Source of the DNA: Pythium myriotylum | Taxonomy: Eukaryota; Oomycota; Peronosporomycetes; Pythiales; Pythiaceae | DNA length: 64,000 nt | Assembly: GCA_023091665.1 (NCBI GenBank) | Contig: JALJCQ010000004.1 | Coordinates: forward strand, 372,001 to 436,000 | Direction of reading: 5' to 3' | Shown: positions 1 to 64,000 of the stretch, piece by piece | How the letters are laid out: each line of letters opens with the position of its first letter | Position numbering within the stretch: position 1 is the stretch's first letter | Program-made: the position numbers and the translations under genes | Notes under the pieces: model-generated | What the model was told of the DNA's origin: nothing | The model's input: the letters and a program-made list of their open reading frames with translations, nothing else | The model's database searches: none

Positions 1-245
1 GCTTTGCTCTCGGCGCGTGGCTCGTAGGCGTGCCGAGCGCACACTTTCTCGGTCTCGAGCAGGGCCGGCGCAGCTTTCTGGGCGTCTGGGTGGGCATGAC
101 GCTCGGGTACGCCGTGACCGCGACCATCGGCTTCTCCTCGGCCTTCTTTCGCACGGACTGGGACCACCAGGCGCGTCTTGCCGTCGAGCGCTCGCGCCGG
201 AAGAAGCAGCAGCTCGCCCACGAGGCCGACCCTCTCCTGGCCTAG
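1..245 (+). CDS. MATE-family efflux transporter, C-terminal fragment
   Basis: Only the last ~80 codons are in the window; the frame is open to base 3 and ends at TAG 243-245. The peptide has a final hydrophobic hairpin (GVWVGMTLGYAVTATIGF) followed by RTDWDHQARLAVERS and a basic tail. An RTDW motif just after the last helix, then a charged cytosolic tail, is typical of eukaryotic MATE (plant DTX-type) antiporters, which export organic cations and drugs in exchange for H+ or Na+. The in-window ATG/GTG codons are internal and not true starts. Family call is from the family pattern; substrate cannot be inferred. Confidence 0.75.
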   Translation, partial: FALGAWLVGVPSAHFLGLEQGRRSFLGVWVGMTLGYAVTATIGFSSAFFRTDWDHQARLAVERSRRKKQQLAHEADPLLA

Positions 246-908
246 CTAATGTTCACTATCAGCAGTAGTAGTTGAAGTTAGAAGTAGAATAATAAAGGAT
301 CCTTGGTTGTGTTTTCGGCGTGGTCTTCGCAACATTTTGTTTTCGTTGTACGAACCTAACTGTTCGAGAGAACTTTTAAGCACACTTGAAAGAAGAAGAT
401 AGCTAGGCTACAGGGGTGAGCGCACGCGTTTCTATCTCTTATCTACCTTCATGAAGCATGATGTAAAGGCGAGTTCAACCGAATAGAACACTCCTCGAAA
501 CAAAATCGATGCTGAACAAACTACTGCGGAACTCCCATCCTCCTGAATTTAACGCCATCATAACTGACTGACTCCTTAAGATTGAGTCTATTTCATGCAA
601 AATCCGCTCAGGTACGAAATATGAGCGTCCTTAAAAGCAGTCAGAACAGTCCCACCAACGAGAGGACATCAGGAAACGCGCGAAGCAATCTCAGCTTCGC
701 TCAACATAACGAAAGCAGCCCTGCTGGTGGTCCAGGCCTGAATTTACTCAACCTATCGACTTGAGGTGTGTGTGGAGCTCAAAACCAAGGCAACATCGAC
801 AGATAAAGGTATTCACTGAGGTATCTCCCCACTCCTCACAACACATATACGCAATCACACTATGCAGCACCACTAAGAAAACCTCTCCGGTAACTCTTCG
901 TTCCACGC
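246..908. other. intergenic, no gene seen
   Basis: AT-richer 660-bp gap between the MATE stop and the stop of the convergent secreted-protein gene. It should carry both 3' UTRs. Short ORFs here (for example 582-764) have no signal peptide, low-complexity signature or recognisable domain, and I do not call them. Confidence 0.6.
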
Positions 909-1286
909 TCATTCCCGCACGTACGAAACCTCGTAGCCCACAGTACCATTGGGGTAACGAACAATCGTGCTCATACCTTGGGTGGCATTGACAGGCTTGT
1001 GGCCAACAGGGAACTCCCCGGACGTGGTCTTAGCGCCAGGGGTTGGCGCCGATGCCGACCCAGAAGGAGTGGCCGATATTCCGCTCGTGAGCTTGTCCGA
1101 GCCTGAGATTACATGGTCCCCGATGATGGTACCGTTCTTGTCGCGCATAATAGTACTAGTGGCCCACTTTAAGGCCTTCGGTGTCGGCGCAGGCGCGGAC
1201 TGCAGCCCCCGGGAGCTGTCCGCGGTAATTGCATCGGACATGTAAAGCACTAGAGCAAGAGGGATCCAGCAGGTCTTGGTGAACAT
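909..1286 (-). CDS. small secreted repeat protein, shorter paralog
   Basis: 125 aa, ATG at 1284-1286, TGA at 909-911. Residues 1-22 form a signal peptide (MFTKTCWIPLALVLYMSDA). The mature part has one full module (KWATSTIMRDKNGTIIGDHV, then ISGSDK) and a partial second (STIVRYPNGTVGYEV) joined by an Ala/Ser/Pro/Thr-rich linker. The same module appears three times in the protein at 7141-7689, and the signal peptides and upstream promoters match, so the two genes are duplicates. An RGLQ tetrapeptide follows the signal peptide at the place where the paralog has RALQ. No cysteines remain in the mature part and no known domain is recognised. Function unknown; an extracellular or effector-like role is inference from secretion and copy variation. 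Confidence 0.72.
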   Translation of the reverse strand: MFTKTCWIPLALVLYMSDAITADSSRGLQSAPAPTPKALKWATSTIMRDKNGTIIGDHVISGSDKLTSGISATPSGSASAPTPGAKTTSGEFPVGHKPVNATQGMSTIVRYPNGTVGYEVSYVRE

Positions 1287-1333
1287 TGCGAGAAGGGTGG
1301 GCTAAGCGCGAGCGAGGGGTGAGGCGAAGACAG

Positions 1334-1350
1334 CGAATTGGAGAATGAGA
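1334..1350 (-). promoter_or_regulatory. oomycete INR/FPR core promoter
   Basis: On the minus strand this reads TCTCATTCTCCAATTCG, close to the oomycete initiator plus flanking promoter region consensus (TCATTYYNCAWTTT). It lies about 50-60 nt upstream of the ATG at 1286, giving a short 5' UTR. The same motif sits at the equivalent distance in front of the paralog at 7689. Confidence 0.65.
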
Positions 1351-2040
1351 ACTTGGATGTCGGAGACGGCCACGCTGTCGTCATGTAGAGTACGTTCCAG
1401 AGCCACACGCATTACTCCCCGAGGAATGGAATCGGTGCAGTTTTTCGAAGTCCCTCGAAAAGCATCCGATTGAGCCGACTGTTCAACTTGTTCGTGTCAG
1501 GATGTGGCTTTGGGAGACTGCTGTGCGAGACGGACTGTATAGCATGGAAATAGGGAAAGCCAGCGTTTTGCATGCATCCATAGCCAAAAGCATCCAGACG
1601 CAGCGCAGGCTGTCTAGTTTGCATGGCGGTGCGAATATCGCTAGTTGCGTTTGTAGAGGGGAAGAATTCCATACCTGTCCACAAAATGGTCGACAATATG
1701 GCCACAGCATTATTGATGACCGATAACTCGTCCATTGGACCAATAGCTAGTCCAAAAGGCGAGTTCATTCTTCCAGAACCATTGGTCTCTGCAGCTACCA
1801 GAACATGTTAAGCCCGCACGACATTGTAGTCTGCTTCTATGATTACGAGGAGTCGAATGGATTTCTTGTTGGCGACATGGAGAACAGATACTCCGTCGGT
1901 GTCACCGCTGTTGCCTCCATTTCGGTGCTACCACGGGGAAGAGATTCTCATATAATAACAAATCCAATCTGTAACTGTGTGATCAGCACCCAGAGGAAGC
2001 TCACTAGCATCATTTTGTAGCTTTCTTCACGGATGCATCC
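1351..2040. other. no gene assigned; probable degenerate repeat DNA
   Basis: A 118-codon ORF on the minus strand (1412-1768) has no recognisable domain and no signal peptide, and stops bound it on both sides. Because an RNase H fossil in the same orientation lies just upstream at 2061-2123, this may be decayed retroelement sequence, but I see no retroelement motif in it. Confidence 0.35.
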
Positions 2041-2060
2041 GCATCAAATGGTTTGACTCG

Positions 2061-2123
2061 AATGATGACCGCTCCTGCTTCACCAAGTCCTGGATTACCA
2101 CGCGATCCGCCGAGGAAGAAAAG
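2061..2123 (-). pseudogene. retroelement RNase H fossil 1 (N-terminal strand)
   Basis: Minus-strand translation gives FFLGGSRGNPGLGEAGAVII, the first beta-hairpin of an RNase HI-like domain (family pattern FDGGSRGNPGPGGSGAV). The first catalytic Asp is replaced (FLGG for FDGG). The frame stops soon after at 2010, and I find no later RNase H motif downstream, so only this piece survives. Same family as the fossils at 3677-4420, 8173-8391, 31717-32261, 43440-43840 and 44285-44600. Confidence 0.6.
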
Positions 2124-2223
2124 CCCGTGGACTGGTGTGCTAGGTATTGCCGTCGACTTGGATATTCGAGGGCGCTCGAAGGTTCCTTGTAGTTCACAAG
2201 ATCTCAATAGTAGACAGGTCATT

Positions 2224-2897
2224 CCTTACTGTCGAGGGTTTCAAGTGCGCACTGGCAGTTGGCTTCGTGACGTACCAGAGCTTGCTCGGGCGATCACGGC
2301 CAACCCAGAGCTGCTTTGCTGGAGGGTCGAGAGTGTAGAATCACCATTTTTTGGGCAAGTGCTGCTGTCCCACCGCATCAAGACAGACATGGCCCAACAC
2401 CCTATACACTACTATCATCACAAGTCCCCGATTCAACTCCGCGAGTCATCAACGAGCTGAACGGATTGTAGCAGGTAGTGAGCAAAGCCGGACTAGCTGG
2501 GGCTGCAAGTTTGTCAAGAGCCTTCTTTCAACGTGTCACAACCGAAACGCAGTTCCGAATTTGTCGGTAAATGCGCAAGCGACTTTTCGGTTCAAGACTA
2601 AGTTTTCGAGTACAGGCTTCACCGAGCGAGCCGCACACTTTACGAAAGGTCGCAGGAGCGATAACAACTTCGGATTTGTATGGGTAGCGGGAAGAAATCG
2701 CCGCCCGGGGGCGTCGGCCATCGACGGCAAGGAAGACCGCGACGAAGCCGAGGGAGGGCGGAAACACCCCACGGACTGACAAGATCAAACCCATACCAGT
2801 AAGGCGACCTCAGGAGGCAGCGGGAAGCACAGGTGTCCGGCACGATCGAAGCGGAGGTCGCTCGAAGTGGATAGAAGGAAGTGAAGCAATCTCGCCA
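2224..2897. other. no gene seen
   Basis: Open frames in this stretch (for example 2353-2779 plus and 2640-3080 minus) have no domain, no plausible start context and mutually overlapping alternatives. Nothing can be assigned. Confidence 0.45.
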
Positions 2898-3499
2898 GTG
2901 TCCCCCGAGACGCCGGCGCCAACTAGGAAGGCTTGGACTGGAGCGGAAGCAACGCGAGCGCTCTTCGCCAAGACCGACCAAGTGAAAGCGGCAAGGCCGA
3001 CCTATCCTGACGAAATAGTGTATGCTGATGCCTACGAGAGATGTCGTAAGAAGTACAATGTCTATCCTCCGGGTAGGCAACGTGCGCTATCAGCGGAAGA
3101 ACTCCACGGAGAGTTCTTGTAGCAACAGGGGCGATTCATCTTGCTGATTTGCCCGGCCTCTTCAAGCAAACCCGAACAGTGAAGCAGCGAGCACGAGCGC
3201 TGGCATTCATGCATAAGCATGGGTACTCGGTCCTGTATTTGCCCCCTCCACCCGGTGTCAGGCTTGGACAGCGCGAAGCCAGATTCGAACTCAATGTCAC
3301 GCTGCTGGGCATGAACGAGAATGGTGAGGTCACGGACCCAGTTGCGTTGGATATTCTCGCACATGTCCACAGAATCCACCTCGCGCAGAACTCGATTGAA
3401 TTCTGGTTTGTTCGCCCAGAAGACGCGGAAAAATTTACAGGCAAGAACCTCCGATTGCCTGGAGGAACAGTTAATGTGAGTATCACAGAAAGAGGATGA
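2898..3499 (+). pseudogene. possible frameshifted retroelement ORF1-like fragment
   Basis: Two open stretches in different frames, 2898-3122 and about 3110-3499, abut with a small overlap and could be one broken reading frame. The first carries YADAYERCRKKYNVYPPG. The second has an upstream open segment (ATGAIHLADLPGLFKQ), then a mixed region ending NSIEFWFVRPEDAEKFTG and LRLPGGTVNVSI. The last part resembles the RRM-like strand-helix-strand pattern found in ORF1 proteins of oomycete LINEs, but this is a weak visual match. It sits among other LINE debris, which supports the reading. An unrelated hypothetical gene remains possible. Confidence 0.3.
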
Positions 3500-3660
3500 T
3501 ACCAATTCATCTCGCTCAACAAGCTGCGAGCGAAACCCAGTATAGCGTTGCTGCCTTGACTTGCTTAATCGATATTGTGTCGTGCCCTTCAGGACGAAGA
3601 TGGCCATGATGCGATCGCGTGCTTCACCACGTCTTCGAGAGGTAGTAGTAACTGTCTCTA

Positions 3661-4436
3661 ATCATGCATGTAATAAGCCCTCCGTGTGCTCAGCACCCGG
3701 GTCAGCGCAAGCTCCTCGGCTACCCACCAAGACGCGATGCTCATCGAAGAACTCCGCGCATCTTTCTGGACGCAGTTCACCCCGTCCACCCTCCCCCAGG
3801 CGGTTTCAACCCGACAAGACTGCGAGCACCTCCTATTCTTCGACGGTGGCATTCATGCCACCTCCGAGACGGCGGCCTTCGGAGCAGTCCTCGTCGAAGT
3901 CAACACAACCTCAAGTGATGCCTCGATCGTCTGGACGAGCGATGGCACGCTCGCCGCACCTAGTTCTACCCTTCACCAAGCGCTCTACAAAGGACTCATC
4001 GTCGGCCTCCGGGCTGCCCGAGAACGTCACCTCACCCAACTAGAAGTCATCGGCTGTAACGCCCTTGTACTCAGGCAACTACGCGACCACCGACCCCCTC
4101 GCAATCGTGCACTAGCCAATCTTTACCTATCCGCACGTCAACTGGCTGACCTCACCGAAGTCTCGGCCTGGACCCGCCACCCAAGGGCCCACAACAAGAT
4201 GGCCGGGCGACTCGGCAAACTCGGTACAACACCGAGCGGAGAAACCCCCCTTGAACCCCTTCGTTCCCAAGACAGCCGGGCTGCCTTGTCGAACTTGCTC
4301 TACAACGACCTTCGTCCATGGTGGCCCACTCGTGTCCACCATCCTGACACATAAAGGCCTGCATGTACAGCCCATCAAGCTATTAGGATTCACAGGATGA
4401 ACTCAATAGACTTCACTTGCATCATGCATGTAATAA
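3661..4436 (+). mobile_element. 5'-truncated LINE insertion with RNase H domain and 16-bp TSD
   Basis: The direct repeat ATCATGCATGTAATAA occurs at 3661-3676 and 4421-4436 and brackets a 744-bp insert (3677-4420). The insert encodes, from about 3686 to 4354, a degenerate RNase H domain: LLFFDGGIHA, an ALYKGLIVGLRAA helix, LEVIGCNALVLRQL, RHPRAHNKMAGRLGKL, ending at NDLRPWWP. Relative to the better copy at 31717-32261, the catalytic Glu (AEY to ALY) and Asp (GDS to GCN) are lost, so it is not active. The 3' end carries a conserved tail (AGCTATTAGGATTCACA, then GAACTCAATAGACTTCAC) that recurs in other insertions here. No poly(A). Confidence 0.82.
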
Positions 4437-4456
4437 AGATGGGATCATCGACTCAA

Positions 4457-5030
4457 ATCTACCTGTGCTCTCAAGCTAGTCGGGAGGTGTAGAGCACCCT
4501 CGGTTTGTCTTGCACACGACGAGACTCATCACGCAGATAGACGTTGATTCGCACGCCATGAGTAGATATATAGATCATCACGTACGGATCACGAGTCCAT
4601 CGGTGGACGTAGAATTGGTCCGCGATTCGTGGACCTACGCTCTCTTGCGGACGCAGGCCGGTAGTTATCCACGCACCCGGATGCCTGCTGATCTGCGACG
4701 TCAATCATCTGCAAGGTAACGAGGTACTGTACGTGTTGCCTTCGTGGCTGACAAGGCCTTGCTCGGGTGATTCTTCTAAAAGTTTGTTCGACTCGACAGC
4801 AGATCGAGAGACCAGCAGTAGTCAAACAAACCGCATAGTTGGTTATCGGAGTTATGACGAAGTGCACGACTCCACGGGCAGACTTCGAGCAACGTGGGCC
4901 GGAGGTCTAGTGGTATTGTATTGTAACCGACCGGATGACCGCACTGGATCGGGCACTGATGTCCGCTGCGTCTTCCATGGAGATCCCACACGGATCCCCA
5001 AACGTATTACGAGCGACTTCGACCACATGT
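4457..5030 (+). repeat. 574-bp inverted repeat, left arm
   Basis: This arm is the near-exact reverse complement of 5797-6370; both are 574 bp with no gaps found. Only a few mismatches were seen (an A/G difference near 4530 and one near the inner end at 5026). Antisense reading frames at 4471-4704, 4589-4867 and 4776-4991 translate identically to frames in the right arm. No conserved protein domain is recognised. The arms flank a 766-bp spacer with a secreted cysteine-rich gene. No target-site duplication was found at the outer ends, so a terminal-inverted-repeat transposon is possible but unproven. Confidence 0.9.
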
Positions 5031-5117
5031 CAGTTTCAGTGCGAGGGCTTCATCAATCAAGAGTCTTCGTACCCTTCTTACTTCATGGAAGCCAAAACAT
5101 TGTACGAAGGGAACGTC

Positions 5118-5214
5118 CATAAATCCGGTGAACTGCGAGCTGATAGCTATTAGAGTACGTAAATCGAAACTCAATAGACTCCACCTTCTCTCTCTCTCTC
5201 ATAAATCCGGTGAA
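5118..5214 (+). mobile_element. 67-bp micro-LINE insertion with 15-bp TSD
   Basis: CATAAATCCGGTGAA is repeated at 5118-5132 and 5200-5214. Between them lie 67 bp (5133-5199) containing AGCTATTAG, then AAACTCAATAGACTCCACCT and a (TC)n end. This is the same 3' tail as on the RNase H-bearing elements at 3677-4420 and 31717-32261. It is read as an extremely 5'-truncated copy from target-primed reverse transcription, inserted into the spacer of the inverted repeat. Confidence 0.8.
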
Positions 5215-5345
5215 GAAAGTGAAGCAAGTCGAAAGGTTACGAATCAAAAGCGTCGCCGGTAATTCTGTTGCGGTTGTCACGCTTTTCTAGCGATGCGCAT
5301 GTTCACAGAGCCCTTCCTCGCGTCTCGACGAGGCATCAGGTAAAC

Positions 5346-5681
5346 TCAACGGAACTCACTCGAATCGTCCTCGTCACCGCCCCTGGTGCTTCTGAAGTTG
5401 TACGAAGGCGCCTTCGTCTTCGACTTCGGCTTCTCCACGGCTTGAGGCGGCTTGTAGACGAATTTCACGATGCCATTTCTGGCAATACAGTCCTTTTTGC
5501 ACGCAGCTTGTTTAACCACGCACTGTTCCCTCGAGCCTCTACCAGCGACGGCCTCCCAACCGCACGCGTTGAACACTTGGACACACTCGATATCGCACGT
5601 GGAGATGAAAGGCTCTTCAGCGAAGGCTGGTCGGGACTTCAATGCGACGGCGCCAAGTAAGACGATGGCAAAGAACTTCAT
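5346..5681 (-). CDS. secreted cysteine-rich protein
   Basis: 111 aa if translation starts at the ATG at 5679-5681, chosen because it begins directly with a signal peptide (MKFFAIVLLGAVALKSRPAFA). The frame is open 36 codons further upstream, but that part is not signal-like. The mature protein has six cysteines, in STCDIEC, NAC, EQC, AAC and KDC contexts, enough for three disulphides, then a basic Pro/Lys linker and an acidic C-terminus (GGDEDDSSEFR). Family unknown. The gene is the only cargo between the two arms of the inverted repeat, and an initiator-like motif lies about 60 nt upstream. A small apoplastic effector or elicitor-like protein is plausible but inferred only from size, secretion and cysteines. 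Confidence 0.7.
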   Translation of the reverse strand: MKFFAIVLLGAVALKSRPAFAEEPFISTCDIECVQVFNACGWEAVAGRGSREQCVVKQAACKKDCIARNGIVKFVYKPPQAVEKPKSKTKAPSYNFRSTRGGDEDDSSEFR

Positions 5682-5734
5682 GGCCGAAGAAGAGAAGGAG
5701 GATGGCTTGGATGGAAGGAGGATGCCTTCGAGAT

Positions 5735-5753
5735 GGAAAATTCCACAATGAGG
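5735..5753 (-). promoter_or_regulatory. candidate INR/FPR promoter
   Basis: The minus strand reads CCTCATTGTGGAATTTTCC, partly matching the oomycete INR (YCAYTYY) followed by an AWTTT flanking element, 55-70 nt upstream of the ATG at 5681. The match is weaker than for the two secreted repeat genes. Confidence 0.4.
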
Positions 5754-5796
5754 AGGCACAATGGTCGCAGCGATCGCTGGGAACGCCACAGCTAAA

Positions 5797-6370
5797 ACAT
5801 ATGGTCGAAGTCGCTCGTAATACGTTTGGGGATCCGTGTGGGATCTCCATGGAAGACGCAGCGGACATCAGTGCCCGATCCAGTGCGGTCATCCGGTCGG
5901 TTACAATACAATACCACTAGACCTCCGGCCCACGTTGCTCGAAGTCTGCCCGTGGAGTCGTGCACTTCGTCATAACTCCGATAACCAACTATGCGGTTTG
6001 TTTGACTACTGCTGGTCTCTCGATCTGCTGTCGAGTCGAACAAACTTTTAGAAGAATCACCCGAGCAAGGCCTTGTCAGCCACGAAGGCAACACGTACAG
6101 TACCTCGTTACCTTGCAGATGATTGACGTCGCAGATCAGCAGGCATCCGGGTGCGTGGATAACTACCGGCCTGCGTCCGCAAGAGAGCGTAGGTCCACGA
6201 ATCGCGGACCAATTCTACGTCCACCGATGGACTCGTGATCCGTACGTGATGATCTATATATCTACTCATGGCGTGCGAATCAACGTCTATCTGCGTGACG
6301 AGTCTCGTCGTGTGCAAGACAAACCGAGGGTGCTCTACACCTCCCGACTAGCTTGAGAGCACAGGTAGAT
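5797..6370 (-). repeat. 574-bp inverted repeat, right arm
   Basis: Reverse complement of 4457-5030 at an estimated identity above 99%. A transcript across 4457-6370 would fold into a 574-bp double-stranded stem with a 766-nt loop. Reading frames at 5836-6051, 5960-6238 and 6123-6356 mirror those of the left arm exactly at protein level. Confidence 0.9.
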
Positions 6371-7140
6371 ACTTGATGTCCAGTCTACAATCAGGTGGAT
6401 GTGTGTGGAGTGACAAGTGGAGGCTCATTTCCCGATTTATAGATGAGGCTCGAAATTTCAAGCTGAAGATTAAGCCCAGCCTGGCCAGCTTGACGTGGCG
6501 TCACTGGTGAGTCTGGATCGAGTTGAGATACGCTGGTGGCCTCGACGCGAGACCACCACCAATTTGGAGGAGACATCAGGTGAGGCACGAGTCTAATGTT
6601 GGAAGTTCGTCGTACACCAGAGACAGTCGGAAGCGGTCTCGGGGGTTCGCCAATGGGAGTCTGAAACACAGCGTCGCTACGGGTTGTACTCACGGGTCGA
6701 CGTTTGATGGAAGCCGTCAGATTTGACAGATTCATCAAATACATCGATGCAAAATGACAGCCAGACCAGCTTACGAAATTGCAGGTTTGGGGTCACGGGA
6801 ATTCATGAATCAGACTCGTGTGTTGAGAGAAGCGTCTCCATCAGCGAAAGCCAAAAGGGAGAGAGCTCTTTTGTCTTCCTGGGTTTTTCTGAACATCAAT
6901 GGGCTGACCCATTCGATTGGAAACATTTCATCTATTTCAAGTCAAGGTTCGTTTCGGTAACGCGAACGTCCTAACAGGAGTACAGCGAGGGGAATGGGCT
7001 CGGGTTTTAGAAACAAACATATTAACCGAGTTGGCTCAAATCTAGGTGTGTGGATTGGATAGATCATCTACCCACTCCTGACAAACACATAAACACAATG
7101 CAGCGTAACTGCAAGACTCCACAGATACTCATTGCCACGC
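6371..7140. other. intergenic, no gene seen
   Basis: About 770 bp between the inverted repeat and the stop of the secreted repeat gene. Short ORFs (6391-6744 minus, 6723-6974 plus) overlap, have no domain and look random. It includes the 3' UTR of the gene ending at 7141. Confidence 0.5.
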
Positions 7141-7689
7141 TCACTCACGCCGGGTCGTCGATGCTCCGGGGTTCGGTTTGCCCGAGCCTGAGATGACTTG
7201 CTCGCCAATGATCTTACCGTCCTTGTCGCGGATAATGGTGCTGGCGGCCCACTTGGGTTTCTTCTCGTCAGCATCCTCAGCCTCATCGGCGTCGGCGTCA
7301 TCGTCGCTCTTGCGCGGAGCATTGGGACTTGGCTTGCCCGTGTAGTAAACGTACTGCGTGTCGACGATGGTGCCGTTCTTGTCACGCATGATACCGCTGG
7401 CGGCCTGCGGCAGGCGCTTCTTCTTTTCTGCCTCATCTTCTTCATCGGCGTCGGCCTCATCGGCGACCTCGTCATCGTCACTCTTGCGTGGAGCTTCGTG
7501 GCTGGGCTTACCCGTGCCAGAAGTGACCTGCTTATCGACGATGTTGCCGTCCTTGTCGCGGATAATGGTGCTGGCGGCCCACTTGGGGGCTTCAGGAGTT
7601 GTCGACTGGAGCGCTCGTAGGTTGCCCGCAGCAGCCTCGGATGTGTAGAGCGCTAGCGCGAGTGCGATCCAGCAAGTCTTGGTGAACAT
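7141..7689 (-). CDS. small secreted repeat protein, three-module paralog
   Basis: 182 aa, ATG at 7687-7689. Signal peptide MFTKTCWIALALALYTSEA, cleaved near residue 20-22, then NLRALQS. The mature protein is three copies of a ~20-residue module: ASTIIRDKDGNIVDKQV, ASGIMRDKNGTIVDTQYV and ASTIIRDKDGKIIGEQV. Each is followed by a GTGKP, YTGKP or GSGKP tetrad-type turn. They are separated by acidic linkers (APRKSDDD, then Asp/Glu/Ala runs). The RDKxGxI core suggests a beta-hairpin, possibly metal binding through the Asp/Asn/Gly positions, but no known family is recognised. Paralog of 909-1286 with a shared signal peptide, module and core promoter. An extracellular role is inferred. Confidence 0.75.
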   Translation of the reverse strand: MFTKTCWIALALALYTSEAAAGNLRALQSTTPEAPKWAASTIIRDKDGNIVDKQVTSGTGKPSHEAPRKSDDDEVADEADADEEDEAEKKKRLPQAASGIMRDKNGTIVDTQYVYYTGKPSPNAPRKSDDDADADEAEDADEKKPKWAASTIIRDKDGKIIGEQVISGSGKPNPGASTTRRE

Positions 7690-7727
7690 TGCGAATGGAG
7701 GGTTGGAGGCAAGTGAGGGGCAGAAAG

Positions 7728-7744
7728 CGAATTGGAGAATGACA
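7728..7744 (-). promoter_or_regulatory. oomycete INR/FPR core promoter
   Basis: The minus strand reads TGTCATTCTCCAATTCG, 40-55 nt upstream of the ATG at 7689. Fourteen consecutive bases (TCATTCTCCAATTC) are shared with the element at 1334-1350, so the promoter was duplicated with the gene. Confidence 0.65.
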
Positions 7745-8172
7745 AGTTGGCTGTTCGGAGACGGAGACGGCGTCGAGGAGAACGCTCGGGAGCTTCACAC
7801 AACGGAGACAATAATCCACAGAAGGATGTGACTCGATAGACTTCAGCGGCATCTGTTGTGAGTCCGACTGTCCAACTCGGGTGGTGTAAAGATCTGGCTC
7901 AGGGAGACTGTGGTAGGTGCGAGACGGACTCACCTAGCAGCGAATCGGACAAGCTGGAGTTTTGTATGTGGGGCGGTTTGGAGATCGTTAGGTGTGTCTA
8001 TAAAGCCGGTGGAGGAGACCATTTGATTGGACTGCACGTGTTGATGCCAAAATCATTGGGAGGGTCTCAGTCCGTATGCTTGGGGTCGTATCTGTCCTTC
8101 AAGCACGAGACAATTTTAGTAGATGTTGGAGGGACAGTTGGATTACGGCTCCCGCGTGGCACTGATGATCTA
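7745..8172. other. no gene seen
   Basis: Upstream flank of the secreted repeat gene. An ORF at 7858-8271 (plus) runs antisense to the RNase H fossil and has no domain of its own. Confidence 0.45.
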
Positions 8173-8391
8173 TCAGAAATCGCACATGATGATGTCGATG
8201 TGGAGCTGCGCGGTCCACTCGTGATAAACTTTCGCATGGCCTTTTCCGGGTGCGAGCCACAAGTTTTGTGATTCGGTGCGCGTATTGGATACCGCTGAGC
8301 GGACGGACCAGTCAACCCGTAACCCATCTGGCACCGGCATTGCCGAGCCTCCCGGCCCGGGATTGCCTCGGGACGCTACGTCGAAGGTCAA
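8173..8391 (-). pseudogene. retroelement RNase H fossil 3
   Basis: The minus-strand frame opens with FDVASRGNPGPGGSAM, the start of an RNase HI-like domain with the second glycine region intact (family pattern FDGGSRGNPGPGGSG). After about 25 codons similarity to the family fades, and the frame ends at 8173. No other catalytic motif follows. A relic of the same RNase H-bearing element family. Confidence 0.55.
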
Positions 8392-8888
8392 GATGACGTG
8401 CGGTTGTCTTGGCGCGAAACTCGGTGGAGACGCGTACGGAAGCGTGGAGTTGGTTCACATCCTTCGCAGTATAGCCTTCATCACGCTACTCGCTGCCATT
8501 GCTTGGATCTGGAGGAGGCACGCAGCCAAGGAGAAGTCTGCAGCCGCCTGGGCTTGGACGTTGTGGTTGTGTTGATATGGTCGACTGGTAATGGGCATTG
8601 CCATTGACAGAGACGCCTATCCAGCCCTCAGGGGCGAATCACGCAACAACCGTCCCCACCTCGCCATCATACAGTATTACTACCTCGCAGTATTACTACC
8701 ACGTCCGCCAAGGTATACACACCGAAGGGTACGTATACCATGTCCGTACCCCCTCCGTCCTCCCCCGTTCCCTTCCCTGCCCGACAATACCGGTACATCA
8801 ACCGGTACCTCCACCGGCGCCCGTGTCCGCGCCAACCACCAAGAGCTCTTCACGGGACCACCAGTGAAGATTGGCCCCGCGAAGCGAC
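8392..8888. promoter_or_regulatory. upstream region of RRP5 gene
   Basis: About 500 bp without a supported gene. It should hold the RRP5 promoter and 5' UTR, with pyrimidine-rich stretches around 8740-8790. Frames crossing it (for example 8591-9919) are shadows of RRP5. Confidence 0.4.
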
Positions 8889-11800
8889 ATGAGCTTCCCG
8901 CGCGGCAAGAAGCAGCCGCTGGCGGCGCCGCCGGCCGTGGCGACCGCCAGCAAGAAGCGCAAGCTCGACGCCGAGGAGCCGGACGCGCTCTTCGGCAAGA
9001 AAGGCCTCGCGAGCGCGACGAGCACGAGCACAAGCACGAGCTCGACGACGAGCGCCAAGCCGACCAAAGTGCGCAAGCAGCCGGCGAGCGGCGACGTCAA
9101 GAGCGCCAAGGACAAGGAGCCCGAGGCGCTCGCGGCCGTGCTCACGTACAAGGCGCTGGCCAAGGGCCTGCTCGTGCTCGGCTGCGTGCGCCAGATCACC
9201 GAGAGCGAGCTGCTCGTGAGTCTGCCCAACAAACTCAACGGCGTCGTCGCGCTCGCCGAGGCCTCGGACGAGTTCCACGCGGCCGCGACCAAGAAAACCA
9301 AGCAACAGAGCGACGACGAGCTCCCGGCGCTCGCCGACATCTTCCGCGTCGGACAGTTTGTGCCCTGCGTCGTGCTCGGCAAGAGCAAGGAGAGCTCGGC
9401 CAAGAAGATCAGCCTCTCGCTGCGGCTCTCGCTACTCCACGCCGAGCTCTCTCCGGAGAGCGTGGCCAAGGGCATGGCGCTCTACGGCTCGGTCGTCTCG
9501 CTCGAGGACCACGGCGCCGTCGTCAACCTCGGCGTGCGTGGGCTCACGGCGTTTGCGCCGCTGCGCGAGCTCGAGGCCGCCGGGCTCGAGAACGTGCGCA
9601 AGGGCCAGCAGCTGCTCTTCACAGTCGCGAATGTCAACGCGCACACGGCGACCGCGACGCTCTCGCCCGACCCGGCGCAAGCGCTCAAGGCCGTGACGCG
9701 TGGCGACTCGTTCACGCTGCAGCAGCTCGTGCCGGGCATGCTGCTCAACGTGCGCGTCGAAGATGTGCTCAAGAACGGCCTGCGCGTCAACTTTCTCACG
9801 TTCTTCAGCGCCACGGTCGAGCAGAACCACATGAGCAACCCGTGCCAGCAGGGCTGGGAGGACGCCTACCGCAAAGGACTCAAGGGCCGCGCGCGAATCG
9901 TGAGCGTCGACCGCACTAGCAAGGTCGTGACGCTCTCCATGGCGCCGCACGTCGTGCACTTGAGCGTGGCCGAGCCGGCGTTTGTGGTCGGCGACGTCAT
10001 CGAGAACGCGTCGATCGAGCGCATTGACGCGGGCATCGGCATGCTGCTCTCGCTCGCGGCCGGCAAGAAGAAGGAATCCGCGGCGGAAGCGTCGGATGAC
10101 GCCGAGCCCATGGAGACGGACGGCGAAGACGACAACAAGAAGGGCGCCAACTGGCTGTCGTTCCAGCCAGCGTACGTGCACATCTCAAACGCCGCCGACG
10201 GCCACTTGGACAAGCTCGAGAAGAAGTTTGCTGTCGGTAACAAGGTCAACTGCCGTGTCATCGGCTTTGCACCGTTCGATGCGATTGTCAACGTGAGCTG
10301 CAAAGAGTCGTCGCTGAAGCAGATCGTGCTGCGCCACAAGGACCTCACGCCCGGACTCAAGGTGCGTGCCAAGATTCTTGCGATTGAGTCGTGGGGTGTC
10401 ATGCTCGAGATCAGCGAGGGCGTGCGTGGCGTCGTTGCGGCACAGCACGTGCCCCCGTTTGTACAGCTGTCCAAGAAGAAGAACATCAAGAAGGACGCGC
10501 CGACAAACAGCAAGTTCAGCGTAGGCAAGCTTGTGGACGCGCGCGTGCTGCGAGTGGACCTCGAGAACAAGAAGACGTACCTCACCATGAAGAAGGCGCT
10601 GCTCGAAGCTGATGACTCGTTCATCCTGAGCTCGTACGAACAGGCCAAGCAGGGCTTCGTCGCGCAGGGATACATCACCAAGATCGCCGAGTACGGCGTC
10701 GTCGTGAGCTTCTACAACAACGTCTACGGCCTCGTGCCGGCGGCGCTGCTCCATCAGGCAGGTATCGCCAAGCTCGACGAGGCTTACGTCGTCGGCCAGA
10801 TCGTCAAGGCCGCTGTCACGCGCTGTGACATTGCCAAGCAGCGACTCATGCTCACGTTTGATCTCACTGGCACGGCGGTGAAGGCCGCGTCGGCAGCCAA
10901 GGGATCTTCTGCGACATCAGAGTCCTCGGCGAACCAGGAACTCGTCGGTACCATCATCTCAAATGTCAAGGTGCTTGAAGTCGAGGCGGCCGCCTTCCGT
11001 GTGCAGACTGAGGACGGTCTCGAGGCGCTGCTTCCGTTCGTGCAGCTCACTGATTTCCCCCGTGAGACTGCGCTCGTGGACGCGATCGTCAAAAAGTACG
11101 AGGTCGGCGACGTCATCGCCGAGCGCCTCGTTGTGCTCTCCGTGGCCAAGGACGGCGTACTCACGCTCTCCAAGAAGCCATTGCTTCTGCAGTTGGCCTC
11201 CAAGTCTAAGCATCTGCCACGCACGTTCGACCAGGTCCAGGAACGTCAGTTGCTTGTGGGGTTTGTCGCGTCAGTGAGCCCCACTCGCGGTGTTTTCGTT
11301 CGTTTCCTCAACAACCTCACGGCGCTCGCGCCCAAGGCCTTCCTCAGCGCCAAGTTCGTGTCTGAGGTTGAAGATGGTGCGTTCGAGATCGGCGAGACCG
11401 TTGTCTGCTCAGTGGAGAAGGTTGAGAAGGAGAAGCAGCAGTTCGTCGTTGGCTTCCGCGAATACGCGACGCTCAAGAAGGGCCTCTCGACGCCATTCCT
11501 CGAGTCGTATCTTAAGGAGCTGGCCGCGACGACCGAGAACGACGCACCGTACACGCTTGGCAAGACCGAGAAGGCCGAGTTCCTCGGTCTACGACCATAC
11601 GGCGCTGTGTTCACGCTCGCGAACGAGGAGGACGAAGACGCACCGTTCACAGTGATCGTGCCGGGAGTTGAGGAGAAGACGGCTAAAAAGTGGGACGAAG
11701 GCGACAAACTCAAGGTGCTGCTGGTCGACTACGACTTTGAGAAGAACGTGTACTACGGCTCCGTAGACAAGGCGCTGGTTGAGAGTGGCAGCAAGAAGGC

Positions 11801-14800
11801 GCGCAAGCAGAAGACCCGTGTTTCGAAGAACACTTCTGTCTCCGACGCGCGTGTGGTCTCGGTGCGAGAGAACTACGCCGTGGTGGCCTTCGCGGACACC
11901 CAGAACAGCGAGCTCCAGCAGCTTGGTTTGCTACAGGTCGCCGATTTCTGGTGCCCATCTCGTACAAGCGCGAGTGCAGAGCTCGAGCTCGGGTCAACCG
12001 TGAGCTCGCCGTTCATTGCGTCACCTGCGCTCGGCTCGCTGGCCGAAGACAAGAAGACGCCGTTTGATGGACTCCCACTGCTCGTGTACGAAGACGCCGA
12101 GCTTCTGTCAGCGCCCACCAAGAAGTCCAAGAGCAAGACGCCAAAGGACGAAAACGCCGAGCACCTGCCCAAGTACACAAGCGAGGATCTGGCTCTCGGT
12201 AAGCTGGTGACGGGCCGCATCGTCGGCATCAAGGAGAACTCGCTCGAGCTCAAGCTCAAGGCCTCAAGCAAGTGCGGCAAGGTCGTCGCGACGGTCTCCG
12301 TTGTGGACGTGGATGAAGGCGAGGAGGACCACCCATTCGATCGCTTCAACGTCAACATGGTCGTCCAGGGCCGTGTGCTCGCGGTCGTCGAGAAGGGCGC
12401 GAACCAGCGCAAGCCCGTGAGCGAGAGCAACCCAGCCAACTTCCGCGCGCTCAGCGTATCGCTCCGTGCTAAGGACATCGCGACCGACGACGTTCAGAAG
12501 CTCGTCCGTGCCGACTGGCAGGAGGGCAGCGCTGGTCGTGCACTGCTCAAGGCCGGTTCGGCGGTCGAAGGCGTGGTCGTTGAGCAGGAGACTGAGGGTC
12601 TGCTTGTTCGTCTGAGCCACCGCGTGGTCGCGTTCGCGAGTGCTGTCGAGCTCTCCAAGGACCTTGCGACGCTGAAGAACTTTCGCCAGCAGTTCCCTGT
12701 GGGCAAGCGCGTCCAGGGCTGGATCGTCGGCGTGGATGAGGAGAAGAAGCACCTCGAGCTCTCTCTCGTGCGCGCGTCGGCCGAGCCGGCCGCGCTCAAG
12801 GCCGGCGGAGTCGTCAATGGTATGGTCACGACCAAGGTCGCAACGCTCAAGGCTCCGGCTGTGATGGTGCAGCTGGGCGTGCACACGTTCGGTCGCGCCG
12901 ACGTGACCGAGTTGCTCCCGCCGACGCAGTGGAAGAACGAGATGCACAAGCTGCCACAGTTCGCGCACGGCCAGTTCGTGCGATGTGTCGTGCTCAGCAG
13001 CGAGGGTGGTCATGTCGACCTCTCGCTGCGCGAAGACGCGTTGGCTGATGCCAAGGGCTACGCCAAGCAGAAGCTGCCTGAGCACGCCGTCGGCAGCCTC
13101 GTGACGGCCATCGTGGCCTCGACGACCACGAGCGGCTGCTTCCTGCGAGTTGACCGCCAGACACTTGCGCGTGCCATGCTTCGAGACCTCAGCGATGAGT
13201 TTGTTAAGGACCCGATCAAGGAGTTCCCCGCCGGCAAGCTCGTCGTCGGTCGCGTGACCAAGGCGACGGACAAGGGCTTAGAGCTGAGTCTCAAGGCCTC
13301 GGTGGTGTCAGAGGACGTGGCTATGGTCAAGTGGAGCGACCTGCGTGAGGGTCTCACGGTCAAGGGCACGATTACCAAGGTGCAGACGTACGGCGTCTTC
13401 GTGAAGATCGAGAAGAGCAACATCAGCGGTCTCTGCCACATCTCGGAGATCGCGGACGAGCGCGTGACACAGGCACTCGACCAGATCTTCTCACCGGGCG
13501 ACTATGTCAAGGCCAAGATCCTCAAGATCGAGGACCGCCGCGTCTCGTTCGGACTCAAGCCATCGTACTTCGAAGGCGAACCGGAGAGCTCTGACGAGGA
13601 GGAGGAAGACGATGAGGAAGAGGAGGAGGAAGAGGAGGCCGAGGCGATGGAGGTCGATGGTGAGGAGGAGGAAGAAGACGATGATGAGGAGGAAGAGGAA
13701 GAAGAGGACGACGAAGAAGAGAGTGTGAAGAAGCCAAGCAAGAAGATGGTGACGTCGGCGATGGAAGTGGACGAGGAGGAGGCTCTTCCTTCATCCGACT
13801 CGGAGGACGACGAGGAGGAGGACGCCGCCAAGTCGGTTGCGTTTACGTGGGACGGTTTTGCAAACGTTCTGGACCAGCACAAGTCCAGGGCCGACGACTC
13901 GGACTCGGACTCGGAAGAGGACGACACCAAGAAGACGCAGCAACTCAAGCACAAGCAGAAGAAGCAGACGGACGAGTGGATCGCGCTGCGCGAGAAGGCA
14001 CTTGCGAGCCAGGACGAGCGCCCTCAGACTGCGGACGACTTCGAGCGCCTGCTCGCCGTGAACCCGCAGAGCTCGTTCCTCTGGATCCAGTACATGGCCT
14101 TCCACGTCTCGCTTACGCAGGTGGACGTGGCTCGCGATGTGGCCGTGCGTGCTACCTCGGCCGTCTCCTTCCGCGATGAGAAGGAGAAGCTCAACGTCTG
14201 GGTCGCGTACCTCAACCTTGAACACGACTTTGGCGACGAAGCGTCATTTAAGCGCGTGTTCAACAGCGCGCTACGCGTGAACCACCCCAAGCGCGTCTAC
14301 CTGCAGCTCGTGGACATCTACGCGCGTGCCAACGAGCTTCGTGACGCCGAGGCCACGCTCGCGACGCTGCAGAAGAAGTTCCGCAAGTCCAAGCAGGGCT
14401 GGCTGCGTGCGCTGACGCTCCATGTGGCCCAGGAACAGGACACGGGCAAGGCTGCCGAGACGCTCCAGCGTGCGCTGCAGGCGCTCGCCCCCCACAAGCA
14501 CCTGCCTGTGATCCTCAAGTATGGCCAGCTCATGTTTGAGCACGGCGAGCTCGACAAGGCGCGCACGATCTTCGAGGGCGTGCTGGCTAACTACCCCAAG
14601 CGACTCGACCTCTGGAACGTGTACCTGGACAAGGAGATCAAGTGCAACGGCGGCGAGCTCGACGTTGTGCGGGCGCTCTTTGAGCGGCTGCTTGCCATGG
14701 ACTTCACGGCCAAGAAGATGAAGTTCCTCTTCAAGAAGTTTTTGGCTTTTGAGCAGACCCACGGCGACGCCGCAAGCGTCGAGCGCGTCAAGCAGCTCGC

Positions 14801-14834
14801 CAAGGACTTCGTCGCGACCGCCGCGTCGGCATGA
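8889..14834 (+). CDS. RRP5: RRP5-like rRNA biogenesis protein (S1 repeats plus HAT repeats)
   Basis: 1981 aa, one exon. The start is the ATG at 8889 (MSFPRGKKQPL); an upstream in-frame TTG at 8871 is not used. Residues ~20-60 are Lys/Ser-rich and likely nuclear targeting. Roughly residues 85-1560 hold about a dozen S1/OB-fold RNA-binding repeats; clear ones contain YGSVVSLEDHGAVVNLGVRG and ITKVQTYGVFVKIEKSNISG. A long Glu/Asp block follows (~1567-1660). The C-terminus (~1715-1981) has HAT/TPR-like helical repeats (FLWIQYMAFHVSLTQVDVAR, IFEGVLANYPKRLDLW). This order and length match Rrp5/PDCD11, a U3-dependent factor needed for both 18S and 5.8S rRNA processing. The stop overlaps an ATG (ATGA) that could be mistaken for the next gene's start. 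Confidence 0.95.
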   Translation: MSFPRGKKQPLAAPPAVATASKKRKLDAEEPDALFGKKGLASATSTSTSTSSTTSAKPTKVRKQPASGDVKSAKDKEPEALAAVLTYKALAKGLLVLGCVRQITESELLVSLPNKLNGVVALAEASDEFHAAATKKTKQQSDDELPALADIFRVGQFVPCVVLGKSKESSAKKISLSLRLSLLHAELSPESVAKGMALYGSVVSLEDHGAVVNLGVRGLTAFAPLRELEAAGLENVRKGQQLLFTVANVNAHTATATLSPDPAQALKAVTRGDSFTLQQLVPGMLLNVRVEDVLKNGLRVNFLTFFSATVEQNHMSNPCQQGWEDAYRKGLKGRARIVSVDRTSKVVTLSMAPHVVHLSVAEPAFVVGDVIENASIERIDAGIGMLLSLAAGKKKESAAEASDDAEPMETDGEDDNKKGANWLSFQPAYVHISNAADGHLDKLEKKFAVGNKVNCRVIGFAPFDAIVNVSCKESSLKQIVLRHKDLTPGLKVRAKILAIESWGVMLEISEGVRGVVAAQHVPPFVQLSKKKNIKKDAPTNSKFSVGKLVDARVLRVDLENKKTYLTMKKALLEADDSFILSSYEQAKQGFVAQGYITKIAEYGVVVSFYNNVYGLVPAALLHQAGIAKLDEAYVVGQIVKAAVTRCDIAKQRLMLTFDLTGTAVKAASAAKGSSATSESSANQELVGTIISNVKVLEVEAAAFRVQTEDGLEALLPFVQLTDFPRETALVDAIVKKYEVGDVIAERLVVLSVAKDGVLTLSKKPLLLQLASKSKHLPRTFDQVQERQLLVGFVASVSPTRGVFVRFLNNLTALAPKAFLSAKFVSEVEDGAFEIGETVVCSVEKVEKEKQQFVVGFREYATLKKGLSTPFLESYLKELAATTENDAPYTLGKTEKAEFLGLRPYGAVFTLANEEDEDAPFTVIVPGVEEKTAKKWDEGDKLKVLLVDYDFEKNVYYGSVDKALVESGSKKARKQKTRVSKNTSVSDARVVSVRENYAVVAFADTQNSELQQLGLLQVADFWCPSRTSASAELELGSTVSSPFIASPALGSLAEDKKTPFDGLPLLVYEDAELLSAPTKKSKSKTPKDENAEHLPKYTSEDLALGKLVTGRIVGIKENSLELKLKASSKCGKVVATVSVVDVDEGEEDHPFDRFNVNMVVQGRVLAVVEKGANQRKPVSESNPANFRALSVSLRAKDIATDDVQKLVRADWQEGSAGRALLKAGSAVEGVVVEQETEGLLVRLSHRVVAFASAVELSKDLATLKNFRQQFPVGKRVQGWIVGVDEEKKHLELSLVRASAEPAALKAGGVVNGMVTTKVATLKAPAVMVQLGVHTFGRADVTELLPPTQWKNEMHKLPQFAHGQFVRCVVLSSEGGHVDLSLREDALADAKGYAKQKLPEHAVGSLVTAIVASTTTSGCFLRVDRQTLARAMLRDLSDEFVKDPIKEFPAGKLVVGRVTKATDKGLELSLKASVVSEDVAMVKWSDLREGLTVKGTITKVQTYGVFVKIEKSNISGLCHISEIADERVTQALDQIFSPGDYVKAKILKIEDRRVSFGLKPSYFEGEPESSDEEEEDDEEEEEEEEAEAMEVDGEEEEEDDDEEEEEEEDDEEESVKKPSKKMVTSAMEVDEEEALPSSDSEDDEEEDAAKSVAFTWDGFANVLDQHKSRADDSDSDSEEDDTKKTQQLKHKQKKQTDEWIALREKALASQDERPQTADDFERLLAVNPQSSFLWIQYMAFHVSLTQVDVARDVAVRATSAVSFRDEKEKLNVWVAYLNLEHDFGDEASFKRVFNSALRVNHPKRVYLQLVDIYARANELRDAEATLATLQKKFRKSKQGWLRALTLHVAQEQDTGKAAETLQRALQALAPHKHLPVILKYGQLMFEHGELDKARTIFEGVLANYPKRLDLWNVYLDKEIKCNGGELDVVRALFERLLAMDFTAKKMKFLFKKFLAFEQTHGDAASVERVKQLAKDFVATAASA

Positions 14835-14956
14835 ACTACCAATTCGCTAGAAGCAGATCCATAGACAAGAATATATTTGTGCCTTTGTATTATTGGATAC
14901 CCTCAGAAAAAACGGCTCGGGATGCAAGTGAGACGGTGACGTTTTCATCAAGTGGC

Positions 14957-17900
14957 ATGCATGAAATGGCCTCCAAGGCCTCGGCACGCGTGGCTGTGGA
15001 CGGTCGCGGCGATGGGAATGACGAGCCCAGGCCACGTGGGTCGGGCCTGTACCAGTCCGTCGTGGACGCCGTCGTGAGCGAGCATGAAGACGACGACAAG
15101 GACCGACGGCGGCGACGGCATCGGCTCTCGCTCGAGGACCAGCGCACGATCCGCAAGACGTCGCTGCTGCTCACGCGGCCGACGCTGCTCGAGCTCGTGC
15201 ACTCGCACAGGGAGAAGACGCGGCTCGAGAGGCTCAAGGACAAGTACTGTCCGCTGCCGAGCTCCACGCCGCCGCGGATATCAGAGACCTTGACGATCTC
15301 CGTTAACACCACGACTACCAACCGCGAGACGACTCGGTGCTGGCTGAGGCGGCAGCTCAAGACGAGACGCTTCCGCGCGGCGCTGTACTCGGTCGTGCTC
15401 GCAGACGTCGTGGCTCTGGCGCTGGACGAAGGCACTGGCGATAGACTGACGGCCTTCAACGCCATCGACATCGTCTGCACGCTGCTCTTCATTGTCGAGG
15501 TCTTTGCAAAGAGCACCGCGCTCGGCTGGTTCCACGGACGCGACGCCTTCTTCGCTCCCAAGCGGCGGCTCGTGCGGCTACTCAACGTGCTGCTGCTCAC
15601 GCTTAGCCTACTCTCTTACGCGCTCGCGTACGAGTGGCGTATCCTACGCGGACTCAAGACCGTGCGCTGCCTCACGCTCTACGCGGGGCTGCGTCGCATC
15701 CTGCGCTCGCTCGCGCGCGCCATCCCGTTTCTCGCCAACGTCGCGACGCTCGCGCTCTTCTTCCTCTTTGCCTTCTCCATCTTCGGGCTCGAGGCCTACA
15801 AAGGCACGTTCGACCAGCAGTGCAAATGGGACTCACCGGTCCCGGCCAACAACGAGTCCTTTTGGACGGCGCTGCCTCGCATGTACTGCTCCACCAACGC
15901 CACGTGCTTCGCGCCGTCGGCGTGCGGCGCCGTGCCGCCACCGTCGGCGACCGTCAACTTCGACTCGGGGCTCTCGGCGCTCTTCCTCGTCTTCCTCGTC
16001 GTGGCGCAGGACGGCTGGGTCTCGGACATCATGGAGCCCGTGGTCGAGGCCACATCGCGCTTCTCGGCCTTGTTCTTTGTGGCCATTGTCGCGTCCATGG
16101 TCTTCCTCGTCGTGAATCTCTTTGTGGCGGTCATCACGACCTCGTTCATGAACTTCTCAGTCGAATCTTCGCGGGAGAGAGACGTCGCGACGGGCAAAGG
16201 CGGCGGCGAGGCGACGCCCACGAACGGAGAGGGAGAGGAAGACGACGACGACGGCGTCACGTGTCGAGGCGCCATGATCAAGATGGATCCGCTTGAAGAA
16301 GCCACGCGCGTGAGCCTCATCATGGGCGCGACGCTCGCGATTGAAGAGTCAATCCAGCAGCAGCAGCCGGCCGCCGCGACCGATGAGCCTCCGAGCCCGA
16401 CGACATTCGCACGGCTACTCGCACGCACGCACAAATTCCACTCGCTACACGATCTCACAGCCGACGCTACGCGCGAGCTCATCCAACACCCATCGTCGGT
16501 GGACGAGTTGCTGCTCGCGACTTCCAAGCGAGCGTCCGGCTCGCCCGAAGCGATCCCCGAGCACGAATCCATTCGCCACGATGACGCCTCACCGCCCGCT
16601 CGAGCCAAAGCGTCTCCATCGCTACCAACCAAAGCCGACCCGGCGTGGTTCCTTTCCTTCCAGCGCGTCGTGCTCTCCAAGCGGTTCGACGACTTCTTCA
16701 CAGCTTGCATCGTGGCCAACACGGCGTTTCTGCTGGTTGAGTACCGCAACATGCCAGCGTGGGTCAAGACCATGCTCTCGGTGGCCGAGTACCTCTTCGG
16801 CGGGCTCTTCTTCGCCGAAATGGTCGCGCGCATGGTCGCGTTACGTGGCGTGCGAACGTACCTGCGTTCAACTGAGCGCTTCTTCGATCTCGTCGTCGTG
16901 CTCGGCACGAGCGCCAACATGGTGCTCAACAACATGCCAAACGTGAGCTTCTCGTCGCTGAATTCGATCTCGTCGCTGCGAACGCTGCGTGTGAGCCGGC
17001 TCATGCTCAAGTGGGAAGGCACGCGCAAACTCATCGAGTCGGTGCTCAAGTCGTCGCGCGGTGTCATGGACGTGGTCGTCTTCCTCATCCTTTTTCAAGT
17101 CGTGGCTTCAATCCTCGCGATGCAGCTCTTCGGCGGTAGCCACATGGCGAGCGACGGCGAGACGCCGCGCTGGAACTTCGACACGTTCCCGCGCTCGTTT
17201 CTCACACTGCTGCAGGTCATCACGGCCGACCAGTGGTCCTCCATCACGTACGACGCCGTCAACGCCGACGATCCGCACGTGCTGCTGGTGCCTTTTCTCA
17301 TCGTCATCTTCATCATCGGCCAGTACGTGCTGCTCAACCTTTTCATTGCTGTCATCCTCGAGAACTTTTCCATCTCGGAGGAAGAAGCGTACCAACTGCA
17401 GCTCGAGCAGATCATCGCGATCCCCAAGGAGCTCGACATCTACGAGAAGATCGAAGAGGAGGGTGTGCGCGCCTTCGGCGAGATGGAGCAGCTCGACAAC
17501 GTCAGCAACGTCAAGCTCCGCATGTTCCTCGGGCTCGACGCAGATGCCCGTGAGGACAACGAGGGAGAGAAAGGCTCCTATGACGGTCGTTCAGGCGAAC
17601 GCAGCGGGCTCTTCGCGTCGCTCTCGTCCATGGGCAAGCACCAGCGGCCTCGCCATCGTGCTGCCAAGCCCCCAGCCTCCGGATTCGTCGTGTTGGCTCG
17701 CCGATGCTGCCGGCGGTTCGTGAGACACATGGCCTTCCGCCGCCTCGTGCAGCTCATGATCCTCGTGAGCTGCGTCACGCTCATGCTCGACGACCCACAC
17801 CCGGAGATCCAGAGCGAGCCACCGAGCGACACGTGGGTCTTTGCGCTGAGCGTGTGTAACCGCGTGGCGCTCGGCGTCTTCGTGGTCGAGTTCATGGCCA

Positions 17901-20503
17901 AAGTTGGCGCTTTCGGCTTTGGTCTCGAGTACCTCAAAGTGCAGCTCCTGCACCGTGACGAAGCGCTCGGATACGTGCCCAAGCAGTCGTATATCGAGGA
18001 TCGATGGAACCAGCTTGATCTCTTCTTGCTCGTGCTCACTGTCGCCGACGAAGCCATCTCCCACGCGAGCGACTCGGTCAGCGCTGCGCGTATGTTTCGT
18101 GCTGGGCGAGTGCTTCGACCGCTCCGCATCCTCAACCACCACCACGAAATGAAGCTCATCCTGAGCGCCGTGGCGCAGTCACTACCGCATGTGGGCAACG
18201 TCTTTGGGCTCTGTGCGATCGTCTACGTCATCTTCGGCGTCCTCGGGCGCTCGCTCTTTAGCGGACTCTTCTTCTCCTGCAACGACGCGAGCGTTGCGAC
18301 GGAGGACGAGTGCGTCGGCTTCTTCACGGTCGAGGTCGACGGCGCACTGGCGTTGCAGGAGGCCACGGCCAAGTCGGTGCAGAGTGGCGAGATCCTCGTG
18401 CCGCGTGTCTGGCAGAACGCGCGCTTCTCGTTCGACAACATCGGCGCGGCGTTTCTCGCACTGCTCGAGATGACGTCGCTCAAGTGGATCGACAAAACCT
18501 TCGCGGCCATGGACATTCGCGGCGCTGGACGGCAGCCAGAGCAAGACCACGCGCCGTACTACGCCGTGTTCTTCATCCTCTTTGTCTACATCGGCTCGCT
18601 CTTCGTGATCCGCCTCTTCGTTGGCGTGCTCGTCGAGCAGTTTCAGCGCAACAACGGCACGCAGATCCTCACCGAGTCGCAAAAGTCCTGGGTCGACCTC
18701 GAGAAGTTCGTACTGCTGCTCAAGCCGCTCAAGCGAATCCCGCGCCCACGGACCGCGCTACAGAACAAGCTCTACGATCTCTGCCAGCACCGGTACTTCG
18801 GGCGCGCGATCGCAGCCGCGATCCTGCTCAATGTCGCGCTGCTGCTCTTCAACAACGCCGGCGACGCCTCGACCACCGAGACGGCGTCATTCCAGGTCAT
18901 CGAGATGCTCTTCCTCGCTGTCTTCCTTACCGAGGGTACGCTCAAGTGCCTCGCGTTCCGCCACCACTACGTGCTCACGTCCACGGGTGCGTTTGAGCTG
19001 CTCATTCTCGGCGGCTCGCTCGCAGCCTACTCGCTCTCCACGGGCATCCACGGACTCATCCAGGCTGGCCGCATCTTCCGCGTCATGCGTGTGCTTCGCT
19101 TCGTGCGCCTCAACCGTGGCGTTTACGCTGTCTTCCAGACCTTCCGCGCGAGCATCAAGCCCATCGGCCACATCTTCTTCCTGCTTTTCATGATCTTCTT
19201 CATCTTCGCGGTCGTCGGGCGCCAGCTCTTCGGCGGCGTGCGCCTCGGCCCGAGCCTCAACCGTTTCTCCAACTTCCGCAGCTTCTCGTCCTCGTTCTTG
19301 CTGCTCTTCCAGATCATGGCCGGCGACGACTGGCACCTGACGATGACCGACTGCATGCTGGCCAAGCCCTTCTGCGTCGAGCGCAGCAACCCGGACACGG
19401 GCAAGTTCGAGTCGGACTGCGGCAGCCCGGTGGCCGCCGTGCTCTTCTTCGTCACCTACGTCACGCTCGTCGTCTTCTTCCTGCTCAACCTCTTCATCGC
19501 CGTCGTGCTCGAGAACTTTCGCAGCTGCTACTTGCAGGACGACGTCTGCCCCATCTCGCTCCAGGACTTCGAGAGCTACCGCGAGGTCTTCATGGAGTAC
19601 GACGTCCACAACACGGGCGCGTTCCCGCTCTGGCAGCTCGCGAGCTTCCTCGCAGATCTCCCGCCGGGCTTGCGCGTCGATCGCAAGCACCACCGCATGG
19701 CCTTCTTGCAGCTGCGCAGCCAGGCCCAGGCGCTGCTCGAGAGCTGGCAGCAGCAGCGCTGCAAGAGACCGTTCTTCAACGAGCTCCTGCGCATGCTCTG
19801 CATCCACCAGTTGGGCATCCGCTGTCTGCCCTACGAGCAGCAGCGCGACCGCGTCAAGCAGATCTTTATCTACCGCGCCAAGGTCGCCGACATGCTCGTC
19901 GAGTCGACCGTCAAGGGCTACGTGCAGCGCTGGCGCCTGCGCCGCGAGCGCGCCAAGCTCGACTCGATGCGACGCAAGATGGTGCCCGAGACCGCCGCCG
20001 TCCACGAGCTCGAACGCAGCGTCACGCGGCGAGCCTCGGGCGGCGTCGGCGACAACCTCGACGTGCTGGAAGCGATCAAGAGCGAGCACCGAACGAGGAC
20101 GCAACAGTCCGGGGAGATGGTCGTGGTCTCAGCAGCGATGACCGTGACGACGAGCGATGAGCAGCAGGGAGTCGGTGAGGAAGTCGAGGGGCGAGTGCGA
20201 CGCATGACGGCAACGTCGGTGGTGGCTGACGCGATCCTCACTGCGATGGCTGGGCCTGCGAAGGAGGAGCCGGCGCTCGAGTCGGACGAAGCCACGCCGA
20301 GCGACAAGCACCACCGTCATCATCACCATCATCATCATCATCGCCATCACCACAAGCATAAGAAGCAGAGGCACAAGGACAAACGCGACGTGGTCATACC
20401 CGACAACAGTGGCGAGCTCGTGGCCAAGAGCGTGGTTGACGAGCCGCTCCACGCACCGCGGCGGCTGCCAAAGATGGCCCACAAAGTCGTGCCGACGGGC
20501 TGA
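14957..20503 (+). CDS. four-domain voltage-gated cation channel
   Basis: 1848 aa from the ATG at 14957, chosen because the ATG at 14831 overlaps the RRP5 stop and gives an unlikely leader. There are four homologous six-helix repeats. S4 helices carry basic residues every third position: repeat I WRILRGLKTVR, II LRTLRVSRLMLK, III RMFRAGRVLRPLR, IV RIFRVMRVLRFVR. Pore loops read AQDGW (D352), TADQW (D758), TSLKW (K1176) and AGDDW (D1457-D1458). The lysine in repeat III is like Nav (DEKA) and NALCN (EEKE) rather than the EEEE ring of Ca2+ channels, but the Asp ring is unusual. Post-S6 segments end in LFIAVILENF-type motifs (I, II and IV). The C-terminal tail has a His-rich run near 20310-20350. 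Plasma-membrane cation channel; selectivity cannot be fixed by eye. Confidence 0.9.
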   Translation: MHEMASKASARVAVDGRGDGNDEPRPRGSGLYQSVVDAVVSEHEDDDKDRRRRRHRLSLEDQRTIRKTSLLLTRPTLLELVHSHREKTRLERLKDKYCPLPSSTPPRISETLTISVNTTTTNRETTRCWLRRQLKTRRFRAALYSVVLADVVALALDEGTGDRLTAFNAIDIVCTLLFIVEVFAKSTALGWFHGRDAFFAPKRRLVRLLNVLLLTLSLLSYALAYEWRILRGLKTVRCLTLYAGLRRILRSLARAIPFLANVATLALFFLFAFSIFGLEAYKGTFDQQCKWDSPVPANNESFWTALPRMYCSTNATCFAPSACGAVPPPSATVNFDSGLSALFLVFLVVAQDGWVSDIMEPVVEATSRFSALFFVAIVASMVFLVVNLFVAVITTSFMNFSVESSRERDVATGKGGGEATPTNGEGEEDDDDGVTCRGAMIKMDPLEEATRVSLIMGATLAIEESIQQQQPAAATDEPPSPTTFARLLARTHKFHSLHDLTADATRELIQHPSSVDELLLATSKRASGSPEAIPEHESIRHDDASPPARAKASPSLPTKADPAWFLSFQRVVLSKRFDDFFTACIVANTAFLLVEYRNMPAWVKTMLSVAEYLFGGLFFAEMVARMVALRGVRTYLRSTERFFDLVVVLGTSANMVLNNMPNVSFSSLNSISSLRTLRVSRLMLKWEGTRKLIESVLKSSRGVMDVVVFLILFQVVASILAMQLFGGSHMASDGETPRWNFDTFPRSFLTLLQVITADQWSSITYDAVNADDPHVLLVPFLIVIFIIGQYVLLNLFIAVILENFSISEEEAYQLQLEQIIAIPKELDIYEKIEEEGVRAFGEMEQLDNVSNVKLRMFLGLDADAREDNEGEKGSYDGRSGERSGLFASLSSMGKHQRPRHRAAKPPASGFVVLARRCCRRFVRHMAFRRLVQLMILVSCVTLMLDDPHPEIQSEPPSDTWVFALSVCNRVALGVFVVEFMAKVGAFGFGLEYLKVQLLHRDEALGYVPKQSYIEDRWNQLDLFLLVLTVADEAISHASDSVSAARMFRAGRVLRPLRILNHHHEMKLILSAVAQSLPHVGNVFGLCAIVYVIFGVLGRSLFSGLFFSCNDASVATEDECVGFFTVEVDGALALQEATAKSVQSGEILVPRVWQNARFSFDNIGAAFLALLEMTSLKWIDKTFAAMDIRGAGRQPEQDHAPYYAVFFILFVYIGSLFVIRLFVGVLVEQFQRNNGTQILTESQKSWVDLEKFVLLLKPLKRIPRPRTALQNKLYDLCQHRYFGRAIAAAILLNVALLLFNNAGDASTTETASFQVIEMLFLAVFLTEGTLKCLAFRHHYVLTSTGAFELLILGGSLAAYSLSTGIHGLIQAGRIFRVMRVLRFVRLNRGVYAVFQTFRASIKPIGHIFFLLFMIFFIFAVVGRQLFGGVRLGPSLNRFSNFRSFSSSFLLLFQIMAGDDWHLTMTDCMLAKPFCVERSNPDTGKFESDCGSPVAAVLFFVTYVTLVVFFLLNLFIAVVLENFRSCYLQDDVCPISLQDFESYREVFMEYDVHNTGAFPLWQLASFLADLPPGLRVDRKHHRMAFLQLRSQAQALLESWQQQRCKRPFFNELLRMLCIHQLGIRCLPYEQQRDRVKQIFIYRAKVADMLVESTVKGYVQRWRLRRERAKLDSMRRKMVPETAAVHELERSVTRRASGGVGDNLDVLEAIKSEHRTRTQQSGEMVVVSAAMTVTTSDEQQGVGEEVEGRVRRMTATSVVADAILTAMAGPAKEEPALESDEATPSDKHHRHHHHHHHHRHHHKHKKQRHKDKRDVVIPDNSGELVAKSVVDEPLHAPRRLPKMAHKVVPTG

Positions 20504-20538
20504 AGAGAAGCGACGAGGTGTATTCAACGAAAACAAGC

Positions 20539-22455
20539 TCAGAGCTCAGCGAAAGAACGGATCTCCTGGAAGCCGTGGTCCGTGGGCAGCGGCGCGTTGC
20601 CCGGGCGCACCGAGAGCGCGACGTCGAGCCCGGCGGCGGCCGCGGCTTCGGCCTCCTGGATCACGTCGGTCACGAAGAGCACGTCCTTGCCGCTGTCGAC
20701 GCCGAGGCTCGCGAGGATCTCGGTGTAGCTCGCAGTCTCGCGCTTGTGGCCGACCTTGGTGTCGAAGTAGACGCTGAGGAAGCGGCGCAGGTCGCCCTGG
20801 TTCGAGTACTTGAAGAGCGACTTTTGCGCGGCACGCGAGCCCGACGAGTAGATGCCCACGCGCACGTGGTGGCGCTCCATGCGCGCGAGGAAGACCGGCA
20901 CGTCGTCGTAGACGAGCGACTTGAGCTCGCCGCTCTCGTAGCCCTGGTCCCAGAGGTAGCCCTGGAGCTGCTTGAGCGCGCCGATCTTGCGGTCCGCGGC
21001 GATGTTGTAGTGCACGTAGCCCACGAGCGCGCGCAGCACGTCGTCCGAGAGCTCGAGCCCGTCGACGAGCGGCGGCACGTCGAGTCCGTCGGCGGCGTCG
21101 CGCGTGTGCTGCTCCCGGAGCGCCGCGACGGTCTGCTGTGTGCGAGGCTCGAGCCAGGTCTCGCGCAGGAAGGCCTCGGCGCGGTCGCGCGCGAACGGGA
21201 AGAGCACGTCGTGCACGAACGTGATGGGCGTGGTCGTGCCTTCGATGTCGAGCAGCACGTACTGGTGCTGCTCGGCGCGGGACGGCGCGACGGGCTCGCC
21301 CGTGACGCAGCACGGCGCTCCTTCTTCTTGCTCGACGCGTGCTCGCTTGCGACTGGTCTCGACGCGCGGCGGCGCGCGCATGAAGTCGACGCCGAGTCGC
21401 CGCATCTCGAGCGCCGTCTCGAAGAGGTAGTGGAGGCACTCGCCGTGGCGCTTGGCGGCCTCCCACGAGTCTCCCCAGACGTAGATGCCGTGGCGTCGCA
21501 CGAGCACGGCGTGGGCCGTCGGGTACTTGAGGATGGCGTCTTCCAGCGCGTCGGCGAGCTCGCTCTCGCGCGCCGTGTTCTCGATGATGGGCACGACGAG
21601 CTCGTCGTGGTAGCCAAAGCCGGCGAGGCCCTTGATCATCTCCTGGTGCGTGATGCGGAACTCGCGCTGGCCGTCGCAGAGCGCCGTGATGAGGTTGCTC
21701 GAGAGCCCGTGGCTGTGGAGCACGGCGCCGGCGCCGCGCAGGCGGTAGGCGTGCAAGAAGAGCGGCGAGCAGTCCGAGAGCTTGGGCACTTTGGCCTGGC
21801 CGGGCTTTTGCTGCGGCGCGTCGAGGATCGAGCCGGCGAGGTCGAGCATGTAGAGCTCGTCGGCTTGGATGCGTTCCTTGGAGACGCCCGAGGGCGTCAT
21901 GTAGATGCGGCTGCCCCGGCGGATGGAGATGCTGCCGCCCGTGCCCGTGACCCAGCCGAGCGCGTAGAACTGGCGGCAGAGCTCGCAGATGAGCTCGCGG
22001 AAGCCGTGGTACGAGATGGTCTCGAGAGCATCGGAAGGCCTGGCGAAGCGCGCCAGCGTGGTCGTGGTTGTGGAACAAGAACCGAGTTGCGCGCGAACCA
22101 CGACGGGAACACTGGACGCGAGGCTCGCGTCCGCGACGAAGCGGCGCGAGACGTCCGGAGCGAGCGAGAGCGCCACGCCCGGAGTTAACAGCGAGCGGAT
22201 CCACGCGTCCGCGCTGTCGCGCACGTCCAGGAAGACGCGTCCGGAGGTTACGGTGTACGTGGCGGCCGCCGAGCGCGTGTGCTCGAGCTGGAACTCGGGC
22301 GAGAGGACGGCGGCCGCGGCGTCCGCAGCGTCGGCCGCGCGCGCCGAGACGCCGATCTCGCGCAGGATCGCGAGGCTCGCGCGCTCGCGCAGGCTGTCGA
22401 GGAAGCGCGGCTGCAGCGCGTGCTCGAGGTCCGAGGGCGGCGACGAGTTGAGCAT
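20539..22455 (-). CDS. methylthioribulose-1-phosphate dehydratase / enolase-phosphatase fusion (DEP1-like)
   Basis: 638 aa from the ATG at 22453-22455; an in-frame ATG at 22569 would add 38 unconserved residues. Residues ~140-370 are a class II aldolase-fold dehydratase (MtnB): FYALGWVTGTGGSISIRRG, the HSHG zinc ligand region, and RRHGIYVWG with further His ligands. From ~395 to the end is a HAD enolase-phosphatase (MtnC/E1) with DIEGTTTPITF (nucleophile Asp), YSSGSRAAQ (motif II), VGHKRETASY (motif III Lys) and FVTDVIQEAEAA (motif IV). Together they catalyse two consecutive steps of the methionine salvage pathway, as in plant DEP1. About 140 N-terminal residues precede the first domain and are not recognised. 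The gene converges on the channel gene with only 35 bp between stops. Confidence 0.92.
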   Translation of the reverse strand: MLNSSPPSDLEHALQPRFLDSLRERASLAILREIGVSARAADAADAAAAVLSPEFQLEHTRSAAATYTVTSGRVFLDVRDSADAWIRSLLTPGVALSLAPDVSRRFVADASLASSVPVVVRAQLGSCSTTTTTLARFARPSDALETISYHGFRELICELCRQFYALGWVTGTGGSISIRRGSRIYMTPSGVSKERIQADELYMLDLAGSILDAPQQKPGQAKVPKLSDCSPLFLHAYRLRGAGAVLHSHGLSSNLITALCDGQREFRITHQEMIKGLAGFGYHDELVVPIIENTARESELADALEDAILKYPTAHAVLVRRHGIYVWGDSWEAAKRHGECLHYLFETALEMRRLGVDFMRAPPRVETSRKRARVEQEEGAPCCVTGEPVAPSRAEQHQYVLLDIEGTTTPITFVHDVLFPFARDRAEAFLRETWLEPRTQQTVAALREQHTRDAADGLDVPPLVDGLELSDDVLRALVGYVHYNIAADRKIGALKQLQGYLWDQGYESGELKSLVYDDVPVFLARMERHHVRVGIYSSGSRAAQKSLFKYSNQGDLRRFLSVYFDTKVGHKRETASYTEILASLGVDSGKDVLFVTDVIQEAEAAAAAGLDVALSVRPGNAPLPTDHGFQEIRSFAEL

Positions 22456-23051
22456 GGCGGGCGGGAGGCGGGTGGGCGGATGATGGCGCCGGCCGCACGG
22501 ATGGATTGGGTCCAGTCGCAGCGATTGGTTCCAGCGGGGCCCAATGAAAAGGACGAGCGGACCGAACATTGGCCCAATCCGAGAGAGCGCGCGCTCTTGC
22601 TGTCAAAATCAAATCCCAATAATAATTGCAAGCAAAAAAAAAAAACGTTCCCCCCAATAAATATATTGTGATTACGACCTGCGGAAGCGGATGCCCCTCT
22701 GCTGCGTCATATGCGAAGTTGGGGCATGCGGGATGGAGGGTTATCTAGCCATGTGGGGTTTCTCTGGCTTGAACTATCGCCTTTGACGGGATCTCGCCAT
22801 CAGCGAGCGACGCGCAAGCCCGAGCGATCGATCGCGCCGCCTCCCCTCGCGGTCCCCCCTGTATATGCTCGTCTAGACGCCTCGCCATCTCTCGCAGAGA
22901 CGCGCTTGTCCTCGGTTAGTCTCGGGACAGAGAAGAGAACGACCCCACGATGTCGTCGCTATGGCGGTGCGTCTAACACCTCGCGGCCGTTGGGCCGATC
23001 GATCGACGGCGTCTAACGTTATGTTGCGGCAGCACCCAGTCGTCGCGCAAG
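22456..23051. promoter_or_regulatory. divergent promoter region between DEP1-like gene and copy A
   Basis: About 600 bp shared by two divergent genes. Near the DEP1 side several CCAAT/ATTGG boxes cluster between about 22500 and 22580 (GATTGGGTCC, GATTGGTTCC, CCCAATG, CATTGGCCCAAT). An A-tract at 22636-22647 and an AT-rich patch (22655-22670) mark the middle. No coding potential recognised. Confidence 0.5.
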
Positions 23052-25352
23052 ATGTCCAGCAAGGAACAGGAGCAGGACGACGAGAAGAACCCCAAGCTCC
23101 CGCCCGGCTGGACGCGCAAGGAGAGCAAGACGCAGAAGGGCCGCTACTACTACATCTCGCCGAGCGGTAAGACCCAGTGGGTGCCGCCCGTGCCGGCGGC
23201 GGCGTCGCCCAGCCCCGCGCCCTCCAAGGCCTCGACGGCCTCGACCGCGTCTACGGCAGCGGCCGCCGCGGCTGCCGCCGTGGCCAAGCGAGAGAAAGGT
23301 GCGCTTAAGTTGCTTGTCCTCTCCTAACAACGCGGCGTCTAACCGTGGTCGTGGTCGTGGTTAGTCCAAATCCAGTACAACTGGGTCCACGAGATTGAGA
23401 TTGAGTTTGGCGAGGGCCGTCTCGGCGTGAGTCTCCGTGAAGTCCGACAGCTCGACAGCATCCCGTACCCGCAGTTCCAAGCCGAGGTCGACGACCTGCC
23501 CAAGGTCAATGGCAAGGCCGGGCCGGCTGAGCTCTACAACTGGAGCGTCAAGCCCCACAAACGCCTCACGATCGGCATGAGAATCACGTTCATCGAAGGC
23601 ACGTCGCTCGCGGGCTTCACGTACAAAGAGGTCGTGGACAAGCTCAAGAAGGCCTCACGGCCCGTCAAGCTCAGGTTCGCCGACGTGGATCAAGGCACGG
23701 CCGAGGACAACCCAGAGGCCGTGAAACGGCTCGAACAGCAAGATAAGCCGGCAGCGCCCAAGCCGTCCAAGTACCTCGAGCAGAAGCAGGCCTACACACG
23801 CGTGCTGGTCACAAGCGAGCTCCACACGGAACTGTGGACCATCGAGACGAAGAAGCTCGACCGACAGATGAACGTGCTGAATAAAAAATGGGAGACTGTC
23901 TCGACTGAGTTTGACGTGCTCAATGCGCGTCGTGTCGAGCTCCAGAAAGACCACGACAAGCTGCTGGACGAGAAACGCCATTACTCGGAGATGATCAAGC
24001 AACTCAAGAAGCAAGAGACCCACGAGGTGGGCAACCCAGAATTCATCAAAGCCAACGAACTCGCGAAGCGCCACGCCGAGCTCACAGAAGACATCAATAA
24101 GATGGGCTCGGGCAACAAGCGGTTACGGAAAGAACGCGTGACACTACAAACCACGCTCGACGAGCTCGAGAACGAGCTCTCTAAACTCGGCAAGAACGAA
24201 GAGGAGGACAAGACCAATGACGACGATCTCTTCTTTGGTCTCGACCCGAACGCACCGCCCGCCGAGCAGCTCGCTGCGATCCGCAAGAAAATGCGGTTTA
24301 TGGACGACGAGCTCATCAAGGAGCAGCGCAAAACAGCCCGCGTCGAAAAAGAAATGGAGCAGCTCAACCGCCATCTGGCCAAGCTCTCAGGGTCATCGTC
24401 ATCGTCGTCGTCGAGTTCGTCCTCGACGACAACATCATCTTCTACGTCGTCGTCGTCGTCAGGGCGGCCGAAAGGTGACGCGCGGGACCGAGATAACGCC
24501 AAGCCTGGTGATGCTGCGACGCCAGCGCGTGACAGTGGGAGGTCGAACGAGCTCCCGACCGACGTCGCCGGCCTCGAGTTGCGGATCCTCGATCTCAAAA
24601 AGAAGCAGCGCGCGTACGTGTCAGCCATTACGAAGGCCAAGCAGAGCGGCGACAAAGAAAGCGCGCGCGATGCGGACAAGAAGCGCAGAGCCGTCAAAGA
24701 AGAGCTTGCACGCGCACAAGATGCTCTCAACGCACTCAAGGCCGCAGCCGCCGACGACCGAGGGGAGCCAGCGCCACGATCAGCACGCAAAGAGGCGGCG
24801 CCTGGCAGACAGCCGCCCAAGGTCGTATCTCCCCAAGAATCACAAGCATCGAAGACCACGAAGAAGCAGCAGCAGCAACACCAGAAGGAAGACAAGATGC
24901 CGACCCTCGCGGGCTTCCTCGACAAGGGCCCGACCGAGTGGAGTGGCAAGGGTCTCATCCGCAAGGCTAAGACGATGCGTGGCGCGCGTGAACGTTGGTG
25001 CGAGATCTGCCCCGATGGTCGTCTGAGGTACTACAAGCGCCGTGGCGACACTGAGGTCCGTGGTGAGATCGACCTGAACGACGCCAGTTTCGAGGTCACG
25101 TGCCACGACCTGAAGCGCGGCAACGAGTTCGTGCTGTGTACGTCAGACCAGCAGTCGCACTTCTTCACGAAGAGCTCCGAGGAGCTCCAGATCTGGGTGC
25201 GCACTCTGCGTGCTGCCAACTCGTACTTGCGAACGAACAAGCATCTGGACGCCATCGCCGGCAAGCTGGACGCGGCCGAGCGACGACACGGCGGGCGAGG
25301 AGCACCCGAGGACGACGAGCAGTTTTACGGTCGCGCGACACTGGGTTTCTAG
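23052..25352 (+). CDS. WW-PDZ-coiled-coil-PH scaffold protein (copy A)
   Basis: Two exons, 23052-23298 and 23365-25352, joined over a 66-bp intron (GTGCGC to TTAG, with CTAAC branch-like sites); 744 aa. Residues 15-46 form a WW domain (LPPGW to QWVPP, W20 and W43). Residues ~90-190 form a PDZ-like domain that starts EIEFGEGRLGVSL and ends RPVKLRFADV. Residues ~235-430 are coiled coil. A poly-Ser linker and a Lys/Glu-rich helical segment (RILDLKKKQRAY) follow. Residues ~594-700 are a PH domain (TLAGFLDKGPTEWSG, RWCEICPDGRLRYYKR, final-helix Trp in LQIWVRTLRAAN). A cytosolic adaptor that could bind proline-rich ligands, a C-terminal peptide and phosphoinositides. It is the apparent donor of the C-terminal half of copies B-F. 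Confidence 0.85.
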
Positions 25353-25545
25353 AGCAACGTGCGTGTGTATGGAATTGGAACAACATGGAACCGATGTGGA
25401 TGAATGCAAACGTGACGTACCTGTTATCGTCGGGATGGCATGGCAGTAGTGGAATGGTACAGAGAACAACAGCGGCTGGAAGGAAGCGGAAAGGACAAGG
25501 TGGCTTGCTAGGCGAACCGCTACGTACTTTACTCGTCTACAACGC

Positions 25546-25665
25546 GAAGTACCTGCCGTCGTCGCCCTGGGTCTGGCGGCGGTCGCCGGTCCACTCACTG
25601 GCCACTCTCGAGCTGGCTCGTGTTGCCAGACCAACGACTCGATCTGTCGTTCCTCAACCCAGCCT
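25546..25665 (-). pseudogene. ABC transporter 3'-end fossil behind copy A
   Basis: The plus strand (AAGTACCTGCCGTCGTCGCC onward) matches base by base the start of the ABC gene's 3' coding end at 47780-47900. Translated on the minus strand it is an out-of-frame version of the ABC C-terminus (SQLESGQWTGDRRQTQGDDG). About 120 bp survive, in the same convergent position relative to copy A as the intact ABC gene has to copy F. Confidence 0.75.
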
Positions 25666-26549
25666 ACTCAAACTCAGTAAGCCTCGGCAGCTATAGGGTC
25701 CGTTTGTGCGACGCGAGAGCTTCCCGACGAATATGATGACGACTGCGACGATCGAGACCGGCACCACGGGCCACTTGCCGTGTCTTGTGAAGTCGAGACC
25801 CACGCGTCATGGACGCACCATGCGAGTGGTGAACGAGCTCGAGTTGGAGCATACTGGAGGCCGGACGACCGTGCCTCGAGTCCTGACGATCTGCAGACGA
25901 CGACGTCGTCGACAAGGCCGCGGTGGTCGGACGCGCGTGTGTGGCAGGCTCGCTTCTGGTGTGGGCGGTCGACGGGGATGGAGATCGCGGCTCTCGCGTG
26001 TCTAGATTTTCCCGTGCCACTACGCAAATGCGTGAGCACGAGCTTTGTGGAGGAAGAGATCCTGGACGCGTTGGTTCTTGGTGGCCACGGATTCCTCTCA
26101 GTGTGGAGTTGAGGTGGGAGTCCTTCTGGTTGGACAAGGGCCACTCGGTCTCGTAGGGTTTTCAGGAATGCCAACACCGCTTCAACCACATACCTTCTGT
26201 TTCATCATGGCAGGATGTCATCACTGACGATCCGGTTGCATACTGGTATTAATAGCGTGTAGTAATCACCTACCGTTTTGACCACATCACAAAAGCGAAC
26301 CTACACAAGGGAGAAAAAATTGTTCGTCTGGAGTGATGAAGTCTGGAGTCTTCCTTCCTTGAAGAGCGATCCTGATCCGGTGAACACTGGAGAGCTTGTG
26401 CATCACGTCTGTGTCCGAGTTACATACCATGTTGAAGGGCGTGACAGACAGGGGATCTCAGTGGTTAAATCATGAGCATCCAGCGTTAGCCTGCGATGAC
26501 TCTTGGTGTCCGATGGTCATTAAGCAATTCGCCTCGCGAGTGAACAGCC
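25666..26549. other. mosaic 3' flank of copy A and upstream region of copy B
   Basis: The stretch 25690-25990 shares patchy similarity with 42680-42990 behind copy E. Shared items include GACGATCGAGACC and a GTGGTGAACGAGCTCGAG segment. The latter matches the ABC sequence encoding VVNEAESARTGG, but in the opposite orientation to the other fossils. ORFs on the minus strand (25674-26189) are not conserved. From about 26520 the leader shared by copies B-F begins (AATTCGCCTCGCGAGTGAAC). Confidence 0.5.
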
Positions 26550-27368
26550 ATGAAGCCCAAGTCGCACTGCAAGTCCCAGCAGCGCACCAAGTCCACGCAC
26601 GAGTCACGTTCTCTCTTCTGCGCCGAAACCGTCCTCGTCCTCGTCGACGTTGTCGCGCAAATGTTGGCGATTGCACTCATGCCCAAGTCCTACTTTGTGC
26701 CGGTGCCTGACGTTGCCACGCCAACGGAGGAACGCTTCTTCGCTGTGATGGACGTCGCCGTCTACACGCGCTACGTCTCCTCGGGCGCCATGCTCGTCTA
26801 CCTCGTCACGCTGGTCCTTCGGCTCCATGGCCTGCGCCCGGTTGCTCTCCGCTCCCGTTCCGACAGAGCAGACATCTTCGTCCTCCTCCTGCTGCTCGCC
26901 GGACTCACGGCGCGGTGGTACCCGGAGTACGAGGTCACGTCCGACATCAAGCAGTATGAGTTCGCCATCTCGCTCGGCTACCCCTGTTTACTTGCACTGC
27001 ATTTCATCCTCCGACCCAGCGCGGGTATGTTGTCCAACAGACTACGCAAAATCCACGCCAACCGCAATGGCGACCACATCCAGATCTCGATCGAGTTGTC
27101 AGATGCGTCGTTTGAGCGCAAACCCTCGACCGCACCGACCGCTTTCATTGCTCCTGCCTCACAACACGCCAATATCCTGTTTGGCGACGTGCAGCTCTAC
27201 ACGGCGGAGGACATCCCGGAAGCCGCCAAAGTGATCATACAGCAAGATAAACACACAGCGCTCAAGCCACCCAAGCACTTCGATCAGGAGGAGATCTACG
27301 AGCAAGTGCTGATCACGGGTGAGCTTCTTGCGGAGTTCTGGGCCATTGAGACGAAGAAGCTTGAGCGA

Positions 27369-27382
27369 CAGCTGTGCGCACT
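27369..27382 (+). repeat. target-site duplication, left
   Basis: CAGCTGTGCGCACT, identical to 29707-29720; one copy is present in the empty site of copy E at about 41310-41323. Confidence 0.9.
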
Positions 27383-29706
27383 TCTGGTGTTACGGCCTAC
27401 GCCACCTTTGTGGATGCCGAGAAAGCATTTGATCGGGTGAACTGGGACTACATGTGGAAGGTGCTGCTGGCCATGGGATTTGGAGAGACTTTTATCATGT
27501 GGTGTCAGCTTCTCTATACCGACACACGAGTTCGGCTCAACATCAATGGTTGGCTGCAAGATAGTATCCACCCGTGCCGTGGAGTGAAGCAAGGCGATCC
27601 CGTATCGGCGCTGCTGTTTGTTCTCACGATGGAACCGCTCGCGAATCTTCTGAGGCAGCACCCCCAGTACGGTTATCATCCGGCTAGGTTCCCTTCCCCA
27701 GTCACGGGCTCCTACTTTGCCGACGATACTACACTTGTGAGCTGCTCGACTACTGCTGTGGAAAAGCAACTTGAACTCGTGCAAGTTTATTGTGCTGGAT
27801 CTGGAGCCAAGCTCAACGTGGCCAAGACCAACGTCATGAACTTCAACCGGCACGCACTGCATATCCCGCATCCCACACTCTGCATCCTCGACCCAAGCGC
27901 CTCCTGTCGGTACCTAGGACTCCCTATCGGACAGGCCATCCACCACGACCATCGCGTCAGTGCGATAAACGCTCGCTTTTTCGAAAAATTCGCGCGTTGG
28001 AAATGGCGTGCCCGGACGTTACGTGGCCGGCGTCTACTCGCCCAAGCAGTGGTCTTGTCTCAGCTCTGGTACGCCACGGCCGTGACATTCGTACCCAACG
28101 CGATCATTCGTGCGTGGCAACGAGCGATTGACATGTTCGTACTGAGATCGGCTACTGGAGAGACCTCAGGCAGGCGCCCAATCGATGCGCGGTGGCTCTA
28201 TCATCGCGACGCTGACCACACACTTTGCCTTCCTCATGTGCACACGATCGTGAAACGTCAACGCCTCAAGCTCCTCATCCAGATCGTTGAGGATAGCGAA
28301 TCTACGCGCTCTTTTACATGGTCCACGCTGTCACGCCACTATCTCGACACCATGTGTGGTGAGTTTGGCCGCCCTGGTCGCCACGACTACCTCTGGGTCA
28401 ACCCGAACAGCAAGCTCGCGAGGCAGGCTCTCATCGTTTTGCCAGTGTGGCACCGCGCCATTATCCGTACATGATATGGAATGAAGCTCGAGATCGACAC
28501 CAGCAACCTATCTACAGTCGACGAATCGCGCATGCACTTGGAAGCTCCACTCTGGATGAACCGGTTCCCGCAATGGCAGGTCCAACACAATGGACGGCCG
28601 CACAGCTTGCTTCCGGCGCCAAGTGACCGCCGATTCATCTTTATGCGCCAAGTCATGTGCTTCTCCAAGATATGGTGTCTGTCTGATGTCTACTCTGCAT
28701 CTGGATGGCCGTCCCAGGATGTATTTCTTCAACGTGTGATGGTAGACTTTGCCAACGCCGGGGAAGCGCCCCCACGTCTGTCCATGGTCGCCAAACTGTA
28801 TTGTCAACTCTCCGAGGTCAACGCACGTCTCCCTCTCGGCAGTAATCGCGATCGAATCGACACTGCTGTGACCTGGCCATGGATTATCCGTACCTCGACG
28901 TCCGTGAAGCGTTTCCCTGCCTTTCCGCCGAAGCTGGTTTACAAAGCAGCTCTGCCACAGTCGACATCAGCGAGCCCACACCCGCTCCTCCGTCACGAGC
29001 TCACCGACGCCGCCCAGCTTCAACATGTTCTGCACCACACTACGCGACTACGACGCTACGTTTCTCCTGTACAGTATGACGTTCGCTTTCGAGTCTGGTG
29101 GTTTATTCTACCAGCCGCTGACAAGTACGGTACTGCACTTTATCGTCACGATCGTTATTGCCAACACGGCTGTCGGCACGCTGAGACCTACAAGCACATC
29201 TTTTTTGACTGTCGAGTGGCAAGACCCCTATGGCGAGTCCACATAAACGCGTGGAAGCCCATTTTGCTAGGTACCCCACGATGGAAAGAGGCCCTTTTCG
29301 GTGACAAACTCTCGCTGCGTCGTCCGTTCCGCCCGTCGCTCCGCGCTGCCACCGTACTATGGAACATCGTGTGCTCCGTAGTATTCCACACTCTATGGGC
29401 AGTCCGCAACGACAAAAAACACCGATCCATTGATGCACCTCCTACCTCCGTATTGATCGAGCGCGATATTCGCCTGGTCGTCGACCATATCAAAGCGATC
29501 CAACGCACTGCAAGAAACCCCGAGGAAGATCAAGATATCTGAGCTCCCAGCTCACCGCCTTAGCGTCGACTCTCAAACTGTCTCTTACTTAACCATGGGG
29601 TCTGTGTGTTCTTCGCGCGCTGCATAGCATATGTAAACTAGATGTATCGTAGTGTGTTAGAGTAGCAGATCGAGAAGTCCTCACAAATGGAAATCAGTTG
29701 AACCCC
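27383..29706 (+). mobile_element. 5'-truncated L1-type non-LTR retrotransposon
   Basis: 2324 bp, bounded by a perfect 14-bp TSD (27369-27382 and 29707-29720). It begins inside the reverse transcriptase, as expected for 5' truncation. Visible RT blocks are AYATFVDAEKAFDRVNW, GVKQGDPVSALLF and the catalytic SYFADDTTLVS. A single in-frame TGA at 28472-28474 interrupts the frame, which then continues to 29542. The C-terminal part has a zinc-knuckle (CQHGCRHAETYKHIFFDC, CCHC) typical of the RT-associated region. No RNase H domain, no endonuclease part and no poly(A) tail are present. Same orientation as the host gene. Confidence 0.9.
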
Positions 29707-29720
29707 CAGCTGTGCGCACT
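29707..29720 (+). repeat. target-site duplication, right
   Basis: CAGCTGTGCGCACT, identical to 27369-27382. Copy B coding sequence resumes here. Confidence 0.9.
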
Positions 29721-30939
29721 CAATAAAACGTCCAAGGCGGTCTCGAATGAGCTCAACAAGCTCAACACACAGCGCGTCGAGCTCGAGGCAGACCGTGGCA
29801 AGCTGATGGAAGAGGAGGAGCACTACTCTGCGATGATCGAGCAGCTCAAGATGCAGGAGAGCTTCAAGGTCCCCAACCCAGAGTTCATAAGGGCCAACGC
29901 ACTCGCCAAGCACCGCGCCGAGCTCAAGAGAGACATCAGCAAGATGACTTTGGGTAAGAGGCAACTGCTGGAAGAGCAAGTGATACTGCGAACCACGCTT
30001 GACGAGCTGGAGAGCGAGCTTTCCAGATTCGACGAGAACGAGGAGGACGACAAGACCAATGACGACAAAATCTTCTTGCGTGTTGATCCGAACGCGTCTT
30101 CTGCTGAGCAGCTTGCAGTGATTCGTAAGAAGATGCGGCTTATGGACAACGAGCTCGTCGAGGAGCAGCGCAAGAAAGCCTTTGTAGAGAGAGAGATGGA
30201 GGTCCTCAGCAGCCATTTGGCCGAGCTCTCCGGATCCTCCTCGTCATCATCATCGCCATTACCAAGCTCTTTCTTGCCACCAGCTTCATCTTTTGAGTCC
30301 TTGTCGTCGCCAAGGCAGCAGAGTGACATGATGAAGACGCTCGCAGGCTTTCTCGACAAAGGCCCGACCAAGTGGAATGGCCACGCCCAGGGCTTCACCT
30401 CCTGGACCATGCGTGGCACGCACAAGTGTTGGTGCGAGATCGGTTCGGATGGCCGATTGAGGTTTCACAAGCGCGCCGGAGACACGGAAGTGTTGGGCGA
30501 GATCGACCTCGCCGACGCGAGTTTTGAGATCAAATGCGACGATGGCAAAGAGTTCGTGCTCTGCACGTCAGACCAGCAGACGCGCTTCTTCACCAAGAAC
30601 ACCGAGGAGCTCCATATCTGGGTGCGGGCTTTGCTAGCTGCAAACTTGTATCTGCAAACCAAGAGAGATCTCGATGCCATCGCCGACGAGCTGGATGCGG
30701 CCGAGAGACGCCAAGAACTCTGATAGTTGCCCATGGGTACACCGCATTTGATGTGGAGTGTACGTTGATATGGAATACAATTGGGATGGAACGATAAGAT
30801 AAATGCAAAAGTGACGTAGCTGTTATCGCCGGGATGACATGGCAATAATGACATGGTATAGAGAACAACAGCGGCTGAAAGGGAGGGCAAAAGGAAAAGG
30901 TGGCTTGCTAGGCGAACCGCTACGTAATCTACTCGTCTA

Positions 30940-31250
30940 CAACACAAGTACTTGCCATCATCACCCTCGGTCTGGCAGCGGTCGCCAGTCCACTGGCCGC
31001 TCTCAAGCTGGCTTGTGTTGGCAGATCGGTGGCTTGCTCTGTCGTCGCTCGGCTTGCGCACTTGGCTCGAGGCGCGGTTGTATGGGTACCACGACACACC
31101 GCCTGCGGTACTTGCCGTGCTGAGGAACTTGGCGAACTGCTGCACTTGATGAGAAGAGACTTCCGCGAAGAAGCAGCTCACGGTCTGCTGAGTGACTTCT
31201 CGTGTGGAGTCTTGGTCTGAGACGGACCGCAGACGATCCAGCTGAAGCGC
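30940..31250 (-). pseudogene. ABC transporter 3'-end fossil behind copy B
   Basis: Minus-strand translation gives YNRASSQVRKPSDD and TSQLESGQWTGDRCQTEGDD, matching the intact ABC C-terminus at 47772-47930 (YNRASSRVRKPSDD, TSQLESGQWTGDRRQTQGDD). Remnants extend up to about LAKFLSTAS, with loss of frame beyond. The whole 3' flank from 30724 is almost identical to the flank of copy C (35405 onward). Confidence 0.8.
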
Positions 31251-31338
31251 TCCGAGAGCTCGTCTTTGGCAAGCGCGGAGTCGCTTCTCAATGAATGTCG
31301 GGAGTGGTTGGAGATGGCGGCGTCTACGATGCGTCTAC

Positions 31339-31475
31339 GATGCAGACAAGAAGCGCTGAGCCGTCAAAGAAGAGCTTGCGCGAACACAGGATATTCTCCA
31401 TACGCTCAAGGCTGCAGCTGCCGACGACCGAGCAGACAGCCACCTAAGGTCGTATCTGCCCAAGAATCACAAGCG
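31339..31475 (+). pseudogene. orphan fragment of the PH-gene middle segment
   Basis: GATGCAGACAAGAAGCGCTG onward matches the segment of copy A at 24670-24850 that encodes DADKKRRAVKEELARAQDAL. A TGA replaces AGA early, and about 40 bases are deleted before the part that matches QPPKVVSPQESQA. This is the long-form segment absent from copies B, C, E and F, so it is a leftover of yet another duplication unit. Confidence 0.7.
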
Positions 31476-31699
31476 TTTCGCCCAGAGGAAGGTTTGTTTT
31501 ACCACTTGTAATGGTTACCGAGGGAAAACACCCATTGATGAGGTATCGTCTGTTGTTCGACATTGGTATCTCATCCGCGTGTCATTCATCGGCTAAAAAA
31601 AAAAACGAGATAGGCAGGCTTCGCACGTGTCGTCATGCTCGAGAATCACACGTTGCCATGGACGCAAGGATGGTGGGGGAGTAAAGCAGAACAGAGAGC

Positions 31700-32278
31700 A
31701 CGAGCTGTCAAGAACGATGATGATGATGATGATGATGATGCAGGTGGAGTCTATTGAGTTCAACTAATTGTGAATCCTAATAGCTGGGAGCTTAGCGGGT
31801 ATCGACCTAGAGGGGGTCAACGGGGAGGCCTGTTATTGGCCACCACGGACGTAGGTCGTTGGCTAGCAGGGCGGGAAGATCAGTATGACCTTCGCGGTTC
31901 GTAGGGTGGTTGACTTGGGCACTGTGTCGTGAGTCCATGGCCAGGTTAGCCATTGCATCAGCCATCCGGTTATGTGCACGAGCTTGATGGATCCACCTCT
32001 GGATGCCAAGGCGATCTGCAAGCTGACGTGCGCGGTTATAGCTGACCAGAAGTTTTGAGTTGCGCGGTGGTCTGTGTTCTCGCATCTGACGCAAAACGAG
32101 GGCACTGTCACCGATTACTTGGAGAGAGGAAAAACCAAGCGAATGAGCCTTGCGGAGCCCAACAAGCAGGCCTTGATATTCAGCTTGATTGTTTATCATT
32201 CGTGGTGACGCGAGACTGGTCGCAGCACTCCAGATGATCTCTGCCGCGCTTGAGTGGGGATACGAGCTGTCAAGAACG
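31700..32278 (-). mobile_element. 5'-truncated RNase H LINE insertion with 17-bp TSD
   Basis: ACGAGCTGTCAAGAACG occurs at 31700-31716 and 32262-32278 and brackets a 545-bp minus-strand insert (31717-32261). The insert encodes an RNase H domain that lacks only the first hairpin: NNQAEYQGLLVGLRKAHSLG (catalytic Glu), LQVIGDSALVLRQM (Asp), ARAHNRMADAMANLAMDS (His/Asp), ending NDLRPWWP. The 3' tail has AGCTATTAGGATTCACA and TGAACTCAATAGACTCCACC and ends in a (CAT)n microsatellite on the minus strand, seen as (GAT)n at 31717-31740. The ORF extending to 32580 beyond the TSD is target DNA and not part of the element. Confidence 0.88.
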
Positions 32279-33553
32279 CGTGCTCTACGACGTTTCGACA
32301 AAGTGTTCAGCAGAATAAGAAATCGCGCGCTCGCGGTTCCCACGAAGGATGCGAGCTTGTTAACCGCCTGTTTTTGCCTCAAGTCGCCTCCATACGCAGA
32401 ACCATGCCAGCCCACCCTGGGCTGGAGACCGAATGTTCGATTTTCGAAAATCCCCTCCCCCGCCTCGATGGGTGGCAAGAGCTTCTTTGGGTGGGTTCCT
32501 CCGTGGGGGATTGCTCCTCGCTTGCAAGGTTGTCGGAATTGCGTTAAAACCCACGATCGCCACGCTGAGACCGCCGGCACATCTCAGGCCAGAACCCACG
32601 TCTTGACTCGAACCTGCGATGTCTGGCCGAGTCAATTGGTTCAGATCGCCGTGCGCGGCTGTTCGAGAGTATCTTGGCGTCCGCAGGTCGGAGCGCAGCG
32701 TGGATGTGGTTACAAAAAACTGCGGACACCAGCCCACGGGCGTTCACCTATTGCAGATCCATCTCATTTGTGACAGAGAAAGGCGAAAGGCGGGGGGATA
32801 CGTACATGTATCCCCCCGCCTCTCGCCTTCTTCTGTATGCAGAGGTGGCTTTCATGAAGCAGTAGTGACGGAGGAAAAGAGTGGAAAAGCGGTCGATACT
32901 GTGCTTGTGAGCCGAAATGGTTTGAAGTTCCTGATTTGTCATTCTTTTTTCTATTTTGACTGCTTTTGTCAAAATCGTGTGCAAGATGAGTTCAGATCCA
33001 CGACGCGACGAGAGGCGCACGTCATGGCCCATGCAGCAGCAGAATCAGGTGGTCGCAAGTGAGCATTCTCCCGGACGCCCAGGAGCCCGTGGACAAGGAC
33101 GAGCTCTTTAACTCGAAGAAAGACTATCTCAAGGAGGAGGCACTCGGGCAGATCAGGCCAACCCTTTGGCCTGGCTTTGCTCGACCCTGGAATCCAGGGT
33201 CGTGCGGAGGGGAGAAGACGTCTTCCCCGAGAGGGTTCAGGGAAATACCTGTGTAAGTTTATGTACATTAGTTGATAAAGTGCCAGCTTGTGCCACAGAT
33301 AAGAACACTTGAGTTCATTAGGTTCGAATCGTGAGTAATTCGCGCACTTAGCGCAATTACCACGAACTCCGATACCTGAGCATGAGCGAAGGGTCGCGCC
33401 GCTGAACCAAGGTGAAGAACCATCGGAAAAGGCGTCGCCTGGTCACCGGTGATCGTGTCGAGGCTTCCCACGACCAACTGAGGAGACAGTCAGCATGTGA
33501 CGACGCTTGGTGTCAAACAGCCATTGTGGAATTTGCCTCGCCAGTGAACAGCT
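32279..33553. other. intergenic region upstream of copy C
   Basis: No supported gene. It includes a strong hairpin at 32778-32831 and a stretch at 33000-33250 with an open frame but no domain. The last 30 bases before copy C carry a diverged version of the shared leader (TTTGCCTCGCCAGTGAACAG). Confidence 0.45.
32778..32831. repeat. perfect-core hairpin
   Basis: A 14-bp perfect stem, AGGCGGGGGGATAC (32788-32801) and GTATCCCCCCGCCT (32808-32821), with loop GTACAT. The stem extends outward to about 24 bp per arm with a few mismatches. Confidence 0.75.
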
Positions 33554-35404
33554 ATGGAGCCCAAGTCGCAGCGCACCAAGTCCGCGTACGAGTCACAGTC
33601 TCTTTTCCGAAACATCGACGCTAGCAAGTTGCACCACTTCGAAACCATCGTCGTCCTCGTCGACGTCGGCGCGCAACTGTTGGCGGTTGTGCTCATGCCC
33701 AAGTCCTACTTTGTGCCCGTGCCCGACGGCGCCACGCCAACGGAAGACCGCGTATTCGATGACATGGATGCCGCCGTCTACACGCGCTACGTCTCCTCGG
33801 GCGCCATGCTCGTCTACCTCCTCGTGCTTGTGCTTCGGCTCCGTGGCCTGCGCTCGGCTGCTTTCCGCTCGCGCTCCGTCAGAGCCGACGTCTTCGTCCT
33901 CCTCCTGCTGCTTGCCGGACTCGCGGCGCGGTGGTGCCCACAGCACATGGTCGCGACCGACATCAAGTTGTACGAGTTCGTCATCTCGCTCGGCTACCTC
34001 TGTCTACTCGCACTGCACTTCATCCTCCGACCCAGCGCGGGTACGTTGTCCAGGAGACTACACAAGATCCACGCCAACCGCAACGACGACCACATCCAGA
34101 TCTCGATCGAATCGTCAGATGCGTCGTTCGAGCGCAACCCCTCGACAACACCGACCGCTTTCACTGTCCCTGCCTCACGATACGCCAATACCCTGTTTGG
34201 TGACGTGCAGCTCTACGCGGCCGAGGACATCCCGGAAGCCGCCAAAGTGATCGTGCAGCGAGATGAACGCTCGGCACCCAAACTGCCCAAGCACTTCGAC
34301 CGGGAGGAGACTTACGAGCAAGTGCTGATCACGGGTGAGCTTCGTGCGGAGCTCTGGAACATCGAGACGATGAAGCTCAACCGAAAGTTGCGCGTACTCA
34401 ATAAAAAGACCAAGATAGTCTCGAATGAGCTCGACAAGCTCAACACACAGCGCGTCGAGCTCGAGGCAGACTGCGGCAAGCTGATGGAAGAGGAGAAGCA
34501 CTACTCGGCGATGACCAAGCAGCTGGAGCTGCCGGAAACGTACGATATGGTGATCCCAGAGTTCGTCAAGACTAATGAGCTTGTTGAGCACCACGCCAAA
34601 CTCACGGAAGAAATCACCATTCTGGACCGAGGCAACGAGCGGCTACTGAACGAGAAAGCGAGGATGCAGGCTACACTCGACGAGCTGGAGAGTGAGCTCT
34701 CCATGTTCGACGAGAACGAGGAACAGGACAAGACCAATGACGACAAAATCTTCTTCGGTATCGATCCGAACGCGTCTGCCGCTGAGCAGCTTGCGGTTAT
34801 CCGTGAGAACATGCGGCTTATGGACGACGATCTCATGAAGGAGGAGCGTGAGATAGCCCGTGTGGAGAAAGAAATCGGGCTGCTCAACAGCCATTTGGCC
34901 GAGCTCTCCGGATCCTCCTCCTCCTCATCATCATCGTCATTGTCTGGCCCTTCCGTGCCACCACCTCCATCGTTTGTGTCCTTGTCATCGCCAAGGCAGC
35001 AGAGCGACAAGATGAAGACGCTCGCAGGCTTTCTCGACAAAGGCCCGACCAAGTGGAATGGCCAGGCTCAGGGCTTCACCTCCTGGACCATGCGTGGCAC
35101 GCACAAGTGTTGGTGCGAGATCGGTTCGGATGGCCGATTGAGGTTTCACAAGCGCGCCGGTGATAGAAAAGTGTTGGGCGAGATCGACCTCGCCGACGCG
35201 AGTTTTGAGATCAAATGCGACGATGGCAAAGAGTTCGTGCTCAGCACGTCAGACCAGCAGACGCGCTTCTTCACCAAGAACACCGAGGAGCTCCATATCT
35301 GGGTGCGGGCTTTGCTAGCTGCAAACTTGTATCTGCAAACCAAGAGAGATCTCGATGCCATCGCCGACGAGCTGGATGCGGCCGAGAGACGCCAAGAACT
35401 CTGA
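33554..35404 (+). CDS. membrane-module/coiled-coil/PH chimera, copy C
   Basis: 616 aa, single exon, ATG at 33554 (MEPKSQRTKS). Residues ~30-165 hold about four hydrophobic helices, including FVPVPDGATPTEDR between the first two and IFVLLLL-type segments. This stretch matches residues ~60-190 of the ABC protein at 57906-60911. A linker ending LFGDVQLYAAEDIPEA leads into a coiled coil (~265-440) matching copy A from its FADVDQGTAEDNPEA onward. Then come poly-Ser and a PH domain (~487-600; TLAGFLDKGPTKWNG, CWCEIGSDGRLRFHKR, LHIWVRALLAAN). The WW and PDZ parts of copy A are absent. Predicted membrane-anchored, lipid-binding coiled-coil protein. The long segment before the PH domain of A and D is missing. 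Confidence 0.82.
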   Translation: MEPKSQRTKSAYESQSLFRNIDASKLHHFETIVVLVDVGAQLLAVVLMPKSYFVPVPDGATPTEDRVFDDMDAAVYTRYVSSGAMLVYLLVLVLRLRGLRSAAFRSRSVRADVFVLLLLLAGLAARWCPQHMVATDIKLYEFVISLGYLCLLALHFILRPSAGTLSRRLHKIHANRNDDHIQISIESSDASFERNPSTTPTAFTVPASRYANTLFGDVQLYAAEDIPEAAKVIVQRDERSAPKLPKHFDREETYEQVLITGELRAELWNIETMKLNRKLRVLNKKTKIVSNELDKLNTQRVELEADCGKLMEEEKHYSAMTKQLELPETYDMVIPEFVKTNELVEHHAKLTEEITILDRGNERLLNEKARMQATLDELESELSMFDENEEQDKTNDDKIFFGIDPNASAAEQLAVIRENMRLMDDDLMKEEREIARVEKEIGLLNSHLAELSGSSSSSSSSSLSGPSVPPPPSFVSLSSPRQQSDKMKTLAGFLDKGPTKWNGQAQGFTSWTMRGTHKCWCEIGSDGRLRFHKRAGDRKVLGEIDLADASFEIKCDDGKEFVLSTSDQQTRFFTKNTEELHIWVRALLAANLYLQTKRDLDAIADELDAAERRQEL

Positions 35405-35620
35405 TAGTTGCCCATGGGTACACCGCATTTGATGTGGAGTGTACGTTGATATGGAATACAGTTGGGATGGAACGATAAGATAAATGCAAAAGTGACGTAG
35501 CTGTTATCGCCGGGATGACATGGCAATAATGACATGGTATAGAGAACAACAGCGGCTGAAAGGGAGGGCAAAAGGAAAAGGTGGCTTGCTAGGCGAACCG
35601 CTACGTAATCTACTCGTCTA

Positions 35621-35935
35621 CAACACAAGTACTTGCCATCATCACCCTCGGTCTGGCAGCGGTCGCCAGTCCACTGGCCGCTCTCAAGCTGGCTTGTGTT
35701 GGCAGATCGGCGGCTTGCTCTGTCGTCGCTCGGCTTGCGCACTTGGCTCGAGGCGCGGTTGTATGGGTACCACGACGCACCGCCTCCAGTACGCGCCCAC
35801 TCGGCCTCGTTGACCACACGCGTGGTGAGCGACTTGGTGAACTGCTGTGCTGTATCTCCGAGAAGAGGCCGCCGTGGCAGAACAGCTCACGGTCTGCTCA
35901 GTGACTCTTCGCGTGGAGTCTTGGTCTTGAGACGA
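35621..35935 (-). pseudogene. ABC transporter 3'-end fossil behind copy C
   Basis: Minus-strand translation includes VVNEAEWARTGGGASWYPY, NRASSQVRKPSDDRASRRS and SQLESGQWTGDRCQTEGDD, matching the intact ABC C-terminus. Similarity continues at the DNA level through the segment encoding the KSLSTRVVNEAE region, then breaks down. This is the longest ABC fossil in the array. Confidence 0.85.
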
Positions 35936-37092
35936 CCAGCAGTCGCTGCAGATCCGGCGTCTCGCCTTCCTCGCGCGGAGACTGCGACTTCCCGTGCACG
36001 ACGCTGTGCGATATCGTCTGCGGCTCAGACGGCGAGACGTCCCCCACCAAGTGCGAGCTCGGGCGACACCAGTGCGCCGAGCCCAATCTTCCTGACACCC
36101 ACAACCTCGGAAGACGGTGGGAGGCGTGACGACGGAGGTGTCACACCTCCCGTAAAAGCGGTGACCCCGAAACCCTTGGGGCGTTGATGTTGCCACGCAA
36201 CACGGTATTTTAACGAATCAGAGGTCGAGAAACCCCGCCGGATGGCTTCACCAGCTGGCTCGAGTTGCTTTGAGCGGTGGGTTCGGCATTTGAAGTAGAT
36301 ATGTTCGCATGGGGACCAGACAGCGAACTTAAGAGTGGGTTCTATCGGGTCAGGCCGGAGAATGTGGAGTGTCTAAATGCGTCATTTCCTTGGAAGTTAC
36401 CGGTACAAACAGTAAAAGTAGACTGTTTTGACCCACAACGAACTTAGAACTTCTGAAAAATTACCCCCGACAAGTGATTATATGGATATATAGAGGTTTT
36501 CTGTGGGTTGGATCGCCTCGTCGAGCATGGTCGGCATTCGAAACATCGTCGCGGGCGGATCTCCTCGCCCGCCCGCTCACCCCCGCGCTGGCTTGAGGCT
36601 CCGGCGAAATCTCTCCTCCTCTCGCCCTCTCCAATCGCCCCATTTGCCCCAATCGCACCGGAATCAACTCTCTCGATTGTGTTTCGCCACGGCTCCGCCA
36701 CAACCCACCGCTTGACTGAGTTGAGTTCGTGTCTTGGACTGTTCCTGGCCGATTCGATTCGTTTGACCACGTGACGAAAGAATGTTTGGAGACGGAATGG
36801 CCCGAAATGGTCCAGCCTGACTCTGCGGTGACGCAACGACGCGACGACGCGACGACAGGCTGGTGCAAGTCGCGCGCAAAAGAACGCGCCTCCGTGTTGA
36901 CGCGTGCAGCGACGGGCGTTGCGTCTGTGGGGCTGCTTGGCGCCAAACCCAGATGGTGTCTCTCCTCCCCCACGGTTTTCCTCTCGCGGAGAGAGGAAAC
37001 GCTTCCGCCAGTGACGAAGATGGCAACGAGGCTCCAGAACGGTCGCGAGCGTCCGACGGCCATTGAGCAATTCGCCTCGCGAGTGAACAGCC
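35936..37092. other. upstream region of copy D, shared with copy E
   Basis: No gene supported. From about 36370 the sequence parallels that upstream of copy E (from about 39800). Shared pieces include GTCATTTCCTTG, GTAAAAGTAGAC, GGGTTGGATCGCCTCGTCGA and CCACGTGACGAAAGAA, ending with the common leader CAATTCGCCTCGCGAGTGAA directly before the ATG. A promoter function is likely since the block was duplicated with the gene. Confidence 0.55.
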
Positions 37093-39312
37093 ATGAAGCC
37101 CAAGTCGCAGTGCAAGCCCCAGCAGCGCACCAAATCCGCGTACGAGCCACGGTCTCTTTTCCGGAACTTCGACACCAGTACGCTTCAACGCATCCTCATC
37201 GTCATCGACCTTGGCGCGCAAGCGTTCGTGGTCGTGCTCATGCCCAAGTCCTACTTTGTGCCCGTGCCCGACGGCGTGGCGCCAACGGAAGACCGCTTCT
37301 TCGCCGACATGGATGCTGCCGTCTACGCGCGCTACGCCTCCTCGGGCGCCATGCTTGTCTACCTCCTCGCGCTTGTGCCTCGGCTCCGTGGCCTGCGCTC
37401 GGTTGCTCTCCGCTCGCGCTCCGACAGAGCCGACATCTTCGTCCTCCTCCTGCTGCTTGTCGGACTCGCGGCGCGGTGGTGCCCACAGCACATGGTCGCG
37501 ACCGACATCAAGTTGTACGAGCTCGAGATCTCGCTCGGCTACCTCTGTCTGCTCGCGCTGCACTTCATCCTCCGACCCAGCGCGGGTATGTTGTCCAAGA
37601 GACTACACAAGATGCGCATCAACAGCAGTGACGGCCAAATCCAGATCTCGATCGAGTCATCAGATGCGTCGTTTGAGCGCAAACCCTCGACAGCACCGAT
37701 CGCTTTCACTGCTCCTGCCTCACAGCACGCCAACACCCTGTTTGGTAACGTGCAGCTCTACACGGCCGAAGATATCCCAGAAGCTGTCAAGCTGATCGTG
37801 CAGCAGGATAAACACATAGCGCTCGAGCCACCCAAGCACTTCGATCAGGAGGAGACTTACGAGCAAGTGCTGATCACGGGTGAGCTTCGTGCGGAGCTCT
37901 GGAACATCGAGACGATGAAGCTCAACCGAAAGTTGCGCGTACTCAATAAAAAGGCCAAGATAGTCTCGAACGAGCTTGACAAGCTCAACACACAGCGCGT
38001 CGAGCTTGAGACAGACTGCGGCAAGCTGATCGAAGAGGAGAAGCACTACTCGGGGATGATCGAGCAGCTCAAGTTGCAGGAGAGCTTCGAGATCCCCAAC
38101 CCAGAGTTCATTAAGGCCAACGCACTCGCCAAGCACTGTACCGAGCTCGAAAAAGACATCAGCATGCTGGACCGAGGCAACGAGCGGTTACTGAAGGAGA
38201 AAGCAATGCTGCAGGCCACGCTTGACGAGCTCGAGAGCGGGCTCTGCAGGTTCGACGAGGACGAGGAGGACGACATGATCAATGACGACAAAATCTTCTT
38301 CGGTATTGATCCGAACGCGTCTCCTGCAGAGCAGCTTGCAGTTATCCGTAAGAAGGTGCGGCTTATGGACAACGAGCTCATGAAGGAGCAGCGCAAGACA
38401 GTCCGTGTGGAGAAAGAAATGGAGCAGCTTAACAGCCATCTGACTCGGCTCTCCGGGTCATCATCATCATCGTGGTGGCGTGTAAGTGACACGCGAGACC
38501 GAGGCAACACCATCCTTCACACTGAAATGTCAGATGATTACCTGACCGACATCGCTCTCCTCGAGTTGCGTATCCTCGATCTCAAGAAGAAGAAGCGCGC
38601 GTACGTGTTAACTATCACCGAAGCCAGTCAGTGCGGTGACAAAGAGAGCGCATGCAATGCAGACAAGAAGCGCAGAGCTGTCAAAGAAGAGCTTGCGCAA
38701 GCACAGGATGCTCTCCATACGCTCAAGGTCGCAGCTGCCGACGACCGAGGCGAGCCGGCGCCACGATCATCACTCGAAGAGGCAGCACCAGGCAAAGAGC
38801 CGTTTAAGGTCGGATGTTTACTGAAATCGCAAGCATCGCAGCAGCAAGAAGACAAGATGCCGACCCTCACGGGCTTCCTCGACAAGGGCCCGACCGAGTG
38901 GAGTGGCAAGGGTCTCATCCGCAAGGCTAAGACGATGCGTGGCGCGCGTGAACGTTGGTGCGAGATCTGCCCCGATGGTCGTCTGAGGTACTACAAGCGC
39001 CGTGGCGACACTGAGGTCCGTGGTGAGATCGACCTGAACGACGCCAGTTTCGAGGTCACGTGCCACGACCTGAAGCGCGGCAACGAGTTCGTGCTGTGTA
39101 CGTCAGACCAGCAGTCGCACTTCTTCACGAAGAGCTCCGAGGAGCTCCAGATCTGGGTGCGCACTCTGCGTGCTGCCAACTCGTACTTGCGAACGAACAA
39201 GCATCTGGACGCCATCGCCGGCAAGCTGGACGCGGCCGAGCGACGACACGGCGGGCGAGGAGCACCCGAGGACGACGAGCAGTTTTACGGTCGCGCGACA
39301 CTGGGTTTCTAG
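37093..39312 (+). CDS. membrane-module/coiled-coil/PH chimera, long form, copy D
   Basis: 739 aa, single exon, ATG at 37093. The N-terminal ~230 residues are the membrane module (FVVVLMPKSYFVPVPDG, AMLVYLLALVPRLRGL, IFVLLLLLVGLAARW, ISLGYLCLLALHFIL). The coiled coil follows. Unlike B, C, E and F it keeps the Lys-rich middle segment of copy A (ELRILDLKKKKRAYVLTITE) and an A-type PH domain (~589-695) ending GAPEDDEQFYGRATLGF. From about 38850 to 39480, including the 3' UTR, the DNA is almost identical to copy A, whereas the coiled coil is clearly diverged. That indicates a recent gene-conversion tract or a cross-over. It links the non-chimeric A to the chimeras. Confidence 0.82.
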   Translation: MKPKSQCKPQQRTKSAYEPRSLFRNFDTSTLQRILIVIDLGAQAFVVVLMPKSYFVPVPDGVAPTEDRFFADMDAAVYARYASSGAMLVYLLALVPRLRGLRSVALRSRSDRADIFVLLLLLVGLAARWCPQHMVATDIKLYELEISLGYLCLLALHFILRPSAGMLSKRLHKMRINSSDGQIQISIESSDASFERKPSTAPIAFTAPASQHANTLFGNVQLYTAEDIPEAVKLIVQQDKHIALEPPKHFDQEETYEQVLITGELRAELWNIETMKLNRKLRVLNKKAKIVSNELDKLNTQRVELETDCGKLIEEEKHYSGMIEQLKLQESFEIPNPEFIKANALAKHCTELEKDISMLDRGNERLLKEKAMLQATLDELESGLCRFDEDEEDDMINDDKIFFGIDPNASPAEQLAVIRKKVRLMDNELMKEQRKTVRVEKEMEQLNSHLTRLSGSSSSSWWRVSDTRDRGNTILHTEMSDDYLTDIALLELRILDLKKKKRAYVLTITEASQCGDKESACNADKKRRAVKEELAQAQDALHTLKVAAADDRGEPAPRSSLEEAAPGKEPFKVGCLLKSQASQQQEDKMPTLTGFLDKGPTEWSGKGLIRKAKTMRGARERWCEICPDGRLRYYKRRGDTEVRGEIDLNDASFEVTCHDLKRGNEFVLCTSDQQSHFFTKSSEELQIWVRTLRAANSYLRTNKHLDAIAGKLDAAERRHGGRGAPEDDEQFYGRATLGF

Positions 39313-40463
39313 AGCAACGTGCGTGTGTATGGAATTGGAACAACATGGAACCGATGTGGATGAATGCAAACGTGACGTACCTGTTATCGTCGGGATGACA
39401 TGGCAGTAGTGGAATGGTACATATAACAACAGCGGCTGGAAGGAAGCGGAAAGGACAAGGTGGTTTGCAAGTCGAACCGCTACGTCCTTTACTCGTCTAC
39501 AACACCAACAGTGCGCAGGTCCAGCCGCACCGTCGAGAGCTCGTCTTGCTTCCCCGCGATTATCGGTAGTGGTTGGCGATGACGGCGTCTTCTCACGCAC
39601 GCGTGCTCAGTGTGGGTGGTCGCACTTCATGGAACCAGGGCACTCGCAGGCCATGCAGATGGACGAAGTTGCCGGCAAGCTCCTCGATGGCTTGCATCTT
39701 CAACAAGAACCAGCTGGGAGAAACCAAAGAAGGTGCTACGTTCGCCTGTGTAAAACTTGCGTACTTAAGGGTAGGTTTTATCACATCGGGTGGGAGAGAA
39801 TGCATTGTAAAAGGGGTCATTTCCTTGACCAGTACCGGTACAGAAAGTAAAAGCAGACGGTTTTGACCTAAAGCGAACTTAGCAACTGAAATTTCAGGGT
39901 TCCATGTGGGTTGGATCGCCTCGTCGAGCATGATTCGAAAGACCTGGGCTCCGGAACGCCGTCGCGATCGCCCCGCGCTGGCTTGCTGGATCTCTCCCCC
40001 CCCCCCCCCGTCTCTCCCCTCCAGGTGAGGAGAGAGGAGGGGAGGGGGAAGGAGGGTCGCGAGAGCGCCTCCGCCTCCCAATCGCTCTCGCTCGAAGGCG
40101 TTCCGCCACGACGACTCGCCGCTTGACCGAGTTCAGCGGCGTGGCATGGACTGTCCGGTTCGCTTGGTTTGGCCACGTGACGAAAGAAAGGTCGGTGCGA
40201 GGAAGGCCCCAAGTTTCCAGACTCGGCGGTGACGCGACGACGCGACGACAGCGCGCGCGAAAGAACGCGGCGACCGGTCTGTCGTCCGCCACCCGGCGCA
40301 AACCCCGCGGTTTATCTGGGCAGCTCGCGCCAACGCCAGATGGCGGGGAGGAGCGGACTGAGACGAAGATGGCCAGGAGGCATGGGTTTGGGCGACGTCA
40401 CCGTAAGGTTCCTTAATTTTTTTCCTACGGCCATTGAGCAATTCGCCTCGCGAGTGAACAGCC
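39313..40463. other. 3' flank of copy D and upstream region of copy E
   Basis: 39313-39480 is the A-like 3' UTR. No ABC fossil is left behind D; sequence similar to 31270-31330 (AGAGCTCGTCTT, GTGGTTGG) follows at 39535-39590. From about 39770 the block shared with the upstream of copy D begins. A homopolymer C tract (about 40000-40011) and purine/pyrimidine-rich runs lie at 39995-40060. No gene. Confidence 0.5.
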
Positions 40464-42326
40464 ATGAAGCCCAAGTCGCCGGGCAAGCCCCAGCAGCGCA
40501 CCAAGTCCGCATACGAGCCACGGTCTCTTTTCCGAAACATCAACGCCAGTACACTTCAACGCACCGAAACCATCCTCATCCTCATCGACGTCGGGGCGCA
40601 AGCGTTCGTGGTCGTGCTCATGCCCAAGTCCTACTTTGTGCCAGTGCCCGACGACACTACGCCAACGGAAGAGCGCTTCTTCGCCGACATGGACGCCGCC
40701 GTCTACGCGCGCTACGTCTCCTCAGGCGCCATGCTCGTCTACCTCCTCGCGCTTGTGCCTCGGCTCCATAGCCTGCGCTCAGCTGCTCTCCGCTCACGCT
40801 CCGACAGAGCCGACATCTTCGTCCTCCTCCTGCTGCTCGCCGGACTCACGGCGCGGTGGTACCCGGAGTACGAGGTCACGTCCGACATCAAGCAGTATGA
40901 GTTCGTCATCTCGCTCGGCTACCTCTGTCTGCTGGCGCTGCACTTCATCCTCAAGCCCGACGCGCGTACGTTGTCCAAGAGACTACGCAAGATCCACGCC
41001 AACAGCAGCGACGACCACATCCAGATCTCGATCGAGTCGTCAGATGGGTCGTTTGAGCGCAAACCCTCGACCGCACCGACCGCTTTCACTGCTCCTGCCT
41101 CACGACACGCCAATACCCTGTTTGGCGACGTGCAGCTCTACACGGCCGAGGACATCCCGGAAGCCGCCAAAGTGATCGTGCAGCAAGATAAACACACAGC
41201 GCTCAAGCCACCCAAGCACCTTGACCAGGAGGAGATCTACGAGCAAGTGCTGATCACGGGTGAGCTTCGTGGGGAGCTCTGGGCCATCGAGACGAAGAAG
41301 CTTGAGCGACAGCTGTGCGCACTCAATAAAACGTCCAAGGCGGTCTCGAATGAGCTCGACAAGCTCAACACACAGCGCGTCGAGCTCGAGGCAGACCGTG
41401 GCAAGCTGATCGAAGAGGAGAAGCACTACTCGGGGATGATCGAGCAGCTCAAGATGCAGGAGAGCTTCAAGGTCCCCAACCCAGAGTTCATAAGGGCCAA
41501 CGCACTCGCCAAGCACCGCGCCGAGCTCAAGAGAGACATCAGCAAGATGACTTTGGGTAAGAGGCAACTGCTGGAAGAGCAAGTGATACTGCGAACCACG
41601 CTTGACGAGCTGGAGAGCGAGCTTTCCAGATTCGACGAGAACGAGGAGGACGACAAGACCAATGACGACAAAATCTTCTTGCGTGTTGATCCGAACGCGT
41701 CTCCTGCTGAGCAGCTTGCAGTGGTTCGTAAGAAGATGCGGCTTATGGACAACGAGCTCGTCGAGGAGCAGCGCAAGAAAGCCTTTGTAGAGAGAGAGAT
41801 GGAGGTCCTCAGCAGCCATTTGGCCGAGCTCTCCGGATCCTCCTCGTCATCATCATCGCCATTACCAAGCTCTTTCTTGCCACCAGCTTCATCTTTTGAG
41901 TCCTTGTCGTCGCCAAGGCAGCAGAGTGACATGATGAAGACGCTCGCAGGCTTTCTCGACAAAGGCCCGACCAAGTGGAATGGCCAGGCTCAGGGCTTCA
42001 CCTCCTGGACCATGCGTGGCACGCACAAGTGTTGGTGCGAGATCGGTTCGGATGGCCGATTGAGGTTTCACAAGCGCGCCGGAGACACGGAAGTGTTGGG
42101 CGAGATCGACCTTGCCGACGCGAGTTTTGAGATCAAATGCGACGATGACAAAGAGTTCGTGCTCTGCACGTCAGACCAGCAGACGCGCTTCTTCACGAAA
42201 AACACCGGGGAGCTCCATATCTGGGTGCGGGCTTTGCTGGCTGCAAACTTGTATCTGCAAACCAAGAAAGATCTGGACGTCATCGCTGACGAGCTGGATG
42301 CGGCCGAGAGACGCCAACAACTCTGA
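40464..42326 (+). CDS. membrane-module/coiled-coil/PH chimera, copy E
   Basis: 620 aa, single exon, ATG at 40464. Same order as copy C: leader MKPKSPGKPQQRTKS, four hydrophobic helices (residues ~35-165), linker, coiled coil, poly-Ser/Pro linker, PH domain (~491-600). It carries the uninterrupted site ERQLCALNKTSK that is split by the LINE in copy B, and its coiled coil is nearly identical to that of B. Both have FEKDE-free variants such as MTLGKRQLLEEQ. The best intact representative of the B/E subtype. Confidence 0.82.
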   Translation: MKPKSPGKPQQRTKSAYEPRSLFRNINASTLQRTETILILIDVGAQAFVVVLMPKSYFVPVPDDTTPTEERFFADMDAAVYARYVSSGAMLVYLLALVPRLHSLRSAALRSRSDRADIFVLLLLLAGLTARWYPEYEVTSDIKQYEFVISLGYLCLLALHFILKPDARTLSKRLRKIHANSSDDHIQISIESSDGSFERKPSTAPTAFTAPASRHANTLFGDVQLYTAEDIPEAAKVIVQQDKHTALKPPKHLDQEEIYEQVLITGELRGELWAIETKKLERQLCALNKTSKAVSNELDKLNTQRVELEADRGKLIEEEKHYSGMIEQLKMQESFKVPNPEFIRANALAKHRAELKRDISKMTLGKRQLLEEQVILRTTLDELESELSRFDENEEDDKTNDDKIFLRVDPNASPAEQLAVVRKKMRLMDNELVEEQRKKAFVEREMEVLSSHLAELSGSSSSSSSPLPSSFLPPASSFESLSSPRQQSDMMKTLAGFLDKGPTKWNGQAQGFTSWTMRGTHKCWCEIGSDGRLRFHKRAGDTEVLGEIDLADASFEIKCDDDKEFVLCTSDQQTRFFTKNTGELHIWVRALLAANLYLQTKKDLDVIADELDAAERRQQL

Positions 42327-42535
42327 TTGATGGTGGCGATAAGCTAGATAGTATGGGATGCGGAGATATGGAATGCAGTTGGCATGGAACGATATGAATA
42401 AATGCAAAAGTGACGTGGCCATTTTCGTCGGGATGACATGGCAATGATGACATGGTACAGAGAACAACAGTGGCTGGAAGGCGGGGTAAAGGACAAGGTG
42501 GCTTGCTAGGCGAATCGCTACGTAATCTACTCGTC

Positions 42536-42650
42536 GACAACACAAGTACTTGCCGTCGTCGCCCTGGGTCTGGCGGCGGTCGCCAGCCCACTGACCGCTC
42601 TCGAGCTGGCTCGTGTTGCCAGACCGGCGATTTGACCGGTCGTCGCTCGG
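42536..42650 (-). pseudogene. ABC transporter 3'-end fossil behind copy E
   Basis: CAACACAAGTACTTGCCGTC and the following ~100 bp match the ABC gene's 3' coding end (47780-47900), including the stretch encoding SQLESGQWTGDRRQTQGDD. The frame is disturbed near the end. Confidence 0.75.
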
Positions 42651-43439
42651 CTTGGACTCGAGAAACGTTTGGTAGCTACAGGATCAGTTTGTATGACGGG
42701 GGAGCTTCACGACGACTACGATGATGATTGCGACGATCGAGACCAGCACCACGGGTTGCTTGCAGAGAGTCCCGAGCGACTGCCCTCAAGCCGAGGCCAA
42801 CGCGTCGTGGACCCATCACATGAGTGGTGAACGAGCTCGAGTCGGTGCGTACTGAAGGCCGTGAGACGTGGTGCCGCTAGAATCGTGCCTCGAGCCCCGA
42901 CGATCTAGAGGCGACGACGATGAGGACAAGGCCGTAGTGGGGGTGGGACGCGTGTTAGTGTCAGGGCATTGACTCGTCGTGGGCGGTCGACGCACAAGAA
43001 AATTCATGAGAACACTCAAAGTGAGATCATCCCTCCCCGAAGCTTCCAACTCATTCTTGATCGAGAAGGTGTGGTAAAAGTAGGGTGGTCCCGATAAACT
43101 GAACACAAGAGGAGGAGAGAGGTGCCTACGTGTGAGCAGGAGGTTGTCATTCTCATTAACAACGCACCTGGTTTTGTGAAGCACCCGGGACAACTGTATC
43201 TGGTCCTCGGTGGGCCTGGGTCTGGAGGGCAAGTCGCCAGCAAGCACACCCGGTGGACACTTGACATGACACAAAGAAACTACCCTCAGAGGAGGCTTGA
43301 TATTGAATCGAGCAGCCTGCGTTGAACTTGTCTTTACCGTGGGTCAACTGGCCGGATACCCTGGGTTGCAAATCCGAGAACGCAAGTCGCAGCAGGTCTG
43401 CATTGGCAGATCCTAGTAATATGATGATAATCTTGACTG
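42651..43439. other. decayed intergenic DNA
   Basis: The part to 42990 resembles the flank behind copy A (25690-25990), with a short piece of ABC sequence in plus orientation (GTGGTGAACGAGCTCGAG). No gene supported. Confidence 0.45.
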
Positions 43440-43840
43440 GATTAGCCTGGTTTGTCGGTGTGTTCGCTATGGCGCTGTGAGCGCGTCGATGGGGGCACCA
43501 TTTGCGGACTCCGAAGATGTCGGCAAGTCGTCTGGCTCTGTGGTAGAGCCTGTGAAGTGTATCATTGAGAGGTCGGTATATGCGCATCTGACGAAGGATG
43601 AATGCTATGACAATGAGGTCATGCCATCCGTTCTCCGTCGCTACTCGGCACCCATCAATCAGCCCTCGGTACTCTGCTTGGGTGTTGGTAGTCGTAGAAG
43701 CAGCCAGCCAGGTGACGGGGCTTCAGAGCACTGCCGGGGTGGAGTCCTCAGCCGTTGAGGTGACTATGAGAGCACCTGCTCTCCCTGATCCAGGTCCAGT
43801 GTTGCCACGTAAACCTCCGCCAACAAAGAGCGCGCGTGTT
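43440..43840 (-). pseudogene. retroelement RNase H fossil 5
   Basis: Minus-strand pieces in order: ALFVGGGLRGNTGPGSGRAG, TNTQAEYRGLMGAE, FILRQMRIYRP, LYHRARRLADIFGVRKW and HRRAHSAIANT. They cover the RNase H domain from its first hairpin to the His region but in several frames with stops. First catalytic Asp replaced by Val. Confidence 0.7.
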
Positions 43841-44284
43841 GGCGCCGTGAGAGGGGCTATGTGGTGGTTCGTCTCCTCGGTCGTGCCGAGGAAGTTTCGA
43901 CGATGATACTCGTTGCGTAAGCAAGGGTGTCCGGGTCTCGTTACAGTCGGTGCTTCAGCGTGTCGAGCACGCGTTGGTAGCTGATCTTATGCACTGCCGA
44001 CGCCTGCTGGCTGGACCAGGCTCGCGGGGCGTTGTTCACGTCGGTTCTCCAAGCAATGAGCACTACAAGCGTCTCCAGCACGAGCTACTGCCAGACCGCT
44101 TGCAGGTCTGGGAACGGTCCAGCTCCTGTGTCTTCGTCGTCTAGAAGACACTTGCGGAGGGGAGGTAGCTTCCAGTACTTGGGCGGAATTCGCGGTAGGC
44201 GAAGGTTGAAGACTGCAGTGAGGAAGTCGTCGCTTGCTGCCGAAGCCGTCTCTTCCTAGAACCGGCTATACAAGACGCCTCGGA

Positions 44285-44600
44285 GCCCGGGTCTGCGACA
44301 GCTCTACCACAAGACTCGTCGGCTGGCCGACCTAGTGCACGCCTCCAAGTGCGAGCTCGCAACACCATGGCCAACGCGATGGACACTTCCGCGATGGACA
44401 TTCACACCATGAGCCATGTTCGTCATCCTACGGGCATGCCATGCAGACCTGCCCCAGCTCGTCGCCTCCGCTTTGCATCCCTAACTAGGTTGCCAGGTTG
44501 ACCCATGGTAACCCAGGAATGCCCAGGGCTCCAGTTATCAGGATACATTTATTGCGCTCAATAGACTTCCCGTACATCACCATCATCATCACGTTTCTTC
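44285..44600 (+). pseudogene. retroelement RNase H fossil 6 with conserved 3' tail
   Basis: The plus strand reads QLYHKTRRLADLVHASK, then after a frame change RARNTMANAMDTSAMD, matching the C-terminal half of the RNase H domain in 31717-32261. The LINE tail follows (ATCAGGATACATTTATTGCG, then CTCAATAGACTTCCC) and a CAT-rich end at 44577-44591. No TSD could be found. Confidence 0.65.
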
Positions 44601-45080
44601 CCGAGGCAACGGCGGAGCGCAGGATTGTCCGGCGGAGCGCAGGATTGTCCAAAGGGTTTTCGCAGCTGCACATTCCCACACGATGTGGAAGACCCTCCCG
44701 CCATCTGAGCCGGCCTCGGTGCAATGGGTGCATCCCTGCCTGTCACGTTGGCAGTCCCAACCGGAGAGTTGGAGCCATTTGATTCTGTAGTAGAGCAGGC
44801 ATTCATTACCTAGAAGAGCTATGCTTTAGACGATATGTCTTCTTCCAGCTCACGAAGTCGAGCACTGTGCCGAACACCACTGAAGATCGTAGGCCAGCTC
44901 CCATCGGCACTCGAGTTCCTGCATGGCCCATTCGCGTTTCGTTCGCGCTACAAGTTCGCGCAGAGTGACTTTGCCATGAAGTCGCGGCGTTCCCCAAAGC
45001 GGGAGTACCATGCTGAGCATGGGGTGCGGGGAGAACTTGAGCGATGCGCGCTTCGACACACTGCGTGTTGTGGTCTCCCA
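44600..45080 (-). pseudogene. LINE C-terminal zinc-knuckle fossil
   Basis: Minus-strand translation around 44640-44770 gives CQRDRQGCTHCTEAG, then FHIVWECAAAKTLW. This is the same spacing of Cys/His and the VWECxxAxxLW ending as in the RT-associated region of the LINE at 27383-29706 (IFFDCRVARPLW). The flanking minus-strand frame up to 45080 is shifted and stop-laden. Confidence 0.6.
44611..44650. repeat. 20-bp tandem duplication
   Basis: GGCGGAGCGCAGGATTGTCC is repeated twice in direct tandem within the LINE fossil. A 20-bp gain breaks its reading frame. Confidence 0.9.
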
Positions 45081-45688
45081 CGTGGTGCTGTCACAAAATT
45101 GGAGACGAGCCAGACAAAAGAACTAGTGACCAAAATGGCCGAATCTGTCTTCGTGGGATTGAACTGGTCATGGGAGCATGTCTCGACCGTAAAAGTATGG
45201 CTCACTCCGAGGCTCTGGCTACACTCCTCAAAGGTGTCTGGGAATGCAATGCACAACTTTCGTTGGGATTGGAGAAGCTCCGTAATTGTTTTGTCGCAGT
45301 GTGCCACGCTTCGATCTTTAGTTATTGAGGATACTAGTACACTGTATTACGAAAGCGGGCACGATGTTGAAGTGGACTAGAAACTTTTTGAAGTTCCGCG
45401 TTTTTCATTCTCTTCAATGGATGCGATCGAGACCACCAACGCGATGGCGGGCAGCCACGGGAGAGTACATGAGTACATGTTCCCAAAGAGACAATCTCCA
45501 CAATCCGCATGAAATTCCCGACGTCTCTAGTCTAGGGTACGAAATTCCAGAGGGTGATCGTAACGGTTCTAGTCCAAAGACGTACAGGCCATGACCATCC
45601 CAATGGGACTGCATGCGGAGGCAGCATCAGTATGCGACGTCTCGGCGTCTGACGGGCATTGAGCAATTCGCCTCACGAGTGAGCAGCC
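45081..45688. promoter_or_regulatory. upstream region of copy F
   Basis: No gene supported. The final ~35 bp are the leader shared by the chimeras (CAATTCGCCTCACGAGTGAG then CAGCC before the ATG). A TCATTCTCTTCAATG stretch at about 45405-45419 resembles an oomycete initiator but lies ~280 bp from the ATG. Confidence 0.35.
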
Positions 45689-47584
45689 ATGAAGCCCAAG
45701 TGGCAGTGCAAGTGCCAGCAGTGCACCAACTCTGCGGAAGAACCACAGTCTCTTTTCCGAAACATCGACGCTAGCAAGTTGCACCACGCCGAAACCATCT
45801 TCATCCTCATCGACCTTGGCGCGCAAGCGTTCGTGGTCGTATTCATGCCTAAGTCCTACTTTGTGTCCGTGCCCGACGACACTACGCCAACGGAAGAGCG
45901 CTTCTTCGCCGACATGGACGCCGCCGTCTACGCGCGCTACGTCTCCTCAGGCGCCATGCTCGTCTACCTCCTCGCACTTGTGCTTCGGCTCCATAGCCTG
46001 CGCTCGATTGCTCTCCGCTCCCGTTCCGACAGAGCCGATATCTTCGTCCTCCTTCTGCTGCTCACCGGACTCGCGGCGCGGTGGTACCCGGAGTACGAGG
46101 TCACGTCCGACATCAAGCAGTATGAGTTCGCCATTTCGCTCGGCTACCTCTGTCTGCTGGCGCTGCACTTCATCCTCAAGCCCGGCGCGGGTATGTTGTC
46201 CAAGAGACTACGCAAGATCCACGCCAACCGCAACGGCGACCACATCCAGATCTCGATCGAGTCGTCAGATGGGTCGTTTGAGCGCAAACCCTCGACAGCA
46301 CCGACCGCTTTCACTGCTCCTGCCTCACAACACGCCAATACCCTGTTTGGCGACGTGCAGCTCTACACGGCGGAGGACATCCCGGAAGCCGCCAAAGTGA
46401 TCATGCAGCGAGATGAACGCTCGGTACCCAAACTGCCCGAGCACTTCGACCAGGAGGAGACCTACGAGCAAGTGCTGATCACGGGTGAGCTTCGTGCGGA
46501 GTTCTGGAACATCGAGACGATGAAGCTCAACCGAATGTTGCGCGTACTAAATAAAAAGACCAAGATAGTGTCGAACGAGCTTGACAAGCTCAACACACAG
46601 CGCGTTGAGCTCGAAGCAGACCGTGACAACTTGCTCTTGGAGAAACACCACTATTCGGAGATGATCAAACAACTCGAGCTACCGGAAACGTACGAGATGG
46701 TGATCCCAGAGTTCATCAAGACTAATGAGCTTGTTGAGCACCACGCCAAACTCACGGAAGAAATCACCGTTCTGGACCGAGGCAACGAGCGGCTACTGAA
46801 GGAGAAAGCGAGGCTGCAGGCCACACTCGACGAGCTTGAGAGTAAGCTCTCCAGGTTTGACGAGAACGCGGAGGACGACAAGACCACTGACGACAGGATC
46901 TTCTTCCGTGTTGATCCGAACGCGTCTCCTGCTGAACAGCTTGCGCTTATTCGTAAGAAGCTGCAGCTTATGGATGACGATCTCATCAAGGAGGAGCACG
47001 AGATAGTCCGAGTGGAGAAAGAAATCGGGCACCTCAACAGCCATTTGGCCGATCTCTCCGGATCATCATCATCATCATCATCATTACCATCATCATCATC
47101 GCCATCATCAAGCTCTTTCTTGCCACCGCCTTCATCTTTTGTGTCCTTTTCGTCGCCAAGGCGGCCGAGAGGCCAGATCAAGACACTCGCAGGCTTTCTC
47201 GACAAAGGCCCGACCAAGTGGAATGGCCACGCCCAGGGTTTCACGTCCTGGGTCTGGCGTGTTGCGCACAAGCGTTGGTGTGAGATCGGTTCGGATGGCC
47301 GACTGAGGTTTCACAAGCGCCCCGGTGATAGAAAAGTGTTGGGCGAGATCGACCTCGCCGACGCGAGTTTCGAGATCAAATGCGAGAATGGCAAAGAGTT
47401 TGTGCTCTGCACGTCAGAGCAGCAAACGCGCTTCTTCACCAAGAACACCGAGGAGCTCCATACGTGGATACGGACTTTGCTAGATGCAAATTTGTTTCTC
47501 CAAACCGAGAAAGATCTGGATGCTATCGCCGACGAGCTGGATGCGGCCGAGAGATGCCGAGTCTTTGATGGTATCCTTGGCTAG
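45689..47584 (+). CDS. membrane-module/coiled-coil/PH chimera, copy F
   Basis: 631 aa, single exon, ATG at 45689. Leader MKPKWQCKCQQCTNSAEEPQ, four hydrophobic helices (~35-165, including FVVVFMPKSYFVSVPD and IFVLLLLLTGLAARW), linker HANTLFGDVQLYTAEDIPEA, coiled coil, an expanded Ser/Pro run, PH domain (~497-605; RWCEIGSDGRLRFHKRPG, LHTWIRTLLDAN). The tail differs from other copies (CRVFDGILG). Last gene of the array; its stop lies 187 bp from the stop of the intact convergent ABC gene, preserving the presumed ancestral arrangement. Confidence 0.82.
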   Translation: MKPKWQCKCQQCTNSAEEPQSLFRNIDASKLHHAETIFILIDLGAQAFVVVFMPKSYFVSVPDDTTPTEERFFADMDAAVYARYVSSGAMLVYLLALVLRLHSLRSIALRSRSDRADIFVLLLLLTGLAARWYPEYEVTSDIKQYEFAISLGYLCLLALHFILKPGAGMLSKRLRKIHANRNGDHIQISIESSDGSFERKPSTAPTAFTAPASQHANTLFGDVQLYTAEDIPEAAKVIMQRDERSVPKLPEHFDQEETYEQVLITGELRAEFWNIETMKLNRMLRVLNKKTKIVSNELDKLNTQRVELEADRDNLLLEKHHYSEMIKQLELPETYEMVIPEFIKTNELVEHHAKLTEEITVLDRGNERLLKEKARLQATLDELESKLSRFDENAEDDKTTDDRIFFRVDPNASPAEQLALIRKKLQLMDDDLIKEEHEIVRVEKEIGHLNSHLADLSGSSSSSSSLPSSSSPSSSSFLPPPSSFVSFSSPRRPRGQIKTLAGFLDKGPTKWNGHAQGFTSWVWRVAHKRWCEIGSDGRLRFHKRPGDRKVLGEIDLADASFEIKCENGKEFVLCTSEQQTRFFTKNTEELHTWIRTLLDANLFLQTEKDLDAIADELDAAERCRVFDGILG

Positions 47585-47771
47585 ACAACGTAGGATTAAT
47601 TAAGAGTATGAAATTGGAACAGCATGGAACCGATGTGGATGAATGCAAAAGTGACGTGGCCATTGTCGTCGGGATGTCGGCGCAATAAAACAGTACGGAG
47701 AACAACAGCGGCTGGAAGGAAGTGGAAAGGAAAAGGTGCTTGCTAGGCGAACCGCTACGTAATCTACTTGT

Positions 47772-50762
47772 CTACAACACAAAGTATTTGCCGTCGTCGC
47801 CCTGGGTCTGGCGGCGGTCGCCAGTCCACTGGCCACTCTCGAGCTGGCTCGTGTTGCCGGACCGGCGACTCGACCGGTCGTCGCTCGGCTTGCGCACTCG
47901 GCTCGAGGCACGGTTGTAGCGGTACCACGACGCACCGCCTCCAGTACGCGCCGACTCGGCCTCGTTCACCACACGCGTGCTGAGCGACTTGGTGAACTGC
48001 TGCAGGGCGAGCGCGCTGTCGCCGAGACTGCCGGCCACCTCGTCGCGCGAGCTGCCGACGTTGTCGATAGACGTGTGGCGGAGGCCGGCGTTGGGCGCAC
48101 GCAGGCTGACCGACTTCTTGGCCTTCTGAGGCGCAGCAGCCTTCTCCTCGTCGGGGTCCTCCGTCTTGTGCACCATCTCCGAGAAGATACCGCCCTTGCG
48201 GAGCAGCTCATCGTAGCGGCCTTCCTCGGCGACGCGGCCCTGGTTCAGCACCAAGATCTGGTCGGCGTTGACGGCAGTGGAGAGACGATGGGTCACCGAC
48301 AGGATCGTCATGTTCATCTTGTTCGAGAGGCGCTCAAGGGTCGACACGATCGAAGCTTCAGTCTCTGGATCCAAGGCACTGGTGGCCTCATCAAGCAAGA
48401 GCAGACTCGGGTTGCGGCACAAGGCACGCGCGAGACACAGACGCTGGGCCTGACCACCAGAGAGGTTCGTGGTCGCGTGCTGGCCAACGACGGTCTCGAA
48501 ACCGTCCTTGAGATCACGGATGAAGTGGCACTCAGCAAGGCGCGCTGCCTCCTCGCATTCAGCGTTGGTCGCGTTGATGTTACCGTAGCGAATGTTGTCG
48601 TAGATGGTGCCGTTGAGGATACCGCCGTCCTGGAACACCACCGCTGTCTGGTTCATGAACGAGGCCTTCGAGTAGTTGAAGATATCGTGGCCATCGAGAC
48701 GAATCACACCGCCGTCGGCTTCCTGGAACTGCATCAGACACGCGAGCAACGTACTCTTACCACAGCCTGACGGGCCGACGATACACGTGTACGAGCCACG
48801 CGGGATAGTCGCCGAGAGCTCGTTCAGCACATACTTCTCGGTCGCCTTGTCGTACTTGAAGACGAGCTTCTCGACGCGAAGGTCCTTCTGCATCTTGGGT
48901 AGGCTCGGGAGGTCCTTGTCGCTGTCGTTGTTGTTCGACGATTGGCCGAGACCAATGATGATGTCGTCCAGACGCTGCAAGCTACTAGCGTTACCGATGG
49001 CAACACGCATGAAACCACCGAGCGTGGTCACCGGGTTCGACACACGCTGCAGCAGCGTCATGAAACCGAAGAAGTCACCAGCCTTGATACTGTCGTTCGG
49101 GTACTCGGTGCCGTTCCACACCTTCATGGCAAGCGCGGCCGTCATGATGGCCGTGAAGATGTACATGGCCGACTCGATGTAGATCTGCACGATACTCGAC
49201 CAGAAGTCCTTGGAGAACTGGGCCTTGCGCAGCATGGCACACATCTTCTTGAAGCGTTCCATGAGCGGCTCCTGGATCGCGTACGCACGCACGACCTTTT
49301 GGCAGCTGACGGCGTTCTGGAACTCGGCGGCCACGTAGGCGTTCTTCGAGGCGAACTCCTTGGAGCGCTGGCCGGCGAAACCCTGCGGACCACTCGAGAG
49401 CAGGATCGCCGTGAAGGCAAAGGCCATGACGCCGATCGGGTACTTCATGTACAACGCGTAGCCAAAGCCAAAGCAGACAGCGATGAGCGGGTTGAGCAAG
49501 TTCCAGAAGACGGCCTGCCAGAGCGAGTTGACACGCGCGACGTCACTCGAGAACAGGTTGTTGAGATCACCTTCCGAGCGCTCGGCGAAGAAGTTGGTGT
49601 TCTGGCGCAGGATGATCGCGAGCAGGCTGCTCTGGACGCGCTCGGTGGCCTTGGAGATCATCTTGGACTGGAAGTAGCCGATGGCGTAGTCACCGATCAC
49701 GAACGGCACCGAGAGACCGAGCAGACCCATGATACCAATCTTGAAGATTCCTTCGTCCGGACCGGCCTGGTCACTGATGGTCTCGAACGCGTCCGAGAGC
49801 CGCGACTGGAAGTAGGCCATGAGCGGCGAGATCGACGCGTTCACGGCCGCGACGAGGAAGCAGAGCGTGAGGTCAAAGAGCTGGTTAGACCAGTGGCCGA
49901 ACGTGCTGCGCACGACGTCAAAGATGCTGTAGGCGACCTGCGACGAGCTCGCGTCGATGTCGCGCAAGTGGGCGAGGAACTCGGTGGCCGAGAGCGTGTG
50001 CGGGCGGTAGCGCAGCGCGCGCTCGAGGAAGCTCATGAGCTCGTTGCGGCTCATGTCTCCCGAGTCGCGACCGCAAATGATGAGCAAGTCGGTCTCCATC
50101 ATCTCGATCGCGAGCGCCGTGATGCCCGGGATGCGCGCGAGCGACGCGCGCAGCGACTCGATGGAAATGCGAATGTGGTCGCCATTGGCGCGGAACTTGT
50201 GGAGCTTTTTCGAGAACGTGCGCGCGCGCGGCTTGAGAATGAGTCGCAGCGCCGCGACGCAAATGTAGCCGAGCGTGATGTCGAACTCGTGCTTGGGCAT
50301 CTTGTATCGACAGCCGAGCAGTCCGCCCATGACCACGACGCAGAGCAAGTCGGCGATGTTGGAGTGCGAGCGCAGCAGCGCCGAGCGCAAACCACAAATA
50401 CGAATAACCATGTCGAAAATGTAACAGACCATGATGCCCGAGGAGAAGTAGCGCGAGCCTTCGGCCGCGGGCTCTTCGCTAAAGTAGTGGCCGACTTTGC
50501 CCTCTTTGGGCGTGAACGAGAGCGCGAGGAGCTGCACGAAGAAGTCGAGGAAGATGCCGAAGGCCTCGGAGTAGTGCCACTTGCGCGAGTCGATGATGCG
50601 CAGGAAAAAGACGCGCGAGGACGCGGCCTGCGCGCCGCGGCCGCCGCCGGCGCCGGCCTTGAGCGTGCGCGGGTCGGAGGCGTCGGGCAGCGCGCCGCCG
50701 ATCTTGACGAAGCCCTCGCCGCTCGCCGACATGGGCTCGAAGTTGGTGCTCTCGGACGCCAT
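47772..50762 (-). CDS. ABC half-transporter with extra N-terminal membrane module (ABC1)
   Basis: 996 aa from the ATG at 50760-50762; an in-frame ATG at 50855 adds 31 unconserved residues. Residues ~60-185 hold an extra membrane module (FVQLLALSFTPKEG, RSHSNIADLLCVVVMGG, YICVAALRLILKPRARTF) with an N-x-x-D segment and a basic helix reminiscent of a voltage-sensor fold. A six-helix exporter domain and one nucleotide-binding domain follow: Walker A GPSGCGKST (~665), signature LSGGQ (~770), Walker B LLLLDEATSALD, H-loop SVTHRLS. This is the ABCB-like half-exporter layout, expected to dimerise; substrate unknown. It ends DDGKYFVL, a possible class II PDZ ligand. Its 3' end is found as fossils behind copies A, B, C and E. 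Confidence 0.9.
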   Translation of the reverse strand: MASESTNFEPMSASGEGFVKIGGALPDASDPRTLKAGAGGGRGAQAASSRVFFLRIIDSRKWHYSEAFGIFLDFFVQLLALSFTPKEGKVGHYFSEEPAAEGSRYFSSGIMVCYIFDMVIRICGLRSALLRSHSNIADLLCVVVMGGLLGCRYKMPKHEFDITLGYICVAALRLILKPRARTFSKKLHKFRANGDHIRISIESLRASLARIPGITALAIEMMETDLLIICGRDSGDMSRNELMSFLERALRYRPHTLSATEFLAHLRDIDASSSQVAYSIFDVVRSTFGHWSNQLFDLTLCFLVAAVNASISPLMAYFQSRLSDAFETISDQAGPDEGIFKIGIMGLLGLSVPFVIGDYAIGYFQSKMISKATERVQSSLLAIILRQNTNFFAERSEGDLNNLFSSDVARVNSLWQAVFWNLLNPLIAVCFGFGYALYMKYPIGVMAFAFTAILLSSGPQGFAGQRSKEFASKNAYVAAEFQNAVSCQKVVRAYAIQEPLMERFKKMCAMLRKAQFSKDFWSSIVQIYIESAMYIFTAIMTAALAMKVWNGTEYPNDSIKAGDFFGFMTLLQRVSNPVTTLGGFMRVAIGNASSLQRLDDIIIGLGQSSNNNDSDKDLPSLPKMQKDLRVEKLVFKYDKATEKYVLNELSATIPRGSYTCIVGPSGCGKSTLLACLMQFQEADGGVIRLDGHDIFNYSKASFMNQTAVVFQDGGILNGTIYDNIRYGNINATNAECEEAARLAECHFIRDLKDGFETVVGQHATTNLSGGQAQRLCLARALCRNPSLLLLDEATSALDPETEASIVSTLERLSNKMNMTILSVTHRLSTAVNADQILVLNQGRVAEEGRYDELLRKGGIFSEMVHKTEDPDEEKAAAPQKAKKSVSLRAPNAGLRHTSIDNVGSSRDEVAGSLGDSALALQQFTKSLSTRVVNEAESARTGGGASWYRYNRASSRVRKPSDDRSSRRSGNTSQLESGQWTGDRRQTQGDDGKYFVL

Positions 50763-51576
50763 GAAGGCCGAGGTTGCTTTGGAACTGAGGGGAGAAGGGA
50801 GTCGGAGGAGACGGTCGGTCGATGGACAAGGGCGGAAACCCCGAGCCCTAATCATGCGGGCGAGGAGAGCCCTAGTCGCTGGGAGCGAAGGGTGGAGGGG
50901 GGGGGGGGGGAGAGGATAAGTTATGGGAGGTGGAAAGAGAGGGAAGAGACCGGAGGGGACAAGCGGCGGGTTCTATTCTATCAGCGATGGCAATGCATCA
51001 GCGGCGAGGGGTAGGGGAGCGAGGTGGCAATGGTTTCACGGGTGCCAGCCGGTTGGCGAGCAGGCGGCGCTTGGCGGTGGGTCGGTTTGTGGAAATTCAA
51101 GAAAACGAGAAGAAGAAAAAAAAACCACCAACAAAAAAAAGTGAAACGCCCCAACCCCACGCCCTCCCACCGACCACCTGGTCGCCAACGGTCTCTACGG
51201 CCATGACGCCCACTCGCCAGGATGCCACCGTTGGCGTCGGCGCTTGGCCTTTGTTGGCGTCGGGCCCGCGCCGCCGTCTCTCTGAGATCGCCCTGTCACA
51301 CACCCCAGCCTTCACTGCGTTGGTGGTCGCCGTGTCGTTGGGAGGAGAGCCCGACCGGCTAGTCAGTCGGGCGAATCTGAAGATTTGCGACGATCAGAGT
51401 TAGTCCAACGAAATGTCGCATTCTCATTGGGCCCCGCGGATCTGAGTCCGGACTCCTTGAAGTGAGCGAGCCAACGGCAACGAGACCAAGTTGCCTTTTT
51501 CTTCCGACCTAACTAATCATCCGTCTCCCTTCGATCGGGAGACCTTCTCTTTGTCTTTATCTTCTCTTTCTCTCCA
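50763..51576. promoter_or_regulatory. region between ABC1 start and the U-box gene stop
   Basis: 810 bp without a gene: the promoter and 5' UTR of ABC1 and the 3' UTR of the U-box gene. It contains a long G run (about 50896-50910) and A-rich stretches at 51110-51140. No domain is seen in the ORFs crossing it. Confidence 0.45.
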
Positions 51577-54500
51577 CTACGGTCTCACTTCGTCCATCTC
51601 GTCGAACACGCCGTTCCACGAGAGCCCGTGGCCACCCACGAGCGACTCGCGTGTGAGCTCCTCGCGCTTTTGGGCCAAGTACTGCCTGATCGCCTGCCGC
51701 AGCTCTCGGCACGACTCGAGCTGCTCGACGATCAGCGGCTGCCGCGTGAATGGATCGACGCGCTCGGTCGCGAGCAGCTGCCGCTCGATCACGGCGCGGT
51801 CCACGATATTCCCTGAGGGCAGCCGCACGGGATCGGTCATGATCGTGTGCAGCAGCGGATCCAGGAACTCGGACGGCACGTCCACGAGCAGCTCATCCAT
51901 CGCTGCCTGCAGCCTCGCGGCCTCGCGACAGCGTCGCAACACGCTCGCGAATTGATCCATCACCGACCGAGGCATCTTCTGCGGATCACCAAGCCACTCG
52001 GAGCACCTGAGAAAGGCGGTGTAGTCAAAGCGCCCGTCGCGAGCGAGCAGCGACACGAACTGACCGCCCAAGTGGTCGATGGCGTCGTGGTCTCGCGGCG
52101 TAGCCATCACCACGTCGTCGTCGGGTTGCGAACGCTGCTTCGTCTCCAGACGCAGGATCGCTCGACCGAGCGACCCGCGGCCATGCACATCCACGTCACC
52201 GAGGAATCGCAGCATCGACGACGCGCTCTCTTCCACCAGTCGCAAGAACACCGTGTTTTCCTCCTCGCCATTGCTGCCTGTGCAGTGGACAGTGAGCATG
52301 ACGAGGTACGACAAGACGCGCTGGGCGTCGCTCGCGTGATGCCACGTCGTCTTGAGTTTACCATCTTGGAAGGCAGCCAGGACCGTCGCGAGCAGGAAAC
52401 TCGTCGTATGGACGCATTGGTCGATCAGTCCTGGCTTCAGCATCGCTCGCCGCATCGGCTCGTGTCCTGCGAGCCACGTCAGATGCTCTAACACTTCAAT
52501 TAGCATCCGCATCGAGAGCCGCAGATGCTTGGAGTGCAACGCGATGTAGCCTTCCAGCATCGACGGCCGGAACGGAAGCGAGATCTGACGGCCGTCGCGG
52601 ATAGCCTCGCGCACCGAGGCCATCTGCGTGAGCAGTCCAGCCTTTGCATTACCCTCTTCGAGCAGCTTGGCAGCATCGCTCCATAGACCAGCGATCAGCA
52701 AACTCACTTGGTGGTCGAGGCCGGCGCTGGACGGAGAGGAAGACGTGTGGCCTTGAAAAGCGTGTGCGATCTTTTCACGCTGGTCCGGGAATTGCCAGAG
52801 GAAGCGAATCAACAGCACTGTCAATCCACGGATCGAGAGGAAGCCCCAGAGCAAGTGGTCGCCGTTGCTCGCGCTGCTGTCGAAGAGCATGCCGCTGTTG
52901 CGGACGTGGTAGTTCTCCATGTCTTCGTGGAACTGCAGCATGCCGTCTGCTAGACACTCTCGAAGTAGCGTACATGACCGCAGGATCTCCTGCAGGACTC
53001 CGAGAGGGCGGTCGTTCAACGAGCAGAACGAAAAGAGCGAGGACAACGCCTTTGCCGCTTCCACGCGTAGATGTGGATTCTTCGTACACTCCCTGGAGGC
53101 GACCAGCTGCACGAGCATCACCAAAATCGGCGCGACCGAGCATGCTACGGCATCCTCGAGAATCTGGGGAGTCGGGAGCTGACGTTGGAGCGTGAGAGCC
53201 TGAACAGCTTCGCACAGATCGAAGAAGAAATGCTCCGGAAACGAGCTAAACGCCGACGAAAACTGTGTGAGTACGATCTCGAACGGATCCTCTGAAGGGG
53301 ACGCGATCTCCAACAGCCATCGACACGCCTCCGCATAGAAACTGATCCAATCAACCACTGTCGACGGCTCCAGAAGATGGAGCTCGTCTTGTCGCCGTGT
53401 TTTCTCCAACTCAAGCAGCCTCGTCTTGCTTGCGGCGTAGTGGGAGGCTAACTTCGGACTTGTTGGAGAGCTTGGCTCCTTCTCATGCTCGATACGTTTC
53501 TCTTCACAGGCGCAGAAAGCCTCAAGCTCGCGGATTTCCTTGACTAGTCGTTGGTGCTTGGCCAGTGTGACGAGAGGCCCGGCGTGGAGAGCTTTGATTG
53601 TCAAGTAGATCAACTCGGTCTCAATGTTGAAACGTTCGCGAGGATATACACAGGCCGGGTAGACGAGTCCTCGACTGAACAATCCTCGAGCTCGCGCGTT
53701 CGATCGCTGGCGCCAATTCCGCGGGATCCCCACGTACAGGTGGCCCGGCACGTGGGCCATCCTTGGATCGTGGAAGCGCTCTTCATGTTCGAGACAAGAC
53801 ACACACACGAGTCGTGGGTCGAGGCAGTTGGCACACTTGAAGATCATTTCGGCTGAGTTGAGTTCGGTCTTGCACTCGGCACAGAAGAGGTCTCGCGTGC
53901 GTTCACTCTCCGTCAAGTACATGGCGGCAGCCGAGTCGTACGGGATCGGGTCATAGTGGTCGGCTGCGAGCAGAGGAATCGGCACGTCGAGCCGCAAGAA
54001 GACGTGGTCGGTGCAGTGGTATTGCCGCTGCAAGCGTTGCCTCTCGGCTTCTTGCTGCGTCTCGTCGAGAAGCGGCCGCTTGGTGAACTCGTCGTAGCAG
54101 TCGGAGCAGAGATCCGAGTCGTCGCACACGGCGCACTTGTACCGCACGCCGACAAAGTCTTTTTTCGCGCAAAAGTCACACTGCACGAACTCGTGCTTGG
54201 ACGTCGCGGGGTAGTAGTAGCTCCACTCGGACGACAGGCCTTGCTCGCGCGCTATCCGGAACTGCGCCTCCTGCTGCATGACGCGTCGGTCGTCGGCGTC
54301 TCGCTGCGCCTGCTCGATCTCGGCACTGGGTCTCCGCAGTGGCTCGGGCTTGTGTAGGTACGCGCGTCGTGCGGTGAAGCCTTCGTGGTACGCCGTCTGG
54401 ATGCAGTGTCGACGTTGGGCGAGGAACGGCAGCACGGTCTCCACGAGCGCCGAGCTGAGGTTGACGAGCACGCCTTCGTGGGTGTCGTCGCCGCTTTGCC

Positions 54501-55497
54501 GCGACTGGCAGGCCGCGACCATCGAGGCAAAGTACGTGAGCGCGGCGTCGGCGACGAACGCGTCCTGGCTTCGCAGCAGCGTGGCCACGAGCCGTGCCAA
54601 GAGCCTTTTGAGCCGGTGGAAGCCTTCGAGCCAGTCGCCGGGCGGCTCGCCGGCACTTGTCATGGTCGTGAAGCCCAGCAGCGGCCCGAGGAATGTGAGG
54701 TGCATCTTGCGAGCGGCGATGTACATGTAGGGCACGAGCCAGAACGTGGGCTCGCGCTCGACGAGCAGCCGCGCCGCGCCGGGCGCCGCGAGCACCGCGA
54801 CCAGCAGCTCGAGCAGAGGCGCCATTTCGGTGGCACGCTGCACGGGCAGCTCGCGCAGCCTCGCGCGAGCAGCGACGGCGAGCTGCGGCGCGAGCGACGC
54901 GAAGAGCTCGGGCTCGTCGAGCGCGAGGCGGGGCAGCACCGCGCGCAAGAACCGTTCCGCGTGGAACGGTTCCGGGGTCTCTGTTAACTCGGTCGTGGTC
55001 TCGAGGCAGTCGGCGCAGAGTGTAAAATCGCAAGGTGAACATCGATAGACGAGCGGCAGCGGCGGTCCGGAGGGTCGCGCGCACGCGGCGCAGATCCAGT
55101 TAACGGGCGCCGGAACCACCTGGAGCGGCGCGCAGGCGTTGAGCTTGTGCGTGTGGCGCGCCGAGCGCGATCCGAAGGCGGCGCAGCGCTGGAGCAGCGC
55201 GTTCACGACGCGCTCGCTGCAGAGCGCGGCGGCGGCGGGCGCGTCGCGCGTCGTCGCGAGCGCCACGGCGTGCCACTGGACCAGCAGCCGCACGCCAACG
55301 TTGGCGACCGCGGCCGTAACCTCCGGATCGGCGGCCGAGTCCGGAGTCGGCGGCGTCCAGAGCGCGACTGTCCGGAGAATGTGGAGCGCCGTCTGCTCGA
55401 CCGCGTCCAGCGTCGCGAGGTCGTGGAGCGCGTGGGCCCAGTCCGTTGGGAGAACCGAGTTGGCGGAGTGTTCTCGTCCACGTTGGCGTCGCGGCAT
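51577..55497 (-). CDS. UFD2/UBE4-type U-box ubiquitin E4 ligase with extra zinc modules
   Basis: 1306 aa from the ATG at 55495-55497 (MPRRQRGREHS); the longer frame begins with TTG. The C-terminal ~70 residues form a U-box: FLDPLLHTIMTDPVRLPSG, DRAVIERQL, DPFTRQPL, with helix RQAIRQYLAQ. Upstream, about residues 650-1150, is a helical region consistent with the Ufd2 core. The N-terminal half carries three Cys-rich zinc modules: CSPCDFTLCADC (~150), CDFCAKKDFVGVRYKCAVCDDSDLC (~440-465, a ZZ-type finger; listed here in parts: CDFCAKKDF and YKCAVCDDSDLCSDC) and CAECKTELN with KCANC and CVSCLEH (~540-570). E4 enzymes extend ubiquitin chains on substrates delivered to p97/proteasome. The N-terminal zinc modules are not part of yeast Ufd2 and recall UBR/ZZ-containing ligases. 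Confidence 0.85.
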   Translation of the reverse strand: MPRRQRGREHSANSVLPTDWAHALHDLATLDAVEQTALHILRTVALWTPPTPDSAADPEVTAAVANVGVRLLVQWHAVALATTRDAPAAAALCSERVVNALLQRCAAFGSRSARHTHKLNACAPLQVVPAPVNWICAACARPSGPPLPLVYRCSPCDFTLCADCLETTTELTETPEPFHAERFLRAVLPRLALDEPELFASLAPQLAVAARARLRELPVQRATEMAPLLELLVAVLAAPGAARLLVEREPTFWLVPYMYIAARKMHLTFLGPLLGFTTMTSAGEPPGDWLEGFHRLKRLLARLVATLLRSQDAFVADAALTYFASMVAACQSRQSGDDTHEGVLVNLSSALVETVLPFLAQRRHCIQTAYHEGFTARRAYLHKPEPLRRPSAEIEQAQRDADDRRVMQQEAQFRIAREQGLSSEWSYYYPATSKHEFVQCDFCAKKDFVGVRYKCAVCDDSDLCSDCYDEFTKRPLLDETQQEAERQRLQRQYHCTDHVFLRLDVPIPLLAADHYDPIPYDSAAAMYLTESERTRDLFCAECKTELNSAEMIFKCANCLDPRLVCVSCLEHEERFHDPRMAHVPGHLYVGIPRNWRQRSNARARGLFSRGLVYPACVYPRERFNIETELIYLTIKALHAGPLVTLAKHQRLVKEIRELEAFCACEEKRIEHEKEPSSPTSPKLASHYAASKTRLLELEKTRRQDELHLLEPSTVVDWISFYAEACRWLLEIASPSEDPFEIVLTQFSSAFSSFPEHFFFDLCEAVQALTLQRQLPTPQILEDAVACSVAPILVMLVQLVASRECTKNPHLRVEAAKALSSLFSFCSLNDRPLGVLQEILRSCTLLRECLADGMLQFHEDMENYHVRNSGMLFDSSASNGDHLLWGFLSIRGLTVLLIRFLWQFPDQREKIAHAFQGHTSSSPSSAGLDHQVSLLIAGLWSDAAKLLEEGNAKAGLLTQMASVREAIRDGRQISLPFRPSMLEGYIALHSKHLRLSMRMLIEVLEHLTWLAGHEPMRRAMLKPGLIDQCVHTTSFLLATVLAAFQDGKLKTTWHHASDAQRVLSYLVMLTVHCTGSNGEEENTVFLRLVEESASSMLRFLGDVDVHGRGSLGRAILRLETKQRSQPDDDVVMATPRDHDAIDHLGGQFVSLLARDGRFDYTAFLRCSEWLGDPQKMPRSVMDQFASVLRRCREAARLQAAMDELLVDVPSEFLDPLLHTIMTDPVRLPSGNIVDRAVIERQLLATERVDPFTRQPLIVEQLESCRELRQAIRQYLAQKREELTRESLVGGHGLSWNGVFDEMDEVRP

Positions 55498-56992
55498 TTT
55501 CGTGTCTGGATCGACCGAGGGGCGCACCGAGAGGCACGCCAACGCCGAGTCACGCCAGCAGTCGATGGCGCTCGCATCCCTTCCTCATGCAGCTTCCACT
55601 GTCCCGCGGCGGTCACCACGGCGCGTCTTAGCGGCGGGCTCGCCCGCCTCGAGATATCAGCGAAAAGTAACGGTGTGAAGTAGCGCCAAGAACTCATTCC
55701 CATCACGGAACAGAGGGGTTGCATGCGCGAAGAGAGGCACGACCGGTTCGAAAATGATTCCGCCCCGTGCTTAACACGTGGCGTCGTCGATGAGACGGAG
55801 AAGACTCTTCTCGGTTGGGAGGCGTGGAATGGAGCGACGTCTGCTGCCCCCCACGACCGCATGACAACGAGCCAAGCGAGCTCGGACACTTAATCCAGAG
55901 CCTCGAGGGCAGATCACGTGTTAACAGCCTTCAATTCTGAGTGGAGACTCGTTGAGAGCGAGGAAGACTCGCAGTCAGTTGGAGAGAGGTGCGCAATCAA
56001 AAGCAATCGGTGAGTGTCGCCGGACGAATCCGATTGCGGTCGTGATTTGTGAGGGGAATCCAAATATCCGATCTCACCAATCTCTCTCTCTTTCTTGTCC
56101 TGCGTTTCGCTGCCAAGTGTGTGTGTGGGGGGGGAGAGATGGCGAAATAGAATCAGCCGAGTGAGTTTGAAAGCGAACCCGAGAACCCCCTCGGTGCGTG
56201 GGTAAGGTGGGCCCTGCTGGCAACTGAGCTCAGGATACAGCATTCGTGGCTCGTGAATAGCCGACTTGGCGTTCGCAGAGTTGTCTTCATGACCAAGGAG
56301 TCGAGGCGATGGCAGTGGCGAGATTTAAATAGGTACTACAATTATAATTTTCACGTGGCGCGCTTAAAAGATATAGAATCTTGAAGAGAAAGCGTCGAGC
56401 AAGCGCAAGAAGCCTTCCTGGGTCGTTCGGGAGCATCCTTCGCGCTGTCCTGTCGCGTGTGCGATGGCATCAACTCGGAATGGCGAGCACGAAGAAACCG
56501 AGCAGACTCGCATTGGCCCATTTATGTGCAAGTGGATGTCGAGCACATCGACATGTTTACGATTATTGGACATCCGTCGACAGCACCGGTTGCGTCTCCA
56601 CTCGCTTCTTCTTCAGCGGTGGGTGTGATCACAGAGATCGGTTGGGAAAAGGTCGATCGTGTCTACTTCACACTGAAGTAGAAATGTGAAGTACCCGAAA
56701 GAACTCAGTGGGCGGGTTGATGTGTGGGTGGATCCATGGGTTAACTCACTCGCGGGAATACTGTCTCTTCTTGATGTCAGAACGCCCTGACCGACAACCA
56801 TCGTCCGCTATCCAACCTACCGAGAGCGTCGAGCAGAAAGCATTCTCAATGCTGTCTTCCATCAATTCGCAATGCGATTAGTAGCACCACGGCCAATTCG
56901 ATGTGGATCTGCCACAATACACGATGACCTTAGAGAAGTGGGTCTTGCACTGTCCAACTCTATCGTGGCTCATCAGGGGCAAGAGGAACACG

Positions 56993-57008
56993 GCGATTTA
57001 AAAATCGC
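56993..57008. repeat. short AT-rich hairpin
   Basis: GCGATTT and AAATCGC as perfect 7-bp arms with a 2-nt loop, 4 bp from the larger hairpin at 57013-57044. Confidence 0.6.
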
Positions 57009-57012
57009 GGTG

Positions 57013-57044
57013 TTGGCCCAAGTCTTTTTAAAGACTTGGGCCAA
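57013..57044. repeat. 15-bp perfect palindromic hairpin
   Basis: TTGGCCCAAGTCTTT (57013-57027), TT loop, AAAGACTTGGGCCAA (57030-57044). No mismatches. Confidence 0.85.
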
Positions 57045-57905
57045 TTGATCCAGCGCAGTCCCCTGATTGATAACGCAGTGATCCCGACCAGAGTCTTGGT
57101 GCTTCTACATGCAGTGAGCTTCGGGTCTTTGCAGTTACACTGTTGAAAGTCCTATCCAAGATTTGTCTCGAAGAAGAAATCAATAGATTATGACGTGTTC
57201 AACACAAGAAGTTCCTGAGTGGAACTACAAGAAACGCGGTAGACTTGGGCGCCTTGGCTGCCTAGTCCGTCGTAAGCTGAGGCTCTACGCTCGAATTCGA
57301 CGACGGCACTTTGTAGATAGCGACATTCACCTAGTGCCGTTCCCAACCACTTGGAGTCCGCAGATGGAGGCGCCGGGGTATTTCTGGCTACACGACATCT
57401 TGCCTACCGGATCGACGAGCGAAGGTTGGAACGAAAACACATTGCGTGGGCGGACCCGTTCACACTGGCCACACCGATCTCGAGGATGTTCTTGCAAACA
57501 CAAACCATACAGATGATAAGGTGCGACGTGTAGGGAACAGCTCGAGATTCCGCCCCTGTCGAGGTGGCGAGTTCCAATGTGTGCGGACTCGTGGTTGCCG
57601 TGAGCGTCGGATTTCATCCCTATCTCCTGAACGTTAGGTGCGAGTTGTTCTCGCTCAGCTTTTATCGAACTCGCTTGCACTTTTGCTGTCAGTTCGTGTT
57701 GCGAGGCCCGATCATCGTGATCGTCCGAGATCGTGAGAACCAATTCGTTTGCAAAGTAGCGCAATGTCAAATATTCAAAAAATTGGACTACCGTACTGAG
57801 AAAACAACCACCGGGTGTTGTCTACAGCTACAAACCATACCTCTGCGAGTCGACTCCAACTCGCAGCGGTTCACAGACAGGAGATCGGATCTCTTCACCG
57901 CCTTT

Positions 57906-60900
57906 CTAAAGCACGAAGTACTTGTTTCGCTCCTCCTCGCTTGTCTGGCTCGCCGCCGACATCGCAGCGCCGCGGGACGGGTAGTCAGGGTACTGATCGC
58001 CCAGCAAACTGGCGTTGCCGGATCGCCGGTCCTCCGTGTTTTGTCGACTTCGCGTTGCGGTCGCGGCCACACGCGAGCTGAGCGTTCGTGTGAACTGCTG
58101 GAGAGCCAGGGCGCTGTTGCCAGACTCACTGATCGTGTCGATTGACTGGTGGCGACCCACCGACAGACGGCGCACGACTGATGGCTTCTTCAGCACATTC
58201 TGTGGTGTGCCGGCGTCGTCATCGTCATTGTCGTTAGTGTGGTTGACCATGTCGGCGAAGAGACCGGCGCGACGGACGAGATCGTCGTAGCGTCCTTCCT
58301 CAGCGACTCGGCCCTGGTTCAGCACTAGAATCTGATCGGCGTTCATTGTCGTCGCAAGGCGATGGGTCACCGAGATAATTGTCATGTTCATCTTGGTCGC
58401 AAGCTTCTCCAGCGTCGACACAATTGAGGCCTCTGTCTCTGGATCCAACGCACTCGTAGCCTCATCAAGCAGCAGCAGCGTCGGCTTGCGACACAGCGCA
58501 CGCGCCAAGCACAGACGCTGGGCCTGGCCGCCTGAGAGACCAGTCACAGCGTGCTGGCCAACGATGGTCTCGAAGCCGTCCTTGAGGTCCTTGATGAAGT
58601 GGCACTCGGCGGCAAGAGCGGCCTCCTCGCACTCTTTGTCGGTCGCGGTGATGTTACCGTAGCGGATGTTGTCGTAGATGGTGCCGTTGAGGATGCCACC
58701 ATCTTGGAACACCACAGCCGTTTGGTTCATGAACGAAGCCTTGGAGAAGTTGAAGATGTCGTGGCCGTCGAGGCGGATAACGCCGCCATCAACCTGCTGG
58801 AACTGCATCAGACACGCGAGCAACGTACTCTTACCACAACCTGACGGGCCGACGATGCACGTAAACGAGCCACGAGGAATCGTTGCCGAAAGATCCGTCA
58901 GCACGTACTTGTCTGAGCCCTTGTCATACTTGAAGAAGAGCTTCTCAAGGCGCAGATCCTTCTGCATCTTGGACAGGCTCGGCAAGTTGCGGTCCGTGTC
59001 CTCGTCGTTCTTCGTGCCTTCGCCGAGGCCGATGATGATGTCATCGACACGCTGCAGCGAGCCGGCATTGTTGATCGCGACACGCATGAAACCACCGAGC
59101 GTGGTCACCGGGTTGGACACACGCTGAAGGAGCACCATGAAGCCGAAGAAGTCGCCGACGAGGATAGCGTCCTCTGGGTACTTGGTCGCGTTCCAGACTT
59201 TCATGGCGAGCGACGCGGACATGACGACCGTGAAGATGAACATGGCCGACTCGATGTAGATCTGCACGATGCTCGACCAAAAATCCTTGGAGAACTGGGC
59301 CTTGCGCAGCATCACGCATGACTTTTTGAAGCGGTCGACGATCGTGTCCTGCACTTTGTACGCGCGGATAACCTTTTCACAGCTGATGGCGTTCTGGAAG
59401 TCGGCGGCCACGTAGGCGTTCTTCATGGCAAACTGCTTGGACTTGGTGGCGGCGAGACCCTGCGGTCCACTCGTCATGAGGATGAGCGTGAACGCGATAG
59501 CCATGACGCCGATCGGGTACTTCATGTAGATGGCGTACGCGAAGCCAAAGCCGACCGAGATGGTCGGGTTCAGCAGGTTCCAGAAGACGGCCTGCCAGAG
59601 CGCGTTCACGCGGGCGACGTCACTGGCAAAGACGTTGTTGAGGTCGCCCTCGGAGCGGTCGGCGAAGAAGGCCGTGTCCTGGCGGAGCACGATCGAGAGC
59701 ATTTGGTTCTGCATGTGCTCGGTGGCCTTGGCGATCATCTTGGACTGAAAGTAGCCGATGGCGTAGTCGCCGAGCACGTAGGGCACCGAGAGCCCGAGCA
59801 GCCCGATGACGCCCTGGTCGAAAATGTCTTCGTCGGGCGAGTTGCGCCAAATGGTCGTGAAGGCCTCGGAGAGCCTCGCGAGGAAGTAGGCCATGAGCGG
59901 CGACACGGCGGCGTTGACGCAGACCACGAGGAAGCAGAGCGTGAGGTCCACGAGCTGGTTGGACCAGTGGCGGAACGTGCTGCGCACGACGTCGAAGACG
60001 CTGTACACGACCTGCGACGAGCTCGCGTCGATGTCTCGCAGGTGCGCGAGGAAGTCGGTGGCCGAGAGCGTGTGCGGGCGGTAGCGCAGCGCGCGCTCGA
60101 GGAAGCTCATGAGCTCTTGCCGCGTCATGTCTCCCGAGTCACGGCCGCAAATGATGAGCAAGTCGGTCTCCATCTTCTCGATCGCGAGCGCCGAGATATC
60201 TGGGATGCGCGCGAGCGACGCGCGAAGTGACTCGATCGAGATGCGGATGTGGTCGCCATTGGCGCGGAACTTGTGGAGCTTTTTCGAGAACGTGCGTGCG
60301 CGCGGCTTGAGAATGAGCCGCAGCGCGAGCAGACAGAGGTAGCCGAGCGAGACGTCGAACTCGTGCGGCTTGAGGTCGGGCGTGGGCTTGTAGTCCGGGT
60401 ACCAGCGCGCCGCGAGCCCCGCGAGCAGCAGGAGGATGACCAGGATGTCGGCCATGTTGGAGCGCGAGCGGAAGACGGCCGAGCGCAGGCCACAGAGGCG
60501 CATGAGCAGCGTGAGGAGGTAGACGAGCATGGCGCCCGAGGAGGCGTAGCGCGCGTAGACGGCGGCGTCCATGTCGGCGAAGAACCGTTCCTCCGTTGGC
60601 GTCGCGCCGTTGGGCACGGGCACAAAATACGACTTGGGCATAAATGCGACCGCCAACGTTTGCGCGACGAAGTCGACGAGCAGCACAAAGGCCTCGGTGT
60701 AGTGCCACTTGCGCGAGTCGATGATTCGCAGGTAGAAGACGCGGCTCGCCGAGCCCGGTTTAGTCGCGCCCACGGAGCGCGTTAGACCGAGCGGATTGGT
60801 CGATTTAGTCGCGTCTAAGAGCGGCCCCTGCTCGTGCGCCGGCATGGCCTCGTAGGCGCCCGGCGTGGACGCGCCGCCGTGCTGCGGCGTGTATTGCGGC

Positions 60901-60911
60901 TCGCCCTTCAT
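57906..60911 (-). CDS. ABC half-transporter with extra N-terminal membrane module (ABC2)
   Basis: 1001 aa from the ATG at 60909-60911 (MKGEPQYTPQHGG); the frame is open 68 codons further but that part is unlike ABC1. Residues ~60-190 hold the extra membrane module: TLAVAFMPKSYFVPVPNGAT, AMLVYLLTLLMRLCGLRS, RSNMADILVILLLLAGLAAR, YLCLLALRLILKPRARTF. This module is the closest match in the window to the N-termini of chimeras B-F. Then follow the exporter membrane domain and one NBD (GPSGCGKST ~687, GLSGGQAQRL ~792, LLLLDEATSALD, ISVTHRLAT). It shares long identical stretches with ABC1 (for example the YRPHTLSAT region) and the same KYFVL C-terminus. Half-exporter of the ABCB-like type; substrate unknown. 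Confidence 0.9.
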   Translation of the reverse strand: MKGEPQYTPQHGGASTPGAYEAMPAHEQGPLLDATKSTNPLGLTRSVGATKPGSASRVFYLRIIDSRKWHYTEAFVLLVDFVAQTLAVAFMPKSYFVPVPNGATPTEERFFADMDAAVYARYASSGAMLVYLLTLLMRLCGLRSAVFRSRSNMADILVILLLLAGLAARWYPDYKPTPDLKPHEFDVSLGYLCLLALRLILKPRARTFSKKLHKFRANGDHIRISIESLRASLARIPDISALAIEKMETDLLIICGRDSGDMTRQELMSFLERALRYRPHTLSATDFLAHLRDIDASSSQVVYSVFDVVRSTFRHWSNQLVDLTLCFLVVCVNAAVSPLMAYFLARLSEAFTTIWRNSPDEDIFDQGVIGLLGLSVPYVLGDYAIGYFQSKMIAKATEHMQNQMLSIVLRQDTAFFADRSEGDLNNVFASDVARVNALWQAVFWNLLNPTISVGFGFAYAIYMKYPIGVMAIAFTLILMTSGPQGLAATKSKQFAMKNAYVAADFQNAISCEKVIRAYKVQDTIVDRFKKSCVMLRKAQFSKDFWSSIVQIYIESAMFIFTVVMSASLAMKVWNATKYPEDAILVGDFFGFMVLLQRVSNPVTTLGGFMRVAINNAGSLQRVDDIIIGLGEGTKNDEDTDRNLPSLSKMQKDLRLEKLFFKYDKGSDKYVLTDLSATIPRGSFTCIVGPSGCGKSTLLACLMQFQQVDGGVIRLDGHDIFNFSKASFMNQTAVVFQDGGILNGTIYDNIRYGNITATDKECEEAALAAECHFIKDLKDGFETIVGQHAVTGLSGGQAQRLCLARALCRKPTLLLLDEATSALDPETEASIVSTLEKLATKMNMTIISVTHRLATTMNADQILVLNQGRVAEEGRYDDLVRRAGLFADMVNHTNDNDDDDAGTPQNVLKKPSVVRRLSVGRHQSIDTISESGNSALALQQFTRTLSSRVAATATRSRQNTEDRRSGNASLLGDQYPDYPSRGAAMSAASQTSEEERNKYFVL

Positions 60912-61834
60912 CACTGCTCCTTCGCTGGACGGATTCCCCACTGCGTCTAACCTGCTCCGGACGGACGCACAGAGCGCGACCCCTAGCCGCTTCGAGGGCG
61001 AGGCGCTGACCAGGATTGGGGGAAATGGTCGGCAGGCTCGCTCCTCCCCACCGTCTGGCTTTTTTGTTCTTGGTTTGCGCACGTTTCGGCACCGCCCACC
61101 AAGTGACCTACACATGGACGCGAGCCATTTCGAGTGGACAGAAAAGCCCGGAGAATCGCCGTGTCGAAAAGCAACTGGCGGTCGAGGAACACGGGCGACC
61201 GTACATGGGTTGACGCGTGACAGATGCCACGGTTTTTGTCACGGGGGTCAAAATATGATACAGAGAATCGCCCCCGAGAGCAGGCGCTTCTCGCATCGAG
61301 CCAGTCCACCCGACCCTCCGGTGAATCGATCTCGAGAGATGGCTAAAAGGAGTAGATTGAGATATGGAAGGCCGCCCGCCTCGAGGGTCATCGATCGGCC
61401 GGCCTCGCGCACGCTCAGGTCGAATTGACATGGCGTGCCTAAATAGTTCGTCTATTAACCAGACGCACGACTGCGGGCTTCCCGTGCAAAAGGTGGGTGC
61501 CGTACTCATCCTTGAGTTGAGGCATCGTCATCGCCCATGTGTCCACTTGCTCACGTTCTGGCATCCTTCATCGAGGGATAAGGCCAGGCTCGAGGCTCAA
61601 CGATCCGGAAGCTCGCTCCGACTGAGATGGAATCCGCCCAACCACGGCAGTCTCTAGTCTCCTTTGTCAAGACGTTTCTGCAGTGGTGGTAAGGCCATGT
61701 CTGCTGAGAGCGTCTTCTTCTGTCGCTGGCAACGTGTTCTCGCCACTTCCATCACCACCCAGTCGCCCCCCCCCCGCTCGACTTTTTCCGACCTTCTCTC
61801 CACCTTGGCGCCAACACGGAAACCGCCCCCGATC

Positions 61835-61902
61835 TTTTCCACCAATCAACATCATTTAACTCTATTTTCCACCAATCAACATCTCTAACGCTCTTGATTG
61901 GT
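61835..61902 (+). promoter_or_regulatory. repeated CCAAT boxes
   Basis: TTTTCCACCAATCAACATC occurs at 61835-61853 and again at 61865-61883; an inverted copy (GATTGG) follows at about 61895-61900. They lie 80-145 bp upstream of the WD40 gene ATG, a usual place for NF-Y binding. Confidence 0.5.
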
Positions 61903-61914
61903 CATCTCCTCGCC

Positions 61915-61931
61915 GCTCATCTCTCCACTCG
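61915..61931 (+). promoter_or_regulatory. candidate INR promoter of the WD40 gene
   Basis: GCTCATCTCTCCACTCG fits the oomycete initiator (YCAYTYY-like, with a downstream CCACT) 47-63 nt upstream of the ATG at 61978. Confidence 0.4.
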
Positions 61932-61977
61932 TCGTTTTCGGTCGATTTTTCCCGACGCGCCAAATCGCCCCGCCAAC

Positions 61978-64000
61978 ATGAGTCGGTCCCAATCGTCGGC
62001 GCACCACTTCTCGCTCTCGCACGAGGACTTCGAGCGCGAGGCCGTGCTCAAGCGCCGGCGCCAACTTTCGCCGCCGAGAGCCGACGCCAACGACGCCATC
62101 AGCGTGCGCACGCGCTCGAAATCCAAGTCGCGCGCCCGCGAGTCGACGCTGCGTCGCCTCCCAAGTCTCCAGGGCCACGAGTTTATTGCGCTGGGACGGG
62201 GCGATCGCACCGCCCGCGCGCCAAAGTTGGCGTCGAGCCGCTACTCGGCCCCACGATCGGACGACCGCGGCCGCAAGCGCGAGCGGTCCGAGCCCAAGTA
62301 CAGCGACTACGACCGCCGCCGCGCGCGGTCCAAGTCCACCACGCGCGCGTTAGACGCTACGAGCCAGTCGCGGTCCACGTCTAAACTGCGCGCGTTAGAC
62401 GCCGACGCCAAGGGCCGCACGCGGTCGAAATCCCATAGCCGCAAGCGCCGCAGCCCTAGCCGCAGCCGCAGCCCGGAAGCCAGCCACCGATCGGCGTCTA
62501 AACGCGCGCGGTCGAAATCCAAGTCGACCGCGCGCGCCGAGAACAAGTCTAAAACTAACGTGCGTCCGACCGTCACGGCCTCGTCGTCGTCGTCGTCGCC
62601 TGTCTCGTCGGCCGACCGCGAGCTCCAGCGCGACATCGATCGCAACGAGAAGCGACTCGCGCAGGCCAAAGACGAGCTCTCGCGACTCGAAGAAGAGCTC
62701 GCGGCGCTGCAGCAGCGCGTCGACGGCAAAAAGTACGAAGTGCTGGACCTGCAGATCGTCGTGGATGGACTCAACAAGCGCCGGGAGCTGCAGCAGCAGT
62801 TTCTACGACGAGAGAGCTTTACGACGACCACGACGACCACGCCAGTAGCAGCGACCAAGACAACAACTACTACTACCTCGACGACTTCGCGTCGCTCGCC
62901 GAGTCCCGAGCGACAGCTCTCGAGTCGCGCTGCGCGACGCACGCGAGGCCCTCGCGTCGTGGACGACGAGGATGAGAGCGACGAGGACATCGTGGAGATC
63001 GTCAAGCCTCGCGAGGTCCGTGTCAAGACCGAGACTCCACGCGAGGAGCCCTTGGCTAGAAGACCCAGCTCGGCGTCGTCGTCGTCGTCGTCTCGACTCA
63101 CGTCCAGTTCGGAAGTGATGCCGGTCGCCAAGCCTGTGCTTGATCAGATGAGCGACTACTTCTGGGGACGTGTAGACATCGCCAAGCTGCTCGTGCAGCC
63201 ACGCACGCGTCTCATCCCGGACGGCAGCAACCGCAAAGGACGCCACTTGGCGTTCAATCCGATCCAGCAAGACGTCTTCGCGGTCGGCTCGGACGACGGC
63301 GGGCTCATTCTCTGGAACTACTCGCGGCAAACGCAGGAAGTCTCCAAGGTCGTGAGCTTCGACCCGGCGTCGTTCCGGAAGGACAGCCAGTGCGCCGAGT
63401 CGATCGCGTGGAGCCCCGACGGCGAGCGGCTCGCGATCTCGTTCCGCGACCCGCTCGAGGCCATGGGCGAGTTCTGCGTCGTACGGCTCCATCAGTTGGC
63501 GCTCACGGGCGGCCAGGCGCCGCAGATGCTGCCGCGCGACCGCGTCAAGTCCAAGTGCACGACGCTCCACTCGCGAGGCATCTCGGCCATCGACTGGGTG
63601 CCCGGCGGCTACGGCGACCACACCGGGTCGCGTGGCCTCGTGACCACGGGCCCCGACCACGCCGTCGTGCTGTGGGAAGAGCACCGCGGGCAGACCGACT
63701 ACAAGTGGCGCGTGCTGCACCGCGAGCACCGCAGCGACGTGCGGTCGATCTGCATGCACTCGCAGCGCAACGCGATCTACACGAGCGGGCTCGACGGGCT
63801 CGTCGTGCGCTACGATATGAATTCGCAGCGCACGCACACGGTGCTCGAGCGACGGCGGCCGCAGATCTCCAAGATCAACGCCGTGCTCGAGAACCCGCAC
63901 AACCCGAACCTGCTGCTCGTGAGCTGCGTCGAGTCGAGCGAGCAGAACCTGCTGCTCCACGACCTGCGCGAGCGCTACGACGAGAAGAAGACCATGACGC
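61978..64000 (+). CDS. RS-rich, coiled-coil, WD40-repeat protein (5' part)
   Basis: The frame is open from the ATG at 61978 to the window end, at least 674 codons. Residues 1-200 are rich in Arg/Ser, with SR-type clusters (KSHSRKRRSPSRSRSRSPE) suggesting a nuclear or RNA-associated protein. Residues ~210-285 form a coiled coil (ELQRDIDRNEKRLAQAKDEL). A Thr/Ser-rich and acidic linker follows. From about residue 390 there are WD40-like blades: HLAFNPIQQDVFAVGSDDGG then LILWNY; ESIAWSPDGERLAISF; SAIDWVPGG with HAVVLWEEH; RSICMHSQRNAIYTSGLDG. The rest of the propeller is outside the window. The precise family is not recognised. Confidence 0.8.
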   Translation, partial: MSRSQSSAHHFSLSHEDFEREAVLKRRRQLSPPRADANDAISVRTRSKSKSRARESTLRRLPSLQGHEFIALGRGDRTARAPKLASSRYSAPRSDDRGRKRERSEPKYSDYDRRRARSKSTTRALDATSQSRSTSKLRALDADAKGRTRSKSHSRKRRSPSRSRSPEASHRSASKRARSKSKSTARAENKSKTNVRPTVTASSSSSSPVSSADRELQRDIDRNEKRLAQAKDELSRLEEELAALQQRVDGKKYEVLDLQIVVDGLNKRRELQQQFLRRESFTTTTTTTPVAATKTTTTTTSTTSRRSPSPERQLSSRAARRTRGPRVVDDEDESDEDIVEIVKPREVRVKTETPREEPLARRPSSASSSSSSRLTSSSEVMPVAKPVLDQMSDYFWGRVDIAKLLVQPRTRLIPDGSNRKGRHLAFNPIQQDVFAVGSDDGGLILWNYSRQTQEVSKVVSFDPASFRKDSQCAESIAWSPDGERLAISFRDPLEAMGEFCVVRLHQLALTGGQAPQMLPRDRVKSKCTTLHSRGISAIDWVPGGYGDHTGSRGLVTTGPDHAVVLWEEHRGQTDYKWRVLHREHRSDVRSICMHSQRNAIYTSGLDGLVVRYDMNSQRTHTVLERRRPQISKINAVLENPHNPNLLLVSCVESSEQNLLLHDLRERYDEKKTMT

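Follow-up and report, generated by a model that had tools for sequence, protein, structure and literature searches.

Tandem chimeras of an ABC half-transporter membrane module and a coiled-coil/PH scaffold in a window of the Pythium myriotylum genome

Five gene copies (B to F) in a 64,000-nucleotide stretch of Pythium myriotylum DNA (hereafter the window) appear to descend from one chimera of an ABC2-type membrane module and the scaffold gene A, which was multiplied in tandem, undergoes gene conversion and would encode constitutively membrane-anchored coiled-coil adaptors; we give this reading a probability of roughly 0.6. The origin of the copies is well explained, and their function we infer from sequence. 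The order on the + strand is A, B, C, D, E and F, followed on the - strand by ABC1 and then ABC2, so that both parents are identifiable and the copies lie head to tail beside them. All searches of the organism's own genome covered 58.7 Mb in 55 contigs. The features of the locus, in window positions, are as follows.

23052..25352 (+): gene A, the scaffold donor
23052-~23291 (+): exon 1 of A, WW-like, followed by an intron
~23376-25352 (+): exon 2 of A, PDZ-like region, coiled coil and PH
25540..25716 (-): antisense remnant of ABC1 C-terminal codons downstream of A (tblastn 45% over 60 aa, E 7e-7)
26550..27382 (+): copy B, 5' part, with the module, the junction and the first stretch of the coiled coil
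27382..29707 (+): non-LTR retrotransposon fragment inside copy B
27374-28474 (+): RT ORF of this element
28481-29542 (+): zf-RVT ORF of this element
29707..30720 (+): copy B, 3' part, with the remaining coiled coil and PH
30948..31157 (-): ABC1 tail remnant in antisense, downstream of B (tblastn 69% over 78 aa)
31338..31452 (+): remnant of an A-like middle segment between B and C
33554..35404 (+): copy C (616 aa), an intact chimera
35629..35862 (-): ABC1 tail remnant in antisense, downstream of C (tblastn 85% over 81 aa)
37093..39312 (+): copy D (739 aa), an intact chimera with a stretch in its 3' part that is identical to A
40464..42326 (+): copy E (620 aa), an intact chimera, structure modelled
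42546..42653 (-): antisense ABC1 tail remnant after E (tblastn 94% over 36 aa)
42818-42895: second ABC1 tail piece after E, inverted
45689..47584 (+): copy F (631 aa), an intact chimera that converges on the intact ABC1
47772..50855 (-): ABC1, complete ORF of an ABC half-transporter with module, ABC_membrane and ABC_tran
57906..61115 (-): ABC2, the half-transporter to which the chimeras' module is most closely related (DNA-level match at 60202-60728)

A sequence-only reading of this DNA had proposed a chimeric tandem family, and the comparison with the two donors bears this out: C, D, E and F are open throughout and match both donors in tblastn searches. Residues ~130-311 of ABC2 align to the N-terminal part of B to F with 60-64% identity (78-83% at the DNA level), and A aligns to the rest of C to F with 44-68% identity, depending on the piece. 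The match to ABC2 is found with the whole of E as the query (E 2e-65) and with only its first 204 residues (E 1e-66), and the module was found at only seven places in the 58.7 Mb, all of them in the window (B to F, ABC1 and ABC2), which rules out chance similarity. An assembly artefact is unlikely given five diverged copies, each with its own flanks.

Several details of the proposed architecture require revision. The N-terminal module matches ABC2 in all of B to F, but its length is about 185 residues and not ~130, and the stretch that aligns to neither donor comprises about 10 residues where a linker of ~20 had been expected. The coiled coil and PH domain of A follow the module, as tblastn of A on C to F reveals, although the PH domain of C, E and F falls below the Pfam cut-off. 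Four of the five supposed head-to-tail descendants are intact, whereas B is split by a LINE. The structure prediction that had been suggested as a check, performed on E, yields a four-helix module part and a PH part that matches solved PH domains and contains the seven-stranded barrel and closing C-terminal helix of that fold. Neither PF00664 nor PF00005, both present in ABC1 and ABC2, is found in B to F; despite their ABC-derived part, the chimeras are not ABC transporters. Additionally, no catalytic family is found in C to F with Pfam or in E with NCBIfam.

The junction is placed closely by the two alignments. The ABC homology of the chimeras ends after an ARIP-like motif (SxxRxP), and the part of A that they have in common begins with Ala-Ser-Arg at nucleotide 23652, near the end of the PDZ-like region; in copy C the junction falls at 34160-34172. 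The five chimeras share the first ~20 codons and about 40 upstream bases; a genome search for the source of this common start with 156 bases of E returned only these five places, although the lack of a match is no proof of rarity. An oomycete start-site motif at -35 in B to F is weak (shuffle p 0.04-0.15).

The ancestry of the module was followed with a 241-residue stretch of ABC2, which retrieved 48 proteins in a search with a length window. All 48 carry ABC_membrane and/or ABC_tran, and those with an organism name are all oomycetes, with Aphanomyces, Saprolegnia, Phytophthora and Albugo among them. In a tree of 55 rows (the 48 relatives, ABC1, ABC2 and B to F), which is unrooted and therefore has the 50 non-chimera rows trivially on one side of a branch, B to F form one clade (100/100) beside ABC2 (100/100), inside the oomycete ABC family and near ABC1 and the relative P0003 (91/90). 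AU tests reject the placement of B to F with ABC1 (p-AU 0.002), outside ABC1, ABC2 and P0003 (p-AU 0.008) and outside all 29 peronosporalean ABC rows (p-AU 0.005). The loss of an acidic residue in S2 is likewise common to B to F and ABC2, while among the 49 other ABC rows 48 keep the acid and one has a gap. The separate tree of the N-terminal part thus agrees with the grouping that had been predicted, and the older, independent non-ABC membrane family named as its counter-case is not what the search recovers. That the module belongs to an old stand-alone family and was borrowed by ABC2 is close to negligible in our estimate: a homologue may exist beyond the length window of the search, but every protein found, from Saprolegniales to Peronosporales, is an ABC protein, and B to F nest beside ABC2. 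In a quick tree of 25 rows, the ABC proteins of the window are placed among oomycetes, nearest Pythium insidiosum and P. oligandrum (SH-aLRT 92 and 87). In the ABC family itself (P0003-P0050), the module is followed, before the ABC core, by a conserved helical segment that looks EF-hand-like by eye.

The coiled coil was analysed in a tree of ten rows (B to F, A, P0051 and three further relatives). The chimeras again form one clade (100/100), which joins A rather than P0051 and the three other relatives with moderate support (85/82), as the proposal of a separate C-terminal tree had anticipated. With the module attached to ABC2 (100/100) and the coiled coil to A, both donors lie inside the window as claimed, and these relationships support a chimeric origin from genes within it. 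Elsewhere in the genome, the coiled-coil/PH part of A has one paralogue, on contig C1, at about 30% identity. This paralogue (C1:1524506-1527092, about 31% identical, with matches in separate pieces) is the sole other relative of A found in the genome. Protein searches found no such fusion in other organisms among the 7994 best word-sharing candidates scored, nor among 7995 candidates scored with a profile of C to F and A without the serine run, and genome searches with P0051 and module queries revealed no reciprocal fusion of the WW-PDZ part of A with an ABC body, which a single simple inversion would have left behind.

Gene A has a WW-like/PDZ-like/coiled-coil/PH scaffold architecture. It had been read as starting at the PDZ-like exon, which is incorrect, as the upstream exon at 23052-~23291 encodes a WW-like domain that narrowly misses the PF00397 cut-off (23.6 bits against 26.9). 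The PDZ region has no Pfam match, and a profile search matches it to 38 solved chains, of which we take 37 to be PDZ proteins and one is a haemagglutinin; because of the missing Pfam match and a best structure-profile E of only 0.09, the region is named PDZ-like. NCBIfam returns nothing for A or E. The C-terminal DEQFYGRATLGF is common to A and its four relatives and is absent from C, E and F.

The flanks of the copies indicate how the array may have arisen. Antisense remnants of ABC1 C-terminal codons lie downstream of A, B, C and E, F is followed by the intact ABC1, and D has only spacer, such that four of the five copies not followed by an intact ABC1 keep its antisense tail. The distance from the stop of A to the remnant is 188 bp, and that from the stop of F to the last ABC1 codon is 191 bp. 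From the tail remnants and this matching spacing, each unit is a duplicate of a convergent A/ABC1 junction preceded by an ABC2-type module. P0051 and P0003, the closest relatives of A and ABC1, respectively, both list a contig of 5930 bases; their coding regions occupy 5070 bases, which leaves at most 860 for all else. We infer that the two lie on one shared contig, in line with a convergent A/ABC1 origin. The placement of a module from the other strand before A could be accounted for by an inversion in a duplicated segment or by a template switch. The A-like remnant at 31338-31452 is probably a further decayed unit.

The copies do not share a uniform history along their length. D and A are identical over 528 bases (A 24910-25437), with 0 differences in 137 PH codons, so that the 3' part of D is nearly A's own, whereas the coiled coils of D and A are separated by a dS of 0.73. 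B matches E at 96-100% from the coiled coil into the PH part and beyond that follows C at 99-100%; C is 95% like F over a stretch in which it is 63% like E. The array members are mosaics, and the pattern is best read as the outcome of gene conversion, both among the copies and between them and A. Copy B is additionally interrupted by the non-LTR fragment, which contains an RT domain (PF00078) and is flanked on both sides by 13 identical bases; the 296-aa ORF of B reads into the insert. The RT has 111 other matches in the genome, of which the long ones are at most 44% identical and short fragments 55-57%. The element itself is an orphan fragment, as its nearest long RT matches in the genome are 43-44% identical.

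In five comparisons of intact copies (C-E, C-F and E-F whole, D-E and D-C over the module and coiled coil), all 10 gaps have lengths divisible by three, against 4 of 14 in the 3' flanks of C, E and F. The dN/dS values among C to F are 0.30-0.56 for the coiled coil (six pairs) and 0.44-0.95 for the module, and those of the PH part are 0.21-0.51 where C, E and F are paired with one another (three pairs) and 0.25-0.27 where D is one of the two (three pairs). At p<0.05 (uncorrected, and the pairs are non-independent), dS exceeds dN in 12 of 15 region pairs, namely 6/6 for the coiled coil, 3/3 for the PH part (pairs among C, E and F) and 3/6 for the module. These codon patterns indicate purifying selection on at least the coiled coil. 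In simulations of neutral evolution (2000 copies at each level, substitutions only), 3.8, 0.45 and 0.2% of the copies are still open at 5, 8 and 10% substitutions, and C, E and F differ by 12-15%. From the gap phase, the dN/dS values, the open frames and the simulation, C, D, E and F are probably genes, of which the module is the least constrained part. The interruption of B, the further remnant between B and C, the weak constraint on the module and the PH part that D copied from A could also be expected of a decaying array, the members of which would be relics of a failed fusion that remain open by chance or by conversion from A. However, we regard this as distinctly unlikely in view of the gap phase and the dN/dS values below 1; frames of 616-739 codons are open in four copies despite the divergence of C, E and F, and conversion from A cannot hold the module open because A has no module.

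The module is predicted to adopt a voltage-sensor-like fold of four helices (S1-S4), which are present in the model of E. The list of fold matches includes chains of Ci-VSP; ABC accessory domains are not in the fold-match lists, which is no proof that they differ. Ion_trans (PF00520) is matched by 3 of 34 members of the module family. Voltage sensing needs an acidic residue in S2 and a series of basic residues at regular intervals in S4, and neither is retained in B to F. The S2 acid is replaced by T in ABC2 and by T, V or A in B to F; in S4, R146 is H in 5/5 chimeras, R152 is lost in 5/5, and R154 is kept only in E. Because the S2 acid and most of the S4 basic residues are gone, the chimera module is probably insensitive to voltage now. 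The S1 acid is kept as D in all five. In C, the only copy in which hydropathy finds all four helices, the loops obey the positive-inside rule, which would place the coiled coil and PH part in the cytosol.

A basic first loop is the phosphoinositide feature of PH domains, although it is not common to all of them. The number of K and R among the first 38 PH residues is 9 in A and 9 in D, 5 each in B, C and E, and 6 in F; D keeps the loop because this part is identical to A. The expectation of the sequence-only reading that the chimeras bind lipid is doubtful for B, C, E and F, where the loop is partly lost.

A probable mechanism can be outlined on these grounds. In a duplicate of scaffold A, an ABC half-transporter module of the ABC2 lineage took the place of the WW-like and PDZ-like parts, an exchange that removed two partner-binding parts and would have provided a membrane anchor. 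This single ancestral chimera was presumably multiplied in tandem, and its copies keep swapping pieces by gene conversion. The module may anchor the protein in the membrane with both ends cytosolic, and the coiled coil may oligomerise the anchored chimera, such that constitutive anchoring would replace the lipid- and partner-dependent recruitment of A. Lipid recruitment would be needless once the protein is anchored, which would explain the decay of the PH basic loop in B, C, E and F. The added anchor, the loss of this loop and the absence of DEQFYGRATLGF favour constitutive membrane adaptors, and as their targets one would first consider whatever A's coiled coil binds, or A itself.

Alternatively, the chimeras may regulate ABC half-transporters by co-assembling with ABC1, ABC2 or their partners and bringing coiled-coil oligomers to them or blocking them. 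The module is ABC2's own, the array adjoins the complete ORFs of ABC1 and ABC2, and ABCB6 has an N-terminal accessory domain with a role in targeting, according to the available text of PMC4410673, but R146, R152 and F156 are changed in 5/5 chimeras and R154 in 4/5. These four residues, around the end of the fourth helix, are near-invariant in the other ABC rows (46-49 of 49), and contacts specific to ABC transporters have seemingly been dropped, which makes such regulation unlikely. Somewhat less probable still is that oomycetes have an old family of ABC half-transporters with an N-terminal domain of voltage-sensor fold, and that this domain, freed in the present lineage and joined to a coiled coil and PH part, forms Hv1-like dimers that assemble with, and tune, ABC transporters bearing voltage sensors.

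The chimeras have partial parallels among known genes and proteins. In the Sdic cluster of Drosophila melanogaster, a chimera of two neighbouring genes was multiplied head to tail between its parents, as in the array of B to F; the proteins and the phylum are different, and in B to F the donor of the membrane part lies on the other strand, and recent conversion by a parent is seen in one copy. Hv1 and Ci-VSP are pore-less voltage sensors in which the cytosolic part is a coiled coil and a phosphoinositide enzyme, respectively. The chimeras similarly have a predicted four-helix voltage-sensor fold followed by a part that would be cytosolic, but they lack the regular S4 basic series and the S2 acid. 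Proton channels of the Hv1 type are marked by the S1 acid and an RxxRxxR series in S4, and of these the chimeras keep the former only.

Among oomycete proteins, GPCR-bigrams, which combine a GPCR domain typically with a catalytic domain and are common to oomycetes, a group rich in such combinations, also join a multi-pass membrane module to an intracellular signalling part (available text of PMC6033456). In the chimeras, the seven-helix GPCR and the typical catalytic domain have their counterparts in an ABC accessory module and in a coiled coil with PH, respectively, and such genes were found only in this window. The voltage-sensor/nucleotide-cyclase proteins of Phytophthora parasitica likewise join a pore-less voltage-sensor-like part, with typical S4 motifs, to a cytosolic part, but this is a cyclase and not a coiled coil/PH, and no link to ABC transporters is stated in the parts of the article available (PMC12223298). 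In Phytophthora sojae, 273 novel multifunctional proteins, reported to be conserved in P. ramorum, are similarly domain fusions particular to oomycetes; neither "ABC transporter" nor "pleckstrin" occurs in the main text of that article as available (PMC2705460). The TMD0 of ABC transporters such as ABCB6 also consists of extra N-terminal helices before the ABC core (available text of PMC4410673), whereas the oomycete module resembles voltage-sensor domains in its predicted fold, with Ion_trans matched by the few members given above. In the titles and abstract beginnings of the literature matches listed, nothing concerns the module/coiled-coil/PH architecture. For oomycete ABC proteins with a voltage-sensor-like domain, the matches listed include work on voltage-sensor/cyclase proteins, which in its available parts does not concern ABC proteins, and the term "voltage sensor-like domain" is in none of the matches listed for the ABC combination.

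It is rare for one stretch of DNA to preserve a chimeric gene in several copies together with its junction and both of its parents. The array offers a direct test of how a soluble scaffold becomes a membrane protein and of decay, in the PH basic loop and the sensor charges, after anchoring. It further draws attention to a family of oomycete ABC proteins in which an additional N-terminal domain is predicted to fold like a voltage sensor. The locus is thus an unusually complete case of new-gene birth with an unexpected donor domain, although the evolutionary route itself is known.

Other features of the window lie upstream of A. An inverted repeat of 574 bp, with arms 99.65% identical and 766 bp apart, occupies 4457-5030 and 5797-6370, and these two copies, both in the window, are the only ones found in a genome search. 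An ORF at 20539-22569 (-) resembles, by eye, a class II aldolase-type dehydratase fused to a methionine-salvage enolase-phosphatase. Additionally, an ORF of 1890 aa at 14831-20503 (+) contains several repeats that look ion-channel-like by eye and overlaps the final four bases of the RRP5-like ORF upstream (8871-14834).
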